Below are positions 1-64,000 of a stretch of 64,000 bases of DNA, piece by piece. Numbering within the stretch: the first letter of the stretch is position 1; each line of letters opens with the position of its first letter. Made by a program: the position numbers and the translations under genes. Source of the DNA: Bacteroidota bacterium (GTDB taxonomy: Bacteria; Bacteroidota; Bacteroidia; B-17B0; Aurantibacillaceae). Under the pieces are notes generated by a model that did not search any database, was not told the DNA's origin, and saw nothing but the letters and a program-made list of their open reading frames with translations. The stretch spans positions 62,001 to 126,000 of the forward strand of contig JAUXZS010000029.1 of the NCBI GenBank assembly GCA_030692515.1, written 5' to 3'.

Positions 1-936
1 TTATGTCGCTTTGAACAAAACGGTGTAATGAGTTGGAGTACATATTACGGTTCATCAAACAATGAACATTGCCAACATAATATTACGATGGATGCAAATG
101 GTAATATTATCATGTGCGGGGTATCTGATGGCGCCGCTGCTCCTCCAACATTTAATCCTGCCAATGGAAGTTATTATAACGGTGTTAAAGATGCGCAAGG
201 TACTTATTGCCTTGTTCAATTTAGTCCTGCCGGAGTTATGTTATGGGGAACTTTTTGGGGTGGATCTGGACACGATCATCTTTTGGGTGCTGTTGGGGCT
301 TGCATAGGGGTTAGTGCGCATAGCGATATTTTTGTAACCGGAGAAACAAATTCAACAAATTTGCCAATGCTTAATCCTGGCTTTGGTGCATATTTTGACA
401 ACACAGCTAACGGTGGTCAAGACGGATTTATAGCCAAATTTAATAACGATATTATTCCTGTCCCTCTGCCCATCGAATTACTTGGCTTTAGTTGTGAACC
501 TTCTCCTATAGGCATTGAAATAAATTGGGTAACAGCAAACGAAATAAATAATCATCATTTTACAATTGAAAGAACAAGTGATGGAGAAAATTACGAAACT
601 ATTGGTACAGTAAAAGGTTCGTTAAATTCTTACGCAACCCATCATTATAATTATGTAGACAAAACCCCATTAAATGGTGTGAATTATTACAGACTATCGC
701 AAACAAATACTTCAGGAAGTGAAAAAACGTTTAATCTAATTGCATGTAATCATGAGGATGATAAAGGCGAGGTACTAATGAATATTTATTCAATGACGGG
801 GCAATTAATTTACTCAGCAAGAACTAACGATTACCGAGTTGCCTTAAAATCTGCCGAAATTGCAATAGGTGTTTATCTTGTTGAATTAGTTGAACAGAAC
901 AGTAAGACTAACTTTAAACACTTGGTAACTCAATAG
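1..936 (+). CDS. T9SS-sorted secreted protein, 3' part (5' end outside window)
   Basis: The reading frame is open back to base 1 (the codons before the ATG at 28 are sense), so this is the C-terminal part of a longer protein. The first 150 or so residues resemble SBBP-type beta-propeller repeats (WSTYYG, WGTFWGG, GFIAKF). Then comes the LPIELLGF...EINNHHFTIERT segment that usually precedes type IX sorting domains. The last 50 residues (MNIYSMTGQLIY ... GVYLVELVE) match a type A C-terminal sorting domain. The usual PNP-containing strand before NIYSMTGQ appears to be missing, so the domain looks shortened. The product is probably exported by the T9SS and displayed on, or released from, the cell surface. 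Its ligand or activity is unknown. Confidence 0.8.
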   Translation, partial: LCRFEQNGVMSWSTYYGSSNNEHCQHNITMDANGNIIMCGVSDGAAAPPTFNPANGSYYNGVKDAQGTYCLVQFSPAGVMLWGTFWGGSGHDHLLGAVGACIGVSAHSDIFVTGETNSTNLPMLNPGFGAYFDNTANGGQDGFIAKFNNDIIPVPLPIELLGFSCEPSPIGIEINWVTANEINNHHFTIERTSDGENYETIGTVKGSLNSYATHHYNYVDKTPLNGVNYYRLSQTNTSGSEKTFNLIACNHEDDKGEVLMNIYSMTGQLIYSARTNDYRVALKSAEIAIGVYLVELVEQNSKTNFKHLVTQ

Positions 937-979
937 ATTCTAATCAAGTATTTTTATTTTAAATTCTTATGCCAAAAAA

Positions 980-1017
980 AAACCGCAACCCTAATTTGCA
1001 GCAAGGAGTTGCGGTTT
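980..1017 (-). terminator. Rho-independent terminator between convergent genes
   Basis: The 10-bp inverted repeat AAACCGCAAC/GTTGCGGTTT flanks an 18-nt loop. On the minus strand the stem is followed by a run of nine T, which fits termination of the padR-pspC transcript. On the plus strand it follows the T9SS gene but has only a weak T tract, so it may work in both directions. Confidence 0.7.
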
Positions 1018-1191
1018 GGTTCACATGAAAAAACATTTTAACTTTTATTCTTTGACGAATAAGTACCTTAAAAAGTTACAGTCTATTATTTTTGAAGCCT
1101 CAATTTATTCAGTTTCAAAATTAACTACCCTAGATGAACTTGTTGTATTTTATAAGTTAACAAATTACTAGACTATTGTTTTATTAATATT

Positions 1192-3012
1192 TTATTCTGG
1201 CACTTTAGGCTGCGCGGGTTCCTTTGGCACTTTTGGCGCTTTAGGCGTTTTTATTTTAATCCCATTTTCATCGATTTTTATTTGTGCTTCGTTACCATTT
1301 ATCTTTAAACCCTCTTTATTAATAACAACACCATGCTCTTCGTTATTTGTTTCGTTAATTATTACTTGTCCATCTTTAATAACAACAGTTTTAGTTATGT
1401 GTTTCCCCTCGTTATCATAATCATCTTCACCATCATCGTTCAATCCTTCACAATCAATACATTTTAAACCTTTTTCTGTCATTTGCCATCTGCGTCCAAC
1501 CATATTTCCATCCCAAGTATTAGTAGTATTTTCAACATCATCCAAAAGATGTTTTACGCTTTTATCAAAATAAATTACTTTACCCTTTGGGATATACAAT
1601 TTAATATCTACTTCTTGTACTTTAAATTTTGTACCAGCAAGAACAGAAAACACTTCGTCAAAAATTAATTCACTGTTATTTTGGCTATATGAATATTTAA
1701 TAGTTTTTGCGTTTTCATTTGCCTCTTGTTTAGTATAGCCTCTTGAAGTATAATTAATAATTAACTCAACGCTGTCTGAATTACTTTCTAATACATCTAA
1801 ACCAGCAAATCCTATTATACTTAATTTATTTTCTACTTCTCCAAATTGATATCCACCCTGATTTTTCGAAAAATATGTATCTAAATCATCTGCGTTAACA
1901 AAGTTAAATTGTTTTAAAGTTGCCATTGCAGGATTTAACTTAATAATTATAGTATCACCAATGGCATGTAATTCTCTGGTTACTTTTACTCTTGATGTTT
2001 CGCTAAATTGTTTAACTGTTGTAACGGTAACATAAAAACCAATTACTAACCCAAATAACCAAGCAATACCTAAACTTAAATTTAACCAGCGGTTACTATA
2101 CGTAATTTTGAATAGTAATTTAATACCACCATATAATAACATAAAAACAGGTATACCAACAACTAATATAAAGGCTAGAATTCCAAAAGCATAATTAGTG
2201 GAGGAATTAAATATTACTGCCTTCCAATTCGAGATATCTGAGTTTGAATCGGCTACAGAAATTCCAAACAAGGAAGTTACATAGGCAAACAAAAATACAC
2301 ATCCAAGAAAAACAAGAAACAAGCCAATTAATCTACCGATTATATTAAAAAAACCAGTTAATATTCTAGAAATGCTACTGCTTGCGCTATTAGCAAAGTC
2401 ATTATTTTTAAATCGATTTTTTACATCCGTAGCTTCATCTTTAAATGACTGAACTATATTATTAATATTTGCAGATTCGCCACGCATAGCAAATTTATCT
2501 GCAGTAGTTTTTGCTTCAGGAATAATTATCCATAAAATAATATATACCCATAAACTAATACCACCAAAAAATATTAATAAAAACATTGCTAAACGAATCC
2601 AAACAATATCAATATCGAAGTAAGCAGCTAGGCCGCTACAAACTCCTCCAATTGCTTTTTCATCAGGGTTTCTGAATAATCTTCTTTTAATTTTTTCCTG
2701 CGAAGAATTGTTACCCTCTTTCTGATCAGCTTGTTCTTCATTGGCTTGGTCACCGCCAAATTCTTCAGGCTTCCCCATAATTCCTTTTACATGATCAACA
2801 TCCGACATTAATACAACTTGTTTGGAAGCATTAATTTTTTGTTGCAACAACTCTGCAATTCTGGCTTCAATATCACTCATTATTTCGTTGCCACCATCAG
2901 TTTTACTAAAATAACCTTTAATTGTTATTAGGTATTTACTTAAGCTATCATAAGCATCTTCTTCTATGTGAAAAATAATTCCGCTTATATTTATGGTTAC
3001 TGTTTTATTCAT
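1192..3012 (-). CDS. PspC-domain membrane protein
   Basis: A 606-residue protein. Residues 1-100 are a soluble, acidic N-terminus. A PspC domain lies at about 110-168 (RRLFRNPDEK, IGGVCSGLAAYFDID, then a hydrophobic helix ending WIIIPEA). Several more membrane segments lie at about 220-340, followed by a long soluble region with an adhesin-like beta-rich pattern (DUF2154/DUF4097-like) and a Lys/Pro-rich tail. PspC proteins are linked to envelope stress responses. In Bacteroidota this large form is commonly paired with a PadR regulator, as here: padR lies 24 bp upstream on the same strand. The precise role is unknown. Confidence 0.8.
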   Translation of the reverse strand: MNKTVTINISGIIFHIEEDAYDSLSKYLITIKGYFSKTDGGNEIMSDIEARIAELLQQKINASKQVVLMSDVDHVKGIMGKPEEFGGDQANEEQADQKEGNNSSQEKIKRRLFRNPDEKAIGGVCSGLAAYFDIDIVWIRLAMFLLIFFGGISLWVYIILWIIIPEAKTTADKFAMRGESANINNIVQSFKDEATDVKNRFKNNDFANSASSSISRILTGFFNIIGRLIGLFLVFLGCVFLFAYVTSLFGISVADSNSDISNWKAVIFNSSTNYAFGILAFILVVGIPVFMLLYGGIKLLFKITYSNRWLNLSLGIAWLFGLVIGFYVTVTTVKQFSETSRVKVTRELHAIGDTIIIKLNPAMATLKQFNFVNADDLDTYFSKNQGGYQFGEVENKLSIIGFAGLDVLESNSDSVELIINYTSRGYTKQEANENAKTIKYSYSQNNSELIFDEVFSVLAGTKFKVQEVDIKLYIPKGKVIYFDKSVKHLLDDVENTTNTWDGNMVGRRWQMTEKGLKCIDCEGLNDDGEDDYDNEGKHITKTVVIKDGQVIINETNNEEHGVVINKEGLKINGNEAQIKIDENGIKIKTPKAPKVPKEPAQPKVPE

Positions 3013-3036
3013 TGCTAAATTTTTTAATTATTATTT

Positions 3037-3408
3037 TTATTTTCCTTGTTCAATTGTTTTGTTAACTGCTTCAACTAATTCGGCCCAGGAGATTTGAAGC
3101 TCTTTTAAATACTGCTCTCCAATTTCTGTTAGTTTATAGTATTTCCTAGGTGGTCCGCTAGTGCTTTCTTCCCATCTGTATCCTAATAAACCAGTATTTT
3201 TTAATCTTGTAAGTAATGGATATAATGTACCCTCAACTACTACTAACTTGGTATCTCTTAGCTTTTCAATTATTTCAGTTGGATAAGCGTCTCCTTGAGA
3301 CAAGATAGAAAGAATGCAGAGTTCGAGCACGCCTTTGCGCATTTGCGCTTGTGCACCGGCCCTATCAATACCTCCTTGGGTGTTTGCCGTATTCTCTGTG
3401 TTTGCCAT
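3037..3408 (-). CDS. PadR family transcriptional regulator
   Basis: A 123-residue protein with the PadR winged-helix fold: KGVLELCILSILSQGDAYPTEIIEKL, then VVEGTLYPLLTRLKNTGLL (recognition helix) and the wing RKYYKLTEIGEQYL. It lies directly upstream of the PspC gene with a 24-bp gap, so the two are probably co-transcribed and the regulator likely controls its own operon. About 20 extra N-terminal residues rich in Asn, Thr and Gln precede the domain. No ligand is evident. Confidence 0.9.
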   Translation of the reverse strand: MANTENTANTQGGIDRAGAQAQMRKGVLELCILSILSQGDAYPTEIIEKLRDTKLVVVEGTLYPLLTRLKNTGLLGYRWEESTSGPPRKYYKLTEIGEQYLKELQISWAELVEAVNKTIEQGK

Positions 3409-3450
3409 TTTAATTTAATTTTTATTAATACTAATTTTTAAATGCTTTGC

Positions 3451-3801
3451 TTAAATTGTTTTGATGTTTAATACAACACTGTGCACAACATCACTTTTTA
3501 TTTTTGTTAGATTTAATTTTAAAAATTGTTTTTCGATTTCAATTTTTAAATTTTGATTTAAAGTTTTTGCTAAAACAAAATCTACATGTCCTTGTAAATT
3601 TGTAGTAAAAAGCACTTCCACTTTTTGCGGCTCATTGTAAGGATTTATAATTTGTGGGATTTTAAAATATTCCTTTATTGTGTTTTCAGTTTCAACAGCA
3701 ACAGGAGATATTTCAGAACCATTACTTGCATTAATTGTAAATGAAGAAATTACTAAACCAGCAATTAAGGTCATTTTGGATATTTTATTATTAAATTTCA
3801 T
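3451..3801 (-). CDS. Small exported protein of unknown function
   Basis: A 116-residue protein with an N-terminal signal peptide (MKFNNKISKMTLIAGLVISSF, likely cleaved after ...INAS). The mature part has alternating strand/helix patterns (VEVLFTTNLQGHVDFVLA, then IEIEKQFLKLNL) that loosely recall the C-terminal domain of TonB. I do not claim homology. It lies 42 bp upstream of padR on the same strand and may share its transcript. Probably periplasmic. Confidence 0.6.
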   Translation of the reverse strand: MKFNNKISKMTLIAGLVISSFTINASNGSEISPVAVETENTIKEYFKIPQIINPYNEPQKVEVLFTTNLQGHVDFVLAKTLNQNLKIEIEKQFLKLNLTKIKSDVVHSVVLNIKTI

Positions 3802-3980
3802 TTTTTTATTTTTTAAAACATTTATAATTTCAGTACTTTAAAACCATAGCTATTTGGTGATACAAACATACGTCATTTATTTAGTACTATGCAACACATA
3901 GTACTAAATATTTTTAATTTTTACGCTAACTTACTGATTATCAACATAAAAATTTTAATGGGACTTAGCCGAAAAATAAA

Positions 3981-3988
3981 TATCTTTG
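3981..3988 (+). promoter_or_regulatory. Bacteroidota -7 promoter element for the TerC gene
   Basis: TATCTTTG matches the TAnnTTTG consensus exactly and ends 16 bp before the ATG at 4005. The -33 region is only a weak match. Confidence 0.5.
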
Positions 3989-4004
3989 TGTTAAATATAA
4001 AAAA

Positions 4005-4793
4005 ATGCACGATTGGTCTGCGGATTTTGCCGCATTATTTTCATTACAAGGTCTAATTGGTCTAATCACCCTTTCGATTTTAGAAATAATCTTAGGTATT
4101 GATAATATTATTTTTATTTCAATTGCAGTAAATAAACTTCCTGTATCGCAACAAAAAAAAGCCCGAACTTTAGGGCTAACGCTTGCGCTAGTTGTGCGCT
4201 CAATTTTATTATTTTTTATTGGATGGATTGCAGGTTTAAAAGAAGCAATATTTCATGTTGGTGATTATGGTGTTAGTGGTAAAAGTTTAATTTTAATTAG
4301 TGGTGGCATTTTTTTACTTATTAAAACTTGGCAAGAAATAATTGAAAAAATATACACAGATACAGATGAAATTGAAACTAAAAGTAAAGGCAAAAACACT
4401 TTTAATGCAATTATTTTACAAATAATAATAATTGATTTTGTTTTTAGTTTTGATAGCATACTCGCCGCCGTTGGTGTTAGTGGTATTGTAGTAATTATGA
4501 TTAGTGCCGTTGTTATAAGTATGTTGTTAATGATTTTATTTAGCGGATTGGTTGCTGATTTTATAAATAAAAATCAAGGAATTAAAATGATTGCGTTGAC
4601 TTTTTTATTAGTGATTGGAGGAATTTTATTAGCAGAGGGGCTTATTGATTGCTATAATTTTTCAGTTCCCTTAGAGAAACATATTGAACTGAATAAAAAC
4701 TATGCTTATATCGCCTTAGGATTTGCTTTGCTAATTGAGATGTTTAACATGAAAGAAAAAGCTGTTAAACGTAAAAAAGATTTGGGATTGTAA
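4005..4793 (+). CDS. TerC family integral membrane protein
   Basis: A 262-residue polytopic protein with the two TerC signature segments: EIILGIDNIIFISI near residues 27-40 (D33, N34) and IDFVFSFDSILAAVG near 143-157 (D144, D150). These acidic residues lie within membrane helices and are the conserved ones of the family. TerC/Alx-type proteins are linked to metal (manganese) export or metallation of exported proteins, and to tellurite resistance. The exact substrate cannot be read from sequence. It is a single gene with its own promoter, convergent with the polysaccharide operon. Confidence 0.9.
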   Translation: MHDWSADFAALFSLQGLIGLITLSILEIILGIDNIIFISIAVNKLPVSQQKKARTLGLTLALVVRSILLFFIGWIAGLKEAIFHVGDYGVSGKSLILISGGIFLLIKTWQEIIEKIYTDTDEIETKSKGKNTFNAIILQIIIIDFVFSFDSILAAVGVSGIVVIMISAVVISMLLMILFSGLVADFINKNQGIKMIALTFLLVIGGILLAEGLIDCYNFSVPLEKHIELNKNYAYIALGFALLIEMFNMKEKAVKRKKDLGL

Positions 4794-4797
4794 AAAC

Positions 4798-4828
4798 ACA
4801 AACAACTATACTATAAGTAATTGTTTGT
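4798..4828 (-). terminator. Possible weak terminator of the polysaccharide operon
   Basis: The 8-bp inverted repeat ACAAACAA/TTGTTTGT has a 15-nt loop and spans the 12-bp gap between two convergent genes, overlapping the end of the last operon gene. On the minus strand it is followed by GTTTTTA. The stem is AT-rich, so stability is doubtful. Confidence 0.35.
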
Positions 4829-5936
4829 ATTGCGAAATATAATTTTCTTTTGAAAAATGATTTATTGCGTCTTCCGAAATTTTCTGTTTTTCTGTTAAAC
4901 TTGGCTTTAATAACAAATCATTAAAATTTGTATATAAATAACCCCAGTTATTTTGAACTGCCAATTTAGAATAATCGCCAAGCTTGTCAGAAATGACAAC
5001 CCTCAATCCGCAGGCTAAATATTCTGCAAACTTAACGGGCGACGCAACTTGATTGGTAATAGAATCTTCTCGAATTAATAAACCATAATCGCCTACAATT
5101 AAAAAATCAGAAACATCCTTAGCATTTAAGTGTTTACAAATTACTTGTTTGGGAAATAATTTTAAAAGTTTATCTAAATTAGAATTACTTGGTGAGAAAA
5201 AAACAATTTTATTTTTAGAGCTTTTTTTTAAGATTGGTTCAATAAATGAAAAAATAAGGTCAAAAGATTGCCAACCAGCAATTGAACCAGAATAAACAAA
5301 TACCTCATCGCTGTCGTCCAAATTTAATTGCTTACGTTTATCTGAGATTGAAGCGCTAGAAAGTTTTATTTTTTTAAAATCAGAATTTAAAGTACAAGGA
5401 ATTACAACATGCTTATTTCCAATATAAGAATATTTATTTTCCCAAAATTCTGCCAGTGAATTTGAAACCGCTATTCTAAAGTCAGAATTTAAAATAGCTT
5501 TCTTCTCATAGGAATAAATTTCATTCAGCAAAAACTCATCGTTAACCACATTATATTCCTTCCACTCGGCTTCAATTGCGCCCCTTCCATCATAAATCAC
5601 TTTATCGCAGTTTTTATTATCACGCATTAGTAAAGCTAAATTCGTAGCTATTACACTTCTTGCAATAATTGTTTTTGGTTTGTAAACAGAACAATAAATG
5701 CGCAATAAAATTTTATTCAATTTCCAATTGCGGAGTTTTGGCCACATTGGTAAGATAATTGCATTTGGCATTTCTGCTTTAATTTTGCTTCTATTTAAAA
5801 AGTAATCTCGAATAGAAATAAAAGCCACTAACTTAATTTTTGTGTTCAGATTGTTTTCAAGAAATTTTACAACATCAATTACCTGAGAAGAAAATATTCC
5901 GGAATAAGCTTCACTTATCGTTAAATAAAAAATCAC
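4806..5936 (-). CDS. Glycosyltransferase (GT-B, GT4-like)
   Basis: A 376-residue protein with the two-domain plan of GT-B glycosyltransferases. A C-terminal half contains VFVYSGSIAGWQSFDLIFSF, an SPSNSNLDKL stretch and the acceptor/donor loop VASPVKFAEYLACGLRVVISD, typical of GT4. It is the last gene of the polysaccharide operon. Its start overlaps the end of the wecB-like gene by 4 bp (ATGA), implying translational coupling. It probably adds one sugar of the repeat unit; donor and linkage are unknown. Confidence 0.75.
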   Translation of the reverse strand: MIFYLTISEAYSGIFSSQVIDVVKFLENNLNTKIKLVAFISIRDYFLNRSKIKAEMPNAIILPMWPKLRNWKLNKILLRIYCSVYKPKTIIARSVIATNLALLMRDNKNCDKVIYDGRGAIEAEWKEYNVVNDEFLLNEIYSYEKKAILNSDFRIAVSNSLAEFWENKYSYIGNKHVVIPCTLNSDFKKIKLSSASISDKRKQLNLDDSDEVFVYSGSIAGWQSFDLIFSFIEPILKKSSKNKIVFFSPSNSNLDKLLKLFPKQVICKHLNAKDVSDFLIVGDYGLLIREDSITNQVASPVKFAEYLACGLRVVISDKLGDYSKLAVQNNWGYLYTNFNDLLLKPSLTEKQKISEDAINHFSKENYISQYKQLLIV

Positions 5937-7036
5937 TTACTTTCTACAATTGTTTTTAAAATGCGTTCAGTGGCTTTTCCATCCCATAATTCAGGTACTT
6001 TTCCTTTTTTGTAAGAACCCTTTTCAATCATTGAAATATGATTTTTTACAATCTCTAAATCAAAGGATAATAAAGTATTTGAACCTTCAGTAACCGTCAC
6101 AGGTCTCTCTGTATTTGGACGTAACGTTAAACAAGGTTTTTGTCTGAACGTTGATTCCTCTTGTATACCTCCGCTATCAGTTAAAATAAACGAACAATTT
6201 TTGACTAATTTTTGAAATGAGAAATAATCTAATGGTTCGGTGCAAATTAAATTTTTATTGTTTGTGATTTTATCATACAATCCAAACTCTTTAGCATTTT
6301 TTATAGTTCGAGGGTGTATTGCAAATACTACTTTATAATTGATAGAAACATAATCAATTAACTCTATCAATTTTTCAAATTCCACTTTATTATCAACTGT
6401 TGCTGGCCTGTGCATAGTCATTAAAACAAATTTACTCTCATTAATACCAAGGCTATTTAAAATACTCGATGTTTCAATTTCTTTTTCAAAAGCCACCATC
6501 GTATCAATCATGGTATTTCCAACAAAATAAATTTTGGAATCATCCTTACCCTCATCTTTCAAATGCTTCATTCCGCTGGGTTCTGTAAGAAAAAATAAAT
6601 CCGTTATATTATCTGTTAAGATTCTATTGTGTTCTTCGGGCATAGTTTTATCAAAACTTCTAAGACCAGCCTCAATGTGTCCTAATTTAATTCCACTTTT
6701 ATTTGCAAATAATGCTCCTGCCAGTGTTGAATTTACATCACCCGGAACTAACAACAAATCTGGCTTACCAATATCATTTACTAAATCTTCTAGCTTAATC
6801 ATAATCTCTGCAATTTGTTTATTGGCAGATGCCGGAGAAATATTCAAATAATAATCAGGTATTAAATTAAATTGCTTAAAAAAAACATCCGCCATTTTTT
6901 CATCATAATGTTGCCCGGTATGAATAATAGAAATTTTTAGATTAGGATATAAGTTTACCGCGCACTTTTTAAACTGGGTTACTTTTATAAAATTTGGGCG
7001 AGTACCTATTAAAATATATATTTTTTTATCTTTCAT
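5933..7036 (-). CDS. wecB: UDP-N-acetylglucosamine 2-epimerase (non-hydrolysing, WecB/WbpI type)
   Basis: A 367-residue protein with family motifs: IGTRPNFIKV at the start, HTGQHYDEKMADVFF, GLRSFDKTMPEEHNRILTD and DSGGIQEES (UDP binding). Length fits the non-hydrolysing 2-epimerases that convert UDP-GlcNAc to UDP-ManNAc. WbpI-type members act instead on UDP-2,3-diacetamido glucuronic acid. Because the cluster has a HisH/HisF2/PseA trio, which in Pseudomonas aeruginosa acts on a diamino-mannuronic acid, a WbpI-like substrate is possible. The family is certain; the substrate is not. Confidence 0.9.
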   Translation of the reverse strand: MKDKKIYILIGTRPNFIKVTQFKKCAVNLYPNLKISIIHTGQHYDEKMADVFFKQFNLIPDYYLNISPASANKQIAEIMIKLEDLVNDIGKPDLLLVPGDVNSTLAGALFANKSGIKLGHIEAGLRSFDKTMPEEHNRILTDNITDLFFLTEPSGMKHLKDEGKDDSKIYFVGNTMIDTMVAFEKEIETSSILNSLGINESKFVLMTMHRPATVDNKVEFEKLIELIDYVSINYKVVFAIHPRTIKNAKEFGLYDKITNNKNLICTEPLDYFSFQKLVKNCSFILTDSGGIQEESTFRQKPCLTLRPNTERPVTVTEGSNTLLSFDLEIVKNHISMIEKGSYKKGKVPELWDGKATERILKTIVESK

Positions 7037-7126
7037 TTTAAGTATTATAAAATAATTTCATTAAACAGTTTAATTAATTTTTTGCTTTATTCATAAAACG
7101 CTTAATCTTCATTGATTATATAATCG

Positions 7127-8338
7127 CTAATTTCTGAAGTCATTCAACGCAACTAAAAATTTCTCTGTAACAGAAGAGAAAGTATATTGACTCACATCAA
7201 AATAGCCATTTTCAAAAGGCACATTTCCATTTAAATATTTAGGCAAATCACGTTCCATATTTTCAGGTAAAATATGAACACCTACACGATTTTCCCTAAT
7301 AAATCTTCCTACATCACCCTCTTCTCCAACGTACACTATTGGTGTTTGTGTATAAATTATTTCGAAGAATTTGGTTGAAATTAAATCTTTATCCGAAACC
7401 GGAAAGAAAGCTAAGTAAGCAGCAGATTTTTTAATCCTTAAAAACAATTCTTCTTCAGGAACAAAGGCATGTTTTCGAATACATCCATTAGAAAAACTCG
7501 AGTCTAACAATGGGTAATTGGTTCCTGTATAAATATTCCATTTAAAACCTGAATCCGGATTTTTTTTCACAACTTCAGCAAGTTTTTTGATATAATCTTC
7601 AATACCGGGATATAAACTACCACCATAAATAAATCCTTCTCTCATTTCCTCCTTTGTTGTATTCGGAAATTTATCCGGATCATAAGCGTGTGGAAGCAAA
7701 TATAATTTAGAAGAAAAAACAGGGTATTTTTCCTTAAGAAAATCTCCCATGTGTTGAGTTGGAAAACAAACCATATCGCTACACTCCATCGTTTTATACT
7801 CTGACTCTTCTTGAAATTTTTTCTTGGATGCTGATAAAGTCTTCATTCCATAATAGCTCCCCCAGGTCCATGGGTCGCGGAGGTCGCTTATATATTGTAT
7901 TTCTTTATAGCGCATTTTAAAAATAGATCCATAGTATAAAAGAGAGAATGGCGCGCCTGTAACAACCAAAACATCAATGGGTTTGTTAAGGTGTATATTC
8001 TCTAACTCATTCAACATGGATTTTTTCCACGCATATCCTCTATCAAACAAATTTTGTTTTGTTAAGGGGCTCAATATACGTGTGTAAAAATTATATAGTA
8101 CTTTTTCAAGCAAAGATTTTGTAAAACCGCTGAGCCATACCGGATAATGTTTTGGTAACGCCCTTACTTCAATTCCGGTAAATTCTCTTTCATACCATTG
8201 GTAATTTAGTGCATCACTCGCACAAATTACAGTTACCTCATGTCCTTTTTTTGCTAACTGCTGACTGAACTTAGCCCATCGCCTACCGCCAATTTCATTT
8301 GAAGGCGGAAAGGTATAAGACACAATAGTGAAATGCAT
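7127..8338 (-). CDS. Glycosyltransferase family 4-like protein
   Basis: A 403-residue GT-B enzyme. The N-terminus (TFPPSNEIGGRRWAKFSQQLAKKGHEVTVI) is the usual acceptor-side loop of WbuB-like GT4 proteins; the C-terminal half has GFIYGGSLYPGIEDYIKKL and TKFFEIIYTQTPIVYVG. It is in the polysaccharide operon, separated by about 90-100 bp from each neighbour, which is wider than most gaps here. Substrate unknown. Confidence 0.8.
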   Translation of the reverse strand: MHFTIVSYTFPPSNEIGGRRWAKFSQQLAKKGHEVTVICASDALNYQWYEREFTGIEVRALPKHYPVWLSGFTKSLLEKVLYNFYTRILSPLTKQNLFDRGYAWKKSMLNELENIHLNKPIDVLVVTGAPFSLLYYGSIFKMRYKEIQYISDLRDPWTWGSYYGMKTLSASKKKFQEESEYKTMECSDMVCFPTQHMGDFLKEKYPVFSSKLYLLPHAYDPDKFPNTTKEEMREGFIYGGSLYPGIEDYIKKLAEVVKKNPDSGFKWNIYTGTNYPLLDSSFSNGCIRKHAFVPEEELFLRIKKSAAYLAFFPVSDKDLISTKFFEIIYTQTPIVYVGEEGDVGRFIRENRVGVHILPENMERDLPKYLNGNVPFENGYFDVSQYTFSSVTEKFLVALNDFRN

Positions 8339-8441
8339 TTTTTTATTTATTTGATTTCTAAAGGGTATTTATATTTTTTTGCTGCTTTTTTTTGCGCACT
8401 TAATTTTTCTAAAAAACTATAATAATTAACAAAGTCTAAAC

Positions 8442-10268
8442 TTACTCTTTGTATAATTTTTCTATGTTGTTTACAATTTTTATAACCCTTTCAAAATCCA
8501 TTCCCAAAGTATCGAGATACCATCTTATGTTTTGATATCTAGGCTGATTCTCATCTTCCACTAACTCCAGAGCTTTTTCTCTGGTTATTTGACCCTCACG
8601 AATCTGGTTACTTCGAAAAGTGTCATGCTCAGTAAATCCGGCAACCGTGTAATAAACATAGTTATAGAATGCAGCTGTTCCATCTCCAATCCTCCATGTG
8701 GTGTTGGTGTCTACGGCAAGCTCCCAACCGTAATCATTAATCAGTACAGAATTAACTAATTGCTCATCCCAACGCCAGTAATCAAATATGTGAAAATAAT
8801 CTTTTTTCTTTGTAAAACTCCTGTAATACTCGCCAGATAAGGTGTCCCAAAGGGAGGAATTAAAGTATCCTGGGCTATTTGTCATTGCTTTAAAACGTTT
8901 GAAATGATAACGCAATTGTTTCATCACACCATGACTGTATACACGATCTTCTTCAAAATCTGGTTTAATTCCTAAAAACCCTGTTTTAAAATGAGTCACT
9001 TCCAAAGGATTAATACCCCAAAGATTTAAATCTACACCCGTTTGTTTTTTCATTTCCTCTGCATACCTAAAGAAATGTTTATCGCCGGCAGTTAACATGG
9101 CCATCATTCCCAAGTTGGGTGATTTTAGCCATGCTTCTAAATTCATTCTAATATTTTTTCGTTTTAATGAAATATCTGCTGCTACAATAATGTTTTCAAC
9201 GCCTAACTCAGCGCACATCCTGCTAATATTTCTTCTTCCAAGGTCTGTAACCATTCCCCAATCGTAGGTATACGTTACAGGTCTAAGCTTTAGTTCTTTT
9301 ACAATTAAATGCAAACCATAACAACTATCTCTGCCGCCTGAAAAAGGAACTATACATTCCAAACCATTCTTTTTTCTGTAAGGCTCAACAATTTTGAATA
9401 ACTCTTCTTTCGGTTTTGGCGTGTTGCGCAACTTATAGTTAAGACAATAATTACAAACCCCCTCCTCATTAAAACGAATATAAGGCATCGTTTCTGGTAA
9501 AATACATTTTGTACATCTCTTCAAATGAAGTTTCTTGTATTGCAATAATGCCTCTTGTGTTTTATTATAATTAAATTCAGGAATTAAGTTTTCTGTTCGA
9601 ACCTTGAAGTCATTTAAATTCCATTTTAAATTTTTTAGTACAGGAACATCTATAATTTTAAAGGATTGATGAATCTGAGAAATATCCGCACATCCTATTT
9701 CTGTTAAAGCATACTTTTCGGAAGCAAAATAAGTAGCGCCCTCTTTTAATCCAGTATAAAGACTTCCATTATTTGAGATTAATAAAATTTTACCAATGTT
9801 CTGAATCAGTATTGCGCAAGAAACAACGCCAATACATTTCTTCATAATCACGTCGGCCAAATCAGTTATTGAAGAGCCATTTTTAAAATGCTCCAAAGCA
9901 ATACCGGCTATAACCTCTGAATCAATTTGATATTTCCTCTCTATTTTGAGTGTTTTCCAAATTTCCTCATCGTTTATGATGATGCCATTATGCAGCACAA
10001 AAATATCATCCCTAATTACTGGTTGATTATCAGAAAGTCCATTTGTAATTAGTCTACTATGACCCAAAACAATCGAAGAGTGATACGGCTTGATTTTATT
10101 CAAGAGTTTGTCAATATTGTAATCCGCTCTGTAAATTTGGTACTTATCATCCTTTATAAAAATCAATCCGCTGGAATCTTTTCCTCTTTGCTGAGCATGC
10201 TTCGCCAATAATTTTAAATCTTTTTTATCAACAGCTTCAGAAGCTATAATGCCAAATATTCCGCACAT
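8442..10268 (-). CDS. Glutaminase domain fused to PseA/WbpG-type sugar amidotransferase
   Basis: A 608-residue two-domain protein. Residues 1 to about 220 form an Ntn-type glutamine amidotransferase domain closer to GlmS/PurF than to AsnB: nucleophile C2 (MCGIFG), QRGKDSSG, GHSRL (R72), HNG (N94, G95) and DSE (D116). Residues about 248-600 are an N-acetyl sugar amidotransferase of the PseA/WbpG family: a zinc-ribbon-like CxxC pair (C252/C255 and C272/C275) and the ATP-binding PP-loop SGGRDS (310-315). Stand-alone PseA-type enzymes normally receive ammonia from HisH/HisF2. This one carries its own glutaminase. It likely turns an acetamido or carboxyl group of a nucleotide sugar into an amidine or amide. 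A second, unfused paralogue lies at 24437-25618. Confidence 0.85.
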   Translation of the reverse strand: MCGIFGIIASEAVDKKDLKLLAKHAQQRGKDSSGLIFIKDDKYQIYRADYNIDKLLNKIKPYHSSIVLGHSRLITNGLSDNQPVIRDDIFVLHNGIIINDEEIWKTLKIERKYQIDSEVIAGIALEHFKNGSSITDLADVIMKKCIGVVSCAILIQNIGKILLISNNGSLYTGLKEGATYFASEKYALTEIGCADISQIHQSFKIIDVPVLKNLKWNLNDFKVRTENLIPEFNYNKTQEALLQYKKLHLKRCTKCILPETMPYIRFNEEGVCNYCLNYKLRNTPKPKEELFKIVEPYRKKNGLECIVPFSGGRDSCYGLHLIVKELKLRPVTYTYDWGMVTDLGRRNISRMCAELGVENIIVAADISLKRKNIRMNLEAWLKSPNLGMMAMLTAGDKHFFRYAEEMKKQTGVDLNLWGINPLEVTHFKTGFLGIKPDFEEDRVYSHGVMKQLRYHFKRFKAMTNSPGYFNSSLWDTLSGEYYRSFTKKKDYFHIFDYWRWDEQLVNSVLINDYGWELAVDTNTTWRIGDGTAAFYNYVYYTVAGFTEHDTFRSNQIREGQITREKALELVEDENQPRYQNIRWYLDTLGMDFERVIKIVNNIEKLYKE

Positions 10269-10382
10269 AATTTATATTATTTTTAGATTTTTTATATCCC
10301 TTTAATGCAGAGACATAATTTTTTTTGAATTAAGTTTTTATATTAAAAGTAAAAGACAAAATTTTGGTTATCCATTTACTCA

Positions 10383-11294
10383 CTAATTTTTTGATTTAAT
10401 TTGTTCTATTAATTTCTTATTGTAAAAATTCACCCCTTTTTGATTTAAATGACTTGCATCTGAAAAAAGTGAGTCGCTATTTGAATGATTTAAGGTGAAA
10501 TCAAAAAAAACAATGTCGGGATATTTAGAAAGAATTTTTTGCACTTGAGGCAAATACGAATTTTGATAATAATTTTTGTAGGACGCATTCCATTTTAAGG
10601 GATGACTTGCTAGCCAGGTTTTAATATGGTTATTAGAAGCAAAATTCAACAATGAATCAAGGTATTTATAATTTCCTCCAGGTATAAACTTATTGTAGCT
10701 TAGGTTTGTATCAATCTTAAAATAAATATCTTTTTCAACGTATCCATTATAAATATAGTTTTCTTGGTAAGGTAATGGCATTGGGTTTAAATCAAACAAC
10801 CTGGAAGTCATATTATTGATACTATTAATAGTGATGTTATTTTTAAGAAATTCTAAAGCTGACTGGTTTTCATTAGCATTTTGAATTAGCATGAGGGTAG
10901 ACTCTTCAGTAACTTCTTGTAAAACTCCAGGGTAAATATCAACTATGAGGCTATGAATTTTGGACTTATTTGTTTTGATAAGCGTGTAGGAATCTTTCAT
11001 GTTTTGCCCTGAGGTGCCCATGTTAAATAATTTTATGCCTGCGGATTTAAAAATTCGTGGATCATAGCCTCTGTATGCATGAGAAGAGCCTATTACAAAA
11101 ATAGTTTTATCATCAGGCTTAAAATTTTCTAAATCATTGAACATTAATTTTGTTTGACCTCCTTCTGAAATAACATTTTCATTTACTAAAGACCATAATC
11201 TAACGCCTTTTACCTTTACAGATGATAACAACATAACAATTACTAAAAAAACAAAAATTTGTATTATGATATAGAGCGAGATGTTTTTGAGCAC
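10383..11294 (-). CDS. Membrane-anchored SGNH-type protein, partner of an MBOAT acyltransferase
   Basis: A 303-residue protein with one N-terminal membrane helix (residues 5-25) and an extracytoplasmic domain. The serine block FVIGSSHAYRGYDPRIF (about residue 75) and the C-terminal DASHLNQKG supply the Ser and Asp/His residues of an SGNH hydrolase-like fold. It overlaps the start of the upstream MBOAT gene's stop by 1 bp. Known pairs of this design are DltB/DltD and AlgI/AlgJ, where the SGNH partner finishes transfer of an acyl group to a polymer. It probably acylates the polysaccharide in the periplasm. Confidence 0.65.
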   Translation of the reverse strand: MLKNISLYIIIQIFVFLVIVMLLSSVKVKGVRLWSLVNENVISEGGQTKLMFNDLENFKPDDKTIFVIGSSHAYRGYDPRIFKSAGIKLFNMGTSGQNMKDSYTLIKTNKSKIHSLIVDIYPGVLQEVTEESTLMLIQNANENQSALEFLKNNITINSINNMTSRLFDLNPMPLPYQENYIYNGYVEKDIYFKIDTNLSYNKFIPGGNYKYLDSLLNFASNNHIKTWLASHPLKWNASYKNYYQNSYLPQVQKILSKYPDIVFFDFTLNHSNSDSLFSDASHLNQKGVNFYNKKLIEQIKSKN

Positions 11295-12724
11295 TAGAAC
11301 TGAAAGTAAATGAATTGAACCTTACCCCAAAAGCCACAGGTAACGATAAGTGTAACTAAAACAGAAAAAAGAGCGAAGGATTTCACACAAAATAAGTTAG
11401 CCTCTTTACGAATAAACTGATGAACTCTTCTATCAAAGGCTAAAAATAAAACACATACTAAAACTAGTATAATCAGAGAAGCTTTTTTTAAACCCAAGTC
11501 AGCAGGATTGAAATCAATAGTGTTATTCGAAAACATAGTTTGAATATAACTAACAGAGTCTGATAGACTATTTGCTCTAAAAAAAATCCAGGCAAATAAT
11601 ACGAGATTAAATACCACTAACTGATTTATTTTTTTTTGAATAAAGGCTGTTTTAATATATTTAAAATTTAAACTATTTTTAGGTAAGAAGTGACCAATTG
11701 AATTATACAAAGCATGTAAAGCACCCCAAATTAAAAAAGTCCAGTTAGCGCCATGCCAAATTCCACTTATTAAGAAAACATATATTTGATTTAGCACAGT
11801 TTTCTTTTTACTAATTCTACTTCCTCCGAGAGGTACATAAACATAATCTCTAAACCAGGTGCTTAATGAAATATGCCACCTACTCCAAAATTCTTTTATT
11901 GATTGAGAAATATAAGGCAGATTAAAGTTTTCCATTAATTTAAAACCCATACACTTAGCCGAACCAATTGCCATATCGGAATAACCAGAAAAATCGCAAT
12001 AAATTTGAATGCTAAAAAGAAATGCTCCGGCATAAAGGTAAAGACTATTCATGTGCGAATAATTTTCGAATATATTATTTGTAATAACATTTATGTTGTC
12101 GGCAATTACAACTTTTTTAAATAAACCCCAAACCATTAATCGTAATCCCATTGTAAATTGACTCCAATTAAAATTATGTTTTTCATAAAATTGGTGTATT
12201 ACATTTTGAGGTCGTTCAATTGGACCAGCAACCAATTGCGGATAAAACATAACATACAAACTATAGATTCCAAAATGGCGCTCGGCTTTTTGTTTACCCC
12301 AATAAACTTCAATAACATAACTTAAACTTTGAAACGTATGAAATGAAAGACCTACAGGAAGAGCAATGGAAATAAGATCTAATTTCCAATCCTCTTGAAT
12401 GAAACTACCTAGATAGTTAATATTTTGGGCTGCGAAATTATAATACTTAAAAATAAAAAGTAATAAAACGGTTGAAATTATGCTGGCTACTAAATAATAT
12501 TTTTTGTGTTTTTGATTATTAGAATTTTCAATTAAAATACCTGCAGAATAATCGATAACGATTGCTAAAATTAAAATAAAAAGATAATAAGGAATAAAGT
12601 ACGAATAGAAATAAACACTCGCCCCTAAAAGCCATACCCATCTGTAACTGTGCGGTAATAAATAATATACCAGCGTTACTAGCGGAAAAAAGAGAAAAAG
12701 AAAATCGAAGGTGTTAAAGAGCAA
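11294..12724 (-). CDS. MBOAT family O-acyltransferase
   Basis: A 476-residue polytopic protein of the AlgI/DltB branch. Diagnostic segments are PQLVAGPIERP, FCDFSGYSDMAIG-like (YCDFSGYSDMAIGSAK), FWSRWHISLSTWFRDYVYVPLGG and the catalytic-His segment SGIWHGANWTFLIWG. It moves an acyl group (often acetyl) across the membrane for O-acylation of a polysaccharide. It is coupled to the SGNH gene downstream and is one of two such pairs in the operon (the other is at 30413-32841). Confidence 0.9.
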   Translation of the reverse strand: MLFNTFDFLFLFFPLVTLVYYLLPHSYRWVWLLGASVYFYSYFIPYYLFILILAIVIDYSAGILIENSNNQKHKKYYLVASIISTVLLLFIFKYYNFAAQNINYLGSFIQEDWKLDLISIALPVGLSFHTFQSLSYVIEVYWGKQKAERHFGIYSLYVMFYPQLVAGPIERPQNVIHQFYEKHNFNWSQFTMGLRLMVWGLFKKVVIADNINVITNNIFENYSHMNSLYLYAGAFLFSIQIYCDFSGYSDMAIGSAKCMGFKLMENFNLPYISQSIKEFWSRWHISLSTWFRDYVYVPLGGSRISKKKTVLNQIYVFLISGIWHGANWTFLIWGALHALYNSIGHFLPKNSLNFKYIKTAFIQKKINQLVVFNLVLFAWIFFRANSLSDSVSYIQTMFSNNTIDFNPADLGLKKASLIILVLVCVLFLAFDRRVHQFIRKEANLFCVKSFALFSVLVTLIVTCGFWGKVQFIYFQF

Positions 12725-12744
12725 AGTTTTGTATACTTATTTTT

Positions 12745-13146
12745 TTAAAAGCCAGAACGTAATCGATAAAAGGAAGTTGAAAGACCATGGCTACGGTCGG
12801 TATAATAAATTTGAATAGGTAAATCAGAGCCGGTAATTTTTTTTCCTTTGTAGTCTTCGCCTAAAAATCGAATGGTTATGTTTTTAGTTTTAAGAATTTC
12901 TAAAAGCTCCTCTTCTGAATTATAGATTAGAACTTCGTCAACATATCTGCATGCCTTCATGATGGTAACACGCTCTTCGATTGTAAATATTGGTTTTTTC
13001 TTACCCGGATTAATAGTTTCTGAAATGTTTTCTGCTTTATTAAGTGCTACAATTAAATAATCGCAATTGTTTTTACATTCTTGTAGCATCATAACATGAC
13101 CTGCATGAAAAAGATCAAAAACACCACATGTAAATCCAATTTTCAT
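12745..13146 (-). CDS. Cytidylyltransferase-like nucleotidyltransferase (HldE-C / TagD type)
   Basis: A 133-residue single-domain enzyme. It has the GVFDLFHAGHVMML motif (HxGH) near residues 8-21 and RSHGLSTS in place of the family RTxGISTT near the end. Such proteins transfer CMP or AMP to a sugar phosphate or polyol phosphate (HldE C-terminal domain, TagD). It starts one base after the epimerase gene ends and follows a kinase and SIS isomerase gene, so an NDP-heptose-like product is plausible. The nucleotide (CTP or ATP) cannot be told. Confidence 0.8.
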   Translation of the reverse strand: MKIGFTCGVFDLFHAGHVMMLQECKNNCDYLIVALNKAENISETINPGKKKPIFTIEERVTIMKACRYVDEVLIYNSEEELLEILKTKNITIRFLGEDYKGKKITGSDLPIQIYYTDRSHGLSTSFYRLRSGF

Positions 13147-14061
13147 TTAACTATTTTCTTTAATAAAATCGCTAATGTTATGCTCAGGAAACCAATTCAA
13201 CAAGTCTTTTGCTTTTGTGATATCAGCGAAAGTAATATCAGATTCTCCTTCTCGTTTTGGAATAAATTCATAGTTAGGAGAAATTTTCTGCGCCAATTCC
13301 AACACACTGAGTGTATCACCGTTTCCAATATTAAAGGCTGTATTCAATATCTTATCATTAATGGCAGCTAAATAATTTGCTTTGGCTAAATCATACACGT
13401 GAATAAAATCACGTTTTTGTGAGCCATCTCCTGTTACCAAAGGAACCTCTCCGTTCTGGTGTCGGTATAAAAATATACCTACTACACTGCTATAAGCGTT
13501 AAATTTATTTGCGGGATTAAAGCTTCGTGGACCATAAGGATTAAAGTACCTGAGGTTCACATAATTTAAAGGGTAACGGGTGCTTAATAATTCTAGATAT
13601 TTTTCTACTTCATACTTTTGAAAAGCGTAAGGGCTTAAGCAATCTATTTCTTCAGTTTCGGGAGTAGGAATAATTTTAGGAGTGCCGTAAATTGCACTTG
13701 AACTGCTGAAAACAAATTTCGGAAAATAATTTTCTTTAATCATTAACTCAACCAAATGCATTGAGCTCGTTAGATTTTCAGTTATATGTTCTGTAACAAA
13801 TTCAAAGCTTGGTTGTATTCGAGGTAAGGCTGCTAAATGAAAAATGCAATCGTATTTTTTTAACGATTGCATATTACCTATAGTGTCTTCAATAAAAACG
13901 AACCTAGAATTATTTAAATGATTTGAAACATTATTTTTATTTCCAGTACTTAGATTGTCTATTCCATCTATATGCCAGTTTGTTTTTTCGATTAAATAAT
14001 CTAAGAGATTAGAACCAATAAAGCCTGCAACACCAGTAATTAAAACATTATTTATTTGCAT
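13147..14061 (-). CDS. NAD-dependent epimerase/dehydratase (extended SDR)
   Basis: A 304-residue extended SDR: TGVAGFIGSNLLDYL binds NAD, SSSSAIYG and YAFQK provide the Ser and Tyr/Lys catalytic residues, and RYFNPYGPR is the GalE-like substrate loop. Its start overlaps the SIS gene by 14 bp. In the kinase-SIS-epimerase-nucleotidyltransferase block it may act as a sugar-nucleotide epimerase (HldD-like role or C4 epimerase). Sequence does not decide which. Confidence 0.85.
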   Translation of the reverse strand: MQINNVLITGVAGFIGSNLLDYLIEKTNWHIDGIDNLSTGNKNNVSNHLNNSRFVFIEDTIGNMQSLKKYDCIFHLAALPRIQPSFEFVTEHITENLTSSMHLVELMIKENYFPKFVFSSSSAIYGTPKIIPTPETEEIDCLSPYAFQKYEVEKYLELLSTRYPLNYVNLRYFNPYGPRSFNPANKFNAYSSVVGIFLYRHQNGEVPLVTGDGSQKRDFIHVYDLAKANYLAAINDKILNTAFNIGNGDTLSVLELAQKISPNYEFIPKREGESDITFADITKAKDLLNWFPEHNISDFIKENS

Positions 14062-14572
14062 GTAACTCGTCTAAAATAATGTGTAGAATCGTGTGGTGGT
14101 AGCATTCAACTATACCAAAGCTATTTGAATCTAACCAAAAATTAATTTTTCCTTTACCGTTTAATTTATTAGTTTTTTCAAAACCAGATAAAGTAATTAC
14201 ATCTCCTCCTAAAGAATTAACAAAGTCAACTGAATTATTAATGTTAGCAGATTTACCTGAACTACTAATTGCAATTAGAAGATCGCCTTTTGTAAAATGA
14301 ATTTTTAACCATTCGACCATCGCATTTTCATATCCATAATCATTTGCAAAGCAAGTAATCAAAGCACTATCGCTGAAGGCAAATGTTGGAAACCGCGCAA
14401 TTTTCGCAAAGTCTTCCATCATGTGAGAACAAATAGCATTTGAACCACCGTTGCCGATAAAAAAAATGCGTTTACACTCTTTTATCAAGTTAACAGACTC
14501 AAAAATTTGGTTGTTAATCGTTTCAGAATTCAAAAATTCTTGAAACTTTAATTTATACGTGTTTAGCGGCAT
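14048..14572 (-). CDS. SIS-domain sugar phosphate isomerase (GmhA-like)
   Basis: A 174-residue single SIS domain. FIGNGGSNAICSHMMEDFAK and LLIAISSSGKSANI are the phosphosugar-binding segments of GmhA-type sedoheptulose-7-phosphate isomerases, and YHHTILHIILDEL resembles the GmhA C-terminus. It overlaps the upstream kinase gene by 20 bp and the downstream epimerase by 14 bp. It likely makes a heptose 7-phosphate for the neighbouring kinase. Gene symbol gmhA is possible, but the substrate is not certain. Confidence 0.75.
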   Translation of the reverse strand: MPLNTYKLKFQEFLNSETINNQIFESVNLIKECKRIFFIGNGGSNAICSHMMEDFAKIARFPTFAFSDSALITCFANDYGYENAMVEWLKIHFTKGDLLIAISSSGKSANINNSVDFVNSLGGDVITLSGFEKTNKLNGKGKINFWLDSNSFGIVECYHHTILHIILDELHANK

Positions 14573-15425
14573 GATTTAATAATAATTCTTTTGTTACTGA
14601 TTTTTCGTTACACAACCAGGTTGTTGACAAGCTGGCCGCAAGTGAAGGTACTAATAATTTATCTTTTATTTTATCATCTAAAGACGCGCATAAAGAAGCG
14701 AAAGCGAAAAAAGTATCGCCCGCGCCGATGGTATCTACAATATCGGTTTTAAAAGATTTTCGTGTATTAAACTCCTTGCCGCTTGTGTATGTGGAACCCT
14801 GTTTGCCCGTTGTAACGAATAAATGTTCTGAATTTAATTCATAATTAAAAATATCGATAATATCTTGTGGTTTTGGGTTCGAAATTCTTTTATTTACTTG
14901 CAAACTTGCTTCACGCAAATCAATACAAGCACTTTTCTTTTTTAAATTCTTCCACTTTGAGATGCGATTAAAACCAAAATTATTTGAATTGGTTTGGCAC
15001 ATTAAATGAAAGCCATCTGTAATAGTTAATTTATCGCAAAAGCCATGACCAAAATCTGCTACAATTACTACATCGTATTTTGAAGTGTCAATATTAATTT
15101 CCTCAAAATTCTCTGTTTCAAATTTATTTATTTCTACATGTTTCTTTTTATCACTAACATCAACATAACGTGTTTTTACAATCTCATTATTTGTATTAGT
15201 AATTACACTCACTTTCTTTACAAAATCATAAATATGATTTGCGATTGCTTGCGCGCCGCCTTGTTGAATTATTTTAGTTCCTTCTAATTTAAAAACAGGG
15301 CAGATAGATTTCATAGATTGACCTTCGTACGAGACATCTATAAACTCATCCACAATTGTTTCGCCAACAACTAAAACATTCAAGTTTTTTATTTCATCAA
15401 AAAATAATTCCAGTTCTTTTAACAT
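14553..15425 (-). CDS. PfkB family sugar kinase (HldA/HldE-N-like)
   Basis: A 290-residue ribokinase-like enzyme. The N-terminal VVGETIVDEFI and the C-terminal DTIGAGDTFFAFASL (anion hole and catalytic Asp) are diagnostic of PfkB kinases. The GQSMKSICPVFKLE stretch parallels the HldE kinase domain, which phosphorylates D-glycero-D-manno-heptose 7-phosphate at O1. It is next to a GmhA-like isomerase and an HldE-C-like nucleotidyltransferase, so the two HldE activities seem to be split into separate genes here. Confidence 0.75.
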   Translation of the reverse strand: MLKELELFFDEIKNLNVLVVGETIVDEFIDVSYEGQSMKSICPVFKLEGTKIIQQGGAQAIANHIYDFVKKVSVITNTNNEIVKTRYVDVSDKKKHVEINKFETENFEEINIDTSKYDVVIVADFGHGFCDKLTITDGFHLMCQTNSNNFGFNRISKWKNLKKKSACIDLREASLQVNKRISNPKPQDIIDIFNYELNSEHLFVTTGKQGSTYTSGKEFNTRKSFKTDIVDTIGAGDTFFAFASLCASLDDKIKDKLLVPSLAASLSTTWLCNEKSVTKELLLNHAAKHV

Positions 15426-15427
15426 AA

Positions 15428-16417
15428 TTAATTTTTATTAAATAGTTTAACATAATCTTCTATTTCATTGTATGAGAAGGCAAAGTCAACGGGTTCAGAA
15501 GATAAATTTACCCTGTATCTTAGGGTATCTGCTAGTCCACGAATGGGTAATTTACCATTAAATATCAAGAGCACTTTTGTATTGGTGTATGCCCCCATAT
15601 GCACAGCACCTGAATGCTGGGTAATAATTAAACTTGCGTTGCTGCACTTTTCCAAAACCACACGATTATCGGCAGACACACATATTTCGATGTTGTTTTC
15701 TGATTGCAATTCTGCACTCATACTTGGATGTCCTGTAATGTACACCTTATCAAAATAGGGAGCTACCATTCTAGCAATTTGTAAATAATCCCAGGGACCA
15801 CCATTATTGGTTGTATAGGCATCTCCTTTTTTTCTAGGAAAGATAACGCACGAATTTTCAGTTTTTGTTTTGTAAAGATTTTGAATAGGATACAAAAACT
15901 GTCTTCCCTTTAATTGCCAATTTCTAAAAACAAACCAATACATGTCATGGTCTGCAATATTTAAATAGCCTTTTTTTGAAGCGTAGGCAATCTCCTGAAA
16001 TTTTTTAATTTCTTCCTGCACATCTTTTGGTGGAGTAGCAGCATTCATCCAAGGAGGTACTTCTGCATAAAAATCTCTGAGTGGATAAAATTTGTAAATA
16101 ATAGATTCTCCTTTTTCATTAATTAAAAAAGGCTTTCCAATTTCTAAACCGCAAAAATGAATTTTAACTCCCATTTTATGAAGATGCATTAAAAAGGGAG
16201 TGGTATGTAATAATAAATGTCCGAACTCTCCTTTGAAGGGGCCGTAGTAACATTCTTTATCTCTTAACGCTTTACGATAAAAGGTTATGATATCATAATA
16301 TGCTTTTAAAACAATTTTAGCATAATGCACTTTCCCGAAAATATTGAGTGTACGCTGACCATACAAAATGGTAGTGGCATCGTTCGCAATAAGATCTTTT
16401 ACATTTGGCTTTTTCAC
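15428..16417 (-). CDS. GT9-like (heptosyltransferase-like) glycosyltransferase
   Basis: A 329-residue protein. The C-terminal half has CVIFPRKKGDAYTTNNGG, VYITGHPSM and ITQHSGAVHMGAYTNTKVLLIF, which resemble the ADP-binding half of GT9 heptosyltransferases (the S/D-GAVHMA-like loop). The N-terminal half is unlike standard WaaC/WaaF. The start is GTG; the next in-frame codon upstream of a short TTT-rich run is a stop (TAA), so no ATG start is available. It lies 2 bp upstream of the kinase gene of the heptose-like block, consistent with transfer of that sugar. Confidence 0.55.
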   Translation of the reverse strand: MKKPNVKDLIANDATTILYGQRTLNIFGKVHYAKIVLKAYYDIITFYRKALRDKECYYGPFKGEFGHLLLHTTPFLMHLHKMGVKIHFCGLEIGKPFLINEKGESIIYKFYPLRDFYAEVPPWMNAATPPKDVQEEIKKFQEIAYASKKGYLNIADHDMYWFVFRNWQLKGRQFLYPIQNLYKTKTENSCVIFPRKKGDAYTTNNGGPWDYLQIARMVAPYFDKVYITGHPSMSAELQSENNIEICVSADNRVVLEKCSNASLIITQHSGAVHMGAYTNTKVLLIFNGKLPIRGLADTLRYRVNLSSEPVDFAFSYNEIEDYVKLFNKN

Positions 16418-16551
16418 AAAAGTTGCAATTGATTAATTAATCTTTTTGTTTGATATTCGAAGGTGTGCTCATGAATGTTGTATTTTATCTTGATGATGGG
16501 TTATTATTTTTTTTATTATTAAATGAAACATTATTAGCCTCTATATGATTC

Positions 16552-17568
16552 TCAAATACTTTTTCTACCCAGTATTTTATTTACTCTGTACTTTAAATAA
16601 TAACTAAAATGATTCCAACTTACACCTGATGAAATAAAGTAAGCGCAAACAGTTTTAAATCCATAAGGCGTAATTAAAAAAAACAAACGGTACCATTTCT
16701 TAGCAGCTGTTTCTTCGAATGAATTGACTTCGTATTTTAAAATTGCCTTATTCTGCATTATAAGTTTATTATACCAAACTCTTGCAGATTTAACTGATTC
16801 TGGACTTGGTTTAATACTAAATTGACCATTAATAAACTGATGTAATAATAAATCATTCTGTGTAAATGATATTTCCAGGTCTCTTAATAAAAGTTCATGC
16901 ATTCTTAAGGAACGTTGTTTAGATTTATCCTTAAATTGAACAGTAACATTATGGTCACCTCTTCTATAAAAATAAAGTAATTCGTTTAAGCCATAAATTT
17001 TTACGTAATCCCTTACATCATACCAAAACTTCCAATCCTGCCCCACGCCAAATGATTCGTCGTAATACAAATTATTGGTTCTTATTTTTTCGGTAAGCAT
17101 AAGCATGGTAGCATGGTTAGTTGGTGTACCCCAAATTAGTTCAGCCTTAATATCGTTATCCGTGACAAGGCCCTCGCCGCTAGCATTGTTTTCGGAGCCA
17201 AATAGCTGCATGGGCGTTACACACACGTCAACGTCAGTATTACTTTCTAAAAAATTGTATTGTCTTTCAAACCTGTCCAAACTTGATATATCGTCGGCAT
17301 CCATTCTGGCAATATACTTTCCTTTTGCTAAACGTATTCCTTTGTTCAGTGAAGCAGCTAACCCGCAGTTGTGTTCATTCTCAATAATAACAATTCGTTC
17401 ATCAGCAAACCTTTTAATAACAGAAAGTGTTTTGTCAGTTGAAGCATCATTAATAATAATAAATTCAAAATCAGCATGTGTTTGTTTTAAAATTGAGTCT
17501 ATGGCCTCAGCGACATAAGCCTCTGCATTAAAGGCAGCCATTACAACAGAGATAGAAGGGGCAATCAT
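16552..17568 (-). CDS. Glycosyltransferase family 2
   Basis: A 338-residue GT-A enzyme. SVVMAAFNAEAYVAEAIDSI, IIINDASTDKT, AASLNKGIRLAKGKYIARMDADD (DxD-like metal site) are classic GT2 motifs in the first 110 residues. The C-terminal 100 residues are basic and may contact the membrane. It belongs to the polysaccharide operon, with a 134-bp gap to the next gene downstream. Donor sugar unknown. Confidence 0.9.
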   Translation of the reverse strand: MIAPSISVVMAAFNAEAYVAEAIDSILKQTHADFEFIIINDASTDKTLSVIKRFADERIVIIENEHNCGLAASLNKGIRLAKGKYIARMDADDISSLDRFERQYNFLESNTDVDVCVTPMQLFGSENNASGEGLVTDNDIKAELIWGTPTNHATMLMLTEKIRTNNLYYDESFGVGQDWKFWYDVRDYVKIYGLNELLYFYRRGDHNVTVQFKDKSKQRSLRMHELLLRDLEISFTQNDLLLHQFINGQFSIKPSPESVKSARVWYNKLIMQNKAILKYEVNSFEETAAKKWYRLFFLITPYGFKTVCAYFISSGVSWNHFSYYLKYRVNKILGRKSI

Positions 17569-17629
17569 TTAAATTATTGAGTTAATTCTTTGATTTAAAA
17601 AATGGAATAAAACATGAAGTAGCATGAAT

Positions 17630-18613
17630 TTATAACTGGTTTTCATACCAATTAACCGTGATTTTTAATCCATTTATAATATCTACTTCCGGTTTATAAT
17701 TCAATAGATTTTTAGCTTTTGATATGTCAGCAAAACTATCCTTAATATCTCCTTTTCTTTCGCTATGAAATTCTGGTTGAATTTTAGAATTTAAAGTTTT
17801 AGCAATTATTCTAAATAATTCATTCAAAGAGGTTGTGCCTCCAAAAGCAATATTAAAAACCTGATTAATAGCTTCCTTGTTTTCTGTCATTGCAGCCAAT
17901 AGATTTGCCTGAACAACATTTTCAATAAAAGTAAAATCCCTGGTGGTACTGCCATCACCAAATATTCTGGGCGAACGCTTGTTTAACAGTTCATTAATAA
18001 ATATTGGAATAACCGCAGCGTAAGGTCCGTTTATATTCTGCTTTGGACCAAACACATTAAAATATCGCAATCCAATAACTTCCAATCCATATGTTTTGTA
18101 AAAAACATCAGCGTACAATTCATTCGCTTTTTTTGTAACAGCGTAAGGCGATAATAACTCTCCAGTCTTAACTTCCACTTTTGGCATCGTTGTATCGTTA
18201 CCGTAAACTGATGAGGACGATGCGTAAACGAAGCGTTTGACCTTATTGGCAACACTGGCATACAACATATTTAGGAACCCGTTAATGTTGGTATTATTTG
18301 TTGTAATAGGATCAGCTATACTTCTTGGTACACTTCCCAAAGCTGCCTGATGAAGAACATAATCAATATTATGAGTAGCGTTTTTACAATCTTCAAATAC
18401 AGTAATATCGCCAGTTATTAATTTGAATGAAGGGTTCGAAAAAAACTCCTGAATGTTTGCCTCATACCCCGTAGAGAAATTATCAAGCACCCGTACTTCT
18501 TTTGCATTGTTCTTAAGTAAGAACCCAATCAAGTTACTCCCTATAAAGCCTGCTCCTCCGGTTACTAAAAATGATTTTTGTGGGATTTGAGATAATAAGT
18601 TCTCTGGAAACAT
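17630..18613 (-). CDS. SDR family UDP-sugar epimerase (WbpP/GalE-like)
   Basis: A 327-residue extended SDR with VTGGAGFIGSNLIGFL, SSSSVYG, YAVTKK and RYFNVFGPKQ. The layout matches WbpP-type UDP-GlcNAc(A) C4-epimerases, which usually have this length and the PYAAVIPIFI segment. It probably supplies UDP-GalNAc or UDP-GalNAcA, the latter being a natural substrate for the adjacent AsnB-like amidotransferase. That link is inference. The gap to the asnB gene is 5 bp. Confidence 0.85.
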   Translation of the reverse strand: MFPENLLSQIPQKSFLVTGGAGFIGSNLIGFLLKNNAKEVRVLDNFSTGYEANIQEFFSNPSFKLITGDITVFEDCKNATHNIDYVLHQAALGSVPRSIADPITTNNTNINGFLNMLYASVANKVKRFVYASSSSVYGNDTTMPKVEVKTGELLSPYAVTKKANELYADVFYKTYGLEVIGLRYFNVFGPKQNINGPYAAVIPIFINELLNKRSPRIFGDGSTTRDFTFIENVVQANLLAAMTENKEAINQVFNIAFGGTTSLNELFRIIAKTLNSKIQPEFHSERKGDIKDSFADISKAKNLLNYKPEVDIINGLKITVNWYENQL

Positions 18614-18618
18614 ACGTG

Positions 18619-20448
18619 CTATTTTTTAAATTGACAAAGCCATTCTTCTAGAAATACAAGTAGCCATAAACCATTAGTATTGTTAGAGATAATAAGTTCG
18701 TTTATTGCATCTGGATTAAAATATTCGTTAAGTAGTGAATTTTGAGACAACAGTTTATCTTGCAACAGTTGATTTAATTCACCCTTTTTTGAAAACCATT
18801 TAGTTAGGGGTATTGAAAAACCTTGCTTTTTGCGGTGCACAAAATCATTAGGAAAGTTCTTAAGCATTAATTCTTTTAAAAGTAACTTGCCTCGCCATTC
18901 GCCAGAATTTTTGTTAACATTAAACTCTTCAGGGATAGTTGCTGCAAACTCCCATACATTTTTATCAATTAAGGGTGTTCTTACTTCAAGACTATGTATC
19001 ATGCTAGCCCTATCTACTTTTGTTAAAATGTCAAAGTTCATATATGTTTTCATATCCATATATTGTACCTTGTTAGTTAGTGAATAATTTTTAGTTCGGG
19101 CAAACAAAGTATCAAACTCCTCTGGCATTTGAGCTATACTTTTTTTGTATTCACTCTTCCAAAGTTTGCTGCGCCAATTATTATCTAAATAACAATTAAT
19201 TTTTATCCATTCATTTATAGTATCTTTTTTTGGATATCTCGCAGGAAACAACTTTTCTTGTAGTGGATAAATACTTTTTTTAAAGCCTGTTCGATGGTTA
19301 AGGGGCATATACTTTAACCAATTAAGATATGAATTATAACCGGCAAAACATTCATCGCCACCATCGCCACTTAAAACCATTGTTACATGCTTTCTGGCAA
19401 GCTCACAAACGTAATAAGTGGGTATGCAGGAGCTATCCCCATAAGGCTCCCCATAGTGTTTTACCAATTTAGGAAGTATTGCCATTGCATCGGGCTTTAC
19501 AATTTCGGTATGATGATTGGTATTAAATTTTTTGGCAACCTGCTCAGCATATTTTAATTCATTGTATTCTTCTTCTTCAAATCCAATACTAAATGTTTCT
19601 ACTGGCTTGTTCAATGTTTGGCTCATATAGTCTACCACTAAACTGGAGTCGATACCACCAGATAGAAATGCACCAAATGGAACGTCGGAAACTAAATGTG
19701 CTTTTACTGAGTCTTTAATAACTGCATCTGTAGCTTCTAACCATTCTTTTTTTGTTTTGGTTTGTTTTTTACTAAAATCTACATCCCAATACTGTTGTTG
19801 ATCACTTACCTTTCCATTAAAATCAATATTAATAAAATGAGCTGCTTTTAACTTTTTTATTTGCTTAAATACTGTTAATGGTTCCGGTATGTATTGCATC
19901 CACAAATACTGATCAATTGCATTTATATCTATCGTGTTTTCGAATTCAGGTAAATTTTTAAATTGTTGCAGTTCGCTTGCAAAAGCTATAATGTTTTTTG
20001 ATTGATAAATAAATAATGGTTTTATTCCAAAATGATCGCGAGCAATAAAAATATTTTTATTGTTTAAATCAGTAATTGCAAACGCAAACATTCCTCTAAA
20101 TTTTTCAAGGCAAGCTTTACCCCATTTATCATATGCATAAATAATTACCTCTGTGTCAGAGTTAGTTCTAAATTTATAACCAAACTGAATCAACTCGTTT
20201 TTTAAATCCAAATAATTATATAGCTCCCCATTATAGGTAATCCATATATTTTCTTTTTCATCACTCATTGGTTGCTTTCCCGCAGCCAAATCAATAATTG
20301 ATAATCTCCTGTGTCCAATAGCAATATTATCAAAAATCTTATGACCGAATCCATCTGGGCCTCTATGACTAATGGCATCGGTCATTGTTCTAATAACTGC
20401 TTCGTTAGCAGAAAAATTTAAGTCAATATAACCTGCTATACCGCACAT
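18619..20448 (-). CDS. asnB: AsnB-type glutamine-hydrolysing amidotransferase (copy 1)
   Basis: A 609-residue protein. The N-terminal class II glutaminase has C2 (MCGIAG), ISHRGPDG, GHRRLSI, YNGELYN and NSDTEVI. The C-terminal synthetase has the PP-loop FLSGGIDSSL, SGDGGDECFAGY and the VRTPLID segment. Real asparagine synthetases share this build, but copies inside polysaccharide clusters are thought to amidate uronic acids. It is flanked by an SDR epimerase and a GT4 gene, so a sugar carboxylate is the likely acceptor. A second copy, with only family-level similarity, lies at 26396-28297. Confidence 0.85.
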   Translation of the reverse strand: MCGIAGYIDLNFSANEAVIRTMTDAISHRGPDGFGHKIFDNIAIGHRRLSIIDLAAGKQPMSDEKENIWITYNGELYNYLDLKNELIQFGYKFRTNSDTEVIIYAYDKWGKACLEKFRGMFAFAITDLNNKNIFIARDHFGIKPLFIYQSKNIIAFASELQQFKNLPEFENTIDINAIDQYLWMQYIPEPLTVFKQIKKLKAAHFINIDFNGKVSDQQQYWDVDFSKKQTKTKKEWLEATDAVIKDSVKAHLVSDVPFGAFLSGGIDSSLVVDYMSQTLNKPVETFSIGFEEEEYNELKYAEQVAKKFNTNHHTEIVKPDAMAILPKLVKHYGEPYGDSSCIPTYYVCELARKHVTMVLSGDGGDECFAGYNSYLNWLKYMPLNHRTGFKKSIYPLQEKLFPARYPKKDTINEWIKINCYLDNNWRSKLWKSEYKKSIAQMPEEFDTLFARTKNYSLTNKVQYMDMKTYMNFDILTKVDRASMIHSLEVRTPLIDKNVWEFAATIPEEFNVNKNSGEWRGKLLLKELMLKNFPNDFVHRKKQGFSIPLTKWFSKKGELNQLLQDKLLSQNSLLNEYFNPDAINELIISNNTNGLWLLVFLEEWLCQFKK

Positions 20449-20484
20449 AAACTTTTAGGATTATATAGTAGTGTAGAAATGTTT

Positions 20485-21714
20485 TCAGGAACCATTATAT
20501 TCATTAATTGTTTTTTTATATAAATCCATCAATTGATTCAGCACTATATCAGGCTTAAGATTAATAATCCGCTCAAGTGCTTTTTGTTCCATCCGATCTT
20601 TGACTGCAGAATCAAGGCTCAGAACAAAATTTATTTTATTCAGCAAAGCAGAATGGTCGTCCACATCTATAATTAAACCGTTTTCGCCATCTGTAATTAA
20701 TTGGTCAAAACCGTTTCCTTTTGTTCCGATAACTATCTTTTTGTTTGCCATACTCTCAATGCAAGTGTTCGGAAAATTATCTGTTCGAGAAGGTAATGTG
20801 ATAAGCTGAGCATGTTTAATGATTGGAAAAAGAGTTTGATGCTTTTGAGAAGGGATATAAATTACCCTGTTTTTGAATTCCGCTGCTTTATGCAACAGAT
20901 AATCCCAGGCATCTATGTTGTTTATTTTATTATTAAGTTGCTTTCCAACAAAAACATAATATAAATCCGGATTATCACTTAATAACCTGTGGATTATTTC
21001 AGCTATTGTTCCTACACCTTTTATTAAACCAATTGAACCAAAAAAAAGCACATACTTCTTTCCGCTTAAAAACTCGTTATATATATTATAGTTTAATTCA
21101 CCAATGGGTTTAATATAAGGGGTTTCGAGAATTGATATTTTTTTGTCGATTTGCAATTCAGTTAAAGAAGCGATAGCTCTGCTGGGGCCAAATACAGCGC
21201 TTGCTTTTTTCATAGATGCTATTTCAAAATGATTTATTATTTCCATATACGTTTTGCTCCTCCCCGAACCTCCCATATCATTACATTGTTGAGTTGAACT
21301 GGAAAGTCTTACTAAAAAAGGTATTTTCTTTAAAGAATAATAAGCATACCCGTTTAGATGAGGATATTGTATAATGTCTATTTTGCTCTTTTTATTATAA
21401 TTTTTCAGCGCTCTAAACACGAGGCAAGAACCTTGTCTGAAAAATAAATGATATTGTAACCACTCTGGAAATAAAAAACCAAGTTTAAGTTTTTTAGTAT
21501 AATACTTAATTCGCCAAGCATAATCTGTGAATTCTATTTTTTCTATATCTATTCCTTCAAAAACAAAACTACCGGAGGTATCGGATAATAAAAAAACAAT
21601 AACTTCATTTCCCTTAGATTTTAACCATTTTGCAAGCTTATACGTATAGTTAGCTAAACCACCGTCGAAGGATTTTTCTGATACAAATTCAGGAGTTACT
21701 ATTGCTATTCTCAA
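20485..21714 (-). CDS. Glycosyltransferase family 4
   Basis: A 409-residue GT-B enzyme: VTPEFVSEKSFDGGLANYTYKLAKWL at the acceptor side; KYVLFFGSIGLIKGVGTIAEII and PSRTDNFPNTCIESMANKKIVIGT (donor-binding E-x7-E-type loop) in the C-terminal domain. It is in the middle of the operon, 36 bp from asnB. Sugar specificity is unknown. Confidence 0.9.
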   Translation of the reverse strand: MRIAIVTPEFVSEKSFDGGLANYTYKLAKWLKSKGNEVIVFLLSDTSGSFVFEGIDIEKIEFTDYAWRIKYYTKKLKLGFLFPEWLQYHLFFRQGSCLVFRALKNYNKKSKIDIIQYPHLNGYAYYSLKKIPFLVRLSSSTQQCNDMGGSGRSKTYMEIINHFEIASMKKASAVFGPSRAIASLTELQIDKKISILETPYIKPIGELNYNIYNEFLSGKKYVLFFGSIGLIKGVGTIAEIIHRLLSDNPDLYYVFVGKQLNNKINNIDAWDYLLHKAAEFKNRVIYIPSQKHQTLFPIIKHAQLITLPSRTDNFPNTCIESMANKKIVIGTKGNGFDQLITDGENGLIIDVDDHSALLNKINFVLSLDSAVKDRMEQKALERIINLKPDIVLNQLMDLYKKTINEYNGS

Positions 21715-21733
21715 TTTAAATGTTCTTGAACCA

Positions 21734-23071
21734 TCAATTAGCTTTAGGGCTATTTCTATTTAGAAATAGCTCCCGCCTGAAGTTTACTTTATTCAATAAC
21801 TTTTGGTAAAAAATTATATCCTGAAAGAAAAGAATAAATTTCTTTACTCTTTTTTTAATTTTTAGCGAATCAGGTTTTGTTGAATCAATAGCAGATGTAA
21901 TGATCTTTAAGGGTTTGTCAATCGCTGTTTTAATATACCATTCATAAGCTAACCCAGCTTTTCTATCCGCCTCTGATGGATTTAAAAAGCATTGATTTAA
22001 AGCTTCGTAAATCTGCTCCTCATTAGCTGCATCATACATGGGATATAAATCGGATTCTCGGTTTTGATATAATTTATCATTTCTGTAATGAATTACGGGT
22101 TTTTTCATTGCTAGAAATTCGAAAATTGCGCCATACGAAAACCAACTATAATTACCAATTTCACCAATTCCCACATCTGCATATGTAATCATCCCCATTA
22201 AATTTTTTCGTTGCGTAATTGGAAACCAAAATACATTGTTTACTATTCCAAGGTCTTGAACCAGTTTTTTTGAATCACTAACATCGGAGCCATATTCAAA
22301 AACAATGAGGCAGGAATTAGCATTTACTTTTTTAACAAAATTACTAAATGCCCTGAAAATTTTATCATTGCCTTTCTGACTCCATTCATCCACTGGGTTT
22401 TTCCAGGATTGCCTGATATGATTAAACGCTATAAAACTAAAATTCGTTCTGAGCTTTTCCATTTCATCTCTATAAAGGCATTGTTGCCTGAGGTATTCAG
22501 CATTTTTCCAACTAAACTCAGGTGTGTATAAAAACGGCAATGTGCAATAGTGCCTTTTTCCTTTTAGTTGAAAGCGCTCAATAAGTTTTTCAAATTTGTC
22601 ATTTGTTACATCCCAAATAATATCTTTTGCTCGCTCAATACCTCTTCTTTGATATTTTGCAATTTGTTTTTTTTGTAAGTTAACATAATCACTTCTCGAA
22701 TTATCCCTCTCAAAAAAAGGTAATTCATAAAAATCCGAACCATAAGGAATTACCATGTTTATGTTTACAGCTGAATAAGTTAGATAAGCTGTAGAGAATC
22801 CGCAAGCAATAATATAATCATAGTCTTCAAAAATTGAGAATATTTTTCTTTTATTAATCTTTAAAATATCTTCGTTAAGAATATTAACTTCATAAACTAT
22901 ATTATTTATGCTGTCTAAGTCAAAGGTGTCGGACTGGGGTTTGAAATGCTCAACCTCATTTACCAGAAATAAATCTGCTGAATATCCCAAATTTCTCAAA
23001 TGTCTTACAACAGAAAAGAAATTATTATTCATGTTCCCAACGCAGGCTATTTTAATTTCTTTATTTTTCAC
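21734..23071 (-). CDS. Probable GT-B glycosyltransferase
   Basis: A 445-residue protein of Rossmann-like appearance (IACVGNMNNNFFSVVRHLRNLGY at the N-terminus; a donor-like region with FVKKVNANSCLIVFEYG, FWFPITQRKNLMGMITYADVGIG and FEFLAMKKPVIHYR). The pattern is of a GT4-like enzyme, but with a poorly conserved donor loop. A basic amphipathic C-terminal segment could bind the membrane. It overlaps the hisF2 gene by 11 bp and may act on the amidinated sugar made by that trio (inference). Confidence 0.6.
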   Translation of the reverse strand: MKNKEIKIACVGNMNNNFFSVVRHLRNLGYSADLFLVNEVEHFKPQSDTFDLDSINNIVYEVNILNEDILKINKRKIFSIFEDYDYIIACGFSTAYLTYSAVNINMVIPYGSDFYELPFFERDNSRSDYVNLQKKQIAKYQRRGIERAKDIIWDVTNDKFEKLIERFQLKGKRHYCTLPFLYTPEFSWKNAEYLRQQCLYRDEMEKLRTNFSFIAFNHIRQSWKNPVDEWSQKGNDKIFRAFSNFVKKVNANSCLIVFEYGSDVSDSKKLVQDLGIVNNVFWFPITQRKNLMGMITYADVGIGEIGNYSWFSYGAIFEFLAMKKPVIHYRNDKLYQNRESDLYPMYDAANEEQIYEALNQCFLNPSEADRKAGLAYEWYIKTAIDKPLKIITSAIDSTKPDSLKIKKRVKKFILFFQDIIFYQKLLNKVNFRRELFLNRNSPKAN

Positions 23072-23828
23072 TTAAACTTTTTTCAAGCAATTTTCGGTCA
23101 GGGAAATTAATTAAAACACCAAAATCTTTTTTCTGATAAACTACCATACTTCCCATTGCAATAGCATTTGCACCACCCTGCTTTATACCTGCAACCATAT
23201 GCTCCATACTGCCAGCGCCGCCATGAGCTATTACCGGTACTTTTGATACTGAGGTAATTTGTTTAATCAAATCAATGTCTAAACCTTTCCAAGTGCCTTC
23301 ATTATCAACACTGGTTATTAAAATTTCACCAACTCCCGCTTCTTCAATTTTTTTTACCCACTCCTCAATAGAGTAATTATGCTTAGTACCTGCTGAATTA
23401 GAAACAACTTGAGCTTTTCCGAAAAAATTCTTTTTTACATCTATTACACCTATTACAGCTTGTGAACCATAGACCTCTGAAATTTGTTTTACCAGATTTA
23501 AATTGCTGTGTAAGGAGGTGTTTATTGCTACCTTTTCAATACCTATATTAAAAATTCGTTGCGCTTGCTCAAACGTTTTAATACCACCGCCATAGGCCAA
23601 TGGCATAAAACATTCGTTCGCAATTTCACTCAATAATTTATAATTAGGCTCTTTATTTTTCGGTGTTGCTTCAATGTCTAAAAAAATAAGTTCATCCACT
23701 TCTTTTTCGTTAAAGATCCGAACGGTGTTTATTGGATCACCAACATATTTTGGATTTTTAAAATTAACCGTTTTAACCAATCCGTTATCCTTTAATAACA
23801 AACAAGGTATGTATCTTATAAGTAACAT
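23061..23828 (-). CDS. hisF: HisF2/AglZ-type amidotransferase synthase subunit
   Basis: A 255-residue TIM barrel of the HisF family. The start RYIPCLLLKDNGLVKTVNF with PKYVGDP and NEKEVDELIFLD matches the HisF2 branch found with PseA/WbpG. The Asp that is D11 in true HisF (motif CLDVKD) is Leu here (L11), while the second catalytic Asp (VIDVK, equivalent of D130) is kept. With L11 the enzyme should not make imidazole glycerol phosphate, but it can still channel ammonia from HisH to the PP-loop partner. It abuts hisH (no gap) in the operon. Confidence 0.85.
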   Translation of the reverse strand: MLLIRYIPCLLLKDNGLVKTVNFKNPKYVGDPINTVRIFNEKEVDELIFLDIEATPKNKEPNYKLLSEIANECFMPLAYGGGIKTFEQAQRIFNIGIEKVAINTSLHSNLNLVKQISEVYGSQAVIGVIDVKKNFFGKAQVVSNSAGTKHNYSIEEWVKKIEEAGVGEILITSVDNEGTWKGLDIDLIKQITSVSKVPVIAHGGAGSMEHMVAGIKQGGANAIAMGSMVVYQKKDFGVLINFPDRKLLEKSLSEK

Positions 23829-24440
23829 TTATAATTTTGAGAAATTGCTTAATAATTGCATACCGTACTTATGACTTTTTTCAGGATGAAACTGCGTACC
23901 ATACACATTATCGTTTTGGATGGCAGCATCAAAGTCTCCACCATAATCTGTTCTTAATATTGAATTTGTATTTTCATCACAAACTACTTTGTAAGAATGC
24001 ACAAAATAAAATCGGTGCTCAGGGGTAAACTCCTCTGTTAATTTGCTTGGGGTATTTACATTTACAAAATTCCAACCCATGTGAGGTATTTTTAAATTCG
24101 AATTTTCCTCAAACTTAAATTTAATTGTTTTAGCAGATACCAAATCCAAGCCCTTTAAAATTCCTTCTTCGCTGCTTCTGGTTAACAATTGCATACCTAA
24201 ACAAATTCCGAGGAAAGGTATTTTATCCACTTTAGCTTTATGAACTAAAACTGAACGTAAATTTAACTCGTCAATTTTTTGAATTGCAGAATCGAATGCG
24301 CCAACACCAGGCAATAAAATTTTTTCAGCTTGCTCAATTTCGTGGATATCTGAGGTGATCTTACACGGAACGCCAATACGTTTAAGCATATTTTGAACAG
24401 AACCCAAATTACCTAAACCGTAATTAATAATTGTTATCAT
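23829..24440 (-). CDS. hisH: HisH-type glutaminase subunit for sugar amidination
   Basis: A 203-residue class I glutamine amidotransferase with the catalytic triad visible: Cys in GICLGMQL, and His/Glu in QFHPEKS. NYGLGNLGSVQNML and GVGAFDSAI are typical of HisH. It overlaps the start of the PseA-like gene's stop region by 4 bp and abuts hisF2, so the three are translationally coupled. In this setting it releases ammonia for the sugar amidotransferase rather than for histidine synthesis (inference from context). Confidence 0.85.
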   Translation of the reverse strand: MITIINYGLGNLGSVQNMLKRIGVPCKITSDIHEIEQAEKILLPGVGAFDSAIQKIDELNLRSVLVHKAKVDKIPFLGICLGMQLLTRSSEEGILKGLDLVSAKTIKFKFEENSNLKIPHMGWNFVNVNTPSKLTEEFTPEHRFYFVHSYKVVCDENTNSILRTDYGGDFDAAIQNDNVYGTQFHPEKSHKYGMQLLSNFSKL

Positions 24441-25618
24441 TTAGTATAACTAACAGAAAAACAATATTTCATATAAAAACTTTTTGGCACCAGATTTGAT
24501 TTGTATAGTATTGCAAATATAGGCCGCATGCGCTCGAAACGTTTTTTATAAGTAGGATATTCATACCAATACTTAGGTTTAGCGGTCATTACTTTTTCAT
24601 ACTCTTCATCGCTAAAGTGCATTCGCTTTTTAATATAATCTATCAAACCTTCTTCAATAAAAGGAGAAGTTTCATAATATTCTTTTATGGCAACATCTCT
24701 ATCCATTTTTCCATTGCGTACTTTTGCTGCAAGCGTATTATTTCTATAATCAATATGGAATTTTTGAGGAAAATAAACACTGTGACTAAAAGCTGTCATA
24801 CGATTTTCTAAATGATGACCGCCATAATCCTGCCAGCCATATTTTTCTTTTAATAATATTTTAGCTTCCTCTTTATTATAATTTGAATACCAATAAGGAC
24901 GAATTTTTTTTATTTTTTTTACTGCAATCCATTTCATAAAAGTCCAAAACGGCATATTTGGATATGTTTTAAGTTTCATTTGGCCAAATTGTTTATGTAT
25001 AGATGCAATGTATTTTCCATCAAAATAATTTTTACCTAAAGGAGATATCCCCTCTTCGATAAATGAATGCCCTTCTAATACGTATTTAATTCCAAATTTA
25101 TCTGCTGCACGGTACATTGTTTCGGCGAGCGCAATATCTGTTGAAGCATCCAATTCAGAAACATTGGACAAAAAGAAAGCTCGATAAATATCATCCACTT
25201 CATTATTATCAACTACAATTGTATAAAGGTCGATATTTAATTTATTAGTAATGCTTGTAATATTTTGTGTAGCTATTGCTGTATTATATGTATTATCATA
25301 ATGAACCGCCAGTGGCCTTAATCCATTTTCGATAGCCCAGTGAAGCATATATGATGAATCGGTTCCACCACTTACACCAACAACACAATCGTATTTTTTA
25401 TTTTTTCCGGTAACTTTTATTTCCTGAATGATCGTAGAAATTAGCTGCTCGCCTTTAGAATTTCCGGTACCATACTCGGAAATAAGATCATCCGTCATTT
25501 TACAATAATTACAAATACCTTTTTCATTAAAAGTTATTGAAGGAACAGAGTTATCGTAAATACATCTACTGCAAATTTTGTAATCAGGTGCCAAACTTCT
25601 TTTTTTTGTCAATTCCAT
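24437..25618 (-). CDS. N-acetyl sugar amidotransferase (PseA/WbpG family)
   Basis: A 393-residue protein with paired CxxC (C16/C19 and C36/C39), PP-loop SGGTDS (83-88) and the LRPLAVHYDN / VLEGHSFIEEG segments of the family. Such enzymes, with HisH and HisF2, replace an N-acetyl oxygen by ammonia-derived nitrogen to give an acetamidino sugar (pseudaminic, legionaminic or diamino-uronic acids in known cases). No neu/pse/leg synthase is in the window, so the target sugar is more likely a nucleotide-linked amino sugar. The catalytic half of the fused protein at 8442-10268 is its paralogue. Confidence 0.85.
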   Translation of the reverse strand: MELTKKRSLAPDYKICSRCIYDNSVPSITFNEKGICNYCKMTDDLISEYGTGNSKGEQLISTIIQEIKVTGKNKKYDCVVGVSGGTDSSYMLHWAIENGLRPLAVHYDNTYNTAIATQNITSITNKLNIDLYTIVVDNNEVDDIYRAFFLSNVSELDASTDIALAETMYRAADKFGIKYVLEGHSFIEEGISPLGKNYFDGKYIASIHKQFGQMKLKTYPNMPFWTFMKWIAVKKIKKIRPYWYSNYNKEEAKILLKEKYGWQDYGGHHLENRMTAFSHSVYFPQKFHIDYRNNTLAAKVRNGKMDRDVAIKEYYETSPFIEEGLIDYIKKRMHFSDEEYEKVMTAKPKYWYEYPTYKKRFERMRPIFAILYKSNLVPKSFYMKYCFSVSYTK

Positions 25619-25619
25619 T

Positions 25620-26399
25620 TTACTCTATTCTTGCTTTTTCTATTATTAATTTTTTTCCATCGACAGTGCGGATAAAAGCGCCTGGATATGGGGAACTTTG
25701 AGCCCTAATAAAATTATACAAGTCTTTTGCAGTTTTTGTAAGATCGATTTCGCCATCATCGGGTTTACGTTGCGGATAAATTTTAATTTTACTTTTATCC
25801 TGGGGTGTAAATTTTATCGTAGAAATATTCTGTAAGACTTTCAATAAAATATTTTTTGAAGCAATGGTTACTTTTTCATATACTTCTTTTATGGAATCAT
25901 TTTCTCCTATTACTATTTTTTCTTGTTCGATAATATCTCCATCGTCTATTCCATCATCTAACTTAAATAAAGTTATCCCGGTTTCTTTTTCGCCATTTAT
26001 TATTGCCCAAACCAATGGAGCACCACCTGCATAATCCGGCAGCATAGATGCATGAATACCCCATGCTCCGTATTTTGCAAGATCTCTAATCTTTTTTGGC
26101 ACCATATAATACCAACCCATAATTAAAATAACATCGGGGTTAATACTTTCTATAATTTCAGAGTAATCACTTGTTATTTTTCCTTCTTGTGAGGAGTCGA
26201 TATAATAACAAGGAATATTGTTTTTTGTTGCAACAATTTCAAGTTCAGAATAATTGTAGTTTTTTACTTTAGTATCGCTGTATGAAATGCCAAATTCTTG
26301 TGGAATTGTAAATAAAGCGCCAACATCAATATTATTATTTAAAAGATGTGTTAGTATATCTTCGCTAAATTTTGTTGCTCCAAAAAAGATTGCTTTCAT
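25620..26399 (-). CDS. Sugar N-formyltransferase-like protein (Fmt fold)
   Basis: A protein of 259 residues when started at MKAIFFGATKF. A longer frame reaches 26459 but would overlap asnB by 64 bp. The chosen ATG at 26399 gives a 4-bp ATGA overlap with the asnB stop. The formyltransferase core shows GIHASMLPDYAGGAPLVWA and DDGIDDGDII: the catalytic His and Asp are present, but the usual Asn two residues before the His is Gly. It probably transfers formyl from N10-formyl-THF to an amino sugar made by the nearby DegT aminotransferase. It is not the housekeeping Met-tRNA formyltransferase, which is longer and has a C-terminal OB domain. Confidence 0.7.
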   Translation of the reverse strand: MKAIFFGATKFSEDILTHLLNNNIDVGALFTIPQEFGISYSDTKVKNYNYSELEIVATKNNIPCYYIDSSQEGKITSDYSEIIESINPDVILIMGWYYMVPKKIRDLAKYGAWGIHASMLPDYAGGAPLVWAIINGEKETGITLFKLDDGIDDGDIIEQEKIVIGENDSIKEVYEKVTIASKNILLKVLQNISTIKFTPQDKSKIKIYPQRKPDDGEIDLTKTAKDLYNFIRAQSSPYPGAFIRTVDGKKLIIEKARIE

Positions 26400-28297
26400 T
26401 CTACTTTTTCTCCGTTTAAAAAAATACGACACCACCATTCGAAATTCAAAAAACTCCAAATTAATAAACGATGATTTATTTTATCGTTAATATGCTCATT
26501 AACTATTTTTTTTACGTAATCGCGATTAATAAACTCTGACGATACATTTTTTTTACCCAAAAGCAATTCTTTTACATAGTCTGCATTTTCGCCGCGATAC
26601 CAGCTTTCATCGGGCGCACTAAAGCCTTGTTTCTTTCTATTTAAAATACTTTCGGGCATAAAACTTGTCATGGCTTTACGCAAAACATTTTTACCATCAT
26701 CAAAATCGCGATAGCTAGCTATTTGTTTTGACTTTGAACTGTCGTTCTCATTTATTTTTTTTATTTCTGCTGTTAAATTACCAAGTTTATGTTTAACAGG
26801 TATTTTTTGGGCAAAGTTTACCAGATCATTATCCATAAACGGAAAACGTTCTTCTAAACCATTAGCCATGCTTAGTTTATCACCAACTAAAAACAAACTA
26901 GGTAAGAATGTTTTAATTTCAAAATACAATGAATTATTAATATGTTGTTCGGGTGTATCGTATTGCAATTTATTATTAAAAGTGAAAACCCGTTCAAATA
27001 TTTCGCGTGGTTCATTATGATTTAGTTTATTAAATATGCTAGCGCTAAATAATTGTTGCTTTTCGTTTTCAGGCACTAAGCGTTGCCAAAATCCGTAATA
27101 TTGATCAAAAAATTCTTTTTGATTTAAGGCATTAAAAACTCTGTAATAGCGCCATGGATATCCGCCATATAATTCATCACCACCGGTACCTTGCAAACAC
27201 ACTTTTACAAATTTTGAAGCTAAACGAGAGATATAATAATTAGGATAACTCATTCCAACTTTTAAATCTTCTAAATGATAAACTACTTTTGGTAGGCTCC
27301 AAGCTAAATCTCCCGCATTTATTACCTGTTCATAGTGTTCGGTTTTAAAAGCGTTTGCCATTAATTCTGCATCTCGTCTTTCATCATAATTTGCTTCAAC
27401 ACCTGTTACACTGCTCATGTCAAAACCACAAGTAAATGTTGCCATTCGAGGAATCATAGTTGAGCCAACCGCTGTAATTGCACCACTATCCATTCCTCCA
27501 GATAGATACGAACCAACAGGAACATCAGCCACCATTTGGCGCTTTACTGCTTGTTGAAATAATCGTAAGGTCTCATCCTTAGCATCATCAAAAGACATGG
27601 CTTCATCCGTCTTTGAAAAATCATAATCCCACCAACTATTATGAACCAATTGTTTAAAATCATTTCCAATTTCAATAGTATTGGCAGGTGGTATCATGGC
27701 CACGCCTTTAAACAAAGTACGGAACGAAAATAAATTCTGAAATGTAAAATATTCATTTAGTGCATTCAAATCAACATCAACCTTAAAACTTGGATGTTTT
27801 AAAAACGCTTTAATTTCTGAGCTGAACAAGAATGTATTTTCATTATACCAATAATAAAGCGGCTTAATTCCAAACTTATCTCTACTTAAATATACCTTTC
27901 TATTACTATGATTGAACGCGCCAATGGCAAACATTCCATTTAACCGTTCAAAAAATATAACACCGTATGCCTCAAGCCCTTCAACAATAACTTCAGTATC
28001 TGTAGTAGATGAAAATGTATGTCCTTTATTTATAAGTTCTTGCTTAAGTTCTTTAAAATTATAAATACAACCATTAAAAACGATGGTCCATTTTTTTGTT
28101 TTTGAGTGCATAGGCTGCGCGCCATTATCAGAAACATCGATTATTGATAAACGACGATGACCGAAAGATATATTTCCATCAATAAAAATACCTCTACCGT
28201 CAGGGCCGCGATGAGCAATAGCATCTGTCATTGATGAAATTATAGATTCATCAGTGCGCTGATTATTTAAATTAATTATGCCTGTTATTCCGCACAT
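26396..28297 (-). CDS. asnB: AsnB-type glutamine-hydrolysing amidotransferase (copy 2)
   Basis: A 633-residue protein with class II glutaminase (C2 in MCGITG, IAHRGPDG, GHRRLSI, FNGCIYN, STTDTEVI) and synthetase domain (PP-loop YLSGGMDSGA, CLQGTGGDELYGGYPW, EERFPFMDNDL). It is of the family used in polysaccharide clusters and differs from copy 1 in the YNG to FNG glutaminase loop and in a longer C-terminus. Placed between a methyltransferase and the formyltransferase. It likely amidates a carboxyl on a sugar or on a sugar-bound group. Confidence 0.85.
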   Translation of the reverse strand: MCGITGIINLNNQRTDESIISSMTDAIAHRGPDGRGIFIDGNISFGHRRLSIIDVSDNGAQPMHSKTKKWTIVFNGCIYNFKELKQELINKGHTFSSTTDTEVIVEGLEAYGVIFFERLNGMFAIGAFNHSNRKVYLSRDKFGIKPLYYWYNENTFLFSSEIKAFLKHPSFKVDVDLNALNEYFTFQNLFSFRTLFKGVAMIPPANTIEIGNDFKQLVHNSWWDYDFSKTDEAMSFDDAKDETLRLFQQAVKRQMVADVPVGSYLSGGMDSGAITAVGSTMIPRMATFTCGFDMSSVTGVEANYDERRDAELMANAFKTEHYEQVINAGDLAWSLPKVVYHLEDLKVGMSYPNYYISRLASKFVKVCLQGTGGDELYGGYPWRYYRVFNALNQKEFFDQYYGFWQRLVPENEKQQLFSASIFNKLNHNEPREIFERVFTFNNKLQYDTPEQHINNSLYFEIKTFLPSLFLVGDKLSMANGLEERFPFMDNDLVNFAQKIPVKHKLGNLTAEIKKINENDSSKSKQIASYRDFDDGKNVLRKAMTSFMPESILNRKKQGFSAPDESWYRGENADYVKELLLGKKNVSSEFINRDYVKKIVNEHINDKINHRLLIWSFLNFEWWCRIFLNGEKVE

Positions 28298-28300
28298 AGT

Positions 28301-29257
28301 TTACTTAGACACAATTACTGTATGTGCAGCCTCTTCACTTCTAAAAAAATCTATATTTAAATTTAAATTATAAGCCCATTGCTTGAATTCTTCGGGCGAA
28401 TAGCGCTCTGCATTACTTGGAGAATACCAATCAAAGTTACAAGAATCATTTTCTTGTTTTGTCCATTTTGGATGATAAAAACATTTAATAAAGTTCCAAT
28501 AAATAAAACGTTGAATATCATACTCACCTCCTTTTATACCTAAAGCAGGAATATCCGGACATTCGAATTTTACATTTAATTCTGTTAATCGCTTACCTAA
28601 CTCTGTTAGCTGATCAGAAAATTGCCACATTTGTTCATGCGATAAATTGTGAGTAGCTTTTCTAAAATGATCATCTACAAGCTCGCGTGGCAATGCTTTT
28701 TTTGCGTATACGTAGCAAGCAAATTTACCTCTAGGAGTTAATAGAGAGGAGAGGTGTGCAAATGTTTTTTTAGGATCTTCTGTATGATGAATAACCTGAT
28801 CGCATAAAATAAAATCTAATGTTTCTTTTTTAAAAGGGAGGTTAGCGATATCGCCACGAAAGAAAAACACATTAGGAATATGCTCATAACGTTTAGCAGC
28901 AACAATAGCTGCTTCAGAAAAATCAATCCCAAATACAGTGGCGTGAGGCGCCAACTCAGCTAACCAAGCGCTTTTATATCCCAGACCACAGCCAGCGTCA
29001 ATAATAACTTTTTTATCACTTAAAAATGCTTTTAATCCATCTAAGCTTTTAAAACCATAAAGATCGAGCACCCAGTTTTTTTGAAAAACCTCCATTTCAT
29101 TGGTACTGCTTTCTGCATCTAACTTTACCCATTTTTCGGAAAATGAATTGTTGGTTTGTGTTTGATTAAAGTGCTCGGAAATATTATTAATAATAGCAAT
29201 GTTGCCGTTAAATTTAACCGGAACAGAGAACAAATTTTGTAATTGATCTGTAGTCAT
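28301..29257 (-). CDS. Class I SAM-dependent methyltransferase
   Basis: A 318-residue protein. VIIDAGCGLGYKSAWLAEL (motif I, SAM binding), VFGIDFSE, FFFRGDIANLPF and LDFILCDQVIHHTEDP (motif IV) define the methyltransferase fold in the middle of the protein, with about 85 residues before it. It overlaps the aminotransferase gene by 1 bp. It may methylate a sugar, an amino group or the chain end; in some ABC-exported O-antigens methylation caps the chain, but this is not shown here. Confidence 0.85.
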   Translation of the reverse strand: MTTDQLQNLFSVPVKFNGNIAIINNISEHFNQTQTNNSFSEKWVKLDAESSTNEMEVFQKNWVLDLYGFKSLDGLKAFLSDKKVIIDAGCGLGYKSAWLAELAPHATVFGIDFSEAAIVAAKRYEHIPNVFFFRGDIANLPFKKETLDFILCDQVIHHTEDPKKTFAHLSSLLTPRGKFACYVYAKKALPRELVDDHFRKATHNLSHEQMWQFSDQLTELGKRLTELNVKFECPDIPALGIKGGEYDIQRFIYWNFIKCFYHPKWTKQENDSCNFDWYSPSNAERYSPEEFKQWAYNLNLNIDFFRSEEAAHTVIVSK

Positions 29258-30408
29258 TATTTTATTAATTTAATTTTTTCAACAACATAAAGAAAATCTT
29301 CTTCAACCATTTTATTGTGAAGCGGGATAGACATTGAAAATTCGTTACATTGTAACGCACCCATAAAATCCTGTGGCTTTAAATTATAATTTGTAGCGTA
29401 ATAACCCAACATATGAACGGCGTGTGTTCCGGGACGAGTACTTATACCTTGTTGTTGTAAATACTCCATGATATCATTTCGTTTCATTGGCGATTTTGAT
29501 TCATCAATAAACAACACATAACTTTGCCAACCGTGCTTATAACCTTTTTCAACTTTGGGCGTGCGTAACCACGGGATATTGCTTAACTCACTCGTATAAT
29601 AATCCGCCCATTTTTGACGCTCATCAATGAACTTATCTAATTTTTTAATTTGTACAACACCCACCGCACCTTGCAGATCTGTCATACGGTAATTAAATCC
29701 CGACAAATTAAATTCTGGTAAGATATAAGGCTTTGGTCCTTTATGTCGCTGCTCTTCGCTCACAGACGCTCCATGATTACGGAGCATATCCATTAAATTT
29801 GCAGCCTCCTCATTGTTAGTTGTAAGCATTCCTCCCTCTCCGGTTGTGACCGATTTACGAGGATGCAAAGAAAAACAACCGATATCACCTAAACTACCCG
29901 CTGGTTTGCCATTGTAACCTGATCCAGCAGCACATGCAGCATCTTCAACTATTTTAATATTTGGAAACTCTGCTTTTATTGCATCAATATCTGCACACAA
30001 TCCAAATAAATGAACCGGAATAATAGCTTTAGTTTTAGAAGTGACTTTTGATTTAAGCTGTTTAACATCAATATTAAAGGTTATGGGATCAACATCAATA
30101 AAAACCGGAATGGCGTTGCAATAAATTACTGCATTAGCAGTACTTACCCATGTAAAAGCAGGAACAATAACCTCATCACCTGGTTTTACACCCACAGCTA
30201 ATAAAGCTAAATGCAACGCGGTGGTGCAATTACTTACAGCTAAGGCGTGTTCTACCTGATGGCGCTCTGCAAATAATTTTTGCAACTCTGCAACTTTTGG
30301 TCCTTGGGTTAACCAACCACTAAAAATTGGTTCCTTTAATGCCTCCCATTCCTCTTGTCCCATCATGGGTTGTGAAATTTGTATAATTCGTTTGTCTGCA
30401 GTTTTCAT
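29257..30408 (-). CDS. DegT/DnrJ/EryC1/StrS family sugar aminotransferase
   Basis: A 383-residue PLP enzyme. VSNCTTALHLALLAVG, IVPAFTWVSTANAV, IEDAACAAGSGYNGKPAGSLGDIGCFS and the PLP-lysine segment LHPRKSVTTGEGGML are all family hallmarks. It aminates a keto-sugar nucleotide (4-keto or 3-keto). No dehydratase making the keto sugar is in the window, so this must come from elsewhere or from one of the SDR enzymes. The amine would be the natural acceptor for the formyltransferase three genes downstream. Confidence 0.9.
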   Translation of the reverse strand: MKTADKRIIQISQPMMGQEEWEALKEPIFSGWLTQGPKVAELQKLFAERHQVEHALAVSNCTTALHLALLAVGVKPGDEVIVPAFTWVSTANAVIYCNAIPVFIDVDPITFNIDVKQLKSKVTSKTKAIIPVHLFGLCADIDAIKAEFPNIKIVEDAACAAGSGYNGKPAGSLGDIGCFSLHPRKSVTTGEGGMLTTNNEEAANLMDMLRNHGASVSEEQRHKGPKPYILPEFNLSGFNYRMTDLQGAVGVVQIKKLDKFIDERQKWADYYTSELSNIPWLRTPKVEKGYKHGWQSYVLFIDESKSPMKRNDIMEYLQQQGISTRPGTHAVHMLGYYATNYNLKPQDFMGALQCNEFSMSIPLHNKMVEEDFLYVVEKIKLIK

Positions 30409-30412
30409 AGTT

Positions 30413-31359
30413 CTATTTCTTTAAAACGTTTTTTAATGTATCGGCTAATTGTTTCGTGAAAACATCTGTTCCAGTTGCATTTAAATGTGTTTCATCAAGA
30501 AATAAAAAGTCGTTATTATAATTTTTATCTAAACAAAAATCAAAATATTCTATCTCATTACTTTTATTGTAATCGTCTAATGTTTTTTTTAAGTTGTGAG
30601 GCGTGTAGCTTAAATGATATTTTTTGTAAACTGGAGAAGTATAACAAACGTAATTAACGCTATATTCTTTACATAGATTGTAGATTTTATTTAAATAATA
30701 AATATTTAAGGTATCAATCTCAAGTTCTATATTTACATCTGGATAATTCATAGAAGGAAATGAATCTTTTCGTTCAATATTTAGTTTGGCATACCCTTTG
30801 TTTTTCAATTCATTTTGATCGACCACTTTGTTAGATAAAATATTTGAAAGACGGCAATAATTATTATACTCCACATACTTTATTACTGGAATGTATCTCC
30901 ATATATAATACTTATATAATGGAACGTTCGTTTTATAAAACTGGTTTACTTCATTATCTATAGAGAGGTAGTGCATGAAAAAGTATTCAGAAAGTGGATG
31001 GGTAAATGCATTTCTACTTAACCCGCCTTCATCTACTTGCTGAATATAGTTTTTGATCGTATTTCCGTTTTTTAAAAATAAATATAGCATAAGGTAGTTT
31101 TGAGGTAACCCACTACCACCATATCCAATATTAAATCCTGATAAACCAGTTAATGAATCAAAAAGAACTGTATTAAAATTATTATGAACTCTAGACGATC
31201 CCCCTACTAGATAATCAAAATTTTGATTTTTACAGTTTATAACATAACTTGGTTTATCAATATAAAGCTTACTCATTTTTGAATCATAATAATAACTAAT
31301 GATGAATAAAAAAATGTAGGTTGTTATTAGAAATATAAATATTTTCAAAAAAAGTTTCA

Positions 31360-31360
<1 letters not shown>
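30413..31360 (-). CDS. Membrane-anchored SGNH-like protein, partner of second MBOAT
   Basis: A 315-residue protein with one N-terminal membrane helix (about 5-24) and an extracytoplasmic domain with DYLVGGSSRVHNNFN (nucleophile serine block) and LDETHLNATG (Asp/His). It overlaps the MBOAT gene by 1 bp, as in the first pair at 10383-12724, but the two SGNH-like proteins share little beyond the motifs. Likely completes O-acylation of the polymer in the periplasm. Confidence 0.6.
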
Positions 31361-32841
<1,481 letters not shown>

Positions 32842-32844
32842 TTT

Positions 32845-33816
32845 TTAAATTTTATTAGTTTCTCTCCAGGTAATAAGTCTTAACAAACCTTCTTCTAAAG
32901 AATATTTATATTCAAAACCGATTTCTTTTTTTGCTTTTACAGCTGAACCTATTCTATTTTGAACCAAGGCTCTTGCATCATCCGCACTGTATGGTTTGTA
33001 GGTTACTTTTAAGTCTGATTTTTTTAAGTTTAGAATCAAATCACAAAGCTCTTTAATTGATGTTTGCACTTCGGTCCCTACATTATAAAATCCAAAATCT
33101 TGATCACTTTTTAAAGCCTGTACATTACTTCTTGCAACGTCTTCTACATAAATAAAATCATAAGCCTGACTACCATCGCCATTAATAACTGGGGCTTCAT
33201 TTGCATCAATTTTATTAAGCATTATTGGAACCACACCTGTATAGGCGGCTGTTTGATCTTGGTGCGGACCATAAACATTCATATACCTTAGGCCAATAAC
33301 TTTTAACCCATAGCGATCATTAAAAGCTGTTGCCATTGCTTCGCCTGCAATTTTGGTTGCTCCATAAAAATTTTTATTGTTAAACGGATGTTCTTCTGTC
33401 ATTGGCAGTTGAACAGCATCACCATAAACGGATGCAGAGGACGACCATATTAATTTTTTGATGTTATTATTTACGCATGCTTCTAAAACATTAAAGGTTC
33501 CTGCAATGTTTACATCAAATGCAGTGCGGGGAAAATCTTTACAATGTAATAACCACATTGCGGAAAGACAGATGACATAATCCATACCTTTCATAGCAGT
33601 ATCCATAATATCAATTTCTCTTATATCTCCGCCAATTGGAAATATTTTACATCGTTTATCTTTAAGCGATTCAGATAAATATTCTTTTTTTCCGCGCGCA
33701 AAATTGTCGTAAACAACAACTTCCGCGACATCATCTTTTAAAAGTTCGGCCACTACAAAACTTCCAATAAAGCCTGCCCCGCCAATTACTAGTATTTTAC
33801 TGTTTTTTATTTCCAT
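32845..33816 (-). CDS. NAD-dependent sugar epimerase/dehydratase (extended SDR)
   Basis: A 323-residue extended SDR: VIGGAGFIGSFVVAEL, SSSASVYGDAVQLP, FYGATKIAGE (Tyr/Lys) and RYMNVYGPHQ. Gene order places it just after wzt, at the head of the biosynthesis genes. It most resembles UDP-glucose/UDP-uronate 4-epimerases, but the substrate is not determined. The gap to MBOAT is 3 bp and to wzt 21 bp. Confidence 0.85.
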   Translation of the reverse strand: MEIKNSKILVIGGAGFIGSFVVAELLKDDVAEVVVYDNFARGKKEYLSESLKDKRCKIFPIGGDIREIDIMDTAMKGMDYVICLSAMWLLHCKDFPRTAFDVNIAGTFNVLEACVNNNIKKLIWSSSASVYGDAVQLPMTEEHPFNNKNFYGATKIAGEAMATAFNDRYGLKVIGLRYMNVYGPHQDQTAAYTGVVPIMLNKIDANEAPVINGDGSQAYDFIYVEDVARSNVQALKSDQDFGFYNVGTEVQTSIKELCDLILNLKKSDLKVTYKPYSADDARALVQNRIGSAVKAKKEIGFEYKYSLEEGLLRLITWRETNKI

Positions 33817-33837
33817 TTTGTTTTGTTTAAAATCACA

Positions 33838-35133
33838 TTAAATCCTTTTATAACTCCAGATTGATTCTGGTTCAATATAACCATGAATGGTATCCCAGGG
33901 GTAATCTTCATTTGTATTATAACTTACCTTGTCTATTTTAAATTGATAAATATTTTCTAACCAATCTATCGTTATTCCGTCTTTAAAATAATGCACTCCT
34001 ATGGTTACTCTGTAATTATTAGGTAAAAGCTTAAAATTAAACATAACATCTACTTCGTGCATTCCTTCTTCAAAGGTATGGCTTAAGTACTTCGAATCTT
34101 TACTGTCTACAGAAAAAATAATTGGTTCTCCTAAGGAAGTAGTGATATTAATATTAATAGTTACATCTTTGATTTGTTTTAGCGCTTCTAAATAAAGCTT
34201 CAACTTAAATGGCTGATTAAATGCGAACCGTGTAAGTGAATTATCATTCATATCAGTTAAAACTATTTTCCTAAAAAAAGCCTCACCTGTACCAAACTCT
34301 CTATAAAAATCGTCTGGAATTGTTCCATCGCTTTTTAATTGTTTATCATCATTTAAATATTCCTCAACGATATCTCTTGTTGTACCAGTTTTTAAAAGTT
34401 TTCCGTTTTTTAAATATATTCCTTTTGTGCAAAGTTGTTTAACGGCTAATAAATTATGGCTGACAAAAAGTACAGTTCTTCCACTCTCTGAAACTGACCG
34501 CATTTTACCTAAACACTTCTCTTGAAATTCCTGATCGCCAACTGACAAAACCTCATCCACAATTAATATTTCAGGCTTTAAATGTGCCGCAACTGCAAAA
34601 GCTAACCGCACATACATTCCTGAAGAATAACGTTTAACGGGGGTATCAATATATTTTTCAACACCACTAAAATCCAAAATTTCATCAAAACTATCTTTTA
34701 TTTCGGCTTTTGTCATCCCTAGTATCGCACCATTTAAAAACACATTTTCTCGCCCTGTTAAATCTGGATGAAAACCTGTTCCAACTTCAAGCAAGCTAGC
34801 AACCCTCCCCTTAATTTTATATTCTCCTAATGTAGGCGCTGTTGTTCTTGACAATATTTTTAATAATGTTGATTTGCCTGCGCCATTTTTTCCTACAATT
34901 CCTAAAACATCTCCTTGATTTACATCAAAAGAAATATCCTTTAATGCCCAAACATAATCGGAGCTTCCCTTTTTGGTCCTATCATTCTCCTCACCGATTT
35001 TTAAAAACGGATCATCTTTTCCTTTAATTTTATACCAAAATCTTTTTAAATCGTCGCTTATGGTTGTGGTACCAACCTGCCCGAGGCGATATTGTTTTCC
35101 GAGATCTGTTACTTGAATTACTTTTTGACTCAT
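33838..35133 (-). CDS. wzt: O-antigen ABC exporter, ATP-binding subunit with C-terminal domain
   Basis: A 431-residue protein. The ATPase occupies residues 1 to about 250: Walker A GKNGAGKST (81-89), signature YSSGM, Walker B ILIVDEVLSVGD and FVSHN. Residues about 260-431 form an extra beta-rich domain (RKIVLTDMNDNSLTRFAF, HEVDVMFNFKLLPNNYRVTIGVHY) like the carbohydrate-binding Wzt-C domain, which reads the chain terminus before export. It pairs with the permease gene 4 bp away. Confidence 0.9.
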   Translation of the reverse strand: MSQKVIQVTDLGKQYRLGQVGTTTISDDLKRFWYKIKGKDDPFLKIGEENDRTKKGSSDYVWALKDISFDVNQGDVLGIVGKNGAGKSTLLKILSRTTAPTLGEYKIKGRVASLLEVGTGFHPDLTGRENVFLNGAILGMTKAEIKDSFDEILDFSGVEKYIDTPVKRYSSGMYVRLAFAVAAHLKPEILIVDEVLSVGDQEFQEKCLGKMRSVSESGRTVLFVSHNLLAVKQLCTKGIYLKNGKLLKTGTTRDIVEEYLNDDKQLKSDGTIPDDFYREFGTGEAFFRKIVLTDMNDNSLTRFAFNQPFKLKLYLEALKQIKDVTININITTSLGEPIIFSVDSKDSKYLSHTFEEGMHEVDVMFNFKLLPNNYRVTIGVHYFKDGITIDWLENIYQFKIDKVSYNTNEDYPWDTIHGYIEPESIWSYKRI

Positions 35134-35137
35134 AAAA

Positions 35138-36001
35138 CTAAACTGTGTCCATAAAGGACTTTTCTGTTTTATTAAAAATAATAATTGAAAAAAAGAATAA
35201 TACCATAGTAGTTATTATTGCCATGATAATAAAATATACTGAAAACACTCCGTGTCCAGTTAATATAAATTTTATTGCTTCCATTGATGAAGCAATTGGA
35301 TTACACATTAGTATTGTTTGGTTGAGGGGGCTAAACATTGACGCAGGAAAAGTAACAAAACTTAAAAACATTAATAATTGAATTGCAAATCCTAATAAAA
35401 AAGTAAAATCGCGATACTTTGTAGTAAAAGATGAAAATATAATACCTAAACTTAAACTGAAAACACCCATAATTATTATAAACAATGGCAGTAAAATAAA
35501 ATAAGCAAATTGTGGCTGAACTTGGTCAGTTTTAAAATAATAAAATAAATATACTACAGCTAACAAAGAGATTTGTAATCCTAATTTTACCAAACCGGAA
35601 ATTATTACAGAGAAGGGCATTACCAAACGAGGAAAATATACTTTTCCAAAAACAGAAGCATTTGAAATAAAAGTATTGGATGTTTTAGTTAAACAATCTG
35701 AAAAATACACCCAAAATGTTTGACCAATTAAATAAAACAAAATCGGTGGAATACCATCTGTTGAAAGTCCAGCACTTGAACTAAAAGTAAAAGTGTAAAT
35801 AATGGTAATAAAAATTGGCTGAATAAACATCCATAAAGGTCCTAATAGCGTTTGTTTATACACTGAAGTAATGTCTCTTTTAACCATTAAGGCAATAAGA
35901 TCTTTATAGGCCCAAACTTCTCTTAAATTTAAATGTAAAGAAGAAGATTTTGGTTTAACTATTATATCCCACTCCTGATTACTTTGGTTTTTGGTTGACA
36001 T
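35138..36001 (-). CDS. wzm: O-antigen ABC exporter, permease subunit
   Basis: A 287-residue ABC-2 type permease with six predicted membrane helices. The start has LREVWAYKDLIALMVKRDITSVYKQTLLGPLWMFIQP, the typical Wzm/TagG signature. It forms the export channel with the Wzt subunit downstream, moving the finished lipid-linked polymer across the inner membrane. It lies 5 bp after upxY. Confidence 0.9.
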   Translation of the reverse strand: MSTKNQSNQEWDIIVKPKSSSLHLNLREVWAYKDLIALMVKRDITSVYKQTLLGPLWMFIQPIFITIIYTFTFSSSAGLSTDGIPPILFYLIGQTFWVYFSDCLTKTSNTFISNASVFGKVYFPRLVMPFSVIISGLVKLGLQISLLAVVYLFYYFKTDQVQPQFAYFILLPLFIIIMGVFSLSLGIIFSSFTTKYRDFTFLLGFAIQLLMFLSFVTFPASMFSPLNQTILMCNPIASSMEAIKFILTGHGVFSVYFIIMAIITTMVLFFFSIIIFNKTEKSFMDTV

Positions 36002-36006
36002 TTATA

Positions 36007-36522
36007 CTATTTCAAACTTATTAATAACTCGTTAGGTAATCTAACTCTTATGCATTGCCCAATACTTTCGAGTAATACTTCAATTTGTTTATTTTCTCCT
36101 ACATCCACTACATAACCTTCTATGCCCTTTAACACGCCGGAGCTTATCTTCACTTTATCACCTTCTTTATATTTTTTGTTAATACCACTTGCCTCTAAAT
36201 GGTATCCTAATTCAACTAGCTGTTTTAGTCTATCAATTTCAATATCTCTTATTATGGCAATTTTACCTTCGCTTCTAACAAAATTTACAACGCCTTTTGT
36301 TTGCATCACCTTTTCATTTTCGCTGGGATTAATATTCACAAACACATAACCATTTAAGAGCGGTAATTCTACCATTTTTTTTCTATCGCTCCATTGGCGC
36401 ATTGTTTTTATAATTGGTATGTAAGCTACAATTCCTTTAGAATTAAGGGCATCACTAATTTTTTTTTCTGCTCTAGAACTAACATAAATCGCATGCCAAT
36501 TTTTTATTTTATTAGTTGTCAC
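36007..36522 (-). CDS. upxY: UpxY family NusG-like transcription antiterminator
   Basis: A 171-residue NusG paralogue. The NGN domain is at the N-terminus (WHAIYVSSRAEKKISDAL, KKMVELPLLNGYVFVNI, FVRSEGKIAIIRD) and the KOW domain is at about 115-165 (YKEGDKVKISSGVLKGIEGYVVDVG). The start codon is GTG at 36522. In Bacteroides such genes head capsule operons and promote full-length transcription. Here it is the first gene of a 29-gene, 31.7-kb operon, so a processive antiterminator role is expected. A dedicated leader binding site was not identified. Confidence 0.9.
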   Translation of the reverse strand: MTTNKIKNWHAIYVSSRAEKKISDALNSKGIVAYIPIIKTMRQWSDRKKMVELPLLNGYVFVNINPSENEKVMQTKGVVNFVRSEGKIAIIRDIEIDRLKQLVELGYHLEASGINKKYKEGDKVKISSGVLKGIEGYVVDVGENKQIEVLLESIGQCIRVRLPNELLISLK

Positions 36523-36573
36523 AGTTTCCTTTTTTTATGGCTTCGCCTCCTCAGTCACATTATTTTTGTGGCA

Positions 36574-36590
36574 AGTAAACGATTACTCAA
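36574..36590. promoter_or_regulatory. Candidate second regulator site before upxY
   Basis: The sequence AGTA-N6-TACTCAA repeats one 7-bp half-site and part of the other of the perfect inverted repeat at 37147-37167. It lies 52-68 bp upstream of the upxY GTG start. It may be a weaker site for the same winged-helix regulator. Weak evidence, based on one shared heptamer. Confidence 0.35.
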
Positions 36591-36609
36591 ATTATTTAAA
36601 TCTTTTAGC

Positions 36610-37143
36610 CTATTTACTCCACAACAATAATGGATGCATTCCAGGCTCTTTAATTTTATTTAAATTAAATTCATCCGACGTAAAATGTACATATCTAATT
36701 TTTTTATCAATCTTTTTTTCAGCTTTTTCAATCTGTTCAATTAAAAAAGCTTTATTAATTGTATTGCCAACTAAAACCAAATCTATAATGTTTGTTGATT
36801 GTCCTTTTGAAAGATTACCAACCAAATAAACTTTCTCTAAATCACCAATTCTTTGCAGGATATAATCTATCACATATTCTAAACCAACCATTTTTAAAAT
36901 GATTTTATTTAAGTCAGGAAAAAGTGGATGAAGCGTATTTACTGTGAAAACTTTTTTATTTCCTTCAGCGAAAGATTTAAGAAAGCCAGATTTTTCAAAT
37001 TTATTTAGTTCTAAACGAATTGCGTTAGTTGATTCACCAAACTCCTCTTCCAAACCCCTTAGATACGCAGTGTTTTTGCTATTCAAGAAAAACTTGAGTA
37101 GCAATTTAATTCGGGTTTTTGATGATATTAAAGTTTCTATCAT
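36610..37143 (-). CDS. Winged-helix regulator with degenerate nucleotidyltransferase domain
   Basis: A protein of 177 residues when started at the ATG at 37143 (MIETLISSKTRIKLLL); an in-frame ATG at 37182 would add 13 residues lying over the inverted repeat and promoter. Residues 1-75 form an ArsR/MarR-like winged helix (YLRGLEEEFGESTNAIRLELNKFEKSGF). The rest is MNT-type nucleotidyltransferase-like: EKVYLVGNLSKG in place of the usual GS-x-A-G and IDLVLVG with one acidic residue, so catalysis is unlikely. Such proteins head many Bacteroidota polysaccharide loci. It probably controls this locus. Confidence 0.7.
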   Translation of the reverse strand: MIETLISSKTRIKLLLKFFLNSKNTAYLRGLEEEFGESTNAIRLELNKFEKSGFLKSFAEGNKKVFTVNTLHPLFPDLNKIILKMVGLEYVIDYILQRIGDLEKVYLVGNLSKGQSTNIIDLVLVGNTINKAFLIEQIEKAEKKIDKKIRYVHFTSDEFNLNKIKEPGMHPLLLWSK

Positions 37144-37146
37144 AAT

Positions 37147-37167
37147 TTGAGTACTAAAACTACTCAA
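37147..37167. promoter_or_regulatory. Perfect inverted repeat next to regulator start (candidate operator)
   Basis: TTGAGTA-N7-TACTCAA is a perfect 7-bp inverted repeat three bases upstream of the ATG at 37143 and downstream of a candidate promoter. The spacing fits a dimeric winged-helix repressor site that autoregulates this gene. Confidence 0.5.
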
Positions 37168-37179
37168 TATAGCACTAAG

Positions 37180-37210
37180 CAAAGATGAGAAAAATCATTT
37201 GAAATTGCAA
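37180..37210 (-). promoter_or_regulatory. Candidate promoter for the regulator and polysaccharide operon
   Basis: On the minus strand, TTG (37210-37208), 20 bp, then CATCTTTG (37187-37180) matches the Bacteroidota -33/-7 pattern with one mismatch in the -7 box (CA for TA). The predicted start lies just before the inverted repeat at 37147-37167. Confidence 0.45.
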
Positions 37211-37291
37211 TTATCTAATGCTAATTATTTTAAAACTAGATGGTTAACTTGCCAAAAAAAAATGTTAATAAAATGGTAAAACAGAATAAAT

Positions 37292-39670
37292 CTACTTTTT
37301 AAAGTTATAACTCTTTCCATAGCCATAACCATAGCCATAACCATAGCTGTAGCCATAACCTTGGTAATAATAACGTTTTCCAAGGCGGGACACACCATTT
37401 AGAACAAGAAGGACATTTTTTAAATTATTAGACTCAATTACATTTTCCATGAAAGTAATTACCCGTTTTGAACTAGTTTTTGTATTTAAAACAAAAATTG
37501 TAGCGTCAACTTGATCAATTAAATAAATTGAATCAGAAAGCAAACCTGCAGGTGGGGTGTCAATTATTACAAAATCAAAATCTTTCTTTACTTGTTCAAT
37601 TATTTCTTTTAATTTTTGCGATAACACAAACTCTGAAGGGTTTGGTGGCACCGGACCTGAATAAATGCAAAATAAATTTGGGATATGAGTTTCTTGAATA
37701 ATTTCCTCTAAAGTATTTATCCCAGAAATACAAGTGGTTAAACCCTTAGTTTGAAGAGGCAAACCAAACCTTTTAAATACTCTTGGTTTATGTAAATCTA
37801 ACTCAATTAAAATTGTTCTTTTGCCGCTCTTAGCAAAAATACAAGCAAGATTAGAGCTGGTAAATGTTTTTCCCTCGCCGGGCGAAAAAGAGGTAACTAA
37901 ATATGTTTTTGCGCCAACTCCAATATTAGCATACATTAAATTTGTTCGCAAATTCCTGAATGCCTCAGAAATTATTGAGTTTGGATTATAATCGACTATC
38001 AATCCTGTATTATTCTCATCTTTTACGAATGGCAACACACCAATTAAAGGTAATGCTGTTAATTCTTTTAAATGTTCAACTGATGTAATTTTTGAATAAA
38101 AGAAAGCCCGTAAAAAAATAATTAGTATAGAAACAATTAAAGCAAAAGATAAAAAAGATTTTTGAATTCCCGGTTTATCTGGAGATACAACACCTATGTT
38201 ACGCGGAGATTCAACTATTTTAATATCTGGCACAATACTTGCTCTAGCAATTTTTGTATTCGCCCTCTTTTCTAATAAAAAATTATATAACTGTTCACTT
38301 ACTGTAGCTCTTCTCTGAATATTCAGAATATCACGCTGCTTACCCGGAATTAATTTCGCTTCATTAATATAGGTCAAAATCTCCTTGTTTAAACCTTCTA
38401 TTTGCTGACTTGTAGCTTTACGTGTGTTGTTTATATAAATTAATAAATCTTGTTTAGTTTTTTTTATGCTCGCTTTTAAGTCAGATACGATTGGGTTTGT
38501 TTCTTTTGCAATATTATAAACTCTGTTTAACTCAATTTGTTTTGTGTAAAGATCATTAACTGCAGTACTCATAAAGCCAATTTTTTCGAATACAAAAACA
38601 TTCGGTGGCAAAAATTGCGGGTCTTTATCTTCAATAATGTATTTTTCTAAATCATTTAAAGCAGAGAGTTGTAATTGTAATTGAGATTTTTGCCCATCGT
38701 ATGTACTAATTTTCGTCAAAAAATCTGCTTGCTGCCAATTCAAATCTATGATAGATTTTTTTTCTTTGTAGTTTTGCATTGTATCTTCAATGCTTTTCAA
38801 TGAAAAAGTAATTTCATTTAATTGCCTATCAATGTAGGTAATAGTCCTTTCATTTAACTCGAATTTTGTTTTTAATTTACTGGAAGAATATACACTGTTT
38901 AAAGTATCTAAAATTAAAATTGCTCTTTCAGGTACGATATCTTTTAGGCCTACAATCAAAATGTTCGTGTACTCTGGGTTTTCTACAGATAAATTCCCTT
39001 GAATATTTGCAATTAAATACTCTTTGCTATGGATGCTAAATTGATAAAATATTTCTTTAAAAGCCTCAGCCTTTTTTTCGGCAAAAATATATGTTCTCTT
39101 TACGTTTATCCGTAAATCGACATCAATTAAATCTTCATCAAATTTCCCTTTTTTTACTTGTTTTGAACCTCCTAGATCATAGCTAATTTCATAATTGTTA
39201 TAATCAATTATTTTAAAATCAAAAACTTGCTCGTAAAACCCAGGGTTAATTGAATTAATAACAATATCAAATGGCACATTTTTAAACTGCTCAGTGGTTC
39301 TAACTTTTCCTACAATAAAATAAGAAACTTGAATGTCATCCAATAATTTATTTACTACTTGACTGCTTAAATCGTAAGATTGAATTATACGTTGTTCATT
39401 CAAATTATCAACATAAGAGCCATAAGAATAAAAACTAGCTTCGCTTACAACGTTGTTTTGGAAATAAGTATCGTTAACTTTTAGTAAAAACTGTGTAGAG
39501 GCTTGATATATATTTGTTAACCGATATACGTAAAATGTACCAAGCGCATAAAATATTGGTAAAACGATTAAAGGAACCCACCAATTTGTTTTAACTATCC
39601 GAAGTAAAAGATTAAGATCTTTTTGGGAAACAATTGCTTGTTTTTTAGTATTTGCTGGGTCTATCGCCAA
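37292..39670 (-). CDS. wzc: Wzc-type polysaccharide co-polymerase / tyrosine autokinase
   Basis: A 792-residue protein. A Wzz-like domain with membrane helices near residues 30-52 and 500-520 flanks a long periplasmic coiled-coil region. The C-terminal cytoplasmic BY-kinase has Walker A SFSPGEGKT, Walker A' LIELDLHKPRV and Walker B FDFVIIDTPPAG. It ends in a Tyr/Gly tail with about ten tyrosines, the usual autophosphorylation cluster. Length fits Gram-negative Wzc. It has its own promoter region 110 bp upstream of the regulator gene. Its presence beside an ABC exporter (Wzm/Wzt) is unusual, as Wzc normally serves Wzx/Wzy systems. Confidence 0.9.
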   Translation of the reverse strand: MAIDPANTKKQAIVSQKDLNLLLRIVKTNWWVPLIVLPIFYALGTFYVYRLTNIYQASTQFLLKVNDTYFQNNVVSEASFYSYGSYVDNLNEQRIIQSYDLSSQVVNKLLDDIQVSYFIVGKVRTTEQFKNVPFDIVINSINPGFYEQVFDFKIIDYNNYEISYDLGGSKQVKKGKFDEDLIDVDLRINVKRTYIFAEKKAEAFKEIFYQFSIHSKEYLIANIQGNLSVENPEYTNILIVGLKDIVPERAILILDTLNSVYSSSKLKTKFELNERTITYIDRQLNEITFSLKSIEDTMQNYKEKKSIIDLNWQQADFLTKISTYDGQKSQLQLQLSALNDLEKYIIEDKDPQFLPPNVFVFEKIGFMSTAVNDLYTKQIELNRVYNIAKETNPIVSDLKASIKKTKQDLLIYINNTRKATSQQIEGLNKEILTYINEAKLIPGKQRDILNIQRRATVSEQLYNFLLEKRANTKIARASIVPDIKIVESPRNIGVVSPDKPGIQKSFLSFALIVSILIIFLRAFFYSKITSVEHLKELTALPLIGVLPFVKDENNTGLIVDYNPNSIISEAFRNLRTNLMYANIGVGAKTYLVTSFSPGEGKTFTSSNLACIFAKSGKRTILIELDLHKPRVFKRFGLPLQTKGLTTCISGINTLEEIIQETHIPNLFCIYSGPVPPNPSEFVLSQKLKEIIEQVKKDFDFVIIDTPPAGLLSDSIYLIDQVDATIFVLNTKTSSKRVITFMENVIESNNLKNVLLVLNGVSRLGKRYYYQGYGYSYGYGYGYGYGKSYNFKK
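37317..37360. repeat. 12-bp tandem repeats encoding the Tyr-Gly tail
   Basis: Three to four copies of a 12-bp unit (CCATAGCCATAA, one copy imperfect) encode the Tyr-Gly repeats at the C-terminus of the Wzc-like kinase. Because 12 is a multiple of 3, slippage would change the number of tyrosines without a frameshift. Confidence 0.7.
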
Positions 39671-39686
39671 TTTTTATTTTAGTTAA

Positions 39687-39694
39687 CAAATATA
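39687..39694 (-). promoter_or_regulatory. -7 promoter element for the wzc-like gene
   Basis: On the minus strand TATATTTG matches TAnnTTTG exactly and lies 17 bp before the start codon at 39670. No clear -33 element. Confidence 0.4.
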
Positions 39695-39702
39695 AAGTTT
39701 TT

Positions 39703-39714
39703 AAGGATATCCTT
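39703..39714. promoter_or_regulatory. 12-bp perfect palindrome between wzc and the exosortase cassette
   Basis: AAGGATATCCTT is self-complementary and sits in the 83-bp divergent gap, upstream of the wzc -7 element and upstream of the PID-CTERM gene. It could bind a dimeric regulator of both transcripts. No second copy was noticed in the window. Confidence 0.25.
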
Positions 39715-39753
39715 GTTTGATTTATTAAATTTATATATATTTATACTCTGAAA

Positions 39754-39972
39754 ATGAAGGCTATTAAATCTATACTCACTATTTCGTTCATTATTTTTGG
39801 AACTCAGATTTTATTATCAGCTCCGCCCCCACCCCCAGCAGGATCTCCTGGATGTTGGCCTCCACCTTGTATTCCGATTGATGGAGGAGTTACATTTTTA
39901 ATTGCTGCAGGAGCAGCTTATGGCGCAAAAAAATTAATTGACGCTCGTAAAAAAAACAAATACACAATTTAA
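39754..39972 (+). CDS. PID-CTERM exosortase substrate protein
   Basis: A 72-residue protein. Residues 1-23 are a signal peptide ending LLSA. A proline-rich linker with two cysteines (GCWPPPC) follows. Residues 41-62 are the sorting tail: the PIDGG motif (41-45), a hydrophobic helix (VTFLIAAGAAYGAKKL) and a basic end (DARKKNKY). This is the PID-CTERM class of exosortase substrates in Bacteroidota. The mature part before the tag is only about 17 residues, so the tag itself dominates the protein. It is 14 bp upstream of the exosortase gene. Confidence 0.8.
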   Translation: MKAIKSILTISFIIFGTQILLSAPPPPPAGSPGCWPPPCIPIDGGVTFLIAAGAAYGAKKLIDARKKNKYTI

Positions 39973-39985
39973 ATTTCTTGTTTTC

Positions 39986-40528
39986 ATGAGGGCTTTATTT
40001 AAACAAAACGCCTTTGTTAAATTCATTCTAACTGCTGGTTTCCTATATCTTTCACTGTATTTACTTTACAATTTCATTATTAAAGAATATACCTATTACG
40101 ATCAAAAATTTATTGGTTCAATCATTCATTCTGTTAATTTTCTTTTAGAGTTTGTTGGGTATAAAACATTTACTGTTTTGCAAGATCGTGACTATCAAGT
40201 GATTGGAATAGACGGTTCGAACGGTGTATGGGTAGGCTCAAATTGTAATGCCATTACATTATTTTCATTATTTTCTGTTTTTATTATTGCCTATCCAGGT
40301 AAAATAAAAGATAAATTTTGGTTCATACCGCTAGGTGTTTTTTGTATTCACTTTCTAAATATTATCAGGGTTCTTGCGCTTGTTTTAATTGCAAACTATT
40401 ATCCTGAATTTTTAAATTTTAATCACACATACACCTTTACTTTTTTGATTTACTCATTTATTTTTCTGCTTTGGATAATCTGGGTAAATAAATTTTCTAC
40501 AAAAAATTCTTTTGCTCATGAAGATTAA
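39986..40528 (+). CDS. Exosortase family membrane protease/transpeptidase
   Basis: A protein of 180 residues when started at the ATG at 39986 (MRALFKQNAF). Several membrane helices. The three catalytic residues of exosortases are visible: C87 in GSNCNAITLF, R128 in FLNIIRVLAL and H147 in NFNHTYTF. The family cleaves after a sorting tail and probably anchors the substrate or links it to a polysaccharide. It most resembles the XrtF/XrtX branch of Bacteroidota; the subtype is not certain. It overlaps the following gene by 11 bp and follows its likely substrate gene. Confidence 0.85.
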   Translation: MRALFKQNAFVKFILTAGFLYLSLYLLYNFIIKEYTYYDQKFIGSIIHSVNFLLEFVGYKTFTVLQDRDYQVIGIDGSNGVWVGSNCNAITLFSLFSVFIIAYPGKIKDKFWFIPLGVFCIHFLNIIRVLALVLIANYYPEFLNFNHTYTFTFLIYSFIFLLWIIWVNKFSTKNSFAHED

Positions 40529-40988
40529 AACACTCATCTTTTTCCTTTTTATATTTGGTTGTATTGGATACTTTAGAGAGTTTTTTTTTGTAAATCTAAA
40601 CAACATCATGTTTCAAAAATATTACAACCATACAGATTTGCCGATACCCAGGGTGATGAAACCACTTAATATATTTTCCTATAAATCTCTTTATTATTTA
40701 AAATATCTTTTTACCTTATTGTGGATTGGTATTTTCTTTCTAGCCAATTACCTTGCGATTAAGAATCTTACACCGCAAAAAATATTATTAAAATTTCTTA
40801 TCTATTCTTATATCATTTTATTAACTTTAGCCGCTGTTGTAATGATATACGGGTATTTTGTGAATGGCAGGTTGCAGGATGATGAATACACCGTTAGTCG
40901 CTGGTTACTTGGAATTGCACAGTCACCAATTATTTGCTTAATACTAATTGCCTCTGAAAAATTATATCCTAAATCCATAAAATCATGA
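40518..40988 (+). CDS. Exosortase-associated membrane protein
   Basis: A protein of 156 residues when started at the ATG at 40518; the frame is also open from a TTG at 40512. Four predicted membrane helices and a conserved-looking loop ([16 protein letters not shown]). It matches the type of small membrane protein found next to XrtF/XrtX exosortases. The 11-bp overlap with the exosortase and the 4-bp ATGA overlap with glyA show tight translational coupling. Role unknown; perhaps a partner subunit. Confidence 0.65.
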
Positions 40989-42262
40989 TAAAAAGAGATT
41001 CAGCCATTTTTAAACTAATTAAAGAAGAAGAACATCGCCAAACCACAGGAATTGAATTAATTGCTAGTGAAAACTACGTGAGTAAGCAGGTAATGCAAGC
41101 AATGGGAAGTGTTTTAACTAATAAATACGCCGAAGGTTTGCCCTTTAAACGTTATTACGGAGGATGTGAAGTGGTTGATAAAATCGAACAATTAGCAATT
41201 GATAGGGCAAAAGAATTATTTGGTGCTGCATGGGTAAATGTGCAACCTCACTCAGGCGCGCAAGCAAACGCAGCGGTTATGTTAGCTTGTTTAAAACCCG
41301 GCGATACTATTTTGGGTCTTGATTTATCTCACGGCGGACACTTAACACACGGCGCTTCAGTTAATTTTTCGGGAAAATTATATCGCCCCACTTTTTATGG
41401 TGTTGAAAAAGAAACTGGTGTAATTAATTACGATAAATTAGAGGCTATTGCAAAAACCGAAAAACCAAAAATGATAATTTGTGGCGCAAGTGCCTACTCT
41501 CGTGATTGGGATTACGTTCGTCTTAGAAAAATTGCCGATTCGCTTGGCGCTATTTTATTTGGTGATATTTCTCACCCAAGTGGTTTAATTGCAAAAGGCA
41601 TTTTAAATGACCCATTACCGCATTGCCATATTGTAACTACAACCACTCATAAAACATTACGCGGTCCACGCGGAGGAATGATTATGATGGGTAAAGACTT
41701 TGAAAATCCATTTGGAGAAAAAACACCAAAAGGAGAAACAAAAATGATGAGCGCTATTTTAGACATGGCCGTTTTTCCTGGAACTCAAGGTGGACCTTTA
41801 GAACATGTTATTGCGGCAAAAGCTGTTGCTTATGGCGAAGCTCTAACTGATGATTATATGCTTTATTGTATACAAGTAATTAAAAACGCACAGACTATGG
41901 CAAAAGGATTTATTGACTTGGGATATAACATTGTTTCTAAAGGAACTGATAACCACATGTTTTTAATTGATCTTAGAAATAAAAATTTAACAGGGAAAGA
42001 AGCTTTAGCTGCGCTTGAACAAGTTAATATAACAGTAAATAAAAACATGGTGCCTTTTGATGATAAGTCTGCTTTTGTTACTTCAGGTATTAGAATTGGA
42101 TCGCCAGCAATTACAACTAGAGGACTAAAAGAAAAAGAATGCTTAAAAATTGTTGAGTTAATAGATTCGGTTCTAAAAAATAAAGACAATCCTAAAGAAT
42201 TAGCCAAAATTAAAAAGAAGGTAAATACCATGATGGAAAAATACCCGCTTTTTAAAGCATAA
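40985..42262 (+). CDS. glyA: Serine hydroxymethyltransferase
   Basis: A 425-residue PLP enzyme with clear motifs: [37 protein letters not shown] and the PLP-lysine segment [15 protein letters not shown]. Length is normal. It converts serine plus THF to glycine plus 5,10-methylene-THF. It is cytoplasmic. Its start overlaps the exosortase-associated gene by 4 bp, which ties a housekeeping gene to a surface-anchoring cassette in this genome. Confidence 0.97.
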
Positions 42263-42330
42263 TAGTTAATAGCGAATAGGTATTTGTTAATGGATTAGTT
42301 TTTCCTAATCCCTTTTAACTAATAACTATT
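42261..42330. repeat. Nested hairpin element between convergent genes
   Basis: Outer arms of 12 bp with one mismatch (42261-42272 against 42319-42330) enclose inner 7-bp arms GGATTAG/CTAATCC (42292-42298, 42305-42311). It fills the gap between glyA (plus) and the next gene (minus). It may be a bidirectional terminator or a small palindromic repeat. A shared AATAACTATTC string also occurs near 59550. Confidence 0.4.
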
Positions 42331-42340
42331 CCCTTCAACA

Positions 42341-43192
42341 TTAAATTTCGAACTCCTGTTTAGCCAACTGCTTTTCAGGAGTTTTTAGCTCAATCGTGTA
42401 TTTACCTTTTGCTAATCCTTTTAAAGGAATATTTAAATCATAATCTTTATTGGCGCAAGGCATTAACCACTGGCTTTTTATTTCACATACAGGTAATCCT
42501 TTTTCATTATAAACATATAACGAAACATAATTTTCTTCATTATTAGAATATTTTATTTTACCTCTTAAATATTGAGGATAGGTTTCCATCCTTCCGCTAG
42601 CAAATAAAAAAGTTTTGGTGATAACAGAATACCAAGGCAGTTTTTCTCCTTTTAAATTTGCCACTAATTGTTTTAATGGCAACAATAACGAATCATTCAT
42701 CGACGCAACGTTTGCTGTTGATTTATTATCGCTAATAGCCCAAATAGCTTGCTGTTCAGTATTTGCTTCCAGTTTATTAAAATTTAAATATTGTGCTACC
42801 AAAACTAATTTTTCATCTGCCATTTTATTTACATCGTACTTTGCTCCTGAAGAAGGCGAATGATTTGATGCTTGGCAACAATACCCTTTTACATCAAAAG
42901 ACTTATTTTCCAGTTTGCGTAGCGCGATTATTTCCTCTTTCGTAATTAATATATCTTGATTTTTTTCATCAATAGAATTTAATCTTCGTCCGGCTTCTAC
43001 AATAATTATTAAGGAATCGAGACCCAAATTTTTTAATTCCATCTTTATACAAAAGCCTTGATAACCTCCTAAACTTTGTACTTGCGCTTTTACCATTTTT
43101 AAGTCGAGCGCTTTTTGTAATTTCATTTTTTGGTGATTTGCTGTCAAATGCAAATTCATTAACAAAACAAAAACAATTATTATACGAACCAT
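42341..43192 (-). CDS. Exported protein of unknown function
   Basis: A protein of 283 residues when started at the ATG at 43192, preceded by AGGAAAA and followed by a signal peptide (MVRIIIVFVLLMNLHLTA). A longer frame starts at 43231 but would add a charged stretch before the signal. The mature protein is beta-rich with no motif I recognise; it has several cysteines (GYCCQ). Convergent with glyA. Possibly a periplasmic or outer-membrane protein. Confidence 0.6.
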   Translation of the reverse strand: MVRIIIVFVLLMNLHLTANHQKMKLQKALDLKMVKAQVQSLGGYQGFCIKMELKNLGLDSLIIIVEAGRRLNSIDEKNQDILITKEEIIALRKLENKSFDVKGYCCQASNHSPSSGAKYDVNKMADEKLVLVAQYLNFNKLEANTEQQAIWAISDNKSTANVASMNDSLLLPLKQLVANLKGEKLPWYSVITKTFLFASGRMETYPQYLRGKIKYSNNEENYVSLYVYNEKGLPVCEIKSQWLMPCANKDYDLNIPLKGLAKGKYTIELKTPEKQLAKQEFEI

Positions 43193-43231
43193 TTTTTCCT
43201 CCCTTTTAAATAAATAACTAATAACATTCAT

Positions 43232-43261
43232 TTTGGTTACAATTTAATTTTAGTATTTTGG
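43232..43261 (+). promoter_or_regulatory. Candidate promoter for the nucleoside transporter gene
   Basis: TTTG (43232-43235), 18 bp, then TATTTTGG (43254-43261), one mismatch from TAnnTTTG, ending 16 bp before the ATG at 43278. Confidence 0.5.
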
Positions 43262-43277
43262 TACAAGATTTTTAAAC

Positions 43278-44510
43278 ATGGATAGATTTACAGGCATCAT
43301 TGGCATTATAGTCATTTTCGGTATTGCCGTTTTAATGTCGAATAATAGAAAAGCAATTAACCTCCGTTTAGTATTTAGCGGTTTAGCACTTCAAATTGTT
43401 ATTGCAGTTCTTGTTCTTAAAGTTCCTTTTATCACTAGTTTTTTTGCTTGGTTAGGAAGAGGAATGGGGAAAATAGAACAATTTGCAACACAAGGTGCGG
43501 CTTTTGTTTACGGTGGAATAATGGTAGATAAACATGACGGCACGGCTAGCTCTTTTGGAGCACCTCACACTTTTGTATTTGCCTTTAGCGTTACCGCAAC
43601 AATTATTTTAGTGTGTGTTTTAGTTGCCATTCTTTATCACGTCGGCATTATGCAACGCGTTGTTGCGGTAATAGCAAGAGTTATGAATTTTGTTATGCGC
43701 GCAAGTGGCGCTGAGGCATTGAGTAATGTGGCAAGTGCATTTGTTGGACAAGTTGAAGCACAAGTAATGATAAGACCTTATTTACCAAGCATGACTAAAA
43801 GTGAATTACTGTCTTCAATGGCAGGAAGTATGGCTTGCATTGCCGGAGGTATTTTAATTGTATACGTAAACATGGGGGCAAAAGCAGAGTACTTGTTAAC
43901 TGCAAGTTTAATGGCTGCTCCTGCCGCAATCGTAATTTCAAAAATTATTTTTCCTGAAACAGAAGAGCCCGTTACTAAAGGCAAAGTAACCTTAGTCGTA
44001 AAAAAAGAACATACTAATTTAATTGATGCCATTTCTCATGGCGCCGGTGATGGAATGAAAATTGCTATAAATGTTATTGCTATGTTAATTGGTTTTATAG
44101 CTTTGATTGCTCTAATTAATTATAGTTTAGGAAAAATTTATCCTGACCTTTCGTTAGACTATATTTTTGGAAAATTATTTTATCCACTTGCCTGGTGCAT
44201 GGGTGTGCCTGGAGATGACGTTCAGCAGGTTGCCACATTAATGGGACAAAAATTAACCATTAACGAATTTGTGGCTTTTGATACTATGACGCATCACTTA
44301 ACAAAACCTTTAAGCGAAAAAGGATTAATTATTGCGAGTTTTGCAATTTGCGGTTTTGCTAATTTTAGTTCTGTTGGTATGCAAATTGGTGGCATTGGCG
44401 CATTGGTGCCAGAGCGCAGGGCGGATTTAGCAAAGTTAGGCTTACGTGCATTAGTCAGCGGAACTTTAGCAAGTTATCTATCAGCAACTATTGCAGGAAT
44501 GCTTTTGTAA
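43278..44510 (+). CDS. Concentrative nucleoside transporter (NupC family)
   Basis: A 410-residue polytopic protein of the CNT family: GKIEQFATQGAAFVYGG near residues 70-86, EALSNVASAFVGQVEAQVMIRPYL, GGILIVYVNMGAKAEYLLTAS, ADIVHGAGDGMKIAINV-like segment (ISHGAGDGMKIAINVIAML) and FANFSSVGMQIGGIGALVPERR. It takes up nucleosides with sodium or protons across the inner membrane. A promoter-like sequence precedes it. The PAP2 gene follows 10 bp later. Confidence 0.92.
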   Translation: MDRFTGIIGIIVIFGIAVLMSNNRKAINLRLVFSGLALQIVIAVLVLKVPFITSFFAWLGRGMGKIEQFATQGAAFVYGGIMVDKHDGTASSFGAPHTFVFAFSVTATIILVCVLVAILYHVGIMQRVVAVIARVMNFVMRASGAEALSNVASAFVGQVEAQVMIRPYLPSMTKSELLSSMAGSMACIAGGILIVYVNMGAKAEYLLTASLMAAPAAIVISKIIFPETEEPVTKGKVTLVVKKEHTNLIDAISHGAGDGMKIAINVIAMLIGFIALIALINYSLGKIYPDLSLDYIFGKLFYPLAWCMGVPGDDVQQVATLMGQKLTINEFVAFDTMTHHLTKPLSEKGLIIASFAICGFANFSSVGMQIGGIGALVPERRADLAKLGLRALVSGTLASYLSATIAGMLL

Positions 44511-44520
44511 ATTTTAAAGC

Positions 44521-45141
44521 ATGGTGAAAAAAATTTTAATCATATTTATTTTATTTTCTACCAAACACTTTCATTCTCAAAATCTTGATTTTAAAATTTT
44601 AAAAGCTGTTAACCAAACCGATATGCCTTGTTGGGACAAAACCATGAAAGGCGTTTCTTTTTCAGTTTATCCAGCAATGCCAGTTAGCGTGATTGGCATT
44701 TGGACTCATGGCTACATAAATAAAGACGAAGTAATGATGCGCAATGGTTATAAAAGTGCTGTATCAATCGCATTTGCTATTGGTTTATCTACGGGATTAA
44801 AATATGCAGTTAATAGAACTAGGCCTTTTAATGAATACCCAAATGACATTGTTAAAAGAGATAACGCCGGCCCTTACTCCTTTCCTAGCGGACATACCAC
44901 AGCAGCATTTGCAACTGCAACAGCTTTAAGTTTAAGTTATAAAAAATGGTATGTTACAGTTCCCGCTTATGCTTATGCAAGCATGGTGGGTTATTCGCGT
45001 ATGCGCTTAGGAATGCATTATGGCAGTGACGTTATAGGAGGAATGATAGTTGGGATTGGAAGCGGTTTGCTAATTTGGAAATTAGACGAAATTTTGACAA
45101 AAAATAATTTCTATCGTAAAAATTCTTCTATAGTTGAATAA
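44521..45141 (+). CDS. PAP2 family phosphatase
   Basis: A 206-residue protein with an N-terminal signal/helix and several membrane segments. All three PAP2 blocks are present: KYAVNRTRP, FPSGHTTAAFA (PSGH at 122-125) and SRMRLGMHYGSD (S159 R160, H166, D170). Members dephosphorylate lipid phosphates such as undecaprenyl pyrophosphate or phosphatidate. Its 3' end overlaps the 3' end of the convergent bioA gene by 31 bp. Confidence 0.9.
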   Translation: MVKKILIIFILFSTKHFHSQNLDFKILKAVNQTDMPCWDKTMKGVSFSVYPAMPVSVIGIWTHGYINKDEVMMRNGYKSAVSIAFAIGLSTGLKYAVNRTRPFNEYPNDIVKRDNAGPYSFPSGHTTAAFATATALSLSYKKWYVTVPAYAYASMVGYSRMRLGMHYGSDVIGGMIVGIGSGLLIWKLDEILTKNNFYRKNSSIVE

Positions 45142-46376
45142 ATATAATCCAACTCTTCTTTTGTTATAACATACGGTGGAAGAATGTAAAATATATTTCC
45201 AAGTGGACGCAATAAAATTCCTTTTTGTAAAAAGAAATCGGTAATAGTTTGAGCAGCGTTATTTAAATAATGAGTTTGCTCATCTGTATTTAATTCAAAA
45301 GCTATAATAGTTCCTTTAACACGAACATCTTTTAATTTTAAATTTGAATTTATTTTTGTTTTAAATTTTTGGTGCTCCTCTTCAATCATTTTTATTTTCT
45401 GCCAAACATCTTCATTTTCCAATAAATCTAAACTTGCTAAAGCCGCACTGCAAGCCGTTGGATTAGCAGTATAACTGTGTCCATGAAAAAAAGTTTTTGT
45501 TTTATCTTCACTTAAAAAGGCATCGTAAATAAATTGAGTGCAACTTGTAACGCCAAGCGGCATATAGCCACCGGTTAAACCTTTACTTAAACAAATAATA
45601 TCAGCTTTATTTTTTAGATAATTGTTTGCGAAAAACTTACCAGTTCTTCCAAAACCCGTCATTACTTCATCTGCAATTGTTATTACATTATTTTGATTAC
45701 ATATTTCGATTAATTCATCTAATAATTTTTCATCGTACATTAACATGCCAGCGGCGCCTTGAACGAGTGGTTCAAAAATAAAACCGGCTACATTTTCATC
45801 CGCAATTAATTTATTAAGCAGCGCTTTAACTTCATTAATATTTTTATCTGTAGGGAGTGGAATATGTTTTACATCAAATAATAAATTCTCGAAAGCATTA
45901 TTAAATACATTTCTTGCGCCAACACTCATTCCTCCAAAAGTATCTCCATGGTAGGCATTTTCAAAAGCAATAAATGTTGTTTTACTTATTTTTTGATTAT
46001 GCCAATATTGAAGCGTCATTTTTAAAGCGACTTCCACCGCAGTTGAACCATTATCAGAATAAAATACTTTCGATTGATTTTCAGGAAGGTGTTGCAATAA
46101 TCTTTCAGCTAAATTTACTGCCGGCTCATGAGTAAAATCTGAAAATATAGAATGTTCTAATTTAAAAAGTTGCTCGCTAATTTTTTTTGAGATGTATGAA
46201 TTGCAATGTCCGTGTAAGTTGACCCACCAACTCGAAATAGCATCAATGTATTTATTGCCTTTATCATCAAAAAAATAAACACCTTCACCCTTAATAATAT
46301 TTATTGGTGGATTGGCTGTTAACTGATGAGTAAAGGGATGCCAAACAAAACGTTTATCTTTTTCTTCAATAGACAT
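45111..46376 (-). CDS. bioA: Adenosylmethionine-8-amino-7-oxononanoate aminotransferase
   Basis: A 421-residue class III PLP aminotransferase: FYSDNGSTAVEVALKM, ENAYHGDTFGGMSVG, IADEVMTGFGRTGKFFA and the PLP-lysine LSKGLTGGYMPLG. It is the second-last step of biotin synthesis (KAPA to DAPA). It starts immediately after bioD. The gene is last of bioB-F-D-A. Confidence 0.95.
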   Translation of the reverse strand: MSIEEKDKRFVWHPFTHQLTANPPINIIKGEGVYFFDDKGNKYIDAISSWWVNLHGHCNSYISKKISEQLFKLEHSIFSDFTHEPAVNLAERLLQHLPENQSKVFYSDNGSTAVEVALKMTLQYWHNQKISKTTFIAFENAYHGDTFGGMSVGARNVFNNAFENLLFDVKHIPLPTDKNINEVKALLNKLIADENVAGFIFEPLVQGAAGMLMYDEKLLDELIEICNQNNVITIADEVMTGFGRTGKFFANNYLKNKADIICLSKGLTGGYMPLGVTSCTQFIYDAFLSEDKTKTFFHGHSYTANPTACSAALASLDLLENEDVWQKIKMIEEEHQKFKTKINSNLKLKDVRVKGTIIAFELNTDEQTHYLNNAAQTITDFFLQKGILLRPLGNIFYILPPYVITKEELDYIYSTIEEFLR

Positions 46377-47000
46377 TTAGTCTTCAAACAAACTTAAATT
46401 AATTTTTTGCGCTTGATTAAAAATACTTTCTTTTGAAATATCAGTCATTTCCGGAATTTCAGCTAATAATGGAAGCTCTGAATAGTTAGTGATAGCTAGC
46501 TTTACAGCCTTGTCAAAATTTCCAACTAAAACTAGTCCTTTAATTGGGAAATTATTCTTCACTAAATAATCTATACTTAATAACGAATGATTAATGCATC
46601 CCAAATAATTTCTACAAACCAAAATAACATCCGCTTCAAATTCCTGAGCCAAATCAATCACATAATTACTATCATTTAAAGGCACCATTATTCCACCGGC
46701 ACCTTCAATAATTAAATTATTATTAGTATCAGGTAAATGCATTTGCTCTAATTTAATTTTTTGATTCGCTAAACTTGCGGCTAAGTGAGGGGAAACTGGC
46801 TCGTCAAAACAATAACCTTCTTTATGGCAAACCGTTGTTGTATTTGAAATTAATGATGAAACCAAATCTTTATCTGTTCCTCCGGAGATTCCGCACTGCA
46901 ATGGCTTCCAATAATCTGCTTTTAAAGCTTCGGTTAAAACTGCGGAAACAATTGTCTTGCCAACATCTGTACCAATTCCTGTAATAAAATATCTATTCAT
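46377..47000 (-). CDS. bioD: Dethiobiotin synthetase
   Basis: A 207-residue ATP-dependent enzyme with P-loop GTDVGKT (10-16), WKPLQCG, EGAGGIMVPLN and NYLGCINHSLLS. Length and motifs fit BioD, which closes the ureido ring of dethiobiotin. It abuts bioA and lies 18 bp after bioF in the biotin operon. Confidence 0.95.
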   Translation of the reverse strand: MNRYFITGIGTDVGKTIVSAVLTEALKADYWKPLQCGISGGTDKDLVSSLISNTTTVCHKEGYCFDEPVSPHLAASLANQKIKLEQMHLPDTNNNLIIEGAGGIMVPLNDSNYVIDLAQEFEADVILVCRNYLGCINHSLLSIDYLVKNNFPIKGLVLVGNFDKAVKLAITNYSELPLLAEIPEMTDISKESIFNQAQKINLSLFED

Positions 47001-47018
47001 TTTTATTTGATTAATCTA

Positions 47019-48158
47019 TCAGTTTTTAAAATCCTGACAAGATTCGATTAATAAATCTATTTCTTGTTTTGTATTAAATGCATGAATACAAAAACGAACA
47101 CGTTCTGTTCCTTCTTTAACAGTTGGACTTTTTATTGCCTTAGCGTAGATGTTTTTTTGCGCTAATTGTCTTTCTAATGCATCTGCATTACTATTATTTC
47201 CAACAACTAAACTATGAATAGCACTTTTACTTTTTATTAAATTTTTTATTTCGGATGTTTTTGAGTTAAAATAATCAATGTTTGTTTGCAAGCTATCCTT
47301 TTGCTTTGTTTCAATTAGCAATTGATAGGCAGATAAAATTGCATCTATGCTATGATTAGGTAACGCAGTTGTATAAATAAATGAACGCGAAAAATTAATT
47401 AAATAATTCCTCAACGCATCACCACCAACAACACCAGCGCCGTGACAACCCATTGCCTTGCCATAAGTGTAAACTCTAGCAAAGCAATCCTTTTCAATTC
47501 CTAATTCATTGCACAAGCCACGACCATTTTTACCAAACACACCAATAGCGTGCGCTTCATCTACAATTAAAAAAACATTCGTTAAACACTTTATAAGTTC
47601 AACTATTTCTAATAAAGGAGCAAGATCTCCATCCATTGAATAAACACTCTCAACAGCAATGTAAATAGTTTTAAAATTATTTTGATGACGCTGAATTAAT
47701 TCGTTTAAAGAGTTTATACTGTTGTGTTTAAATTTGTAATGAGAAGCGTATCCTAATTTTATGCCGTCATAAATAGAAGCATGAATTAATTCGTCAAATA
47801 AAATTAAATCTTCTTTTTGAGGAATGCTTGAAAACAATCCAAGATTAGCATCGTATCCTGAGTTAAAAATTAAAGCGCTTTCAGCGTGATGAAATAAAGC
47901 AATTTCTTTTTCTGCGTCTTCAGTATAAATAGAATTTCCGCTGATTAAGCGAGAACCGGTAGAACCGAAAGACGTTTCTGGTTTTAAGGTCGATGATTCA
48001 AGTTTTTTGCGTATTAATCCTAATATAGAAAATCCTAAATAATCATTACTACAAAAATCTATTTCAGGAACCTCAGTAACTAATTTTCGTAACACTCCTT
48101 TTTGTTCTCGTTCAGCAAGTGCTTTGAACAAATGGTTTGGAATGTTTTTATCAGACAT
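47019..48158 (-). CDS. bioF: 8-amino-7-oxononanoate synthase
   Basis: A 379-residue alpha-oxoamine synthase: FCSNDYLGFS, FGSTGSRLISGN, FNSGYDANLGLFSSI, VDEAHAIGVFGKNGRG and the PLP-lysine YTYGKAMGCHGAG. It joins pimeloyl-thioester and alanine in the first committed step of the biotin ring pathway. Gap to bioB is 2 bp. bioC and bioH, which make the pimeloyl chain, are not in the window. Confidence 0.92.
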   Translation of the reverse strand: MSDKNIPNHLFKALAEREQKGVLRKLVTEVPEIDFCSNDYLGFSILGLIRKKLESSTLKPETSFGSTGSRLISGNSIYTEDAEKEIALFHHAESALIFNSGYDANLGLFSSIPQKEDLILFDELIHASIYDGIKLGYASHYKFKHNSINSLNELIQRHQNNFKTIYIAVESVYSMDGDLAPLLEIVELIKCLTNVFLIVDEAHAIGVFGKNGRGLCNELGIEKDCFARVYTYGKAMGCHGAGVVGGDALRNYLINFSRSFIYTTALPNHSIDAILSAYQLLIETKQKDSLQTNIDYFNSKTSEIKNLIKSKSAIHSLVVGNNSNADALERQLAQKNIYAKAIKSPTVKEGTERVRFCIHAFNTKQEIDLLIESCQDFKN

Positions 48159-48160
48159 TT

Positions 48161-49141
48161 TTACTTTGAAACTTCTTCTTCAACAAGTTTATCTGCAAAA
48201 GCTTTTTTAGGACTTAAGCCTAGAATTTTAAACATTTCCATATCTTCATTATATTTTGGATTTGGCGTTGTTAATAATTTATCTCCTGCAAAAATAGAAT
48301 TTGCACCCGCTAAAAAACAAAGTGCTTGTCCCTCCATACTCATGGATAAGCGACCTGCACTTAAACGCACAGCAGTTTTTGGTAAAATTATTCTTGCAGT
48401 GGCAATCATTCTTACCATATCCCAAATTGGCACCGGCGGTTGATTCTCCATTGGCGTACCTTCTACAGCAACTAATGCATTTATGGGAACGCTTTCTGGT
48501 TGCGGACGAAGAATGCTTAAAGTATGTAACATACCAATTCTATCTTCTGCAGTTTCCCCCATTCCAATGATTCCACCAGAGCAAACTGTTAATCCTGCTT
48601 TACGAACATTTTTAATTGTGTCCAATCTATCATCAAATGTTCTGGTAGAAATAATTTTATCGTAATTTTCTTCAGACGTATCTATATTATGGTTATAAGC
48701 GTATAAACCTGCGCCAGCCAATTTTTTTGCTTGCTCTTCAGTAACCATTCCTAATGTAGCGCAAACCTCTAAGCCCTTGCTATTAATTGTTTTTACCATG
48801 TCAAGTACAGTATCAAAATCTTTATTGTCACGCACTTCTCTCCAGGCAGCACCTAAACACATTCTACTGGCGCCACCGGCTTTTGCATTATCCGCACATT
48901 TGCTCACTTCATCAACACCCATTAATTTATGAACTTTTACTTCGGTATGGTAACGAGCGGCTTGTGGACAATAGCCACAATCTTCTGGGCAACCACCAGT
49001 TTTAATTGAAAGTAGTGAGCTAACTTGCACCTCTCCAATTTTATGAAAAGTTTTATGAATTTCGGAAGCTTTAGAAATTAATTCCAGTAAAGGAGTATTG
49101 TAAATTTCAAGAATTTCTTGTTTGGTCCAGTCTTTAATCAT
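48161..49141 (-). CDS. bioB: Biotin synthase (radical SAM)
   Basis: A 326-residue radical SAM enzyme. The 4Fe-4S site [12 protein letters not shown] (C51, C55, C58) is clear, and [12 protein letters not shown] and [13 protein letters not shown] are BioB motifs. It inserts sulphur into dethiobiotin, using a second, 2Fe-2S, cluster. First gene of bioB-F-D-A; 68 bp separate it from the lolD-like gene upstream on the same strand. Confidence 0.97.
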
Positions 49142-49209
49142 AGCACTAAATATAAATAAAAAAATAATATTAAATCACAAAAATACAAAGAGATTTGGAT
49201 TTTTTATCC

Positions 49210-49863
49210 TCAAATTACAATGCGGCCATCACGCATTACAAGCGTTCTGTCAGCCATACCAGCTAATTCGGAATTATGTGTTACAATTACAAAAGTTTGA
49301 TTGAATTCATCACGCAATTTAAAAAACAACTGATGTAATTCTTTTGCGTTAACGCTATCTAAATTTCCGCTTGGTTCATCTGCAAAAATAACTTTTGGAT
49401 TATTAATCAGAGCCCTTGCCACAGCAACTCGTTGTTGCTCTCCACCACTAAGTTCTGAAGGTTTATGATCTACTCTATCTTTTAAATTAAATAATTCTAA
49501 TAATTCCTGGGCGCGATTTTCAGATTCCTTCTTACTTTTTTTTGCTATCAAAGCCGGTATACAAACGTTTTCAATAGCGGTAAACTCAGGTAATAATTGA
49601 TGGAATTGAAAAACAAAACCAATATTTTGATTTCGAAAAGCGGCTAATTTTTTTTCGTTTAATTTAAAAACAGGTTCATTGTTAATAATAACCTCGCCTT
49701 CCGTTGGTCTATCCAAAGTTCCAAGAATGGTTAGCAAAGTAGTTTTGCCGGCACCGGAAGAGCCAACAATAGAAACGATTTCACCCTGCTTTATTTCTAA
49801 GTCAACTCCTTTTAGAATTTCTAAATCGCCAAATTTTTTATGAATATTTTTTCCTACAATCAT
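49210..49863 (-). CDS. lolD: LolD-type ABC transporter ATP-binding protein
   Basis: A 217-residue ATPase with Walker [12 protein letters not shown]-loop [12 protein letters not shown], signature LSGGEQQR and Walker [13 protein letters not shown]. It belongs to the LolD/MacB-type family, which powers release of lipoproteins from the inner membrane or similar extrusion. A LolC/E-like permease lies at 54678-55856 but is not adjacent, so pairing is an inference. Confidence 0.85.
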
Positions 49864-49868
49864 TTTTT

Positions 49869-49964
49869 TGCCGCTAAGACTCTAAGGCACTAAGATACAC
49901 AAAGTGCAATAGAACCATTCTTCTAATTCCATTTTTTTATTTATGTCTTCGTGACTTTGTGGCA
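49869..49964. repeat. Palindromic intergenic element A
   Basis: Imperfect terminal inverted repeats (49869-49888 against 49945-49964, 14 of 20 bases matching, starting TGCC) enclose an AT-rich centre rich in CTAAG and ACACAAAG words. It fills the gap between the SLC13 gene and lolD. This looks like a small non-coding palindromic element related in style to element B at 54538-54674. Confidence 0.45.
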
Positions 49965-49967
49965 TTA

Positions 49968-51425
49968 CTATCCTAAATATAAATAGCACATAAAGGTAAT
50001 GAGTAAAATACCAAGAAGATCTAAAATCAAACCTACACGCAACATATCTTTTATATTAATTTCTTTTGTACCAAATACGATAGTGTTTGCCGCGGTAGCA
50101 ACAGGTAACATAAACCCAAGAGAGGCAGCAAAGGTGGCAGGCATCATCAGCAATAAAGGTGCTACTTCTAAATCTTTTTGCAAAGCAATCATAACAGGAA
50201 TTGCTAATTGAATACTTGCAATATTTGATGCAAATTCGCTTATTATAGTTACTATAACGCAGATTCCTAAAATAATTAATATTGGCGAAACGCCTTTTAA
50301 AACTGCCAGACTGGCCGCTAACCAACCGCTTAAGCCTGTAATTTCGAAACCAAATGCTAAAGCAAAACCAGAACCAAACATTAAAATAATATCATAACGT
50401 AATTTTCTGGCATCGTCCCAAATTAATAGCGCCTGTCCTCTGTTTGCTTTGGACGGGACTAAGAATAATACAAGAGCTGCCAATAGCGCTACAAAAGCAT
50501 CATCAACATATTTTGGAACAATAAAAATATGATTCCAACCTCTATATTTAAATCCTCCGAAATCAATATCAGCACGGGTAAGCCACATTAACATGCAGGA
50601 AATAAAAATTCCAAAAACCCATTTTTCCTCATAAGAAAATTTGCCTAACTTATTATATGAATCCTGAAAAAACTTATCGTGAATTTTTAGCTCAACTTTT
50701 TTTCGAATAAAATAAACATTAAGCACAAAAAAAGTAAGCGCCAAAAAAACAAGAGATATAGGATAACCAATTGCACTCCATCTTAAAAAATTTAAATCGT
50801 TTGCTAAAGGAAAAGCTTCTTTATATGCTTTAAAAAAATACATATTTGGTGGTGTACCAACAGGCGTTGCTAATCCGCCAATAGTTGCCGAAAAAGCCAA
50901 GCCTAACAGTAAAGCCGCTGCAAATTTTCCGGAATTTTTATGAATGTATTCTTTTGTTTCGTGAACCAAAGCAAAAACGGCACCAAAAAGCATCATTGTT
51001 GTTGCGGTATTACTTATCCAATTACTTATTAAATAAGTAGAGATCATAACCCCAAATAAAATTGTAGATGGTTTTGTGCCAACAATACAAAGAATTTTTA
51101 AGGCAATCCGCTTGTGTAAATGCCATTTTTCGATTGCAAATGCCAACATAAAACCACCAATAAATAAAAACACGATGCTATCCGTATATTGCTGTGAAAC
51201 TGTTTTGCAATCCGCAATTCCAAGAACGGGCAACATTAACACCGGAACTAAGGCTGTAACAGCTAAACTTACGGCTTCAGAAAACCACCAAACAACCATC
51301 CACATAGCAACGCCTGCCATTAAACTAACCTGATGATTATTTTCATCTAATTCAATGAAAAACCAAAAAACCAATGCCAATAGAGGTCCTAGTGCCTGAA
51401 AAAAATATTTTTTATTCGTTCGCAA
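49968..51425 (-). CDS. SLC13/DASS family anion:sodium symporter
   Basis: A 485-residue polytopic protein. SNTATTMMLFGAVFAL, GLAFSATIGGLATPVGTPPNMYF and FASNIASIQLAIPVMIAL carry the SNT and related family motifs. It imports di- or tricarboxylates or sulphate with sodium. Single gene, minus strand; divergent from the BrkB gene with a 78-bp gap. Confidence 0.88.
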   Translation of the reverse strand: MRTNKKYFFQALGPLLALVFWFFIELDENNHQVSLMAGVAMWMVVWWFSEAVSLAVTALVPVLMLPVLGIADCKTVSQQYTDSIVFLFIGGFMLAFAIEKWHLHKRIALKILCIVGTKPSTILFGVMISTYLISNWISNTATTMMLFGAVFALVHETKEYIHKNSGKFAAALLLGLAFSATIGGLATPVGTPPNMYFFKAYKEAFPLANDLNFLRWSAIGYPISLVFLALTFFVLNVYFIRKKVELKIHDKFFQDSYNKLGKFSYEEKWVFGIFISCMLMWLTRADIDFGGFKYRGWNHIFIVPKYVDDAFVALLAALVLFLVPSKANRGQALLIWDDARKLRYDIILMFGSGFALAFGFEITGLSGWLAASLAVLKGVSPILIILGICVIVTIISEFASNIASIQLAIPVMIALQKDLEVAPLLLMMPATFAASLGFMLPVATAANTIVFGTKEINIKDMLRVGLILDLLGILLITFMCYLYLG

Positions 51426-51503
51426 GTGCTATAAAAAGTTAATTCGCATGAAGATAATTTAAATATTCATTCCTCTTTAAATATTTTGTTAATTTTGTTT
51501 TAT

Positions 51504-52826
51504 ATGGCAAATTTGGTTACAATTGTTAAAACATTCTGGCATTTTGTTACAGAAAAACTCTGGCATGTAAGACTTGATAAAGTTGATAAGACGCAAGGTT
51601 TTTTTATAAGGCAATTACGTATTTTTTCCTTGGCAATAAAGGGTTTCAACGAAGATAAATGTTTAACCAAAGCAACAGCCTTAACTTTTTATACAATTTT
51701 TTCAATTGTTCCAGTACTTGCATTAGCTTTTGCAATTTCAAAAGGTTTTGGTTTAGAAAAAAATCTTCAGGAAATGGTATCTGGAAACTATCCAGAATAT
51801 AAAAACATAATAGACGAAGCATTTGTATCGGCTTCAAAACTATTATCTACCGCAAAAGGCGGGGTTATAGCGGGCTTTGGTATAGTATTATTGCTTTGGA
51901 GTGTTTTAAAATTATTAGTGAGTATAGAAGAAAATTTTAATGAAATTTGGGAAATTAAAAAAGGAAGGACCTGGGTTAGAAAATTTACAGATTATTTAAC
52001 TGTAATGCTAATTGGCCCCGTATTCTTAATTGTAGCCGGTGGTTTAACTGTAGCTATTCAAACAAAAGTCGGTAACATTCATTTGTTGGGCTTTGTGAGC
52101 ACTATACTAATAAAATTATTAGCCTACAGTTTAATTGTTTGCGTTTTTATGTTCTTGTATTTAATATTACCAAATACAAAAGTAAGTTTTAAATCATCTT
52201 TAGTTGCTGCTTTAATTGCAACTGTTTTATTTCAAATATTGCAATGGGCTTATGTAAAATTTCAAATCGGAGCAAATCATCTGAATGCCATTTATGGTGG
52301 TTTTGCTGCACTACCATTATTTTTAATTTGGATGCAATACAGTTGGTATATTGTTTTGTTTGGCGCAGAAATTGCTTTTGCAAATCAAAATATCGATCAT
52401 TACGAATTAGATAATGAAATAAAAAAATTAAGCATCCGCTATAAAAAAGTTATTGCGTTAATGATTGCAAACATTGTTGGTAAACAATTTTACAATGATA
52501 AAGAGCCATTAACAAGTATACAAATTGCCAAAAAACTCGACCTTCCTGTTAGGCTAGCAAGGACAATTATTAATGAATTTGTTGAAAGTGGTATTTTTAT
52601 TGAAATGAGAACTGATTCTGAAAAAGAAATTGTTTATCAACCTGGAATTACCGAAAGTAAATTTACTGTAAAAAATGTTCTAGAATTAATGGAGAAGCAC
52701 GGAGTAAACTCATTACCAATTAATGACACATCCGAACTCATTGTAATAAATAAATTAATGCAAGATCTTGACAAGACACTTGATAATGAATTAGGGAACA
52801 CTTTCATAAAAGATATTGTAAAATAA
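51504..52826 (+). CDS. YihY/BrkB family membrane protein
   Basis: A protein of 440 residues when started at the ATG at 51504; the frame is open from a TTG at 51486. Six predicted membrane helices with KATALTFYTIFSIVPVLALAFAIS, WSVLKLLVSIEENFNEIWEI and NAIYGGFAALPLFLIWMQYSWYIVLFGAEI are typical. The last 120 residues look like a winged-helix-type cytoplasmic tail. A TAATTTTG element (51490-51497) just before the ATG may be its -7 promoter box, giving a very short leader. The function of the family is unclear. Confidence 0.85.
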   Translation: MANLVTIVKTFWHFVTEKLWHVRLDKVDKTQGFFIRQLRIFSLAIKGFNEDKCLTKATALTFYTIFSIVPVLALAFAISKGFGLEKNLQEMVSGNYPEYKNIIDEAFVSASKLLSTAKGGVIAGFGIVLLLWSVLKLLVSIEENFNEIWEIKKGRTWVRKFTDYLTVMLIGPVFLIVAGGLTVAIQTKVGNIHLLGFVSTILIKLLAYSLIVCVFMFLYLILPNTKVSFKSSLVAALIATVLFQILQWAYVKFQIGANHLNAIYGGFAALPLFLIWMQYSWYIVLFGAEIAFANQNIDHYELDNEIKKLSIRYKKVIALMIANIVGKQFYNDKEPLTSIQIAKKLDLPVRLARTIINEFVESGIFIEMRTDSEKEIVYQPGITESKFTVKNVLELMEKHGVNSLPINDTSELIVINKLMQDLDKTLDNELGNTFIKDIVK

Positions 52827-52827
52827 A

Positions 52828-53409
52828 TTGATTAGATTTTTTAGCATACTTGCAATTTTATTTTTTGCTACCCCCGCAGTTTCACAAAACGACACACTTT
52901 CTTTAGGAGAAGATACTGTTGCACAATTAAAAACTCAAAAAAAAGCAATTTATTCAAGTGCCCGCAAAGCTAGTATTATGAGTGCAATTTTACCCGGGCT
53001 TGGTCAGGCTTACAATAAAAAATACTGGAAAATTCCGATTATTTATGCTGGCTTGGGTGGCTTTGGCTATATGTTTTTAACTAACAACAAACAGTATAAT
53101 ATTTATAGATCAAATGTAATTGCCTATAACGACAATGATTCTACTACTGTTCCAGCTTTGCCGGAATACTCCAGCGATCAATCTCAAGTACTTAAACTTC
53201 AATATAGAAAATACAGAGATTTTTCTGTGATTGGATTTACAATTATCTATTTAATAAATATAATTGACGCCAACGTTGACGCGCATTTAAAAACATTTGA
53301 TGTAAGCGACGACCTCAGCTTACACGTTGACCCCTGGCAAAGCACCTACAAAACTAGTAGCGGTTACCGAACAGCAACAGGGATATCCTTAAAATTAACT
53401 TTTAAATAA
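52828..53409 (+). CDS. DUF5683 domain-containing protein
   Basis: A 193-residue exported protein with a signal peptide (MIRFFSILAILFFATPAVS) and the DUF5683 core AILPGLGQAYNKKYWKIPIIYAG and NNKQYNIYRSNV. The start used is TTG, one base after the stop of the BrkB gene; no ATG lies upstream. A membrane helix is at about residues 70-90 and near 140. The family is found mainly in Bacteroidota and its role is unknown. It likely shares a transcript with brkB and dapB. Confidence 0.85.
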   Translation: MIRFFSILAILFFATPAVSQNDTLSLGEDTVAQLKTQKKAIYSSARKASIMSAILPGLGQAYNKKYWKIPIIYAGLGGFGYMFLTNNKQYNIYRSNVIAYNDNDSTTVPALPEYSSDQSQVLKLQYRKYRDFSVIGFTIIYLINIIDANVDAHLKTFDVSDDLSLHVDPWQSTYKTSSGYRTATGISLKLTFK

Positions 53410-53416
53410 TAGTATT

Positions 53417-54124
53417 ATGAACATCGCATTATTTGGCTACGGTAAAATGGGCAAAGAAATTGAAGCCATTGCCTTAAAAAGAAATCACAACATTGTACTT
53501 AAAATTGATAAAGATAACATTGCCACTATTACAGATGCAGACCTTAAAAAAGCAGATGTAATCATTGAGTTTAGTACACCTCACAGCGTTTTAGAAAACA
53601 TTAAAAAATGTGTAAACGCAAACGTTCCCATTGTTGTTGGCACTACTGGGTGGTATGATAGTTTTAAAGAAATCAAAAAACTTTGCGAAGAAAAAAACGG
53701 AAGTTTATTTCACGCTACAAATTTTAGTTTAGGAGTAAATTTATTTTTTAAGGTAAATAGTTATTTGGCCGAATTAATGAACAAATACACAGACTATGAT
53801 GTGAGCATGGAAGAAATTCATCATATACACAAATTAGATAAACCTAGCGGTACTGCCATTACTTTAGCGGAACAAATTATCGCTAAAATTGACAGAAAAA
53901 CTAATTGGAGTATCGAATCAAAAAATAGTGAAACTTTATTTATTAACGACATTAGAGAAGGTGAAGTTCCAGGAACACACATTATTAAATATCAATCAGA
54001 AGTGGATGATATAGAAATTATGCACAAAGCCCATAACCGCAAAGGTTTTGCTTTGGGCGCAGTTATTGCCGCAGAGTTCTTAAATGGTAAAAAAGGAATT
54101 TATACAATGAATGATATAATCTGA
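53417..54124 (+). CDS. dapB: 4-Hydroxy-tetrahydrodipicolinate reductase
   Basis: A 235-residue enzyme: NAD(P) loop FGYGKMGKEI, VVGTTGWY, NFSLGVNLFF and the substrate loop EIHHIHKLDKPSGTA. It reduces HTPA in lysine and meso-diaminopimelate synthesis. The gene is 7 bp after the DUF5683 gene. Confidence 0.95.
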   Translation: MNIALFGYGKMGKEIEAIALKRNHNIVLKIDKDNIATITDADLKKADVIIEFSTPHSVLENIKKCVNANVPIVVGTTGWYDSFKEIKKLCEEKNGSLFHATNFSLGVNLFFKVNSYLAELMNKYTDYDVSMEEIHHIHKLDKPSGTAITLAEQIIAKIDRKTNWSIESKNSETLFINDIREGEVPGTHIIKYQSEVDDIEIMHKAHNRKGFALGAVIAAEFLNGKKGIYTMNDII

Positions 54125-54164
54125 TTAATTTTTAATCTGTAATTCAAAATTTATAATTTTTTTA

Positions 54165-54512
54165 TTGAGTTACCACTGGTTTAAAATATTCGAGAAGGAA
54201 GAAAAAGAAGAAGACTACCTTCAGCCCAATACATTTATTAATTTTGAATTTAATGGCGAAAAAATTTGTGTTGTAAAAACAGCTAAAGGTTTATTTGCAT
54301 TTGGAGATAAATGCCCTCACAATGGAGCAAGCTTAAGTAAAGGTTTTTGCACAAAAGAAAATGAGGTGGTTTGTCCTTTACATCGCTATTCTTTTGATTT
54401 AGAAAGCGGAAAAGCAACTTCTGGTGGCGCTTTCGCCTTAAAAACCTATCCTATTGAAATAAAAGAGGATGGTGTTTTTGTTGGAATAAAAGCAAAGTGG
54501 TGGGAAGCATAA
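54165..54512 (+). CDS. Rieske [2Fe-2S] domain protein
   Basis: A 115-residue single-domain Rieske protein. Cluster ligands are C50/H52 (CPHNG) and C70/H73 (CPLHRYSF), as in small ferredoxin-like subunits such as NirD and toluene dioxygenase ferredoxins. The start used is TTG at 54165; no in-frame ATG lies near. It likely carries electrons for a nearby or remote oxygenase or reductase, not identified here. Confidence 0.85.
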   Translation: MSYHWFKIFEKEEKEEDYLQPNTFINFEFNGEKICVVKTAKGLFAFGDKCPHNGASLSKGFCTKENEVVCPLHRYSFDLESGKATSGGAFALKTYPIEIKEDGVFVGIKAKWWEA

Positions 54513-54537
54513 TCTAGATTTTTTGATTTAAGATTTC

Positions 54538-54674
54538 AAAACACATAGAGACATAGTTTTGATTTTCAAAATACTCACAAAGCAAAACATAGATTGAAGC
54601 GACGCTTCAATTCTGTGTGAGCTTAATAATTAATCTTAGAAATGACTGAGTTAACCCTAAGTGTCTATGTGGTT
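54538..54674. repeat. Palindromic intergenic element B
   Basis: Outer inverted repeats (54538-54553 against 54659-54674, 13 of 16 bases matching, with ACATAGAGACAT) enclose CTCACA/TGTGAG (54574-54579, 54616-54621) and a perfect ATTGAAGCG-A-CGCTTCAAT palindrome (54593-54611). It fills the gap between the Rieske gene and the convergent permease gene. Nested symmetry suggests a folded RNA or a miniature mobile element. Compare element A. Confidence 0.5.
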
Positions 54675-54677
54675 AAA

Positions 54678-55856
54678 TTAATGAACAAGATCCATTTTAG
54701 TAAACACTCTTACAGGATAAAGAGCTGCAAAAAAACCAATACTCATAATTAATCCGAGTATCCAAACAAAATCTTTAATCTGTATTTCAATAGGATAATA
54801 AGGGATAATAAACTCATCGCCAAATTTCACTAAATGGAATTGTACTTGCAACCAACAAACCAATAAACCAACCAACAAACCAATAATTGCTCCCACACCG
54901 GTTATTAAAAACCCTTCGCGCATAAAAATATTACGAATTAAATTTATGCTTGCCCCCATACTATAAAGCGTTTTAATATCTTTTCTTTTTTCAATAATTA
55001 ACATGGTTAAGGCGCCAATAATATTAAAAGTGGCAATAATTAAAATAAAAGCTAAAATAATAAACGTCGCTAATTTTTCAGTTTCTAAGGTTTTAAATAA
55101 AAGGTCGTTTAACTGGTAGCGATTTTTTACAATAAATTTACCTCCCAATTTTTCCTGCAACAAAACTTGTACATCTTCATATTTCCCTTTGTCACATAAA
55201 ATCTCAAGAGCGCTAACTTTATTAGGTTCATTAAATAACTTTTTAGCTGTTTCAATATTTACAAAAGCAAACTGATAATCAAATTCATCATTCAACGAAA
55301 AAATGCCGGTAGGCGTGCAATAAATTTGATTAAAATTATCGTCAGGATTTAGACTGTTTGATTTTCCTTTAACTGGGCTAAAAATACTTAACTCATTTAC
55401 AAATTCACGAATGTTTATTTGTAATTGATTGGCAATTCCTCTTCCTAAAAGAATATTATTTTTTTTAAGTTCGTTTAGTCCATAAACACCATCTTCAATT
55501 GAAGTTTCTATTTCTGCAACCTGGTTAAAATTTTCATCTACTCCTTTTATTGTAACAAGCGCTTGTTTATCAATATTTTTTAATAAGGCCTTATCACTTA
55601 GGGTTCTTGAAATTACTTTTACATTCGGAATCAACTTTATTTCAGAAATTAATTTTTCGTTAGCCTCAAAATATTTTCCTTTTACAAGTGTAACTTTTAA
55701 GTCGGGCTCAAAAATATTATACAAATTAGCAACGGTGCCAGTTAAACCGTTCATGGCAGACAAAATAATTATTAAAGCTGCGGTAGTAATTGCAATTGCA
55801 ATAATACTAATCCAACTAATAATATTAATAGCATTATTAGATTTCTTAGAAACCAA
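54678..55856 (-). CDS. LolC/LolE-type ABC transporter permease
   Basis: A 392-residue protein with one N-terminal and three C-terminal membrane helices around a large periplasmic domain. VSKKSNNAINIISWISI and the KRKDIKTLYSMGASINLIRNIFMREGF segment fit FtsX/LolE permeases that extract lipoproteins. The coordinates use a TTG start, but in-frame upstream codons also give FSFYIAKRYL, the conserved family N-terminus, without any ATG; a CTG at 55889 could be the true start. It lies 43 bp after the rbfA stop on the same strand. Confidence 0.85.
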   Translation of the reverse strand: MVSKKSNNAINIISWISIIAIAITTAALIIILSAMNGLTGTVANLYNIFEPDLKVTLVKGKYFEANEKLISEIKLIPNVKVISRTLSDKALLKNIDKQALVTIKGVDENFNQVAEIETSIEDGVYGLNELKKNNILLGRGIANQLQINIREFVNELSIFSPVKGKSNSLNPDDNFNQIYCTPTGIFSLNDEFDYQFAFVNIETAKKLFNEPNKVSALEILCDKGKYEDVQVLLQEKLGGKFIVKNRYQLNDLLFKTLETEKLATFIILAFILIIATFNIIGALTMLIIEKRKDIKTLYSMGASINLIRNIFMREGFLITGVGAIIGLLVGLLVCWLQVQFHLVKFGDEFIIPYYPIEIQIKDFVWILGLIMSIGFFAALYPVRVFTKMDLVH

Positions 55857-55899
55857 ATATCGCTTGGCTATATAAAATGAAAAATCCAGATTAAATTTA

Positions 55900-56238
55900 T
55901 TACTTCTTTAAAAGCGCGTCAATTTTCATTGCGTAGTCTAAAGAATCGTCAATAAAAAACATTAACTCAGGCACTATTCTTAATTGTTTTCCAACAATAA
56001 GACCTAACTTTTTACGGATTACACTATTTTGATCTTGAATCATTTTAAAAATAACAGCTTTGTCCTTATTCCCCATTATACTTAAATATGCTTTTGCCGA
56101 ACTTAAATCGGGACTAATACGCACCGTGGTTACGGTTATAAAACCACCACCAAAAAGGTTACGGGAATCGCTTCTGAAAATCTCGGCCAATTCTTTTGCT
56201 AATAATTTACTTACTTTTTGCTGTCTAAGGCTTTCCAT
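55900..56238 (-). CDS. rbfA: Ribosome-binding factor A
   Basis: A 112-residue KH-fold protein: RQQKVSKLLAKELAEIF, TVTTVRISPDLSSAKAYLSIMG and IVPELMFFIDDSLDYAMKID. These are the RbfA hallmarks; length is typical. It helps mature the 30S subunit (16S 5' end). It shares the minus strand with the LolE-type gene; the start lies 80 bp from the divergent msbA. Confidence 0.95.
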   Translation of the reverse strand: MESLRQQKVSKLLAKELAEIFRSDSRNLFGGGFITVTTVRISPDLSSAKAYLSIMGNKDKAVIFKMIQDQNSVIRKKLGLIVGKQLRIVPELMFFIDDSLDYAMKIDALLKK

Positions 56239-56290
56239 ACTGTAAATGTACTGAGATTTTTGTAGTATATTCGCTAATAATTGAAATAAA

Positions 56291-56307
56291 TTTACGTTTA
56301 ACGTAAA
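56291..56307. promoter_or_regulatory. 17-bp palindrome just upstream of the exporter gene
   Basis: TTTACGTT-T-AACGTAAA is a perfect 8-bp inverted repeat with a 1-bp centre, ending 11 bp before the ATG at 56319. It could be an operator or an RNA hairpin near the ribosome site. It lies in the divergent gap with rbfA. Confidence 0.4.
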
Positions 56308-56318
56308 GACTGCTATTA

Positions 56319-58166
56319 ATGAAAAAACTATTCTCGGTTTTAAAATACACCAAAAACTACAAAGGTTACCTTACTGCAAATGTTTCTTTTAACATTTTGT
56401 TTGCAGTATTTAGTGCGGTAAGTTTAACGCTTGCTGTTCCCTTTTTAAAATTATTATTTGAAGAAACAAATCTACTTGAAACAGGCTTAATTTTATTAAA
56501 TGGTAAGCCTAAGTTTGCCTTTTCATCAGAGTATGTTAAAGATATTTCTAATTACTATTTGGCAGGATTAATCATCACTCAAGGAGGCAAAGCCAAAGCT
56601 TTGGTAGTTATTTGTGTTATTGTTTTTAGCATGACTTTTTTTAAAAATATTTTTCGTTATCTGGCAATGTATTTTATTGCACCAATTCGTAACGGCGTTG
56701 TTCGTGATTTAAGAAATAAAATTTACAAAAAAGCAATGAATTTACCTTTGAGTTATTACAGCGAAGAAAAAAAAGGTGATCTTATGAGTCGCATGACATC
56801 AGACGTGCAAGAAATTGAGTGGAGCATTATGCAAACACTAGAAATGATTTTCAGAGAGCCTTTAACAATTATTATTTCATTTAGTTTAATGCTTTTAATA
56901 AGCGCAAAACTTACGTTATACATTTTAATTTTACTACCCATAGCGGCTTTGTTTATTGTTATTTTAGGCAAGAGCTTAAAAAATGCTTCGCGCAAAAGCA
57001 AAGAAACTTTAGGCGGATTAATTAGTGTGATTGAGGAAACTTTAGGCAGCCTAAAAGTCATTAAAGCTTTTAGCGCTATGAGTCCGATGCAAAAAAAGTT
57101 TGAAGAGATTAATCAACGCTACTACAAACAATCTGTAAAAGTTTACAGAAAAACAGACCTCAGCTCCCCATTAACAGAAATAATAGTTACAGGTATTTTA
57201 ATGTTTATTTTATTTATTGGTGGTAGTATGGTTTTTAATGGTGAATTAACCGGACCATTATTTATGGGCTATTTTATTTTGGCATCGCAATTAATTCCTC
57301 CAATAAAACAATTATCTACTGCTTATAGCAATATTCAAAAAGGAGTGGCAAGCGAAGAACGCATTGATAAAATTTTATTAGCCGATAATCTTATTGTGGA
57401 TAAAGCCGATGCAAAAGAACTTCATGAATTTTCAAAGGAAATAGAATATAAAAATTTATCCTTTGCCTATCATAAAGGAGATGAAGGTTATGTTTTAAAA
57501 GATATTAATTTAAAAATCGCGAAAGGAAAAACGATTGCGCTTGTTGGCCAAAGTGGTAGCGGAAAAACAACTATGGCAGATATGTTGCCGCGTTTTTACG
57601 AAAGTGATAAAGGAGAATTATTAATTGACGGTGTTAATATTAAAAATTTACAAACCGAAAGTGTACGTAAACAAATTGGTGTGGTAACTCAAGAAAGTGT
57701 TTTGTTTAACGACACTGTAAAAAACAATATTATTTTTGGTATGCAAAATATTTCAGCCAATGAAGTAATTGAAGCTGCCAAAATTGCTAATGCTCATGAA
57801 TTCATCATGCAATTACCAAATGGTTACGATACCATTATTGGTGACCGTGGCGGTAAATTAAGTGGTGGTCAACGTCAACGTTTAAGCATTGCGCGTGCCA
57901 TATTAAAAAATCCGGCAATTTTAATTTTAGATGAAGCAACCTCTGCTTTAGATACTGAAAGTGAAAAATTAGTACAAGAAGCATTAACAAATTTAATGAA
58001 GAACCGTACAAGTCTTGTAATCGCTCACCGGTTATCAACAATAGCTAATGCGGATGAAATAATTGTGATGAGTAAAGGTGAAATAATTGAACGTGGGAAT
58101 CACGAACAATTACTCGCGCTAAATGGCACTTACAAGAAACTTTGCGATATGCAAAGCTTTAAATAG
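56319..58166 (+). CDS. MsbA-type lipid exporter (ABC transporter, ATPase and permease)
   Basis: A 615-residue half-transporter. Six membrane helices in residues 1-340, then a nucleotide-binding domain with Walker A GQSGSGKTT, signature LSGGQRQR, Walker B ILILDEATSALD and H-loop VIAHRLST. The fold and length fit MsbA/ABCB exporters for lipid A or drugs. In Bacteroidota this is usually the essential lipid A-type exporter, but specificity is not proven by sequence. Confidence 0.9.
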   Translation: MKKLFSVLKYTKNYKGYLTANVSFNILFAVFSAVSLTLAVPFLKLLFEETNLLETGLILLNGKPKFAFSSEYVKDISNYYLAGLIITQGGKAKALVVICVIVFSMTFFKNIFRYLAMYFIAPIRNGVVRDLRNKIYKKAMNLPLSYYSEEKKGDLMSRMTSDVQEIEWSIMQTLEMIFREPLTIIISFSLMLLISAKLTLYILILLPIAALFIVILGKSLKNASRKSKETLGGLISVIEETLGSLKVIKAFSAMSPMQKKFEEINQRYYKQSVKVYRKTDLSSPLTEIIVTGILMFILFIGGSMVFNGELTGPLFMGYFILASQLIPPIKQLSTAYSNIQKGVASEERIDKILLADNLIVDKADAKELHEFSKEIEYKNLSFAYHKGDEGYVLKDINLKIAKGKTIALVGQSGSGKTTMADMLPRFYESDKGELLIDGVNIKNLQTESVRKQIGVVTQESVLFNDTVKNNIIFGMQNISANEVIEAAKIANAHEFIMQLPNGYDTIIGDRGGKLSGGQRQRLSIARAILKNPAILILDEATSALDTESEKLVQEALTNLMKNRTSLVIAHRLSTIANADEIIVMSKGEIIERGNHEQLLALNGTYKKLCDMQSFK

Positions 58167-58251
58167 TAATTTTTAATCTCTTTTTGTTTAAAAACTAGGT
58201 ATTTCTCCAAAAAGTTAAAGTAGAATTAATTATCTTTAATAATATTAAAAG

Positions 58252-59526
58252 ATGAAAAAGCTATTTATATTATTTTCTCTATTACTATTTTTCAGTACAA
58301 ATGTATTTTGTCAAAATAATTCTATTAAGTCTGCCGATACAATTGGGCATATTGTTAAAGAATTAATCGAAGTTTATGACACAACTAACGCCAAGGTAAA
58401 TTTAAAAATACCGGATAAAGGTTATTATATTTTAGTTTACAGATATAGGTGGAAAGATATCGGTAAAGGCATCGACAACAAAGATTCTATAAAACTTTTA
58501 GAGGATAAAATTTCTACCATTTTACTTGGCGGAATGATTGGAAACCTTAAGGTAATTTGTTTAGCATATGATAGATCTGCAGACTACGACAAATGGATGC
58601 AAAATATAAAAAAAGAAAAACCGTTTAAACCAACTTCTAAATATAAAGTAGATTATTATAATTTAAATGGTAATCAAATAAGTGAAAAAAGAAGCAGAGA
58701 GCTTTTTACTAAATTAAGTCTGTTTGGGCCCGACGGAAAAATAATTAAATTTTCAAGTTCAATTGCTAAATTTTATTATCATTTAAAAGACGAGAAAATA
58801 AATGTAAAAGGTAAATTGGTTACAGTAAATGACAAGGGAATTAACGAACCGCTTAATGATGTGCTTGTGTATTTTCACGGAGAAAATAAAGTTGACACTC
58901 TTGGTAAAGGGATAACAGATATATATGGCGATTTTGACGTAAACATTCCAAACAACGAATCTAGCTATACTCTTAAAGCAGATGCTACGCACAAAAACAT
59001 TAAAAACATAATGCTTCTTACTCAAGAAGGAAAACAAATATCCTATCTACAAAAATCTTTTTTATCCTATGAGTATAAATTAATAAAAGCAGATATTTTA
59101 GAAATGTCTGAAATGAAAGTAGAAGATGATATTAGTTTAACCTTCAAAAACTTTGAAGGAAGTAAAGAAAACAAATTGTTAGTTATAGAAGATATTATTT
59201 ATGGTCTTGATGAATTTAATCTTGATAAACAGTCAGCAGAAATATTAAATAAAGTGGTTAAGATTTTAAAAGAGAGAGACAAGATTAAATTAGAAATAAT
59301 ATCTCATACAGATTCTCAAGGAGACGACGCCTCAAATCTCAGCCTGTCAAAAAAAAGAGCGAATGCCGTAGCAGAATATCTCATTAATAATGGCATATCT
59401 AAAAAAAGAATAACTGCTATTGGCAAAGGAGAAACCGAGATTCGAAACAGATGTTTTAATTCTGTAGCTTGTTCAGATAAGGAGCACGGCTATAATAGAA
59501 GAACAGAATTTAAGTTTAGTAAGTAA
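58252..59526 (+). CDS. OmpA-family outer membrane protein
   Basis: A 424-residue protein with a signal peptide (MKKLFILFSLLLFFSTNVFC). Residues about 180-245 look like a small beta-sandwich (carboxypeptidase regulatory-like; NEPLNDVLVYFHGENK, DIYGDFDVNIP). The C-terminal 120 residues are OmpA-like peptidoglycan binding: EIISHTDSQGDDASNLSLSKKRANAVAEYL, IGKGETEIRNRC and NRRTEFKF. It probably links the outer membrane to peptidoglycan. A TATCTTTA element lies 14 bp before the start. Confidence 0.85.
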   Translation: MKKLFILFSLLLFFSTNVFCQNNSIKSADTIGHIVKELIEVYDTTNAKVNLKIPDKGYYILVYRYRWKDIGKGIDNKDSIKLLEDKISTILLGGMIGNLKVICLAYDRSADYDKWMQNIKKEKPFKPTSKYKVDYYNLNGNQISEKRSRELFTKLSLFGPDGKIIKFSSSIAKFYYHLKDEKINVKGKLVTVNDKGINEPLNDVLVYFHGENKVDTLGKGITDIYGDFDVNIPNNESSYTLKADATHKNIKNIMLLTQEGKQISYLQKSFLSYEYKLIKADILEMSEMKVEDDISLTFKNFEGSKENKLLVIEDIIYGLDEFNLDKQSAEILNKVVKILKERDKIKLEIISHTDSQGDDASNLSLSKKRANAVAEYLINNGISKKRITAIGKGETEIRNRCFNSVACSDKEHGYNRRTEFKFSK

Positions 59527-59608
59527 ATCTTGCATTAACAATCCCCTATCAATAACTATTCGTTTTCATTTTATATGTAAGCATTCAAAAATTTAACTTC
59601 AAGGTTAA

Positions 59609-60322
59609 ATGAGTGGTCAGTTATTTATAGTTCCTACGCCTATTGGCAATTTAGAAGACATTACGCTTCGTGCAATTAATACACTTAAATCGGTTGATTT
59701 AATTTTAGCGGAAGACACTCGCACATCTTCTTTTCTCTTAAAACATTTACAAATCGAGAAGCCTTTAAAGTCTTATCACCAGCACAACGAACATAAAATT
59801 TTAGAAGAATTAATTTCCTCATTAAATTCAGGAAAAAATATTGCATTAATTTCTGATGCAGGAACGCCAGGAATATCTGACCCAGGATTTTTGTTAATTC
59901 GCGAAGCAATTGCACATAATGTAAATGTAATTTCTTTACCCGGCGCCACAGCATTTGTTCCTGCATTAGTTAACAGCGGCTTACCTTGTAATGAATTTAG
60001 TTTTTATGGATTTCTTCCGCAAAAAAAAGGAAGACAGACAAGATTAAAATTATTAGCGCAAGAAGAAAAAACATTTATTGTATATGAATCGCCTTTTAGA
60101 CTTTTAAAATTATTAGAAGAATTTAAAACCTATTTAGGTGAAGACAGAAAAGTAAGCGTATCGCGCGAAATCACAAAATTATTTGAAGAAACAAAAAGAG
60201 GAACAGTAAAAGAATTAATTACTTATTTTTCTTTAAAAACAGTTAAAGGCGAAATTGTTGTTGTTGTTCAAGGTAATAAAAACATTGATACAGAAACATT
60301 AGACACAGAAACAGATGAGTAA
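59609..60322 (+). CDS. rsmI: 16S rRNA 2'-O-methyltransferase RsmI
   Basis: A 237-residue tetrapyrrole-methylase-fold enzyme: VPTPIGNLEDITLRA, LAEDTRTSSFLLKHL, DAGTPGISDPGFLL and PGATAFVPALVNSGLP. It methylates C1402 of 16S rRNA. Its end overlaps the start of corA by 8 bp. Confidence 0.95.
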   Translation: MSGQLFIVPTPIGNLEDITLRAINTLKSVDLILAEDTRTSSFLLKHLQIEKPLKSYHQHNEHKILEELISSLNSGKNIALISDAGTPGISDPGFLLIREAIAHNVNVISLPGATAFVPALVNSGLPCNEFSFYGFLPQKKGRQTRLKLLAQEEKTFIVYESPFRLLKLLEEFKTYLGEDRKVSVSREITKLFEETKRGTVKELITYFSLKTVKGEIVVVVQGNKNIDTETLDTETDE

Positions 60323-61391
60323 AAATCACAAAAGAAGGCGAAAAAAAACAAACGCTCCACACAACATTGGCTCGCCTCCCGGCACTATGTTTTATAATGG
60401 GGAAGAAAAAGACCAGCGCGTAAAAATTACGTTAATTGAATTTAACGAGACCGAGTATTTTGAAGACAATTTTTATGACTTATCAGATTGTTTAACTCAC
60501 GTAAAAGACAATATGGTTAAGTGGATTAATGTGGAGGGGGTACATAACATTGAGCTTATTGAAAAATTCGGGAAGCTTTACAATCTTCATCCATTAACAT
60601 TAGAAGATATTGTACATATTGATCAACGTTCAAAATTTGAAGATTATGACCACTATGTGATAACAATATTAAAAATGATCATGTATGATACGGAGGTTCA
60701 TTCAGAACAACTTTCGTTAGTTTTAGTTGAGAATACTCTTATTTCCTTTCAAGAACCAGACAGCGGTGATGCCTTTGATATTATAAGAGCTAGATTAAGA
60801 CAAAATAAAGGAAGAATTCGAAAACTAAATTCAGATTACTTATTTTATGCATTGTTAGATGCGGTGGTTGATTGTTATTTTGATGCCATTGAAAAAATTG
60901 GAGATAAAGTAGAAAAGATTGAAGAAGAAATTATTAATGAACCAAGAAGAGAATCACTTATTGAACTCTATAAGTTAAAACGCGAAGTTATTTACTTGCG
61001 TAAACAAGTTTGGCCTCTTCGTGATATGATAAGTAATTTATTGCGTTCCGAGACTAGTTTTATTACTTCAAGTACACAATTATTTTTTAGAGACCTGCAA
61101 GACCATAGCACGCGAATAATAGATACTGTGGAAACCTATCGTGATTTATTAAGTGGAATTATGGATATTTATTTAAGCACGAATTCAAATAAAATGAATG
61201 AAGTGATGAAAGTGCTAACCATCATTTCAAGTATTTTTATTCCTATAACGTTTATTGTGGGAGTTTACGGGATGAATTTCGACATAATGCCAGAGTTAAG
61301 ATCTCCTTATGGCTATGCGATTGTTTGGAGTGTAATCCTTATTCTTATTATTGGGCAAATAATTTATTTCAAGAAAAAGAAATGGATGTAG
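60315..61391 (+). CDS. corA: CorA magnesium/cobalt transporter
   Basis: A 358-residue protein. A long cytoplasmic helical domain with charged EKIGDKVEKIEEEI leads to two C-terminal membrane helices and the GMN signature (YGMNFDIMP) near residue 322. It forms pentameric Mg2+ channels. The start overlaps rsmI by 8 bp, so the two are co-transcribed. Confidence 0.93.
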   Translation: MSKNHKRRRKKTNAPHNIGSPPGTMFYNGEEKDQRVKITLIEFNETEYFEDNFYDLSDCLTHVKDNMVKWINVEGVHNIELIEKFGKLYNLHPLTLEDIVHIDQRSKFEDYDHYVITILKMIMYDTEVHSEQLSLVLVENTLISFQEPDSGDAFDIIRARLRQNKGRIRKLNSDYLFYALLDAVVDCYFDAIEKIGDKVEKIEEEIINEPRRESLIELYKLKREVIYLRKQVWPLRDMISNLLRSETSFITSSTQLFFRDLQDHSTRIIDTVETYRDLLSGIMDIYLSTNSNKMNEVMKVLTIISSIFIPITFIVGVYGMNFDIMPELRSPYGYAIVWSVILILIIGQIIYFKKKKWM

Positions 61392-61415
61392 AATTCAAAA
61401 AACTCTACAATCCTA

Positions 61416-61577
61416 TTACGTTAACTCTACTGCGTTTGGATATTTAGCCTTCCAGTTCTTTAAACTTTCTTTTGTTCTAACTGTAATAACCGTTCTAGCG
61501 TCTATACGTAGTTTTACTAAGTAAGTGCTTCCTTTCACCTCCGCCACTTTTTTAATCTTTGATTTTGTTGCTCTCAT
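61416..61577 (-). CDS. Small basic protein of unknown function
   Basis: A 53-residue frame too short for most gene finders (start ATG at 61577, stop TAA at 61416-61418). It reads MRATKSKIKKVAEVKGSTYL, then VKLRIDARTVITVRTKESLKN and ends ...YPNAVELT: well-spaced charged and beta-strand residues, no rare-codon pattern, and one Trp. It lies alone between corA and the rplT terminator. Real gene status is likely but not proven; no family is recognised. Confidence 0.5.
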   Translation of the reverse strand: MRATKSKIKKVAEVKGSTYLVKLRIDARTVITVRTKESLKNWKAKYPNAVELT

Positions 61578-61690
61578 TTTTTCTTATTGTAGTTCAATAT
61601 TATAACGCAAATAAACCTATTTAGTTTTATTAATAACGTTAATTTAAGCTAATATACTAATTATTTCGACATACAAAAATATATTACGAC

Positions 61691-61714
61691 AAACGCCCCT
61701 AAAAAGGGGCGTTT
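61691..61714 (-). terminator. Hairpin terminator after rplT
   Basis: Stem AAACGCCCC/GGGGCGTTT (9 bp, 6-nt loop) lies 24 bp after the rplT stop on the minus strand. The high-GC stem in an AT-rich region supports a terminator role. Confidence 0.65.
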
Positions 61715-61738
61715 TAACAGAATATTATAATATAAATA

Positions 61739-62083
61739 TTATTTTACTTGATTGATAACCGCTGTAAAAGCTTCTGGATGATTCATTGCTAAATCTGCTA
61801 ACACTTTACGGTTTAATTGTAAACCTTTTGCATTTAACTTACCCATAAATTCAGAATAACTCATTCCGTGCTCTCTAACACCTGCGTTAATACGTTGAAT
61901 CCACAAACCACGCATTGTACGTTTTTTGTTTTTTCTGTCGCGATAAGCATACGTTAAACCTTTTTCAAGGGTATTTTTGGCGATTGTCCAAACATTACCT
62001 CTTGCACCCCAATAACCTTTGGTTAAATTTAGGATTTTTTTTCTGCGAGCCCTGCTGGCTACGTGATTGACACTTCTTGGCAT
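61739..62083 (-). CDS. rplT: 50S ribosomal protein L20
   Basis: A 114-residue protein with the L20 signatures [31 protein letters not shown] and [23 protein letters not shown]. Follows rpmI on the same strand. Confidence 0.98.
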
Positions 62084-62141
62084 TTTTTTTAATTTTTACT
62101 TTGAATTTTAGTGCTCATCTAAGAGACTTTTTGACTAAAAT

Positions 62142-62170
62142 TCGGGTTAAACATTTGTTTAATTAACCGA
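62142..62170 (-). promoter_or_regulatory. Hairpin in the rpmI-rplT gap (candidate L20 leader)
   Basis: A perfect 7-bp inverted repeat TTAAACA/TGTTTAA (62147-62162) lies inside an outer TCGG/CCGA stem. In other bacteria L20 can repress its own operon by binding a leader structure; here that is inference. Confidence 0.3.
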
Positions 62171-62202
62171 TTTTTTTTCGATAATTTTTAAAGAGCTTTC
62201 GC

Positions 62203-62397
62203 TTAGATACACAACATGAACTTCACGTTCGGGGTATCGGCTTTACTTACTAGGCCACTCTTAGTTAAACCGCGTTTACGGTCTTTTTCCTTTTTAGTTA
62301 AGATGTGACTTTTGAAAGCATGCTTTCTTTTAATCTTACCGCTTCCAGTCACACTAAAACGCTTCTTAGCGCTGGAATTAGTTTTCATTTTTGGCAT
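62203..62397 (-). CDS. rpmI: 50S ribosomal protein L35
   Basis: A 64-residue basic protein: [31 protein letters not shown] and an MLCI end matching Bacteroidota L35. Upstream is a strong promoter match, and infC, the usual first gene of this operon, is not present in the window. Confidence 0.97.
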
Positions 62398-62418
62398 TTT
62401 TTCTTTTTTTTAGGTTGG

Positions 62419-62449
62419 CAAAGATATTGTTTTATTCGTTTTACGCAAA
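62419..62449 (-). promoter_or_regulatory. Consensus Bacteroidota promoter for rpmI-rplT
   Basis: On the minus strand TTTG (62449-62446), 19 bp, TATCTTTG (62426-62419) matches both consensus boxes exactly. It would start transcription about 15 bp before the rpmI ATG at 62397. Confidence 0.75.
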
Positions 62450-62552
62450 GATTTAGTGAGTTTATTTTGACTTTTCTTGCCCAAAAACCAAACTGGCTCT
62501 ATAATTTACGGCAAATAAGCTCAAAGCTATTGTCATTTTAACATTATTCTAA

Positions 62553-64000
62553 TTACCTAGAGTAAACCGGTAATCTTCCATGAGTTGCTGGAATCTTAAG
62601 GTTTTCAGCCTTTTTCTCGATAACATCTACCAATTTATCTAACTCAACTATTGAAGCATAAACAGTGCTAAACTCTGTTTTTGTATTAGCATATTTATCT
62701 AACATGGTTTGCGTTGGACCCATTGATTGACTCCAGCTTCCTCCTACAACTCCCTCAACCGAGCCAATTAAACCCGGCAATGTCTCAAATTCACGTTTTG
62801 CAAGACTTCTATCTCCATTTAAAACCAAATCAATTTGTTTTTCCTTTGCTTCAAATGTATTAATATCCACTAAAAGACTTACCGCATTTACATTCCCGTT
62901 TAACGCGCCTTTTTTAATAAACTTTATTCTTTCTTTTAAGTGATCAAAATAATCAGAGGTTCCTAAAACAACTCTTCTAAATTCACCTATTTCCTTATTG
63001 AATGCAAGTAGCTTTTGTTGATCCGGCAATGGCAAAGTGGATTGATTTAAAGTAGAAATTGTAAAAGCAGTTTTTTCGACTAAATTTTCTACCGCTCCAT
63101 TATACACCTTATCTAATTTAATAAAATATTTTCCGGGTATTGCAACCGGCCCTTCATCCGCAGAATAATATGGATTTGATTCATCATGAGTATTAAAATT
63201 AATTGGCGATGTAACATCATAACGACCATTCCAAGTAAAACGAGATAAACCTTTTTTTGCAGGCAAATTAATTTTACGCACATCATTACCTTGCTCATCT
63301 GTAATTGTTGCTAAAACATAAGCCGCATCTTCATTATCCTCTAAACGAATACTATCTGCCGTTGGATAAAAAACATCTTTATTATTTTTGATATTCTCTT
63401 TTTCCTTATCGGTTCTTTTTTCTTTTAAAGTTTTATAATCGTCTTTAATATAATAAGAAATAGTTGCGCCTATAGGAGGATTTGGTGCAGTAAAAAAAGA
63501 TTCTCCTTGAAAAGATTTTCCTTTATGTCCGTATGGCGTAGATTGAAAAAACACCAAGCCATTTTTAATTGGAAAAATAACAGCCGACTTTTTCAAATCA
63601 TCTGCTTTAATATTTTGCAGCAATGTATAATCATCCAAAACAAAAAAGCCTCTTCCAAAAGACGCCAACACAATAGCATTTTCATCTTTTTGAATAGCAA
63701 TATCTTTAATGCAAACTGCCTCGGGTAAACCAGCAGTTAATTCAACCCAATTTTTACCGGCATCTAAACTAAAATAAAATCCAAACTCGGTACCACAAAA
63801 AATAAGCTCTGGATTTTTATGGTCTTCTGCGATACTATAAACCGCCGCGCTTACAGGAAGTGTTGTGCTAATGTTTGTCCATGTTTTTCCTTTATCGTTA
63901 CTTTTAATTAAATAAGGTTTAAAGTCTCCTTGTCTGTGATTATTAAAAACGGCATACACCACATTTTCATTATGCTCCGACGCTAATAAATAATTCACCA
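62553..64000 (-). CDS. Sortilin/VPS10-like repeat protein, 3' part (5' end outside window)
   Basis: The frame is open to the window edge, so 482 or more C-terminal residues are seen. The N-terminal half has BNR/Asp-box repeats (SNDKGKTW, SLDAGKNW) and GTEFGFYFSLD, FGRGFFVLDDY: the VPS10/sortilin-type propeller. A proline-poor beta/helical segment follows (TRFTWNGRYD-like LSRFTWNGRYDVTSP), and a C-terminal helical bundle to the end (LPVYSR). Family members in Bacteroidota are secreted and their activities are largely unknown. Confidence 0.75.
   Translation of the reverse strand, partial: VNYLLASEHNENVVYAVFNNHRQGDFKPYLIKSNDKGKTWTNISTTLPVSAAVYSIAEDHKNPELIFCGTEFGFYFSLDAGKNWVELTAGLPEAVCIKDIAIQKDENAIVLASFGRGFFVLDDYTLLQNIKADDLKKSAVIFPIKNGLVFFQSTPYGHKGKSFQGESFFTAPNPPIGATISYYIKDDYKTLKEKRTDKEKENIKNNKDVFYPTADSIRLEDNEDAAYVLATITDEQGNDVRKINLPAKKGLSRFTWNGRYDVTSPINFNTHDESNPYYSADEGPVAIPGKYFIKLDKVYNGAVENLVEKTAFTISTLNQSTLPLPDQQKLLAFNKEIGEFRRVVLGTSDYFDHLKERIKFIKKGALNGNVNAVSLLVDINTFEAKEKQIDLVLNGDRSLAKREFETLPGLIGSVEGVVGGSWSQSMGPTQTMLDKYANTKTEFSTVYASIVELDKLVDVIEKKAENLKIPATHGRLPVYSR

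Follow-up and report, generated by a model that had tools for sequence, protein, structure and literature searches.

A glutaminase fused to a WbuX-like domain, a candidate one-chain sugar-amidine synthase, in a Bacteroidota polysaccharide locus with four glutamine-dependent nitrogen-transfer systems

Why does one surface polysaccharide locus carry four glutamine-dependent nitrogen-transfer systems, and do all of them decorate the same polymer? The window, a 64,000-nucleotide stretch of a Bacteroidota genome, contains an ABC-exported (Wzm/Wzt) surface polysaccharide locus on the minus strand, as are all of its features given below. The initial annotation listed two AsnB-type enzymes, a HisH/HisF2/PseA trio and a glutaminase-PseA fusion, and counted them as four separate systems in one locus. 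All six open reading frames are present with exactly the coordinates reported here. Family models, together with the key motifs found in all four systems by a pattern-based check of the catalytic residues, bear out this count.

Three modules, which relatives carry apart from one another, make up this mosaic locus, and each brings a glutamine-dependent nitrogen step of its own. At one end lie an UpxY antiterminator (36007-36522), a small protein without a Pfam match (36610-37182) and a Wzc-like kinase (37292-39670), next to Wzm (35138-36001). Module A is Wzt-SDR-aminotransferase-AsnB2, then an acyl gene, with PseA/HisH/HisF2. It contains Wzt (33838-35133), an SDR epimerase/dehydratase (32845-33816), a DegT/PseC/ArnB-type aminotransferase (29257-30408), AsnB2 (26396-28297), the N-acetyl sugar amidotransferase PseA/WbuX (24437-25618), the class I glutaminase HisH (23829-24440) and its ammonia-channel partner HisF2 (23061-23828). 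Among these genes are also found a second MBOAT (31360-32841) with a neighbour protein without a family match (30413-31360), a class I SAM methyltransferase (28301-29257) and a formyltransferase family protein (25620-26459). Module B, formed by AsnB1 (18619-20448) and a WbpP/TviC-type UDP-HexNAc(A) 4-epimerase (17630-18613; top solved relative WbpP 1sb8, 330 bits), is most likely a WbpS-like uronamide step. Module C is the fusion (8442-10268) beside a UDP-GlcNAc 2-epimerase family gene (5933-7036). A GT4-like glycosyltransferase (7127-8338) lies directly downstream of the fusion, and a weakly GT-like protein (4806-5936) is the last gene of the module. Modules B and C are separated by heptose-like NDP-sugar genes (nucleotidyltransferase, SDR, GmhA-like isomerase and kinase, 12745-15425), which score below curated cut-offs except for a generic nucleotidyltransferase domain, and by an MBOAT O-acyltransferase (11294-12724) with a neighbour protein without a family match (10383-11294).

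Known acetamidino systems consist of three proteins, a synthetase, a glutaminase and an ammonia channel; in P. aeruginosa O5, HisH2 and HisF2 are the partners of WbpG in such a system. PseA of the window, with HisH and HisF2 encoded adjacent to it, represents the same system by family models and gene order. HisF2 scores 353 bits against the AglZ/HisF2 model NF038364 (cut-off 310), HisH 231 bits against TIGR01855 (cut-off 105) and PseA 216.5 bits against the WbuX model TIGR03573 (cut-off 203.2), all from NCBIfam; E-values for the named family models range from 1e-41 to 1e-146. By pattern search, PseA has the PP-loop SGGxDS and the tetracysteine, and HisH has the Cys, His and Glu stretches. HisF2 shows a Leu at the site of the first Asp of catalytic HisF. 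Since 22 of the 23 HisF2 starts compared by eye share this Leu (the remaining one has Gln), it is read as normal for HisF2. Only 4 of 61 WbuX genes, among them that of the window, have a formyltransferase-like gene at a distance of at most 2.5 kb, and this rarity weakens the idea that PseA acts on a formamido sugar.

Both AsnB enzymes exceed the asparagine-synthase cut-off of 267 bits (TIGR01536, NCBIfam), AsnB1 with 489 bits and AsnB2 with 438 bits. They show the Met-Cys start, R, N-G and D of class II glutaminases and the PP-loop SGGxDS, as does the fusion. On these scores they could be ordinary asparagine synthetases, which is nevertheless very improbable, as either enzyme has a conserved group of orthologues in sugar loci, marked by a motif particular to that group. 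The motifs, SGDGGDE in AsnB1 and QGTGGDE in AsnB2, both lack the Glu that E. coli AsnB has in SGEGxDE. AsnB2 as a decayed copy was ruled out: its odd motif is common to its 8 orthologues among 66 AsnB ORFs, a set that includes repeats from overlapping loci. Besides these two, four AsnB-type genes of the genome pass the cut-off, and one of the four is a fusion with WbuX. The nearest known enzymes are WbpS of P. gingivalis (PGN_1234) and P. aeruginosa O6 and WbqG of E. coli O121; TIGR03108 (eps_aminotran_1) is the family assigned to WbpS (PMC7468200). AsnB1 best matches TIGR03108 and adjoins a WbpP-type epimerase, but its 589.3 bits stay below the cut-off of 816.9, and AsnB2 forms a different orthologous group. 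AsnB1 may thus work like WbpS, a likeness of function rather than identity. Both enzymes of a WbpS-type uronamide route are available, the 4-epimerase in the window and a TviB-like 6-dehydrogenase on another contig, C66 (481.6 bits, below the TviB cut-off of 592 and above the general NDP-sugar dehydrogenase cut-off). Module B would most likely make a GalNAcA-type uronamide.

The fusion (608 aa) consists of a class II glutaminase of the GlmS/PurF type (residues 1-194 by NCBIfam, ~1-210 as a domain) and a WbuX-like PP-loop/tetracysteine domain (250-590 by NCBIfam, ~246-608 as a domain). The architecture in the initial annotation was right, yet PseA and the second domain are only distantly related, the latter scoring 143.5 bits against the TIGR03573 cut-off of 203.2. 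In the predicted model (pLDDT 86, pTM 0.87), residues 2-209 align to the GlmS glutaminase 1xff (Z 23.0, 206 residues, rmsd 2.7) and residues 246-608 to LpNASAT, PDB 8WEX (Z 22.5, 325 residues, rmsd 4.2), with 21% identity over the alignment. The available text of PMC10607449 describes no glutaminase domain for LpNASAT. According to the same source, WbpG of P. aeruginosa O5 and WbuX of E. coli O145 belong to acetamidino sugar systems, and the fusion shares with them the tetracysteine, the PP-loop and the predicted fold. Among the matches listed from the openly available literature, no title or abstract start is on a glutaminase-NASAT fusion. The E. coli records of the fusion are labelled glucosamine-6-phosphate synthase. 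This identity was ruled out, as only the glutaminase domain is shared with GlmS: no isomerase (SIS) domain was found, Pfam shows GATase domains alone, and the score against the GlmS model TIGR01135 is 67.5 bits for a cut-off of 418.

We tentatively favour reading the fusion, within the three-module locus, as a single polypeptide that does the work of WbpG/HisH2/HisF2 on 2,3-diacetamido-uronic acids. Its N-terminal Cys glutaminase would split off ammonia from glutamine; the NASAT-like PP-loop domain joined to it would use ATP to activate the acceptor and add the ammonia. With both domains in one chain, no HisH/HisF2 would be needed. The acceptor is most likely UDP-ManNAc3NAcA or UDP-GlcNAc3NAcA and the product, which we infer to be an amidine rather than an amide, most likely an acetamidino sugar of the ManNAc3NAmA type. 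This sugar would be handed to the glycosyltransferase encoded next to the fusion. Such a single-chain enzyme, if real, would be easier to make and study than the three-protein systems.

The second domain differs from WbpG and its relatives. Besides having a GlmS/PurF-type glutaminase attached in place of HisH/HisF2, it falls into a clade of its own, set off by a long branch (37/37 fusion domains vs 68/68 others in a tree; 14 of its fusion domains were a random draw from the named loci, and the remaining ones came from the window, annotated records and the G genomes), and it carries a TTWRIGDGT block instead of the YGGHH stretch of PseA. Together with the score below the WbuX cut-off, this makes a different acceptor or a carboxamide product possible. 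In the latter case, the fusion would make the C6 carboxamide (uronamide) of a 2,3-diacetamido-uronic acid, like AsnB/WbpS. A class II glutaminase joined to a PP-loop domain is indeed the AsnB layout, and HisF2 and WbuX, also present in 16 of the best 80 of 484 fusion loci, would then supply the amidine. We consider this rather unlikely, as in the predicted model the second domain has the LpNASAT fold over its whole length, and the tetracysteine is kept.

There are 484 relatives of the fusion in species genomes, and the best 80 of these were used for all counts of fusion loci. ORF calling lost the fusion in five of the 80 (L127, L134, L135, L153, L157), and in G138, to longer opposite-strand ORFs, which makes the fusion counts minimum values. 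There is some overlap between loci (L088, L090 and L091, for example, share their contigs with G026, G015 and G014). In the 75 ORFs read, MCG, HNG, the tetracysteine and SGGRDS are always kept, and HSRLxTNG in 73. HisF2, WbuX and AsnB are all absent from the examined flanks of 42 of the 80 loci, and from 23 of the 54 for which 19 kb or more of sequence was available, which would fit an enzyme that needs no partners. In 48/71, the gene that follows is from one of two GT4-like families. For comparison, 40 HisF2 loci of relatives were used (the top 43 places minus the window's own genome, G000, and minus G034:C17 and G009:C40, which had been chosen for their fusion). WbpD-like genes occur in 26/80 fusion loci vs 1/40 HisF2 loci and WbpE-like genes in 32/80 vs 4/40. 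The WbpI-like epimerase is not enriched (13/80 vs 6/40), and WbpB-like matches are few (12/80 vs 3/40). Outside annotated loci, the names WbpA-E, PglC, PglD and PglF were assigned by eye or similarity.

PglC-, PglD-, DegT- and PglF-like components were counted in 45, 43, 55 and 33 of these 80 loci. In many loci, the fusion is followed by genes for a sugar transferase, an acetyltransferase, DegT and a large epimerase, which would fit another acceptor, and on an annotated Agrobacterium plasmid a sugar transferase, an acetyltransferase and a DegT aminotransferase come after the glycosyltransferase of the fusion. Action on a bacillosamine-type or other initiating sugar is still improbable, since none of these genes follows the fusion in E. 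coli or lies downstream of it in the window.

The E. coli homologue, 66% identical, argues for a diacetamido-uronic acid as acceptor. In strain Z1323CEC0003, the galF-gnd interval encodes Gfo/Idh, TviB, an acyltransferase, DegT, Wzx, Wzy, a GT4, WecB, the fusion and another GT4. The sugar genes beside the fusion in this minimal locus are those of the ManNAc3NAcA pathway only, and no HisH/HisF was found near it except in the his operon. A (CTCTG)8 repeat lies inside the 5' transposase, and a CTCTG repeat is described as a mark of E. albertii O1 (PMC5622975). By this repeat the locus may be of E. albertii O1 type, although its 8 copies fall outside the 11-73 reported for E. albertii O1. The O antigen of E. 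albertii O1 reportedly resembles that of P. aeruginosa O5, to judge from the title of the structure paper. E. albertii O1 is cited for ManNAc3NAcA (PMC10622841) and P. aeruginosa O5 carries an amidine (PMC10607449), a likeness that also speaks against a carboxamide. The presence of the fusion in an E. coli O-antigen locus makes its job testable there. If the amidine reading is true, it would give a function to a family of hundreds of relatives, whose labels were wrong or missing in the five records inspected, and a missing rule for gene-to-structure prediction.

The same acceptor could be made in the genome of the window. Homologues of WbpA/D/E/B/I, 53/49/43/33/36.5% identical to those of the E. 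coli locus, make up by homology (33-53% identity) the Wbp set for UDP-ManNAc3NAcA. This set is split, with WbpA/B/D/E on C66 and the 2-epimerase in the window. The latter (wecB) scores higher with the solved relative 4neq (264 bits) than with WbpI-type 2-epimerases (219 bits), CapG and others (at most 166 bits).

Module A raises the question of export. The mechanism of Wzm/Wzt systems with a cargo-binding Wzt_C domain is known. The window Wzt has this domain (residues 278-402, 65.1 bits, cut-off 30.4), and judging from the genes around it, the residue recognised would be an amidated amino sugar. The Wzt-C domains score 74-305 bits against that of the window in 16 loci with AsnB2 and the aminotransferase, 43-45 bits in three with AsnB2 but no aminotransferase, and 0-95.5 bits in 12 without AsnB2 (0 meaning no hit at E 1; L211, the same gene as L237, G171, the same as L202, and the window were dropped). 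The 95.5 bits belong to a single locus, L179. At an ATPase-domain identity of 65-78%, the difference has a p of 0.0004 (11 vs 7 loci). The cargo domain thus tracks module A, which may build the sugar recognised by Wzt, most likely an amidated, amidinated amino sugar.

Linkage could also cause this association, as Wzt-C is encoded beside module A. Recombination inside wzt would then carry the 3' end along with its neighbours. A Wzt is present in the examined piece of 11 of the 16 new AsnB2 loci (and absent from it in the other five), and in every one of the 11 the SDR gene directly adjoins the part encoding Wzt-C. Physical linkage only is plausible without being probable; it does not by itself predict the 43-45 bits of the three loci that have SDR and AsnB2 by Wzt and no aminotransferase. 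If the link is causal, it would identify the genes responsible for the export signal on ABC-exported glycans of Bacteroidota. The full proposal is that the fusion is an unnamed pan-bacterial one-chain glutamine-dependent sugar-amidine synthase, replacing WbpG/HisH2/HisF2 on UDP-2,3-diacetamido-uronic acids and making the E. albertii O1-type amidine, and that Wzt-SDR-aminotransferase-AsnB2 writes an amidated sugar read by the Wzt cargo domain as export signal. That both parts hold is unlikely.

These data bear on the suggestion of the initial annotation that the repeat receives nitrogen from each of the four systems, which would make the polymer heavily amidated and neutral or positive in charge. 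The families naturally point to both amide and amidine chemistry, and the two occur together in published glycans, as in T. forsythia (PMC6120980) and in V. vulnificus YJ016, whose repeat carries a uronamide and an acetimidoyl group (PMC3210612). All copies keep their motifs on the same strand of one locus. AsnB2, however, mostly follows Wzt-SDR and travels with a gene adjoining Wzt (in L247, neither SDR nor aminotransferase is nearby), and the cargo domain tracks it, so the target of AsnB2 may be a single recognised sugar and not each repeat. A heavily amidated polymer of unusual charge appears doubtful.

Such a density of nitrogen genes had also been thought rare, which does not hold among relatives. 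The 40 HisF2 loci (at most 20 kb each, ~10 kb around, many ending at contig ends) have at least one AsnB in 14 cases, at least two in six and at least three in two; the three of L180 include a 193-aa fragment at the border of the sequence. Adding G034:C17 and G009:C40 gives at least one AsnB in 15/42 and still six with two, and no fusion lies within 10 kb of HisF2 in these 42. In the same genus, G018 and G014 carry HisH/HisF2, WbuX, two to three AsnB and the fusion within 31-42 kb.

About 30 genes form a run in the window; it opens with a Wzc-like kinase (37292-39670), continues through UpxY, Wzm and Wzt and closes with a weakly matching glycosyltransferase (GT, 4806-5936). The six nitrogen-transfer genes named in the initial annotation are present, all on the minus strand: two AsnB-type genes (AsnB1, 18619-20448; AsnB2, 26396-28297), HisF2/HisH/PseA (23061-25618) and the fusion of a glutaminase with a WbuX-like domain (8442-10268). 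The glutaminase and PP-loop motifs sought were found in every copy, and the finding of four systems is thus not refuted by this check of key residues. The window genome comprises 4.33 Mb in 68 contigs, with the window at C20:62001-126000. T9SS-type matches in the window are weak and fall below the cut-offs, but agree with its placement in Bacteroidota.

The fusion is 608 aa long, and its predicted model matches the GlmS/PurF glutaminases and, over residues 246-608, LpNASAT. By a hand count, 22 of 199 relatives' genomes, the window's own included, have a match above 370 bits to the fusion or its second domain. In 21 of the 22 fetched loci (L007-L028) it is a single ORF of 603-684 aa with the MCG, tetracysteine and SGGRDS motifs; the 22nd (L023) starts at a contig end. 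Among species-level genomes, 484 stretches encode relatives (E-value 1e-3 or better), the best 80 of which are 62-87% identical and come from Bacteroidota, Pseudomonas, Xenorhabdus, Vibrio, Devosia, Planctomycetota and others. Five public records label the fusion as "glucosamine 6-phosphate synthetase" (three), "hypothetical protein" (one) or "7-cyano-7-deazaguanine synthase" (one).

In a midpoint-rooted tree of 105 domains, 37 fusion domains stand apart from the 68 others, with a support of 0.85 on the fusion side. Two AsnB-WbuX fusions are placed among the 68, so the joining of a glutaminase and a WbuX-type domain seems to have happened on two or more occasions. The window PseA/HisH/HisF2 genes are a member of the known acetamidino system. 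AsnB1 would work like WbpS, yet it scores below the WbpS model cut-off. The fusion lies outside the WbuX family by the curated model and looks like a self-sufficient relative of it. Uronamide and amidine together in one glycan have already been described (PMC3210612, PMC6120980), and a published Sphingomonas cluster combines WbuX, HisF2 and HisH with an amidotransferase of the exosortase type (PMC11340318). What is new, as far as searches of open-access literature show, is that the fusion constitutes an enzyme of its own, widespread and with an acceptor that can be tested.

This acceptor is suggested by E. coli, in which the fusion was found in 2 of 5426 genomes at the search sensitivity used. 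The O-antigen locus, from galF to gnd, contains Gfo/Idh, TviB, an acyltransferase, DegT, Wzx, Wzy, two GT4s, WecB and the fusion, besides which there are only transposase remnants. We read the first four as WbpB, WbpA, WbpD and WbpE, and the HisH/HisF matches near this locus are the his operon. Judging from the title of its structure paper, the E. albertii O1 antigen reportedly resembles the P. aeruginosa O5 O antigen. The E. albertii O1 clusters are described with 11-73 copies of a CTCTG repeat in the 5' transposase and with transposases also in the central part (PMC5622975); in the E. coli locus, a (CTCTG)8 repeat sits within the annotated 5' transposase, and a central transposase remnant is also found. 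ManNAc3NAcA occurs in E. albertii (PMC10622841), and WbpG makes ManNAc3NAmA in P. aeruginosa O5 (PMC10607449). If O1 carries a ManNAc3NAmA-type amidine, the fusion would be the sole candidate amidine maker in the E. coli locus.

Homologues of all five Wbp enzymes (WbpA, B, D, E and I) are encoded in the window genome; the WbpI-like gene lies two positions downstream of the fusion. With E. coli queries, and between sets unlike in taxonomy, the best 80 of the 484 fusion loci were compared with 40 HisF2 loci: WbpD-like genes occur in 26/80 versus 1/40 (Fisher p 1e-4), WbpE-like in 32/80 versus 4/40 (p 6e-4) and WbpA-like in 14/80 versus 1/40, with little or no difference for WbpB-like (12/80 versus 3/40) and WbpI-like genes (13/80 versus 6/40).

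On comparison of loci, the locus is divided into three modules. Module A reads Wzm-Wzt-SDR-(MBOAT, partner)-aminotransferase-(methyltransferase)-AsnB2-variable acyl gene-PseA-HisH-HisF2, module B GT-AsnB1-TviC, and module C GT-heptose-like genes-MBOAT-partner-fusion-GT-wecB-GT. Module C is found in the window and in the relatives G009 and G018, and in G026 as far as the contig end. The heptose-like set (nucleotidyltransferase, SDR, GmhA-like isomerase and kinase; 12745-15425) also adjoins the fusion in these three same-genus genomes. The stretches 10383-12724 and 30413-32841 each contain an MBOAT acyltransferase and, next to it, a protein of ~300 aa that matches no family. A formyltransferase family protein (25620-26459) has a GIHASMLP stretch; the residue before x-H is G in four and N in three of the seven members with this stretch readable. 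The group transferred by G-type members may thus be other than formyl.

AsnB1 and AsnB2 fall into two different orthologous groups. Among 66 AsnB-type ORFs, QGTGGDE is present in nine, all above 1000 bits against AsnB2, and SGDGGDE in nine, eight of them above 830 bits against AsnB1 and the ninth in locus L111; 42 have other motifs and six no motif. AsnB2 orthologues (E-value 1e-200 or better) occur in 27 of 199 genomes, own genome counted. At L184:11693-17870, a GT20485-like and AsnB1-like pair is found twice in tandem, a duplicated glycosyltransferase-amidotransferase pair.

The rare density claimed for the four systems is not supported. ORFs around 40 high-scoring HisF2 places in relatives (up to 10 kb per side) were scored with HMMs from window and related proteins: at least one AsnB is present in 14/40, at least two in 6/40 and at least three in 2/40 (L180, L184), and the fusion in none within this distance. 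Within the fetched pieces of the best 80 of 484 fusion loci, 18 contain HisF2, 21 one or more AsnB and three two or more; none combines HisF2 with two AsnB. Comparable sets exist in the same genus: G018 has HisH, HisF2, two AsnB, WbuX and the fusion across ~31 kb, and G014 HisH, HisF2, two WbuX, three AsnB and the fusion across ~42 kb, the WbuX genes of both not being beside HisH/HisF2. The relative G007 has the fusion, two AsnB and HisH/HisF2-like genes, and G009 keeps the run PseA-HisH-HisF2-GT-AsnB1-TviC-GT2-GT-heptose-like genes-MBOAT-partner-fusion-GT-(GT2)-wecB-GT. On this evidence, four systems in one locus are uncommon but not unique.

In a first set of loci, Wzt C-terminal domains like that of the window occur mainly where AsnB2 is present; Wzts without AsnB2 gave weak matches in 4/12, the best (L179) at 95.5 bits. 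A second set consisted of 16 additional AsnB2 loci, none used earlier. Wzt is retained in 11, in all 11 directly followed by the SDR gene, and its C-terminal domain scores 86-187 bits against the window with the aminotransferase (n=8) and 43-45 without (n=3). Among the five in which Wzt is missing, L247 also has no SDR and no aminotransferase within its piece. Over both sets, the scores are 74-305 bits in 16 loci with AsnB2 and aminotransferase versus 0-95.5 in 12 AsnB2-less loci. At an ATPase-domain identity of 65-78%, one-sided Mann-Whitney tests gave p 0.0004 (11 versus 7 loci) and, with the three aminotransferase-less loci added, p 8e-5 (11 versus 10), values to be taken as a guide, since the loci are related, the genes are neighbours and the split by aminotransferase was noticed post hoc. 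Other Wzt_C transporters, like that of E. coli O9a, recognise their sugar, and by analogy the window domain would recognise the sugar made by module A.

WbuX-like domains also occur in other combinations. A second cluster of the window genome (G000:C19, L005:2674-5688) encodes an AsnB-WbuX fusion as a single 1004-aa ORF, the WbuX part of which lacks the tetracysteine; a similar fusion, likewise without it, lies at the end of contig G030:C251. Amid very long ORFs, L221:36-4274 (G045:C85; also L258:14036-18274) encodes a nonribosomal peptide synthetase with Condensation (5-439), AMP-binding (468-812), WbuX (903-1221) and PP-binding (1311-1374) domains. Its WbuX-like domain, between adenylation core and carrier domain, scores 137.5 bits, below the cut-off, has the tetracysteine and SGGKDS, and might add an amidine to the peptide. 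In L225:2167-4377, L226:2164-4500 and L223:2005-4104, WbuX domains follow long N-terminal parts, which we guess to be glycosyltransferases; that of L225, the one searched, has no Pfam match. A 1080-aa protein at L157:1655-4897 joins AsnB with a GT4-like glycosyltransferase, a hint of coupling between AsnB and GT. A 1069-aa protein (L081:3686-6895) has HisH at residues 439-633 and a GT4-like C-terminal end.
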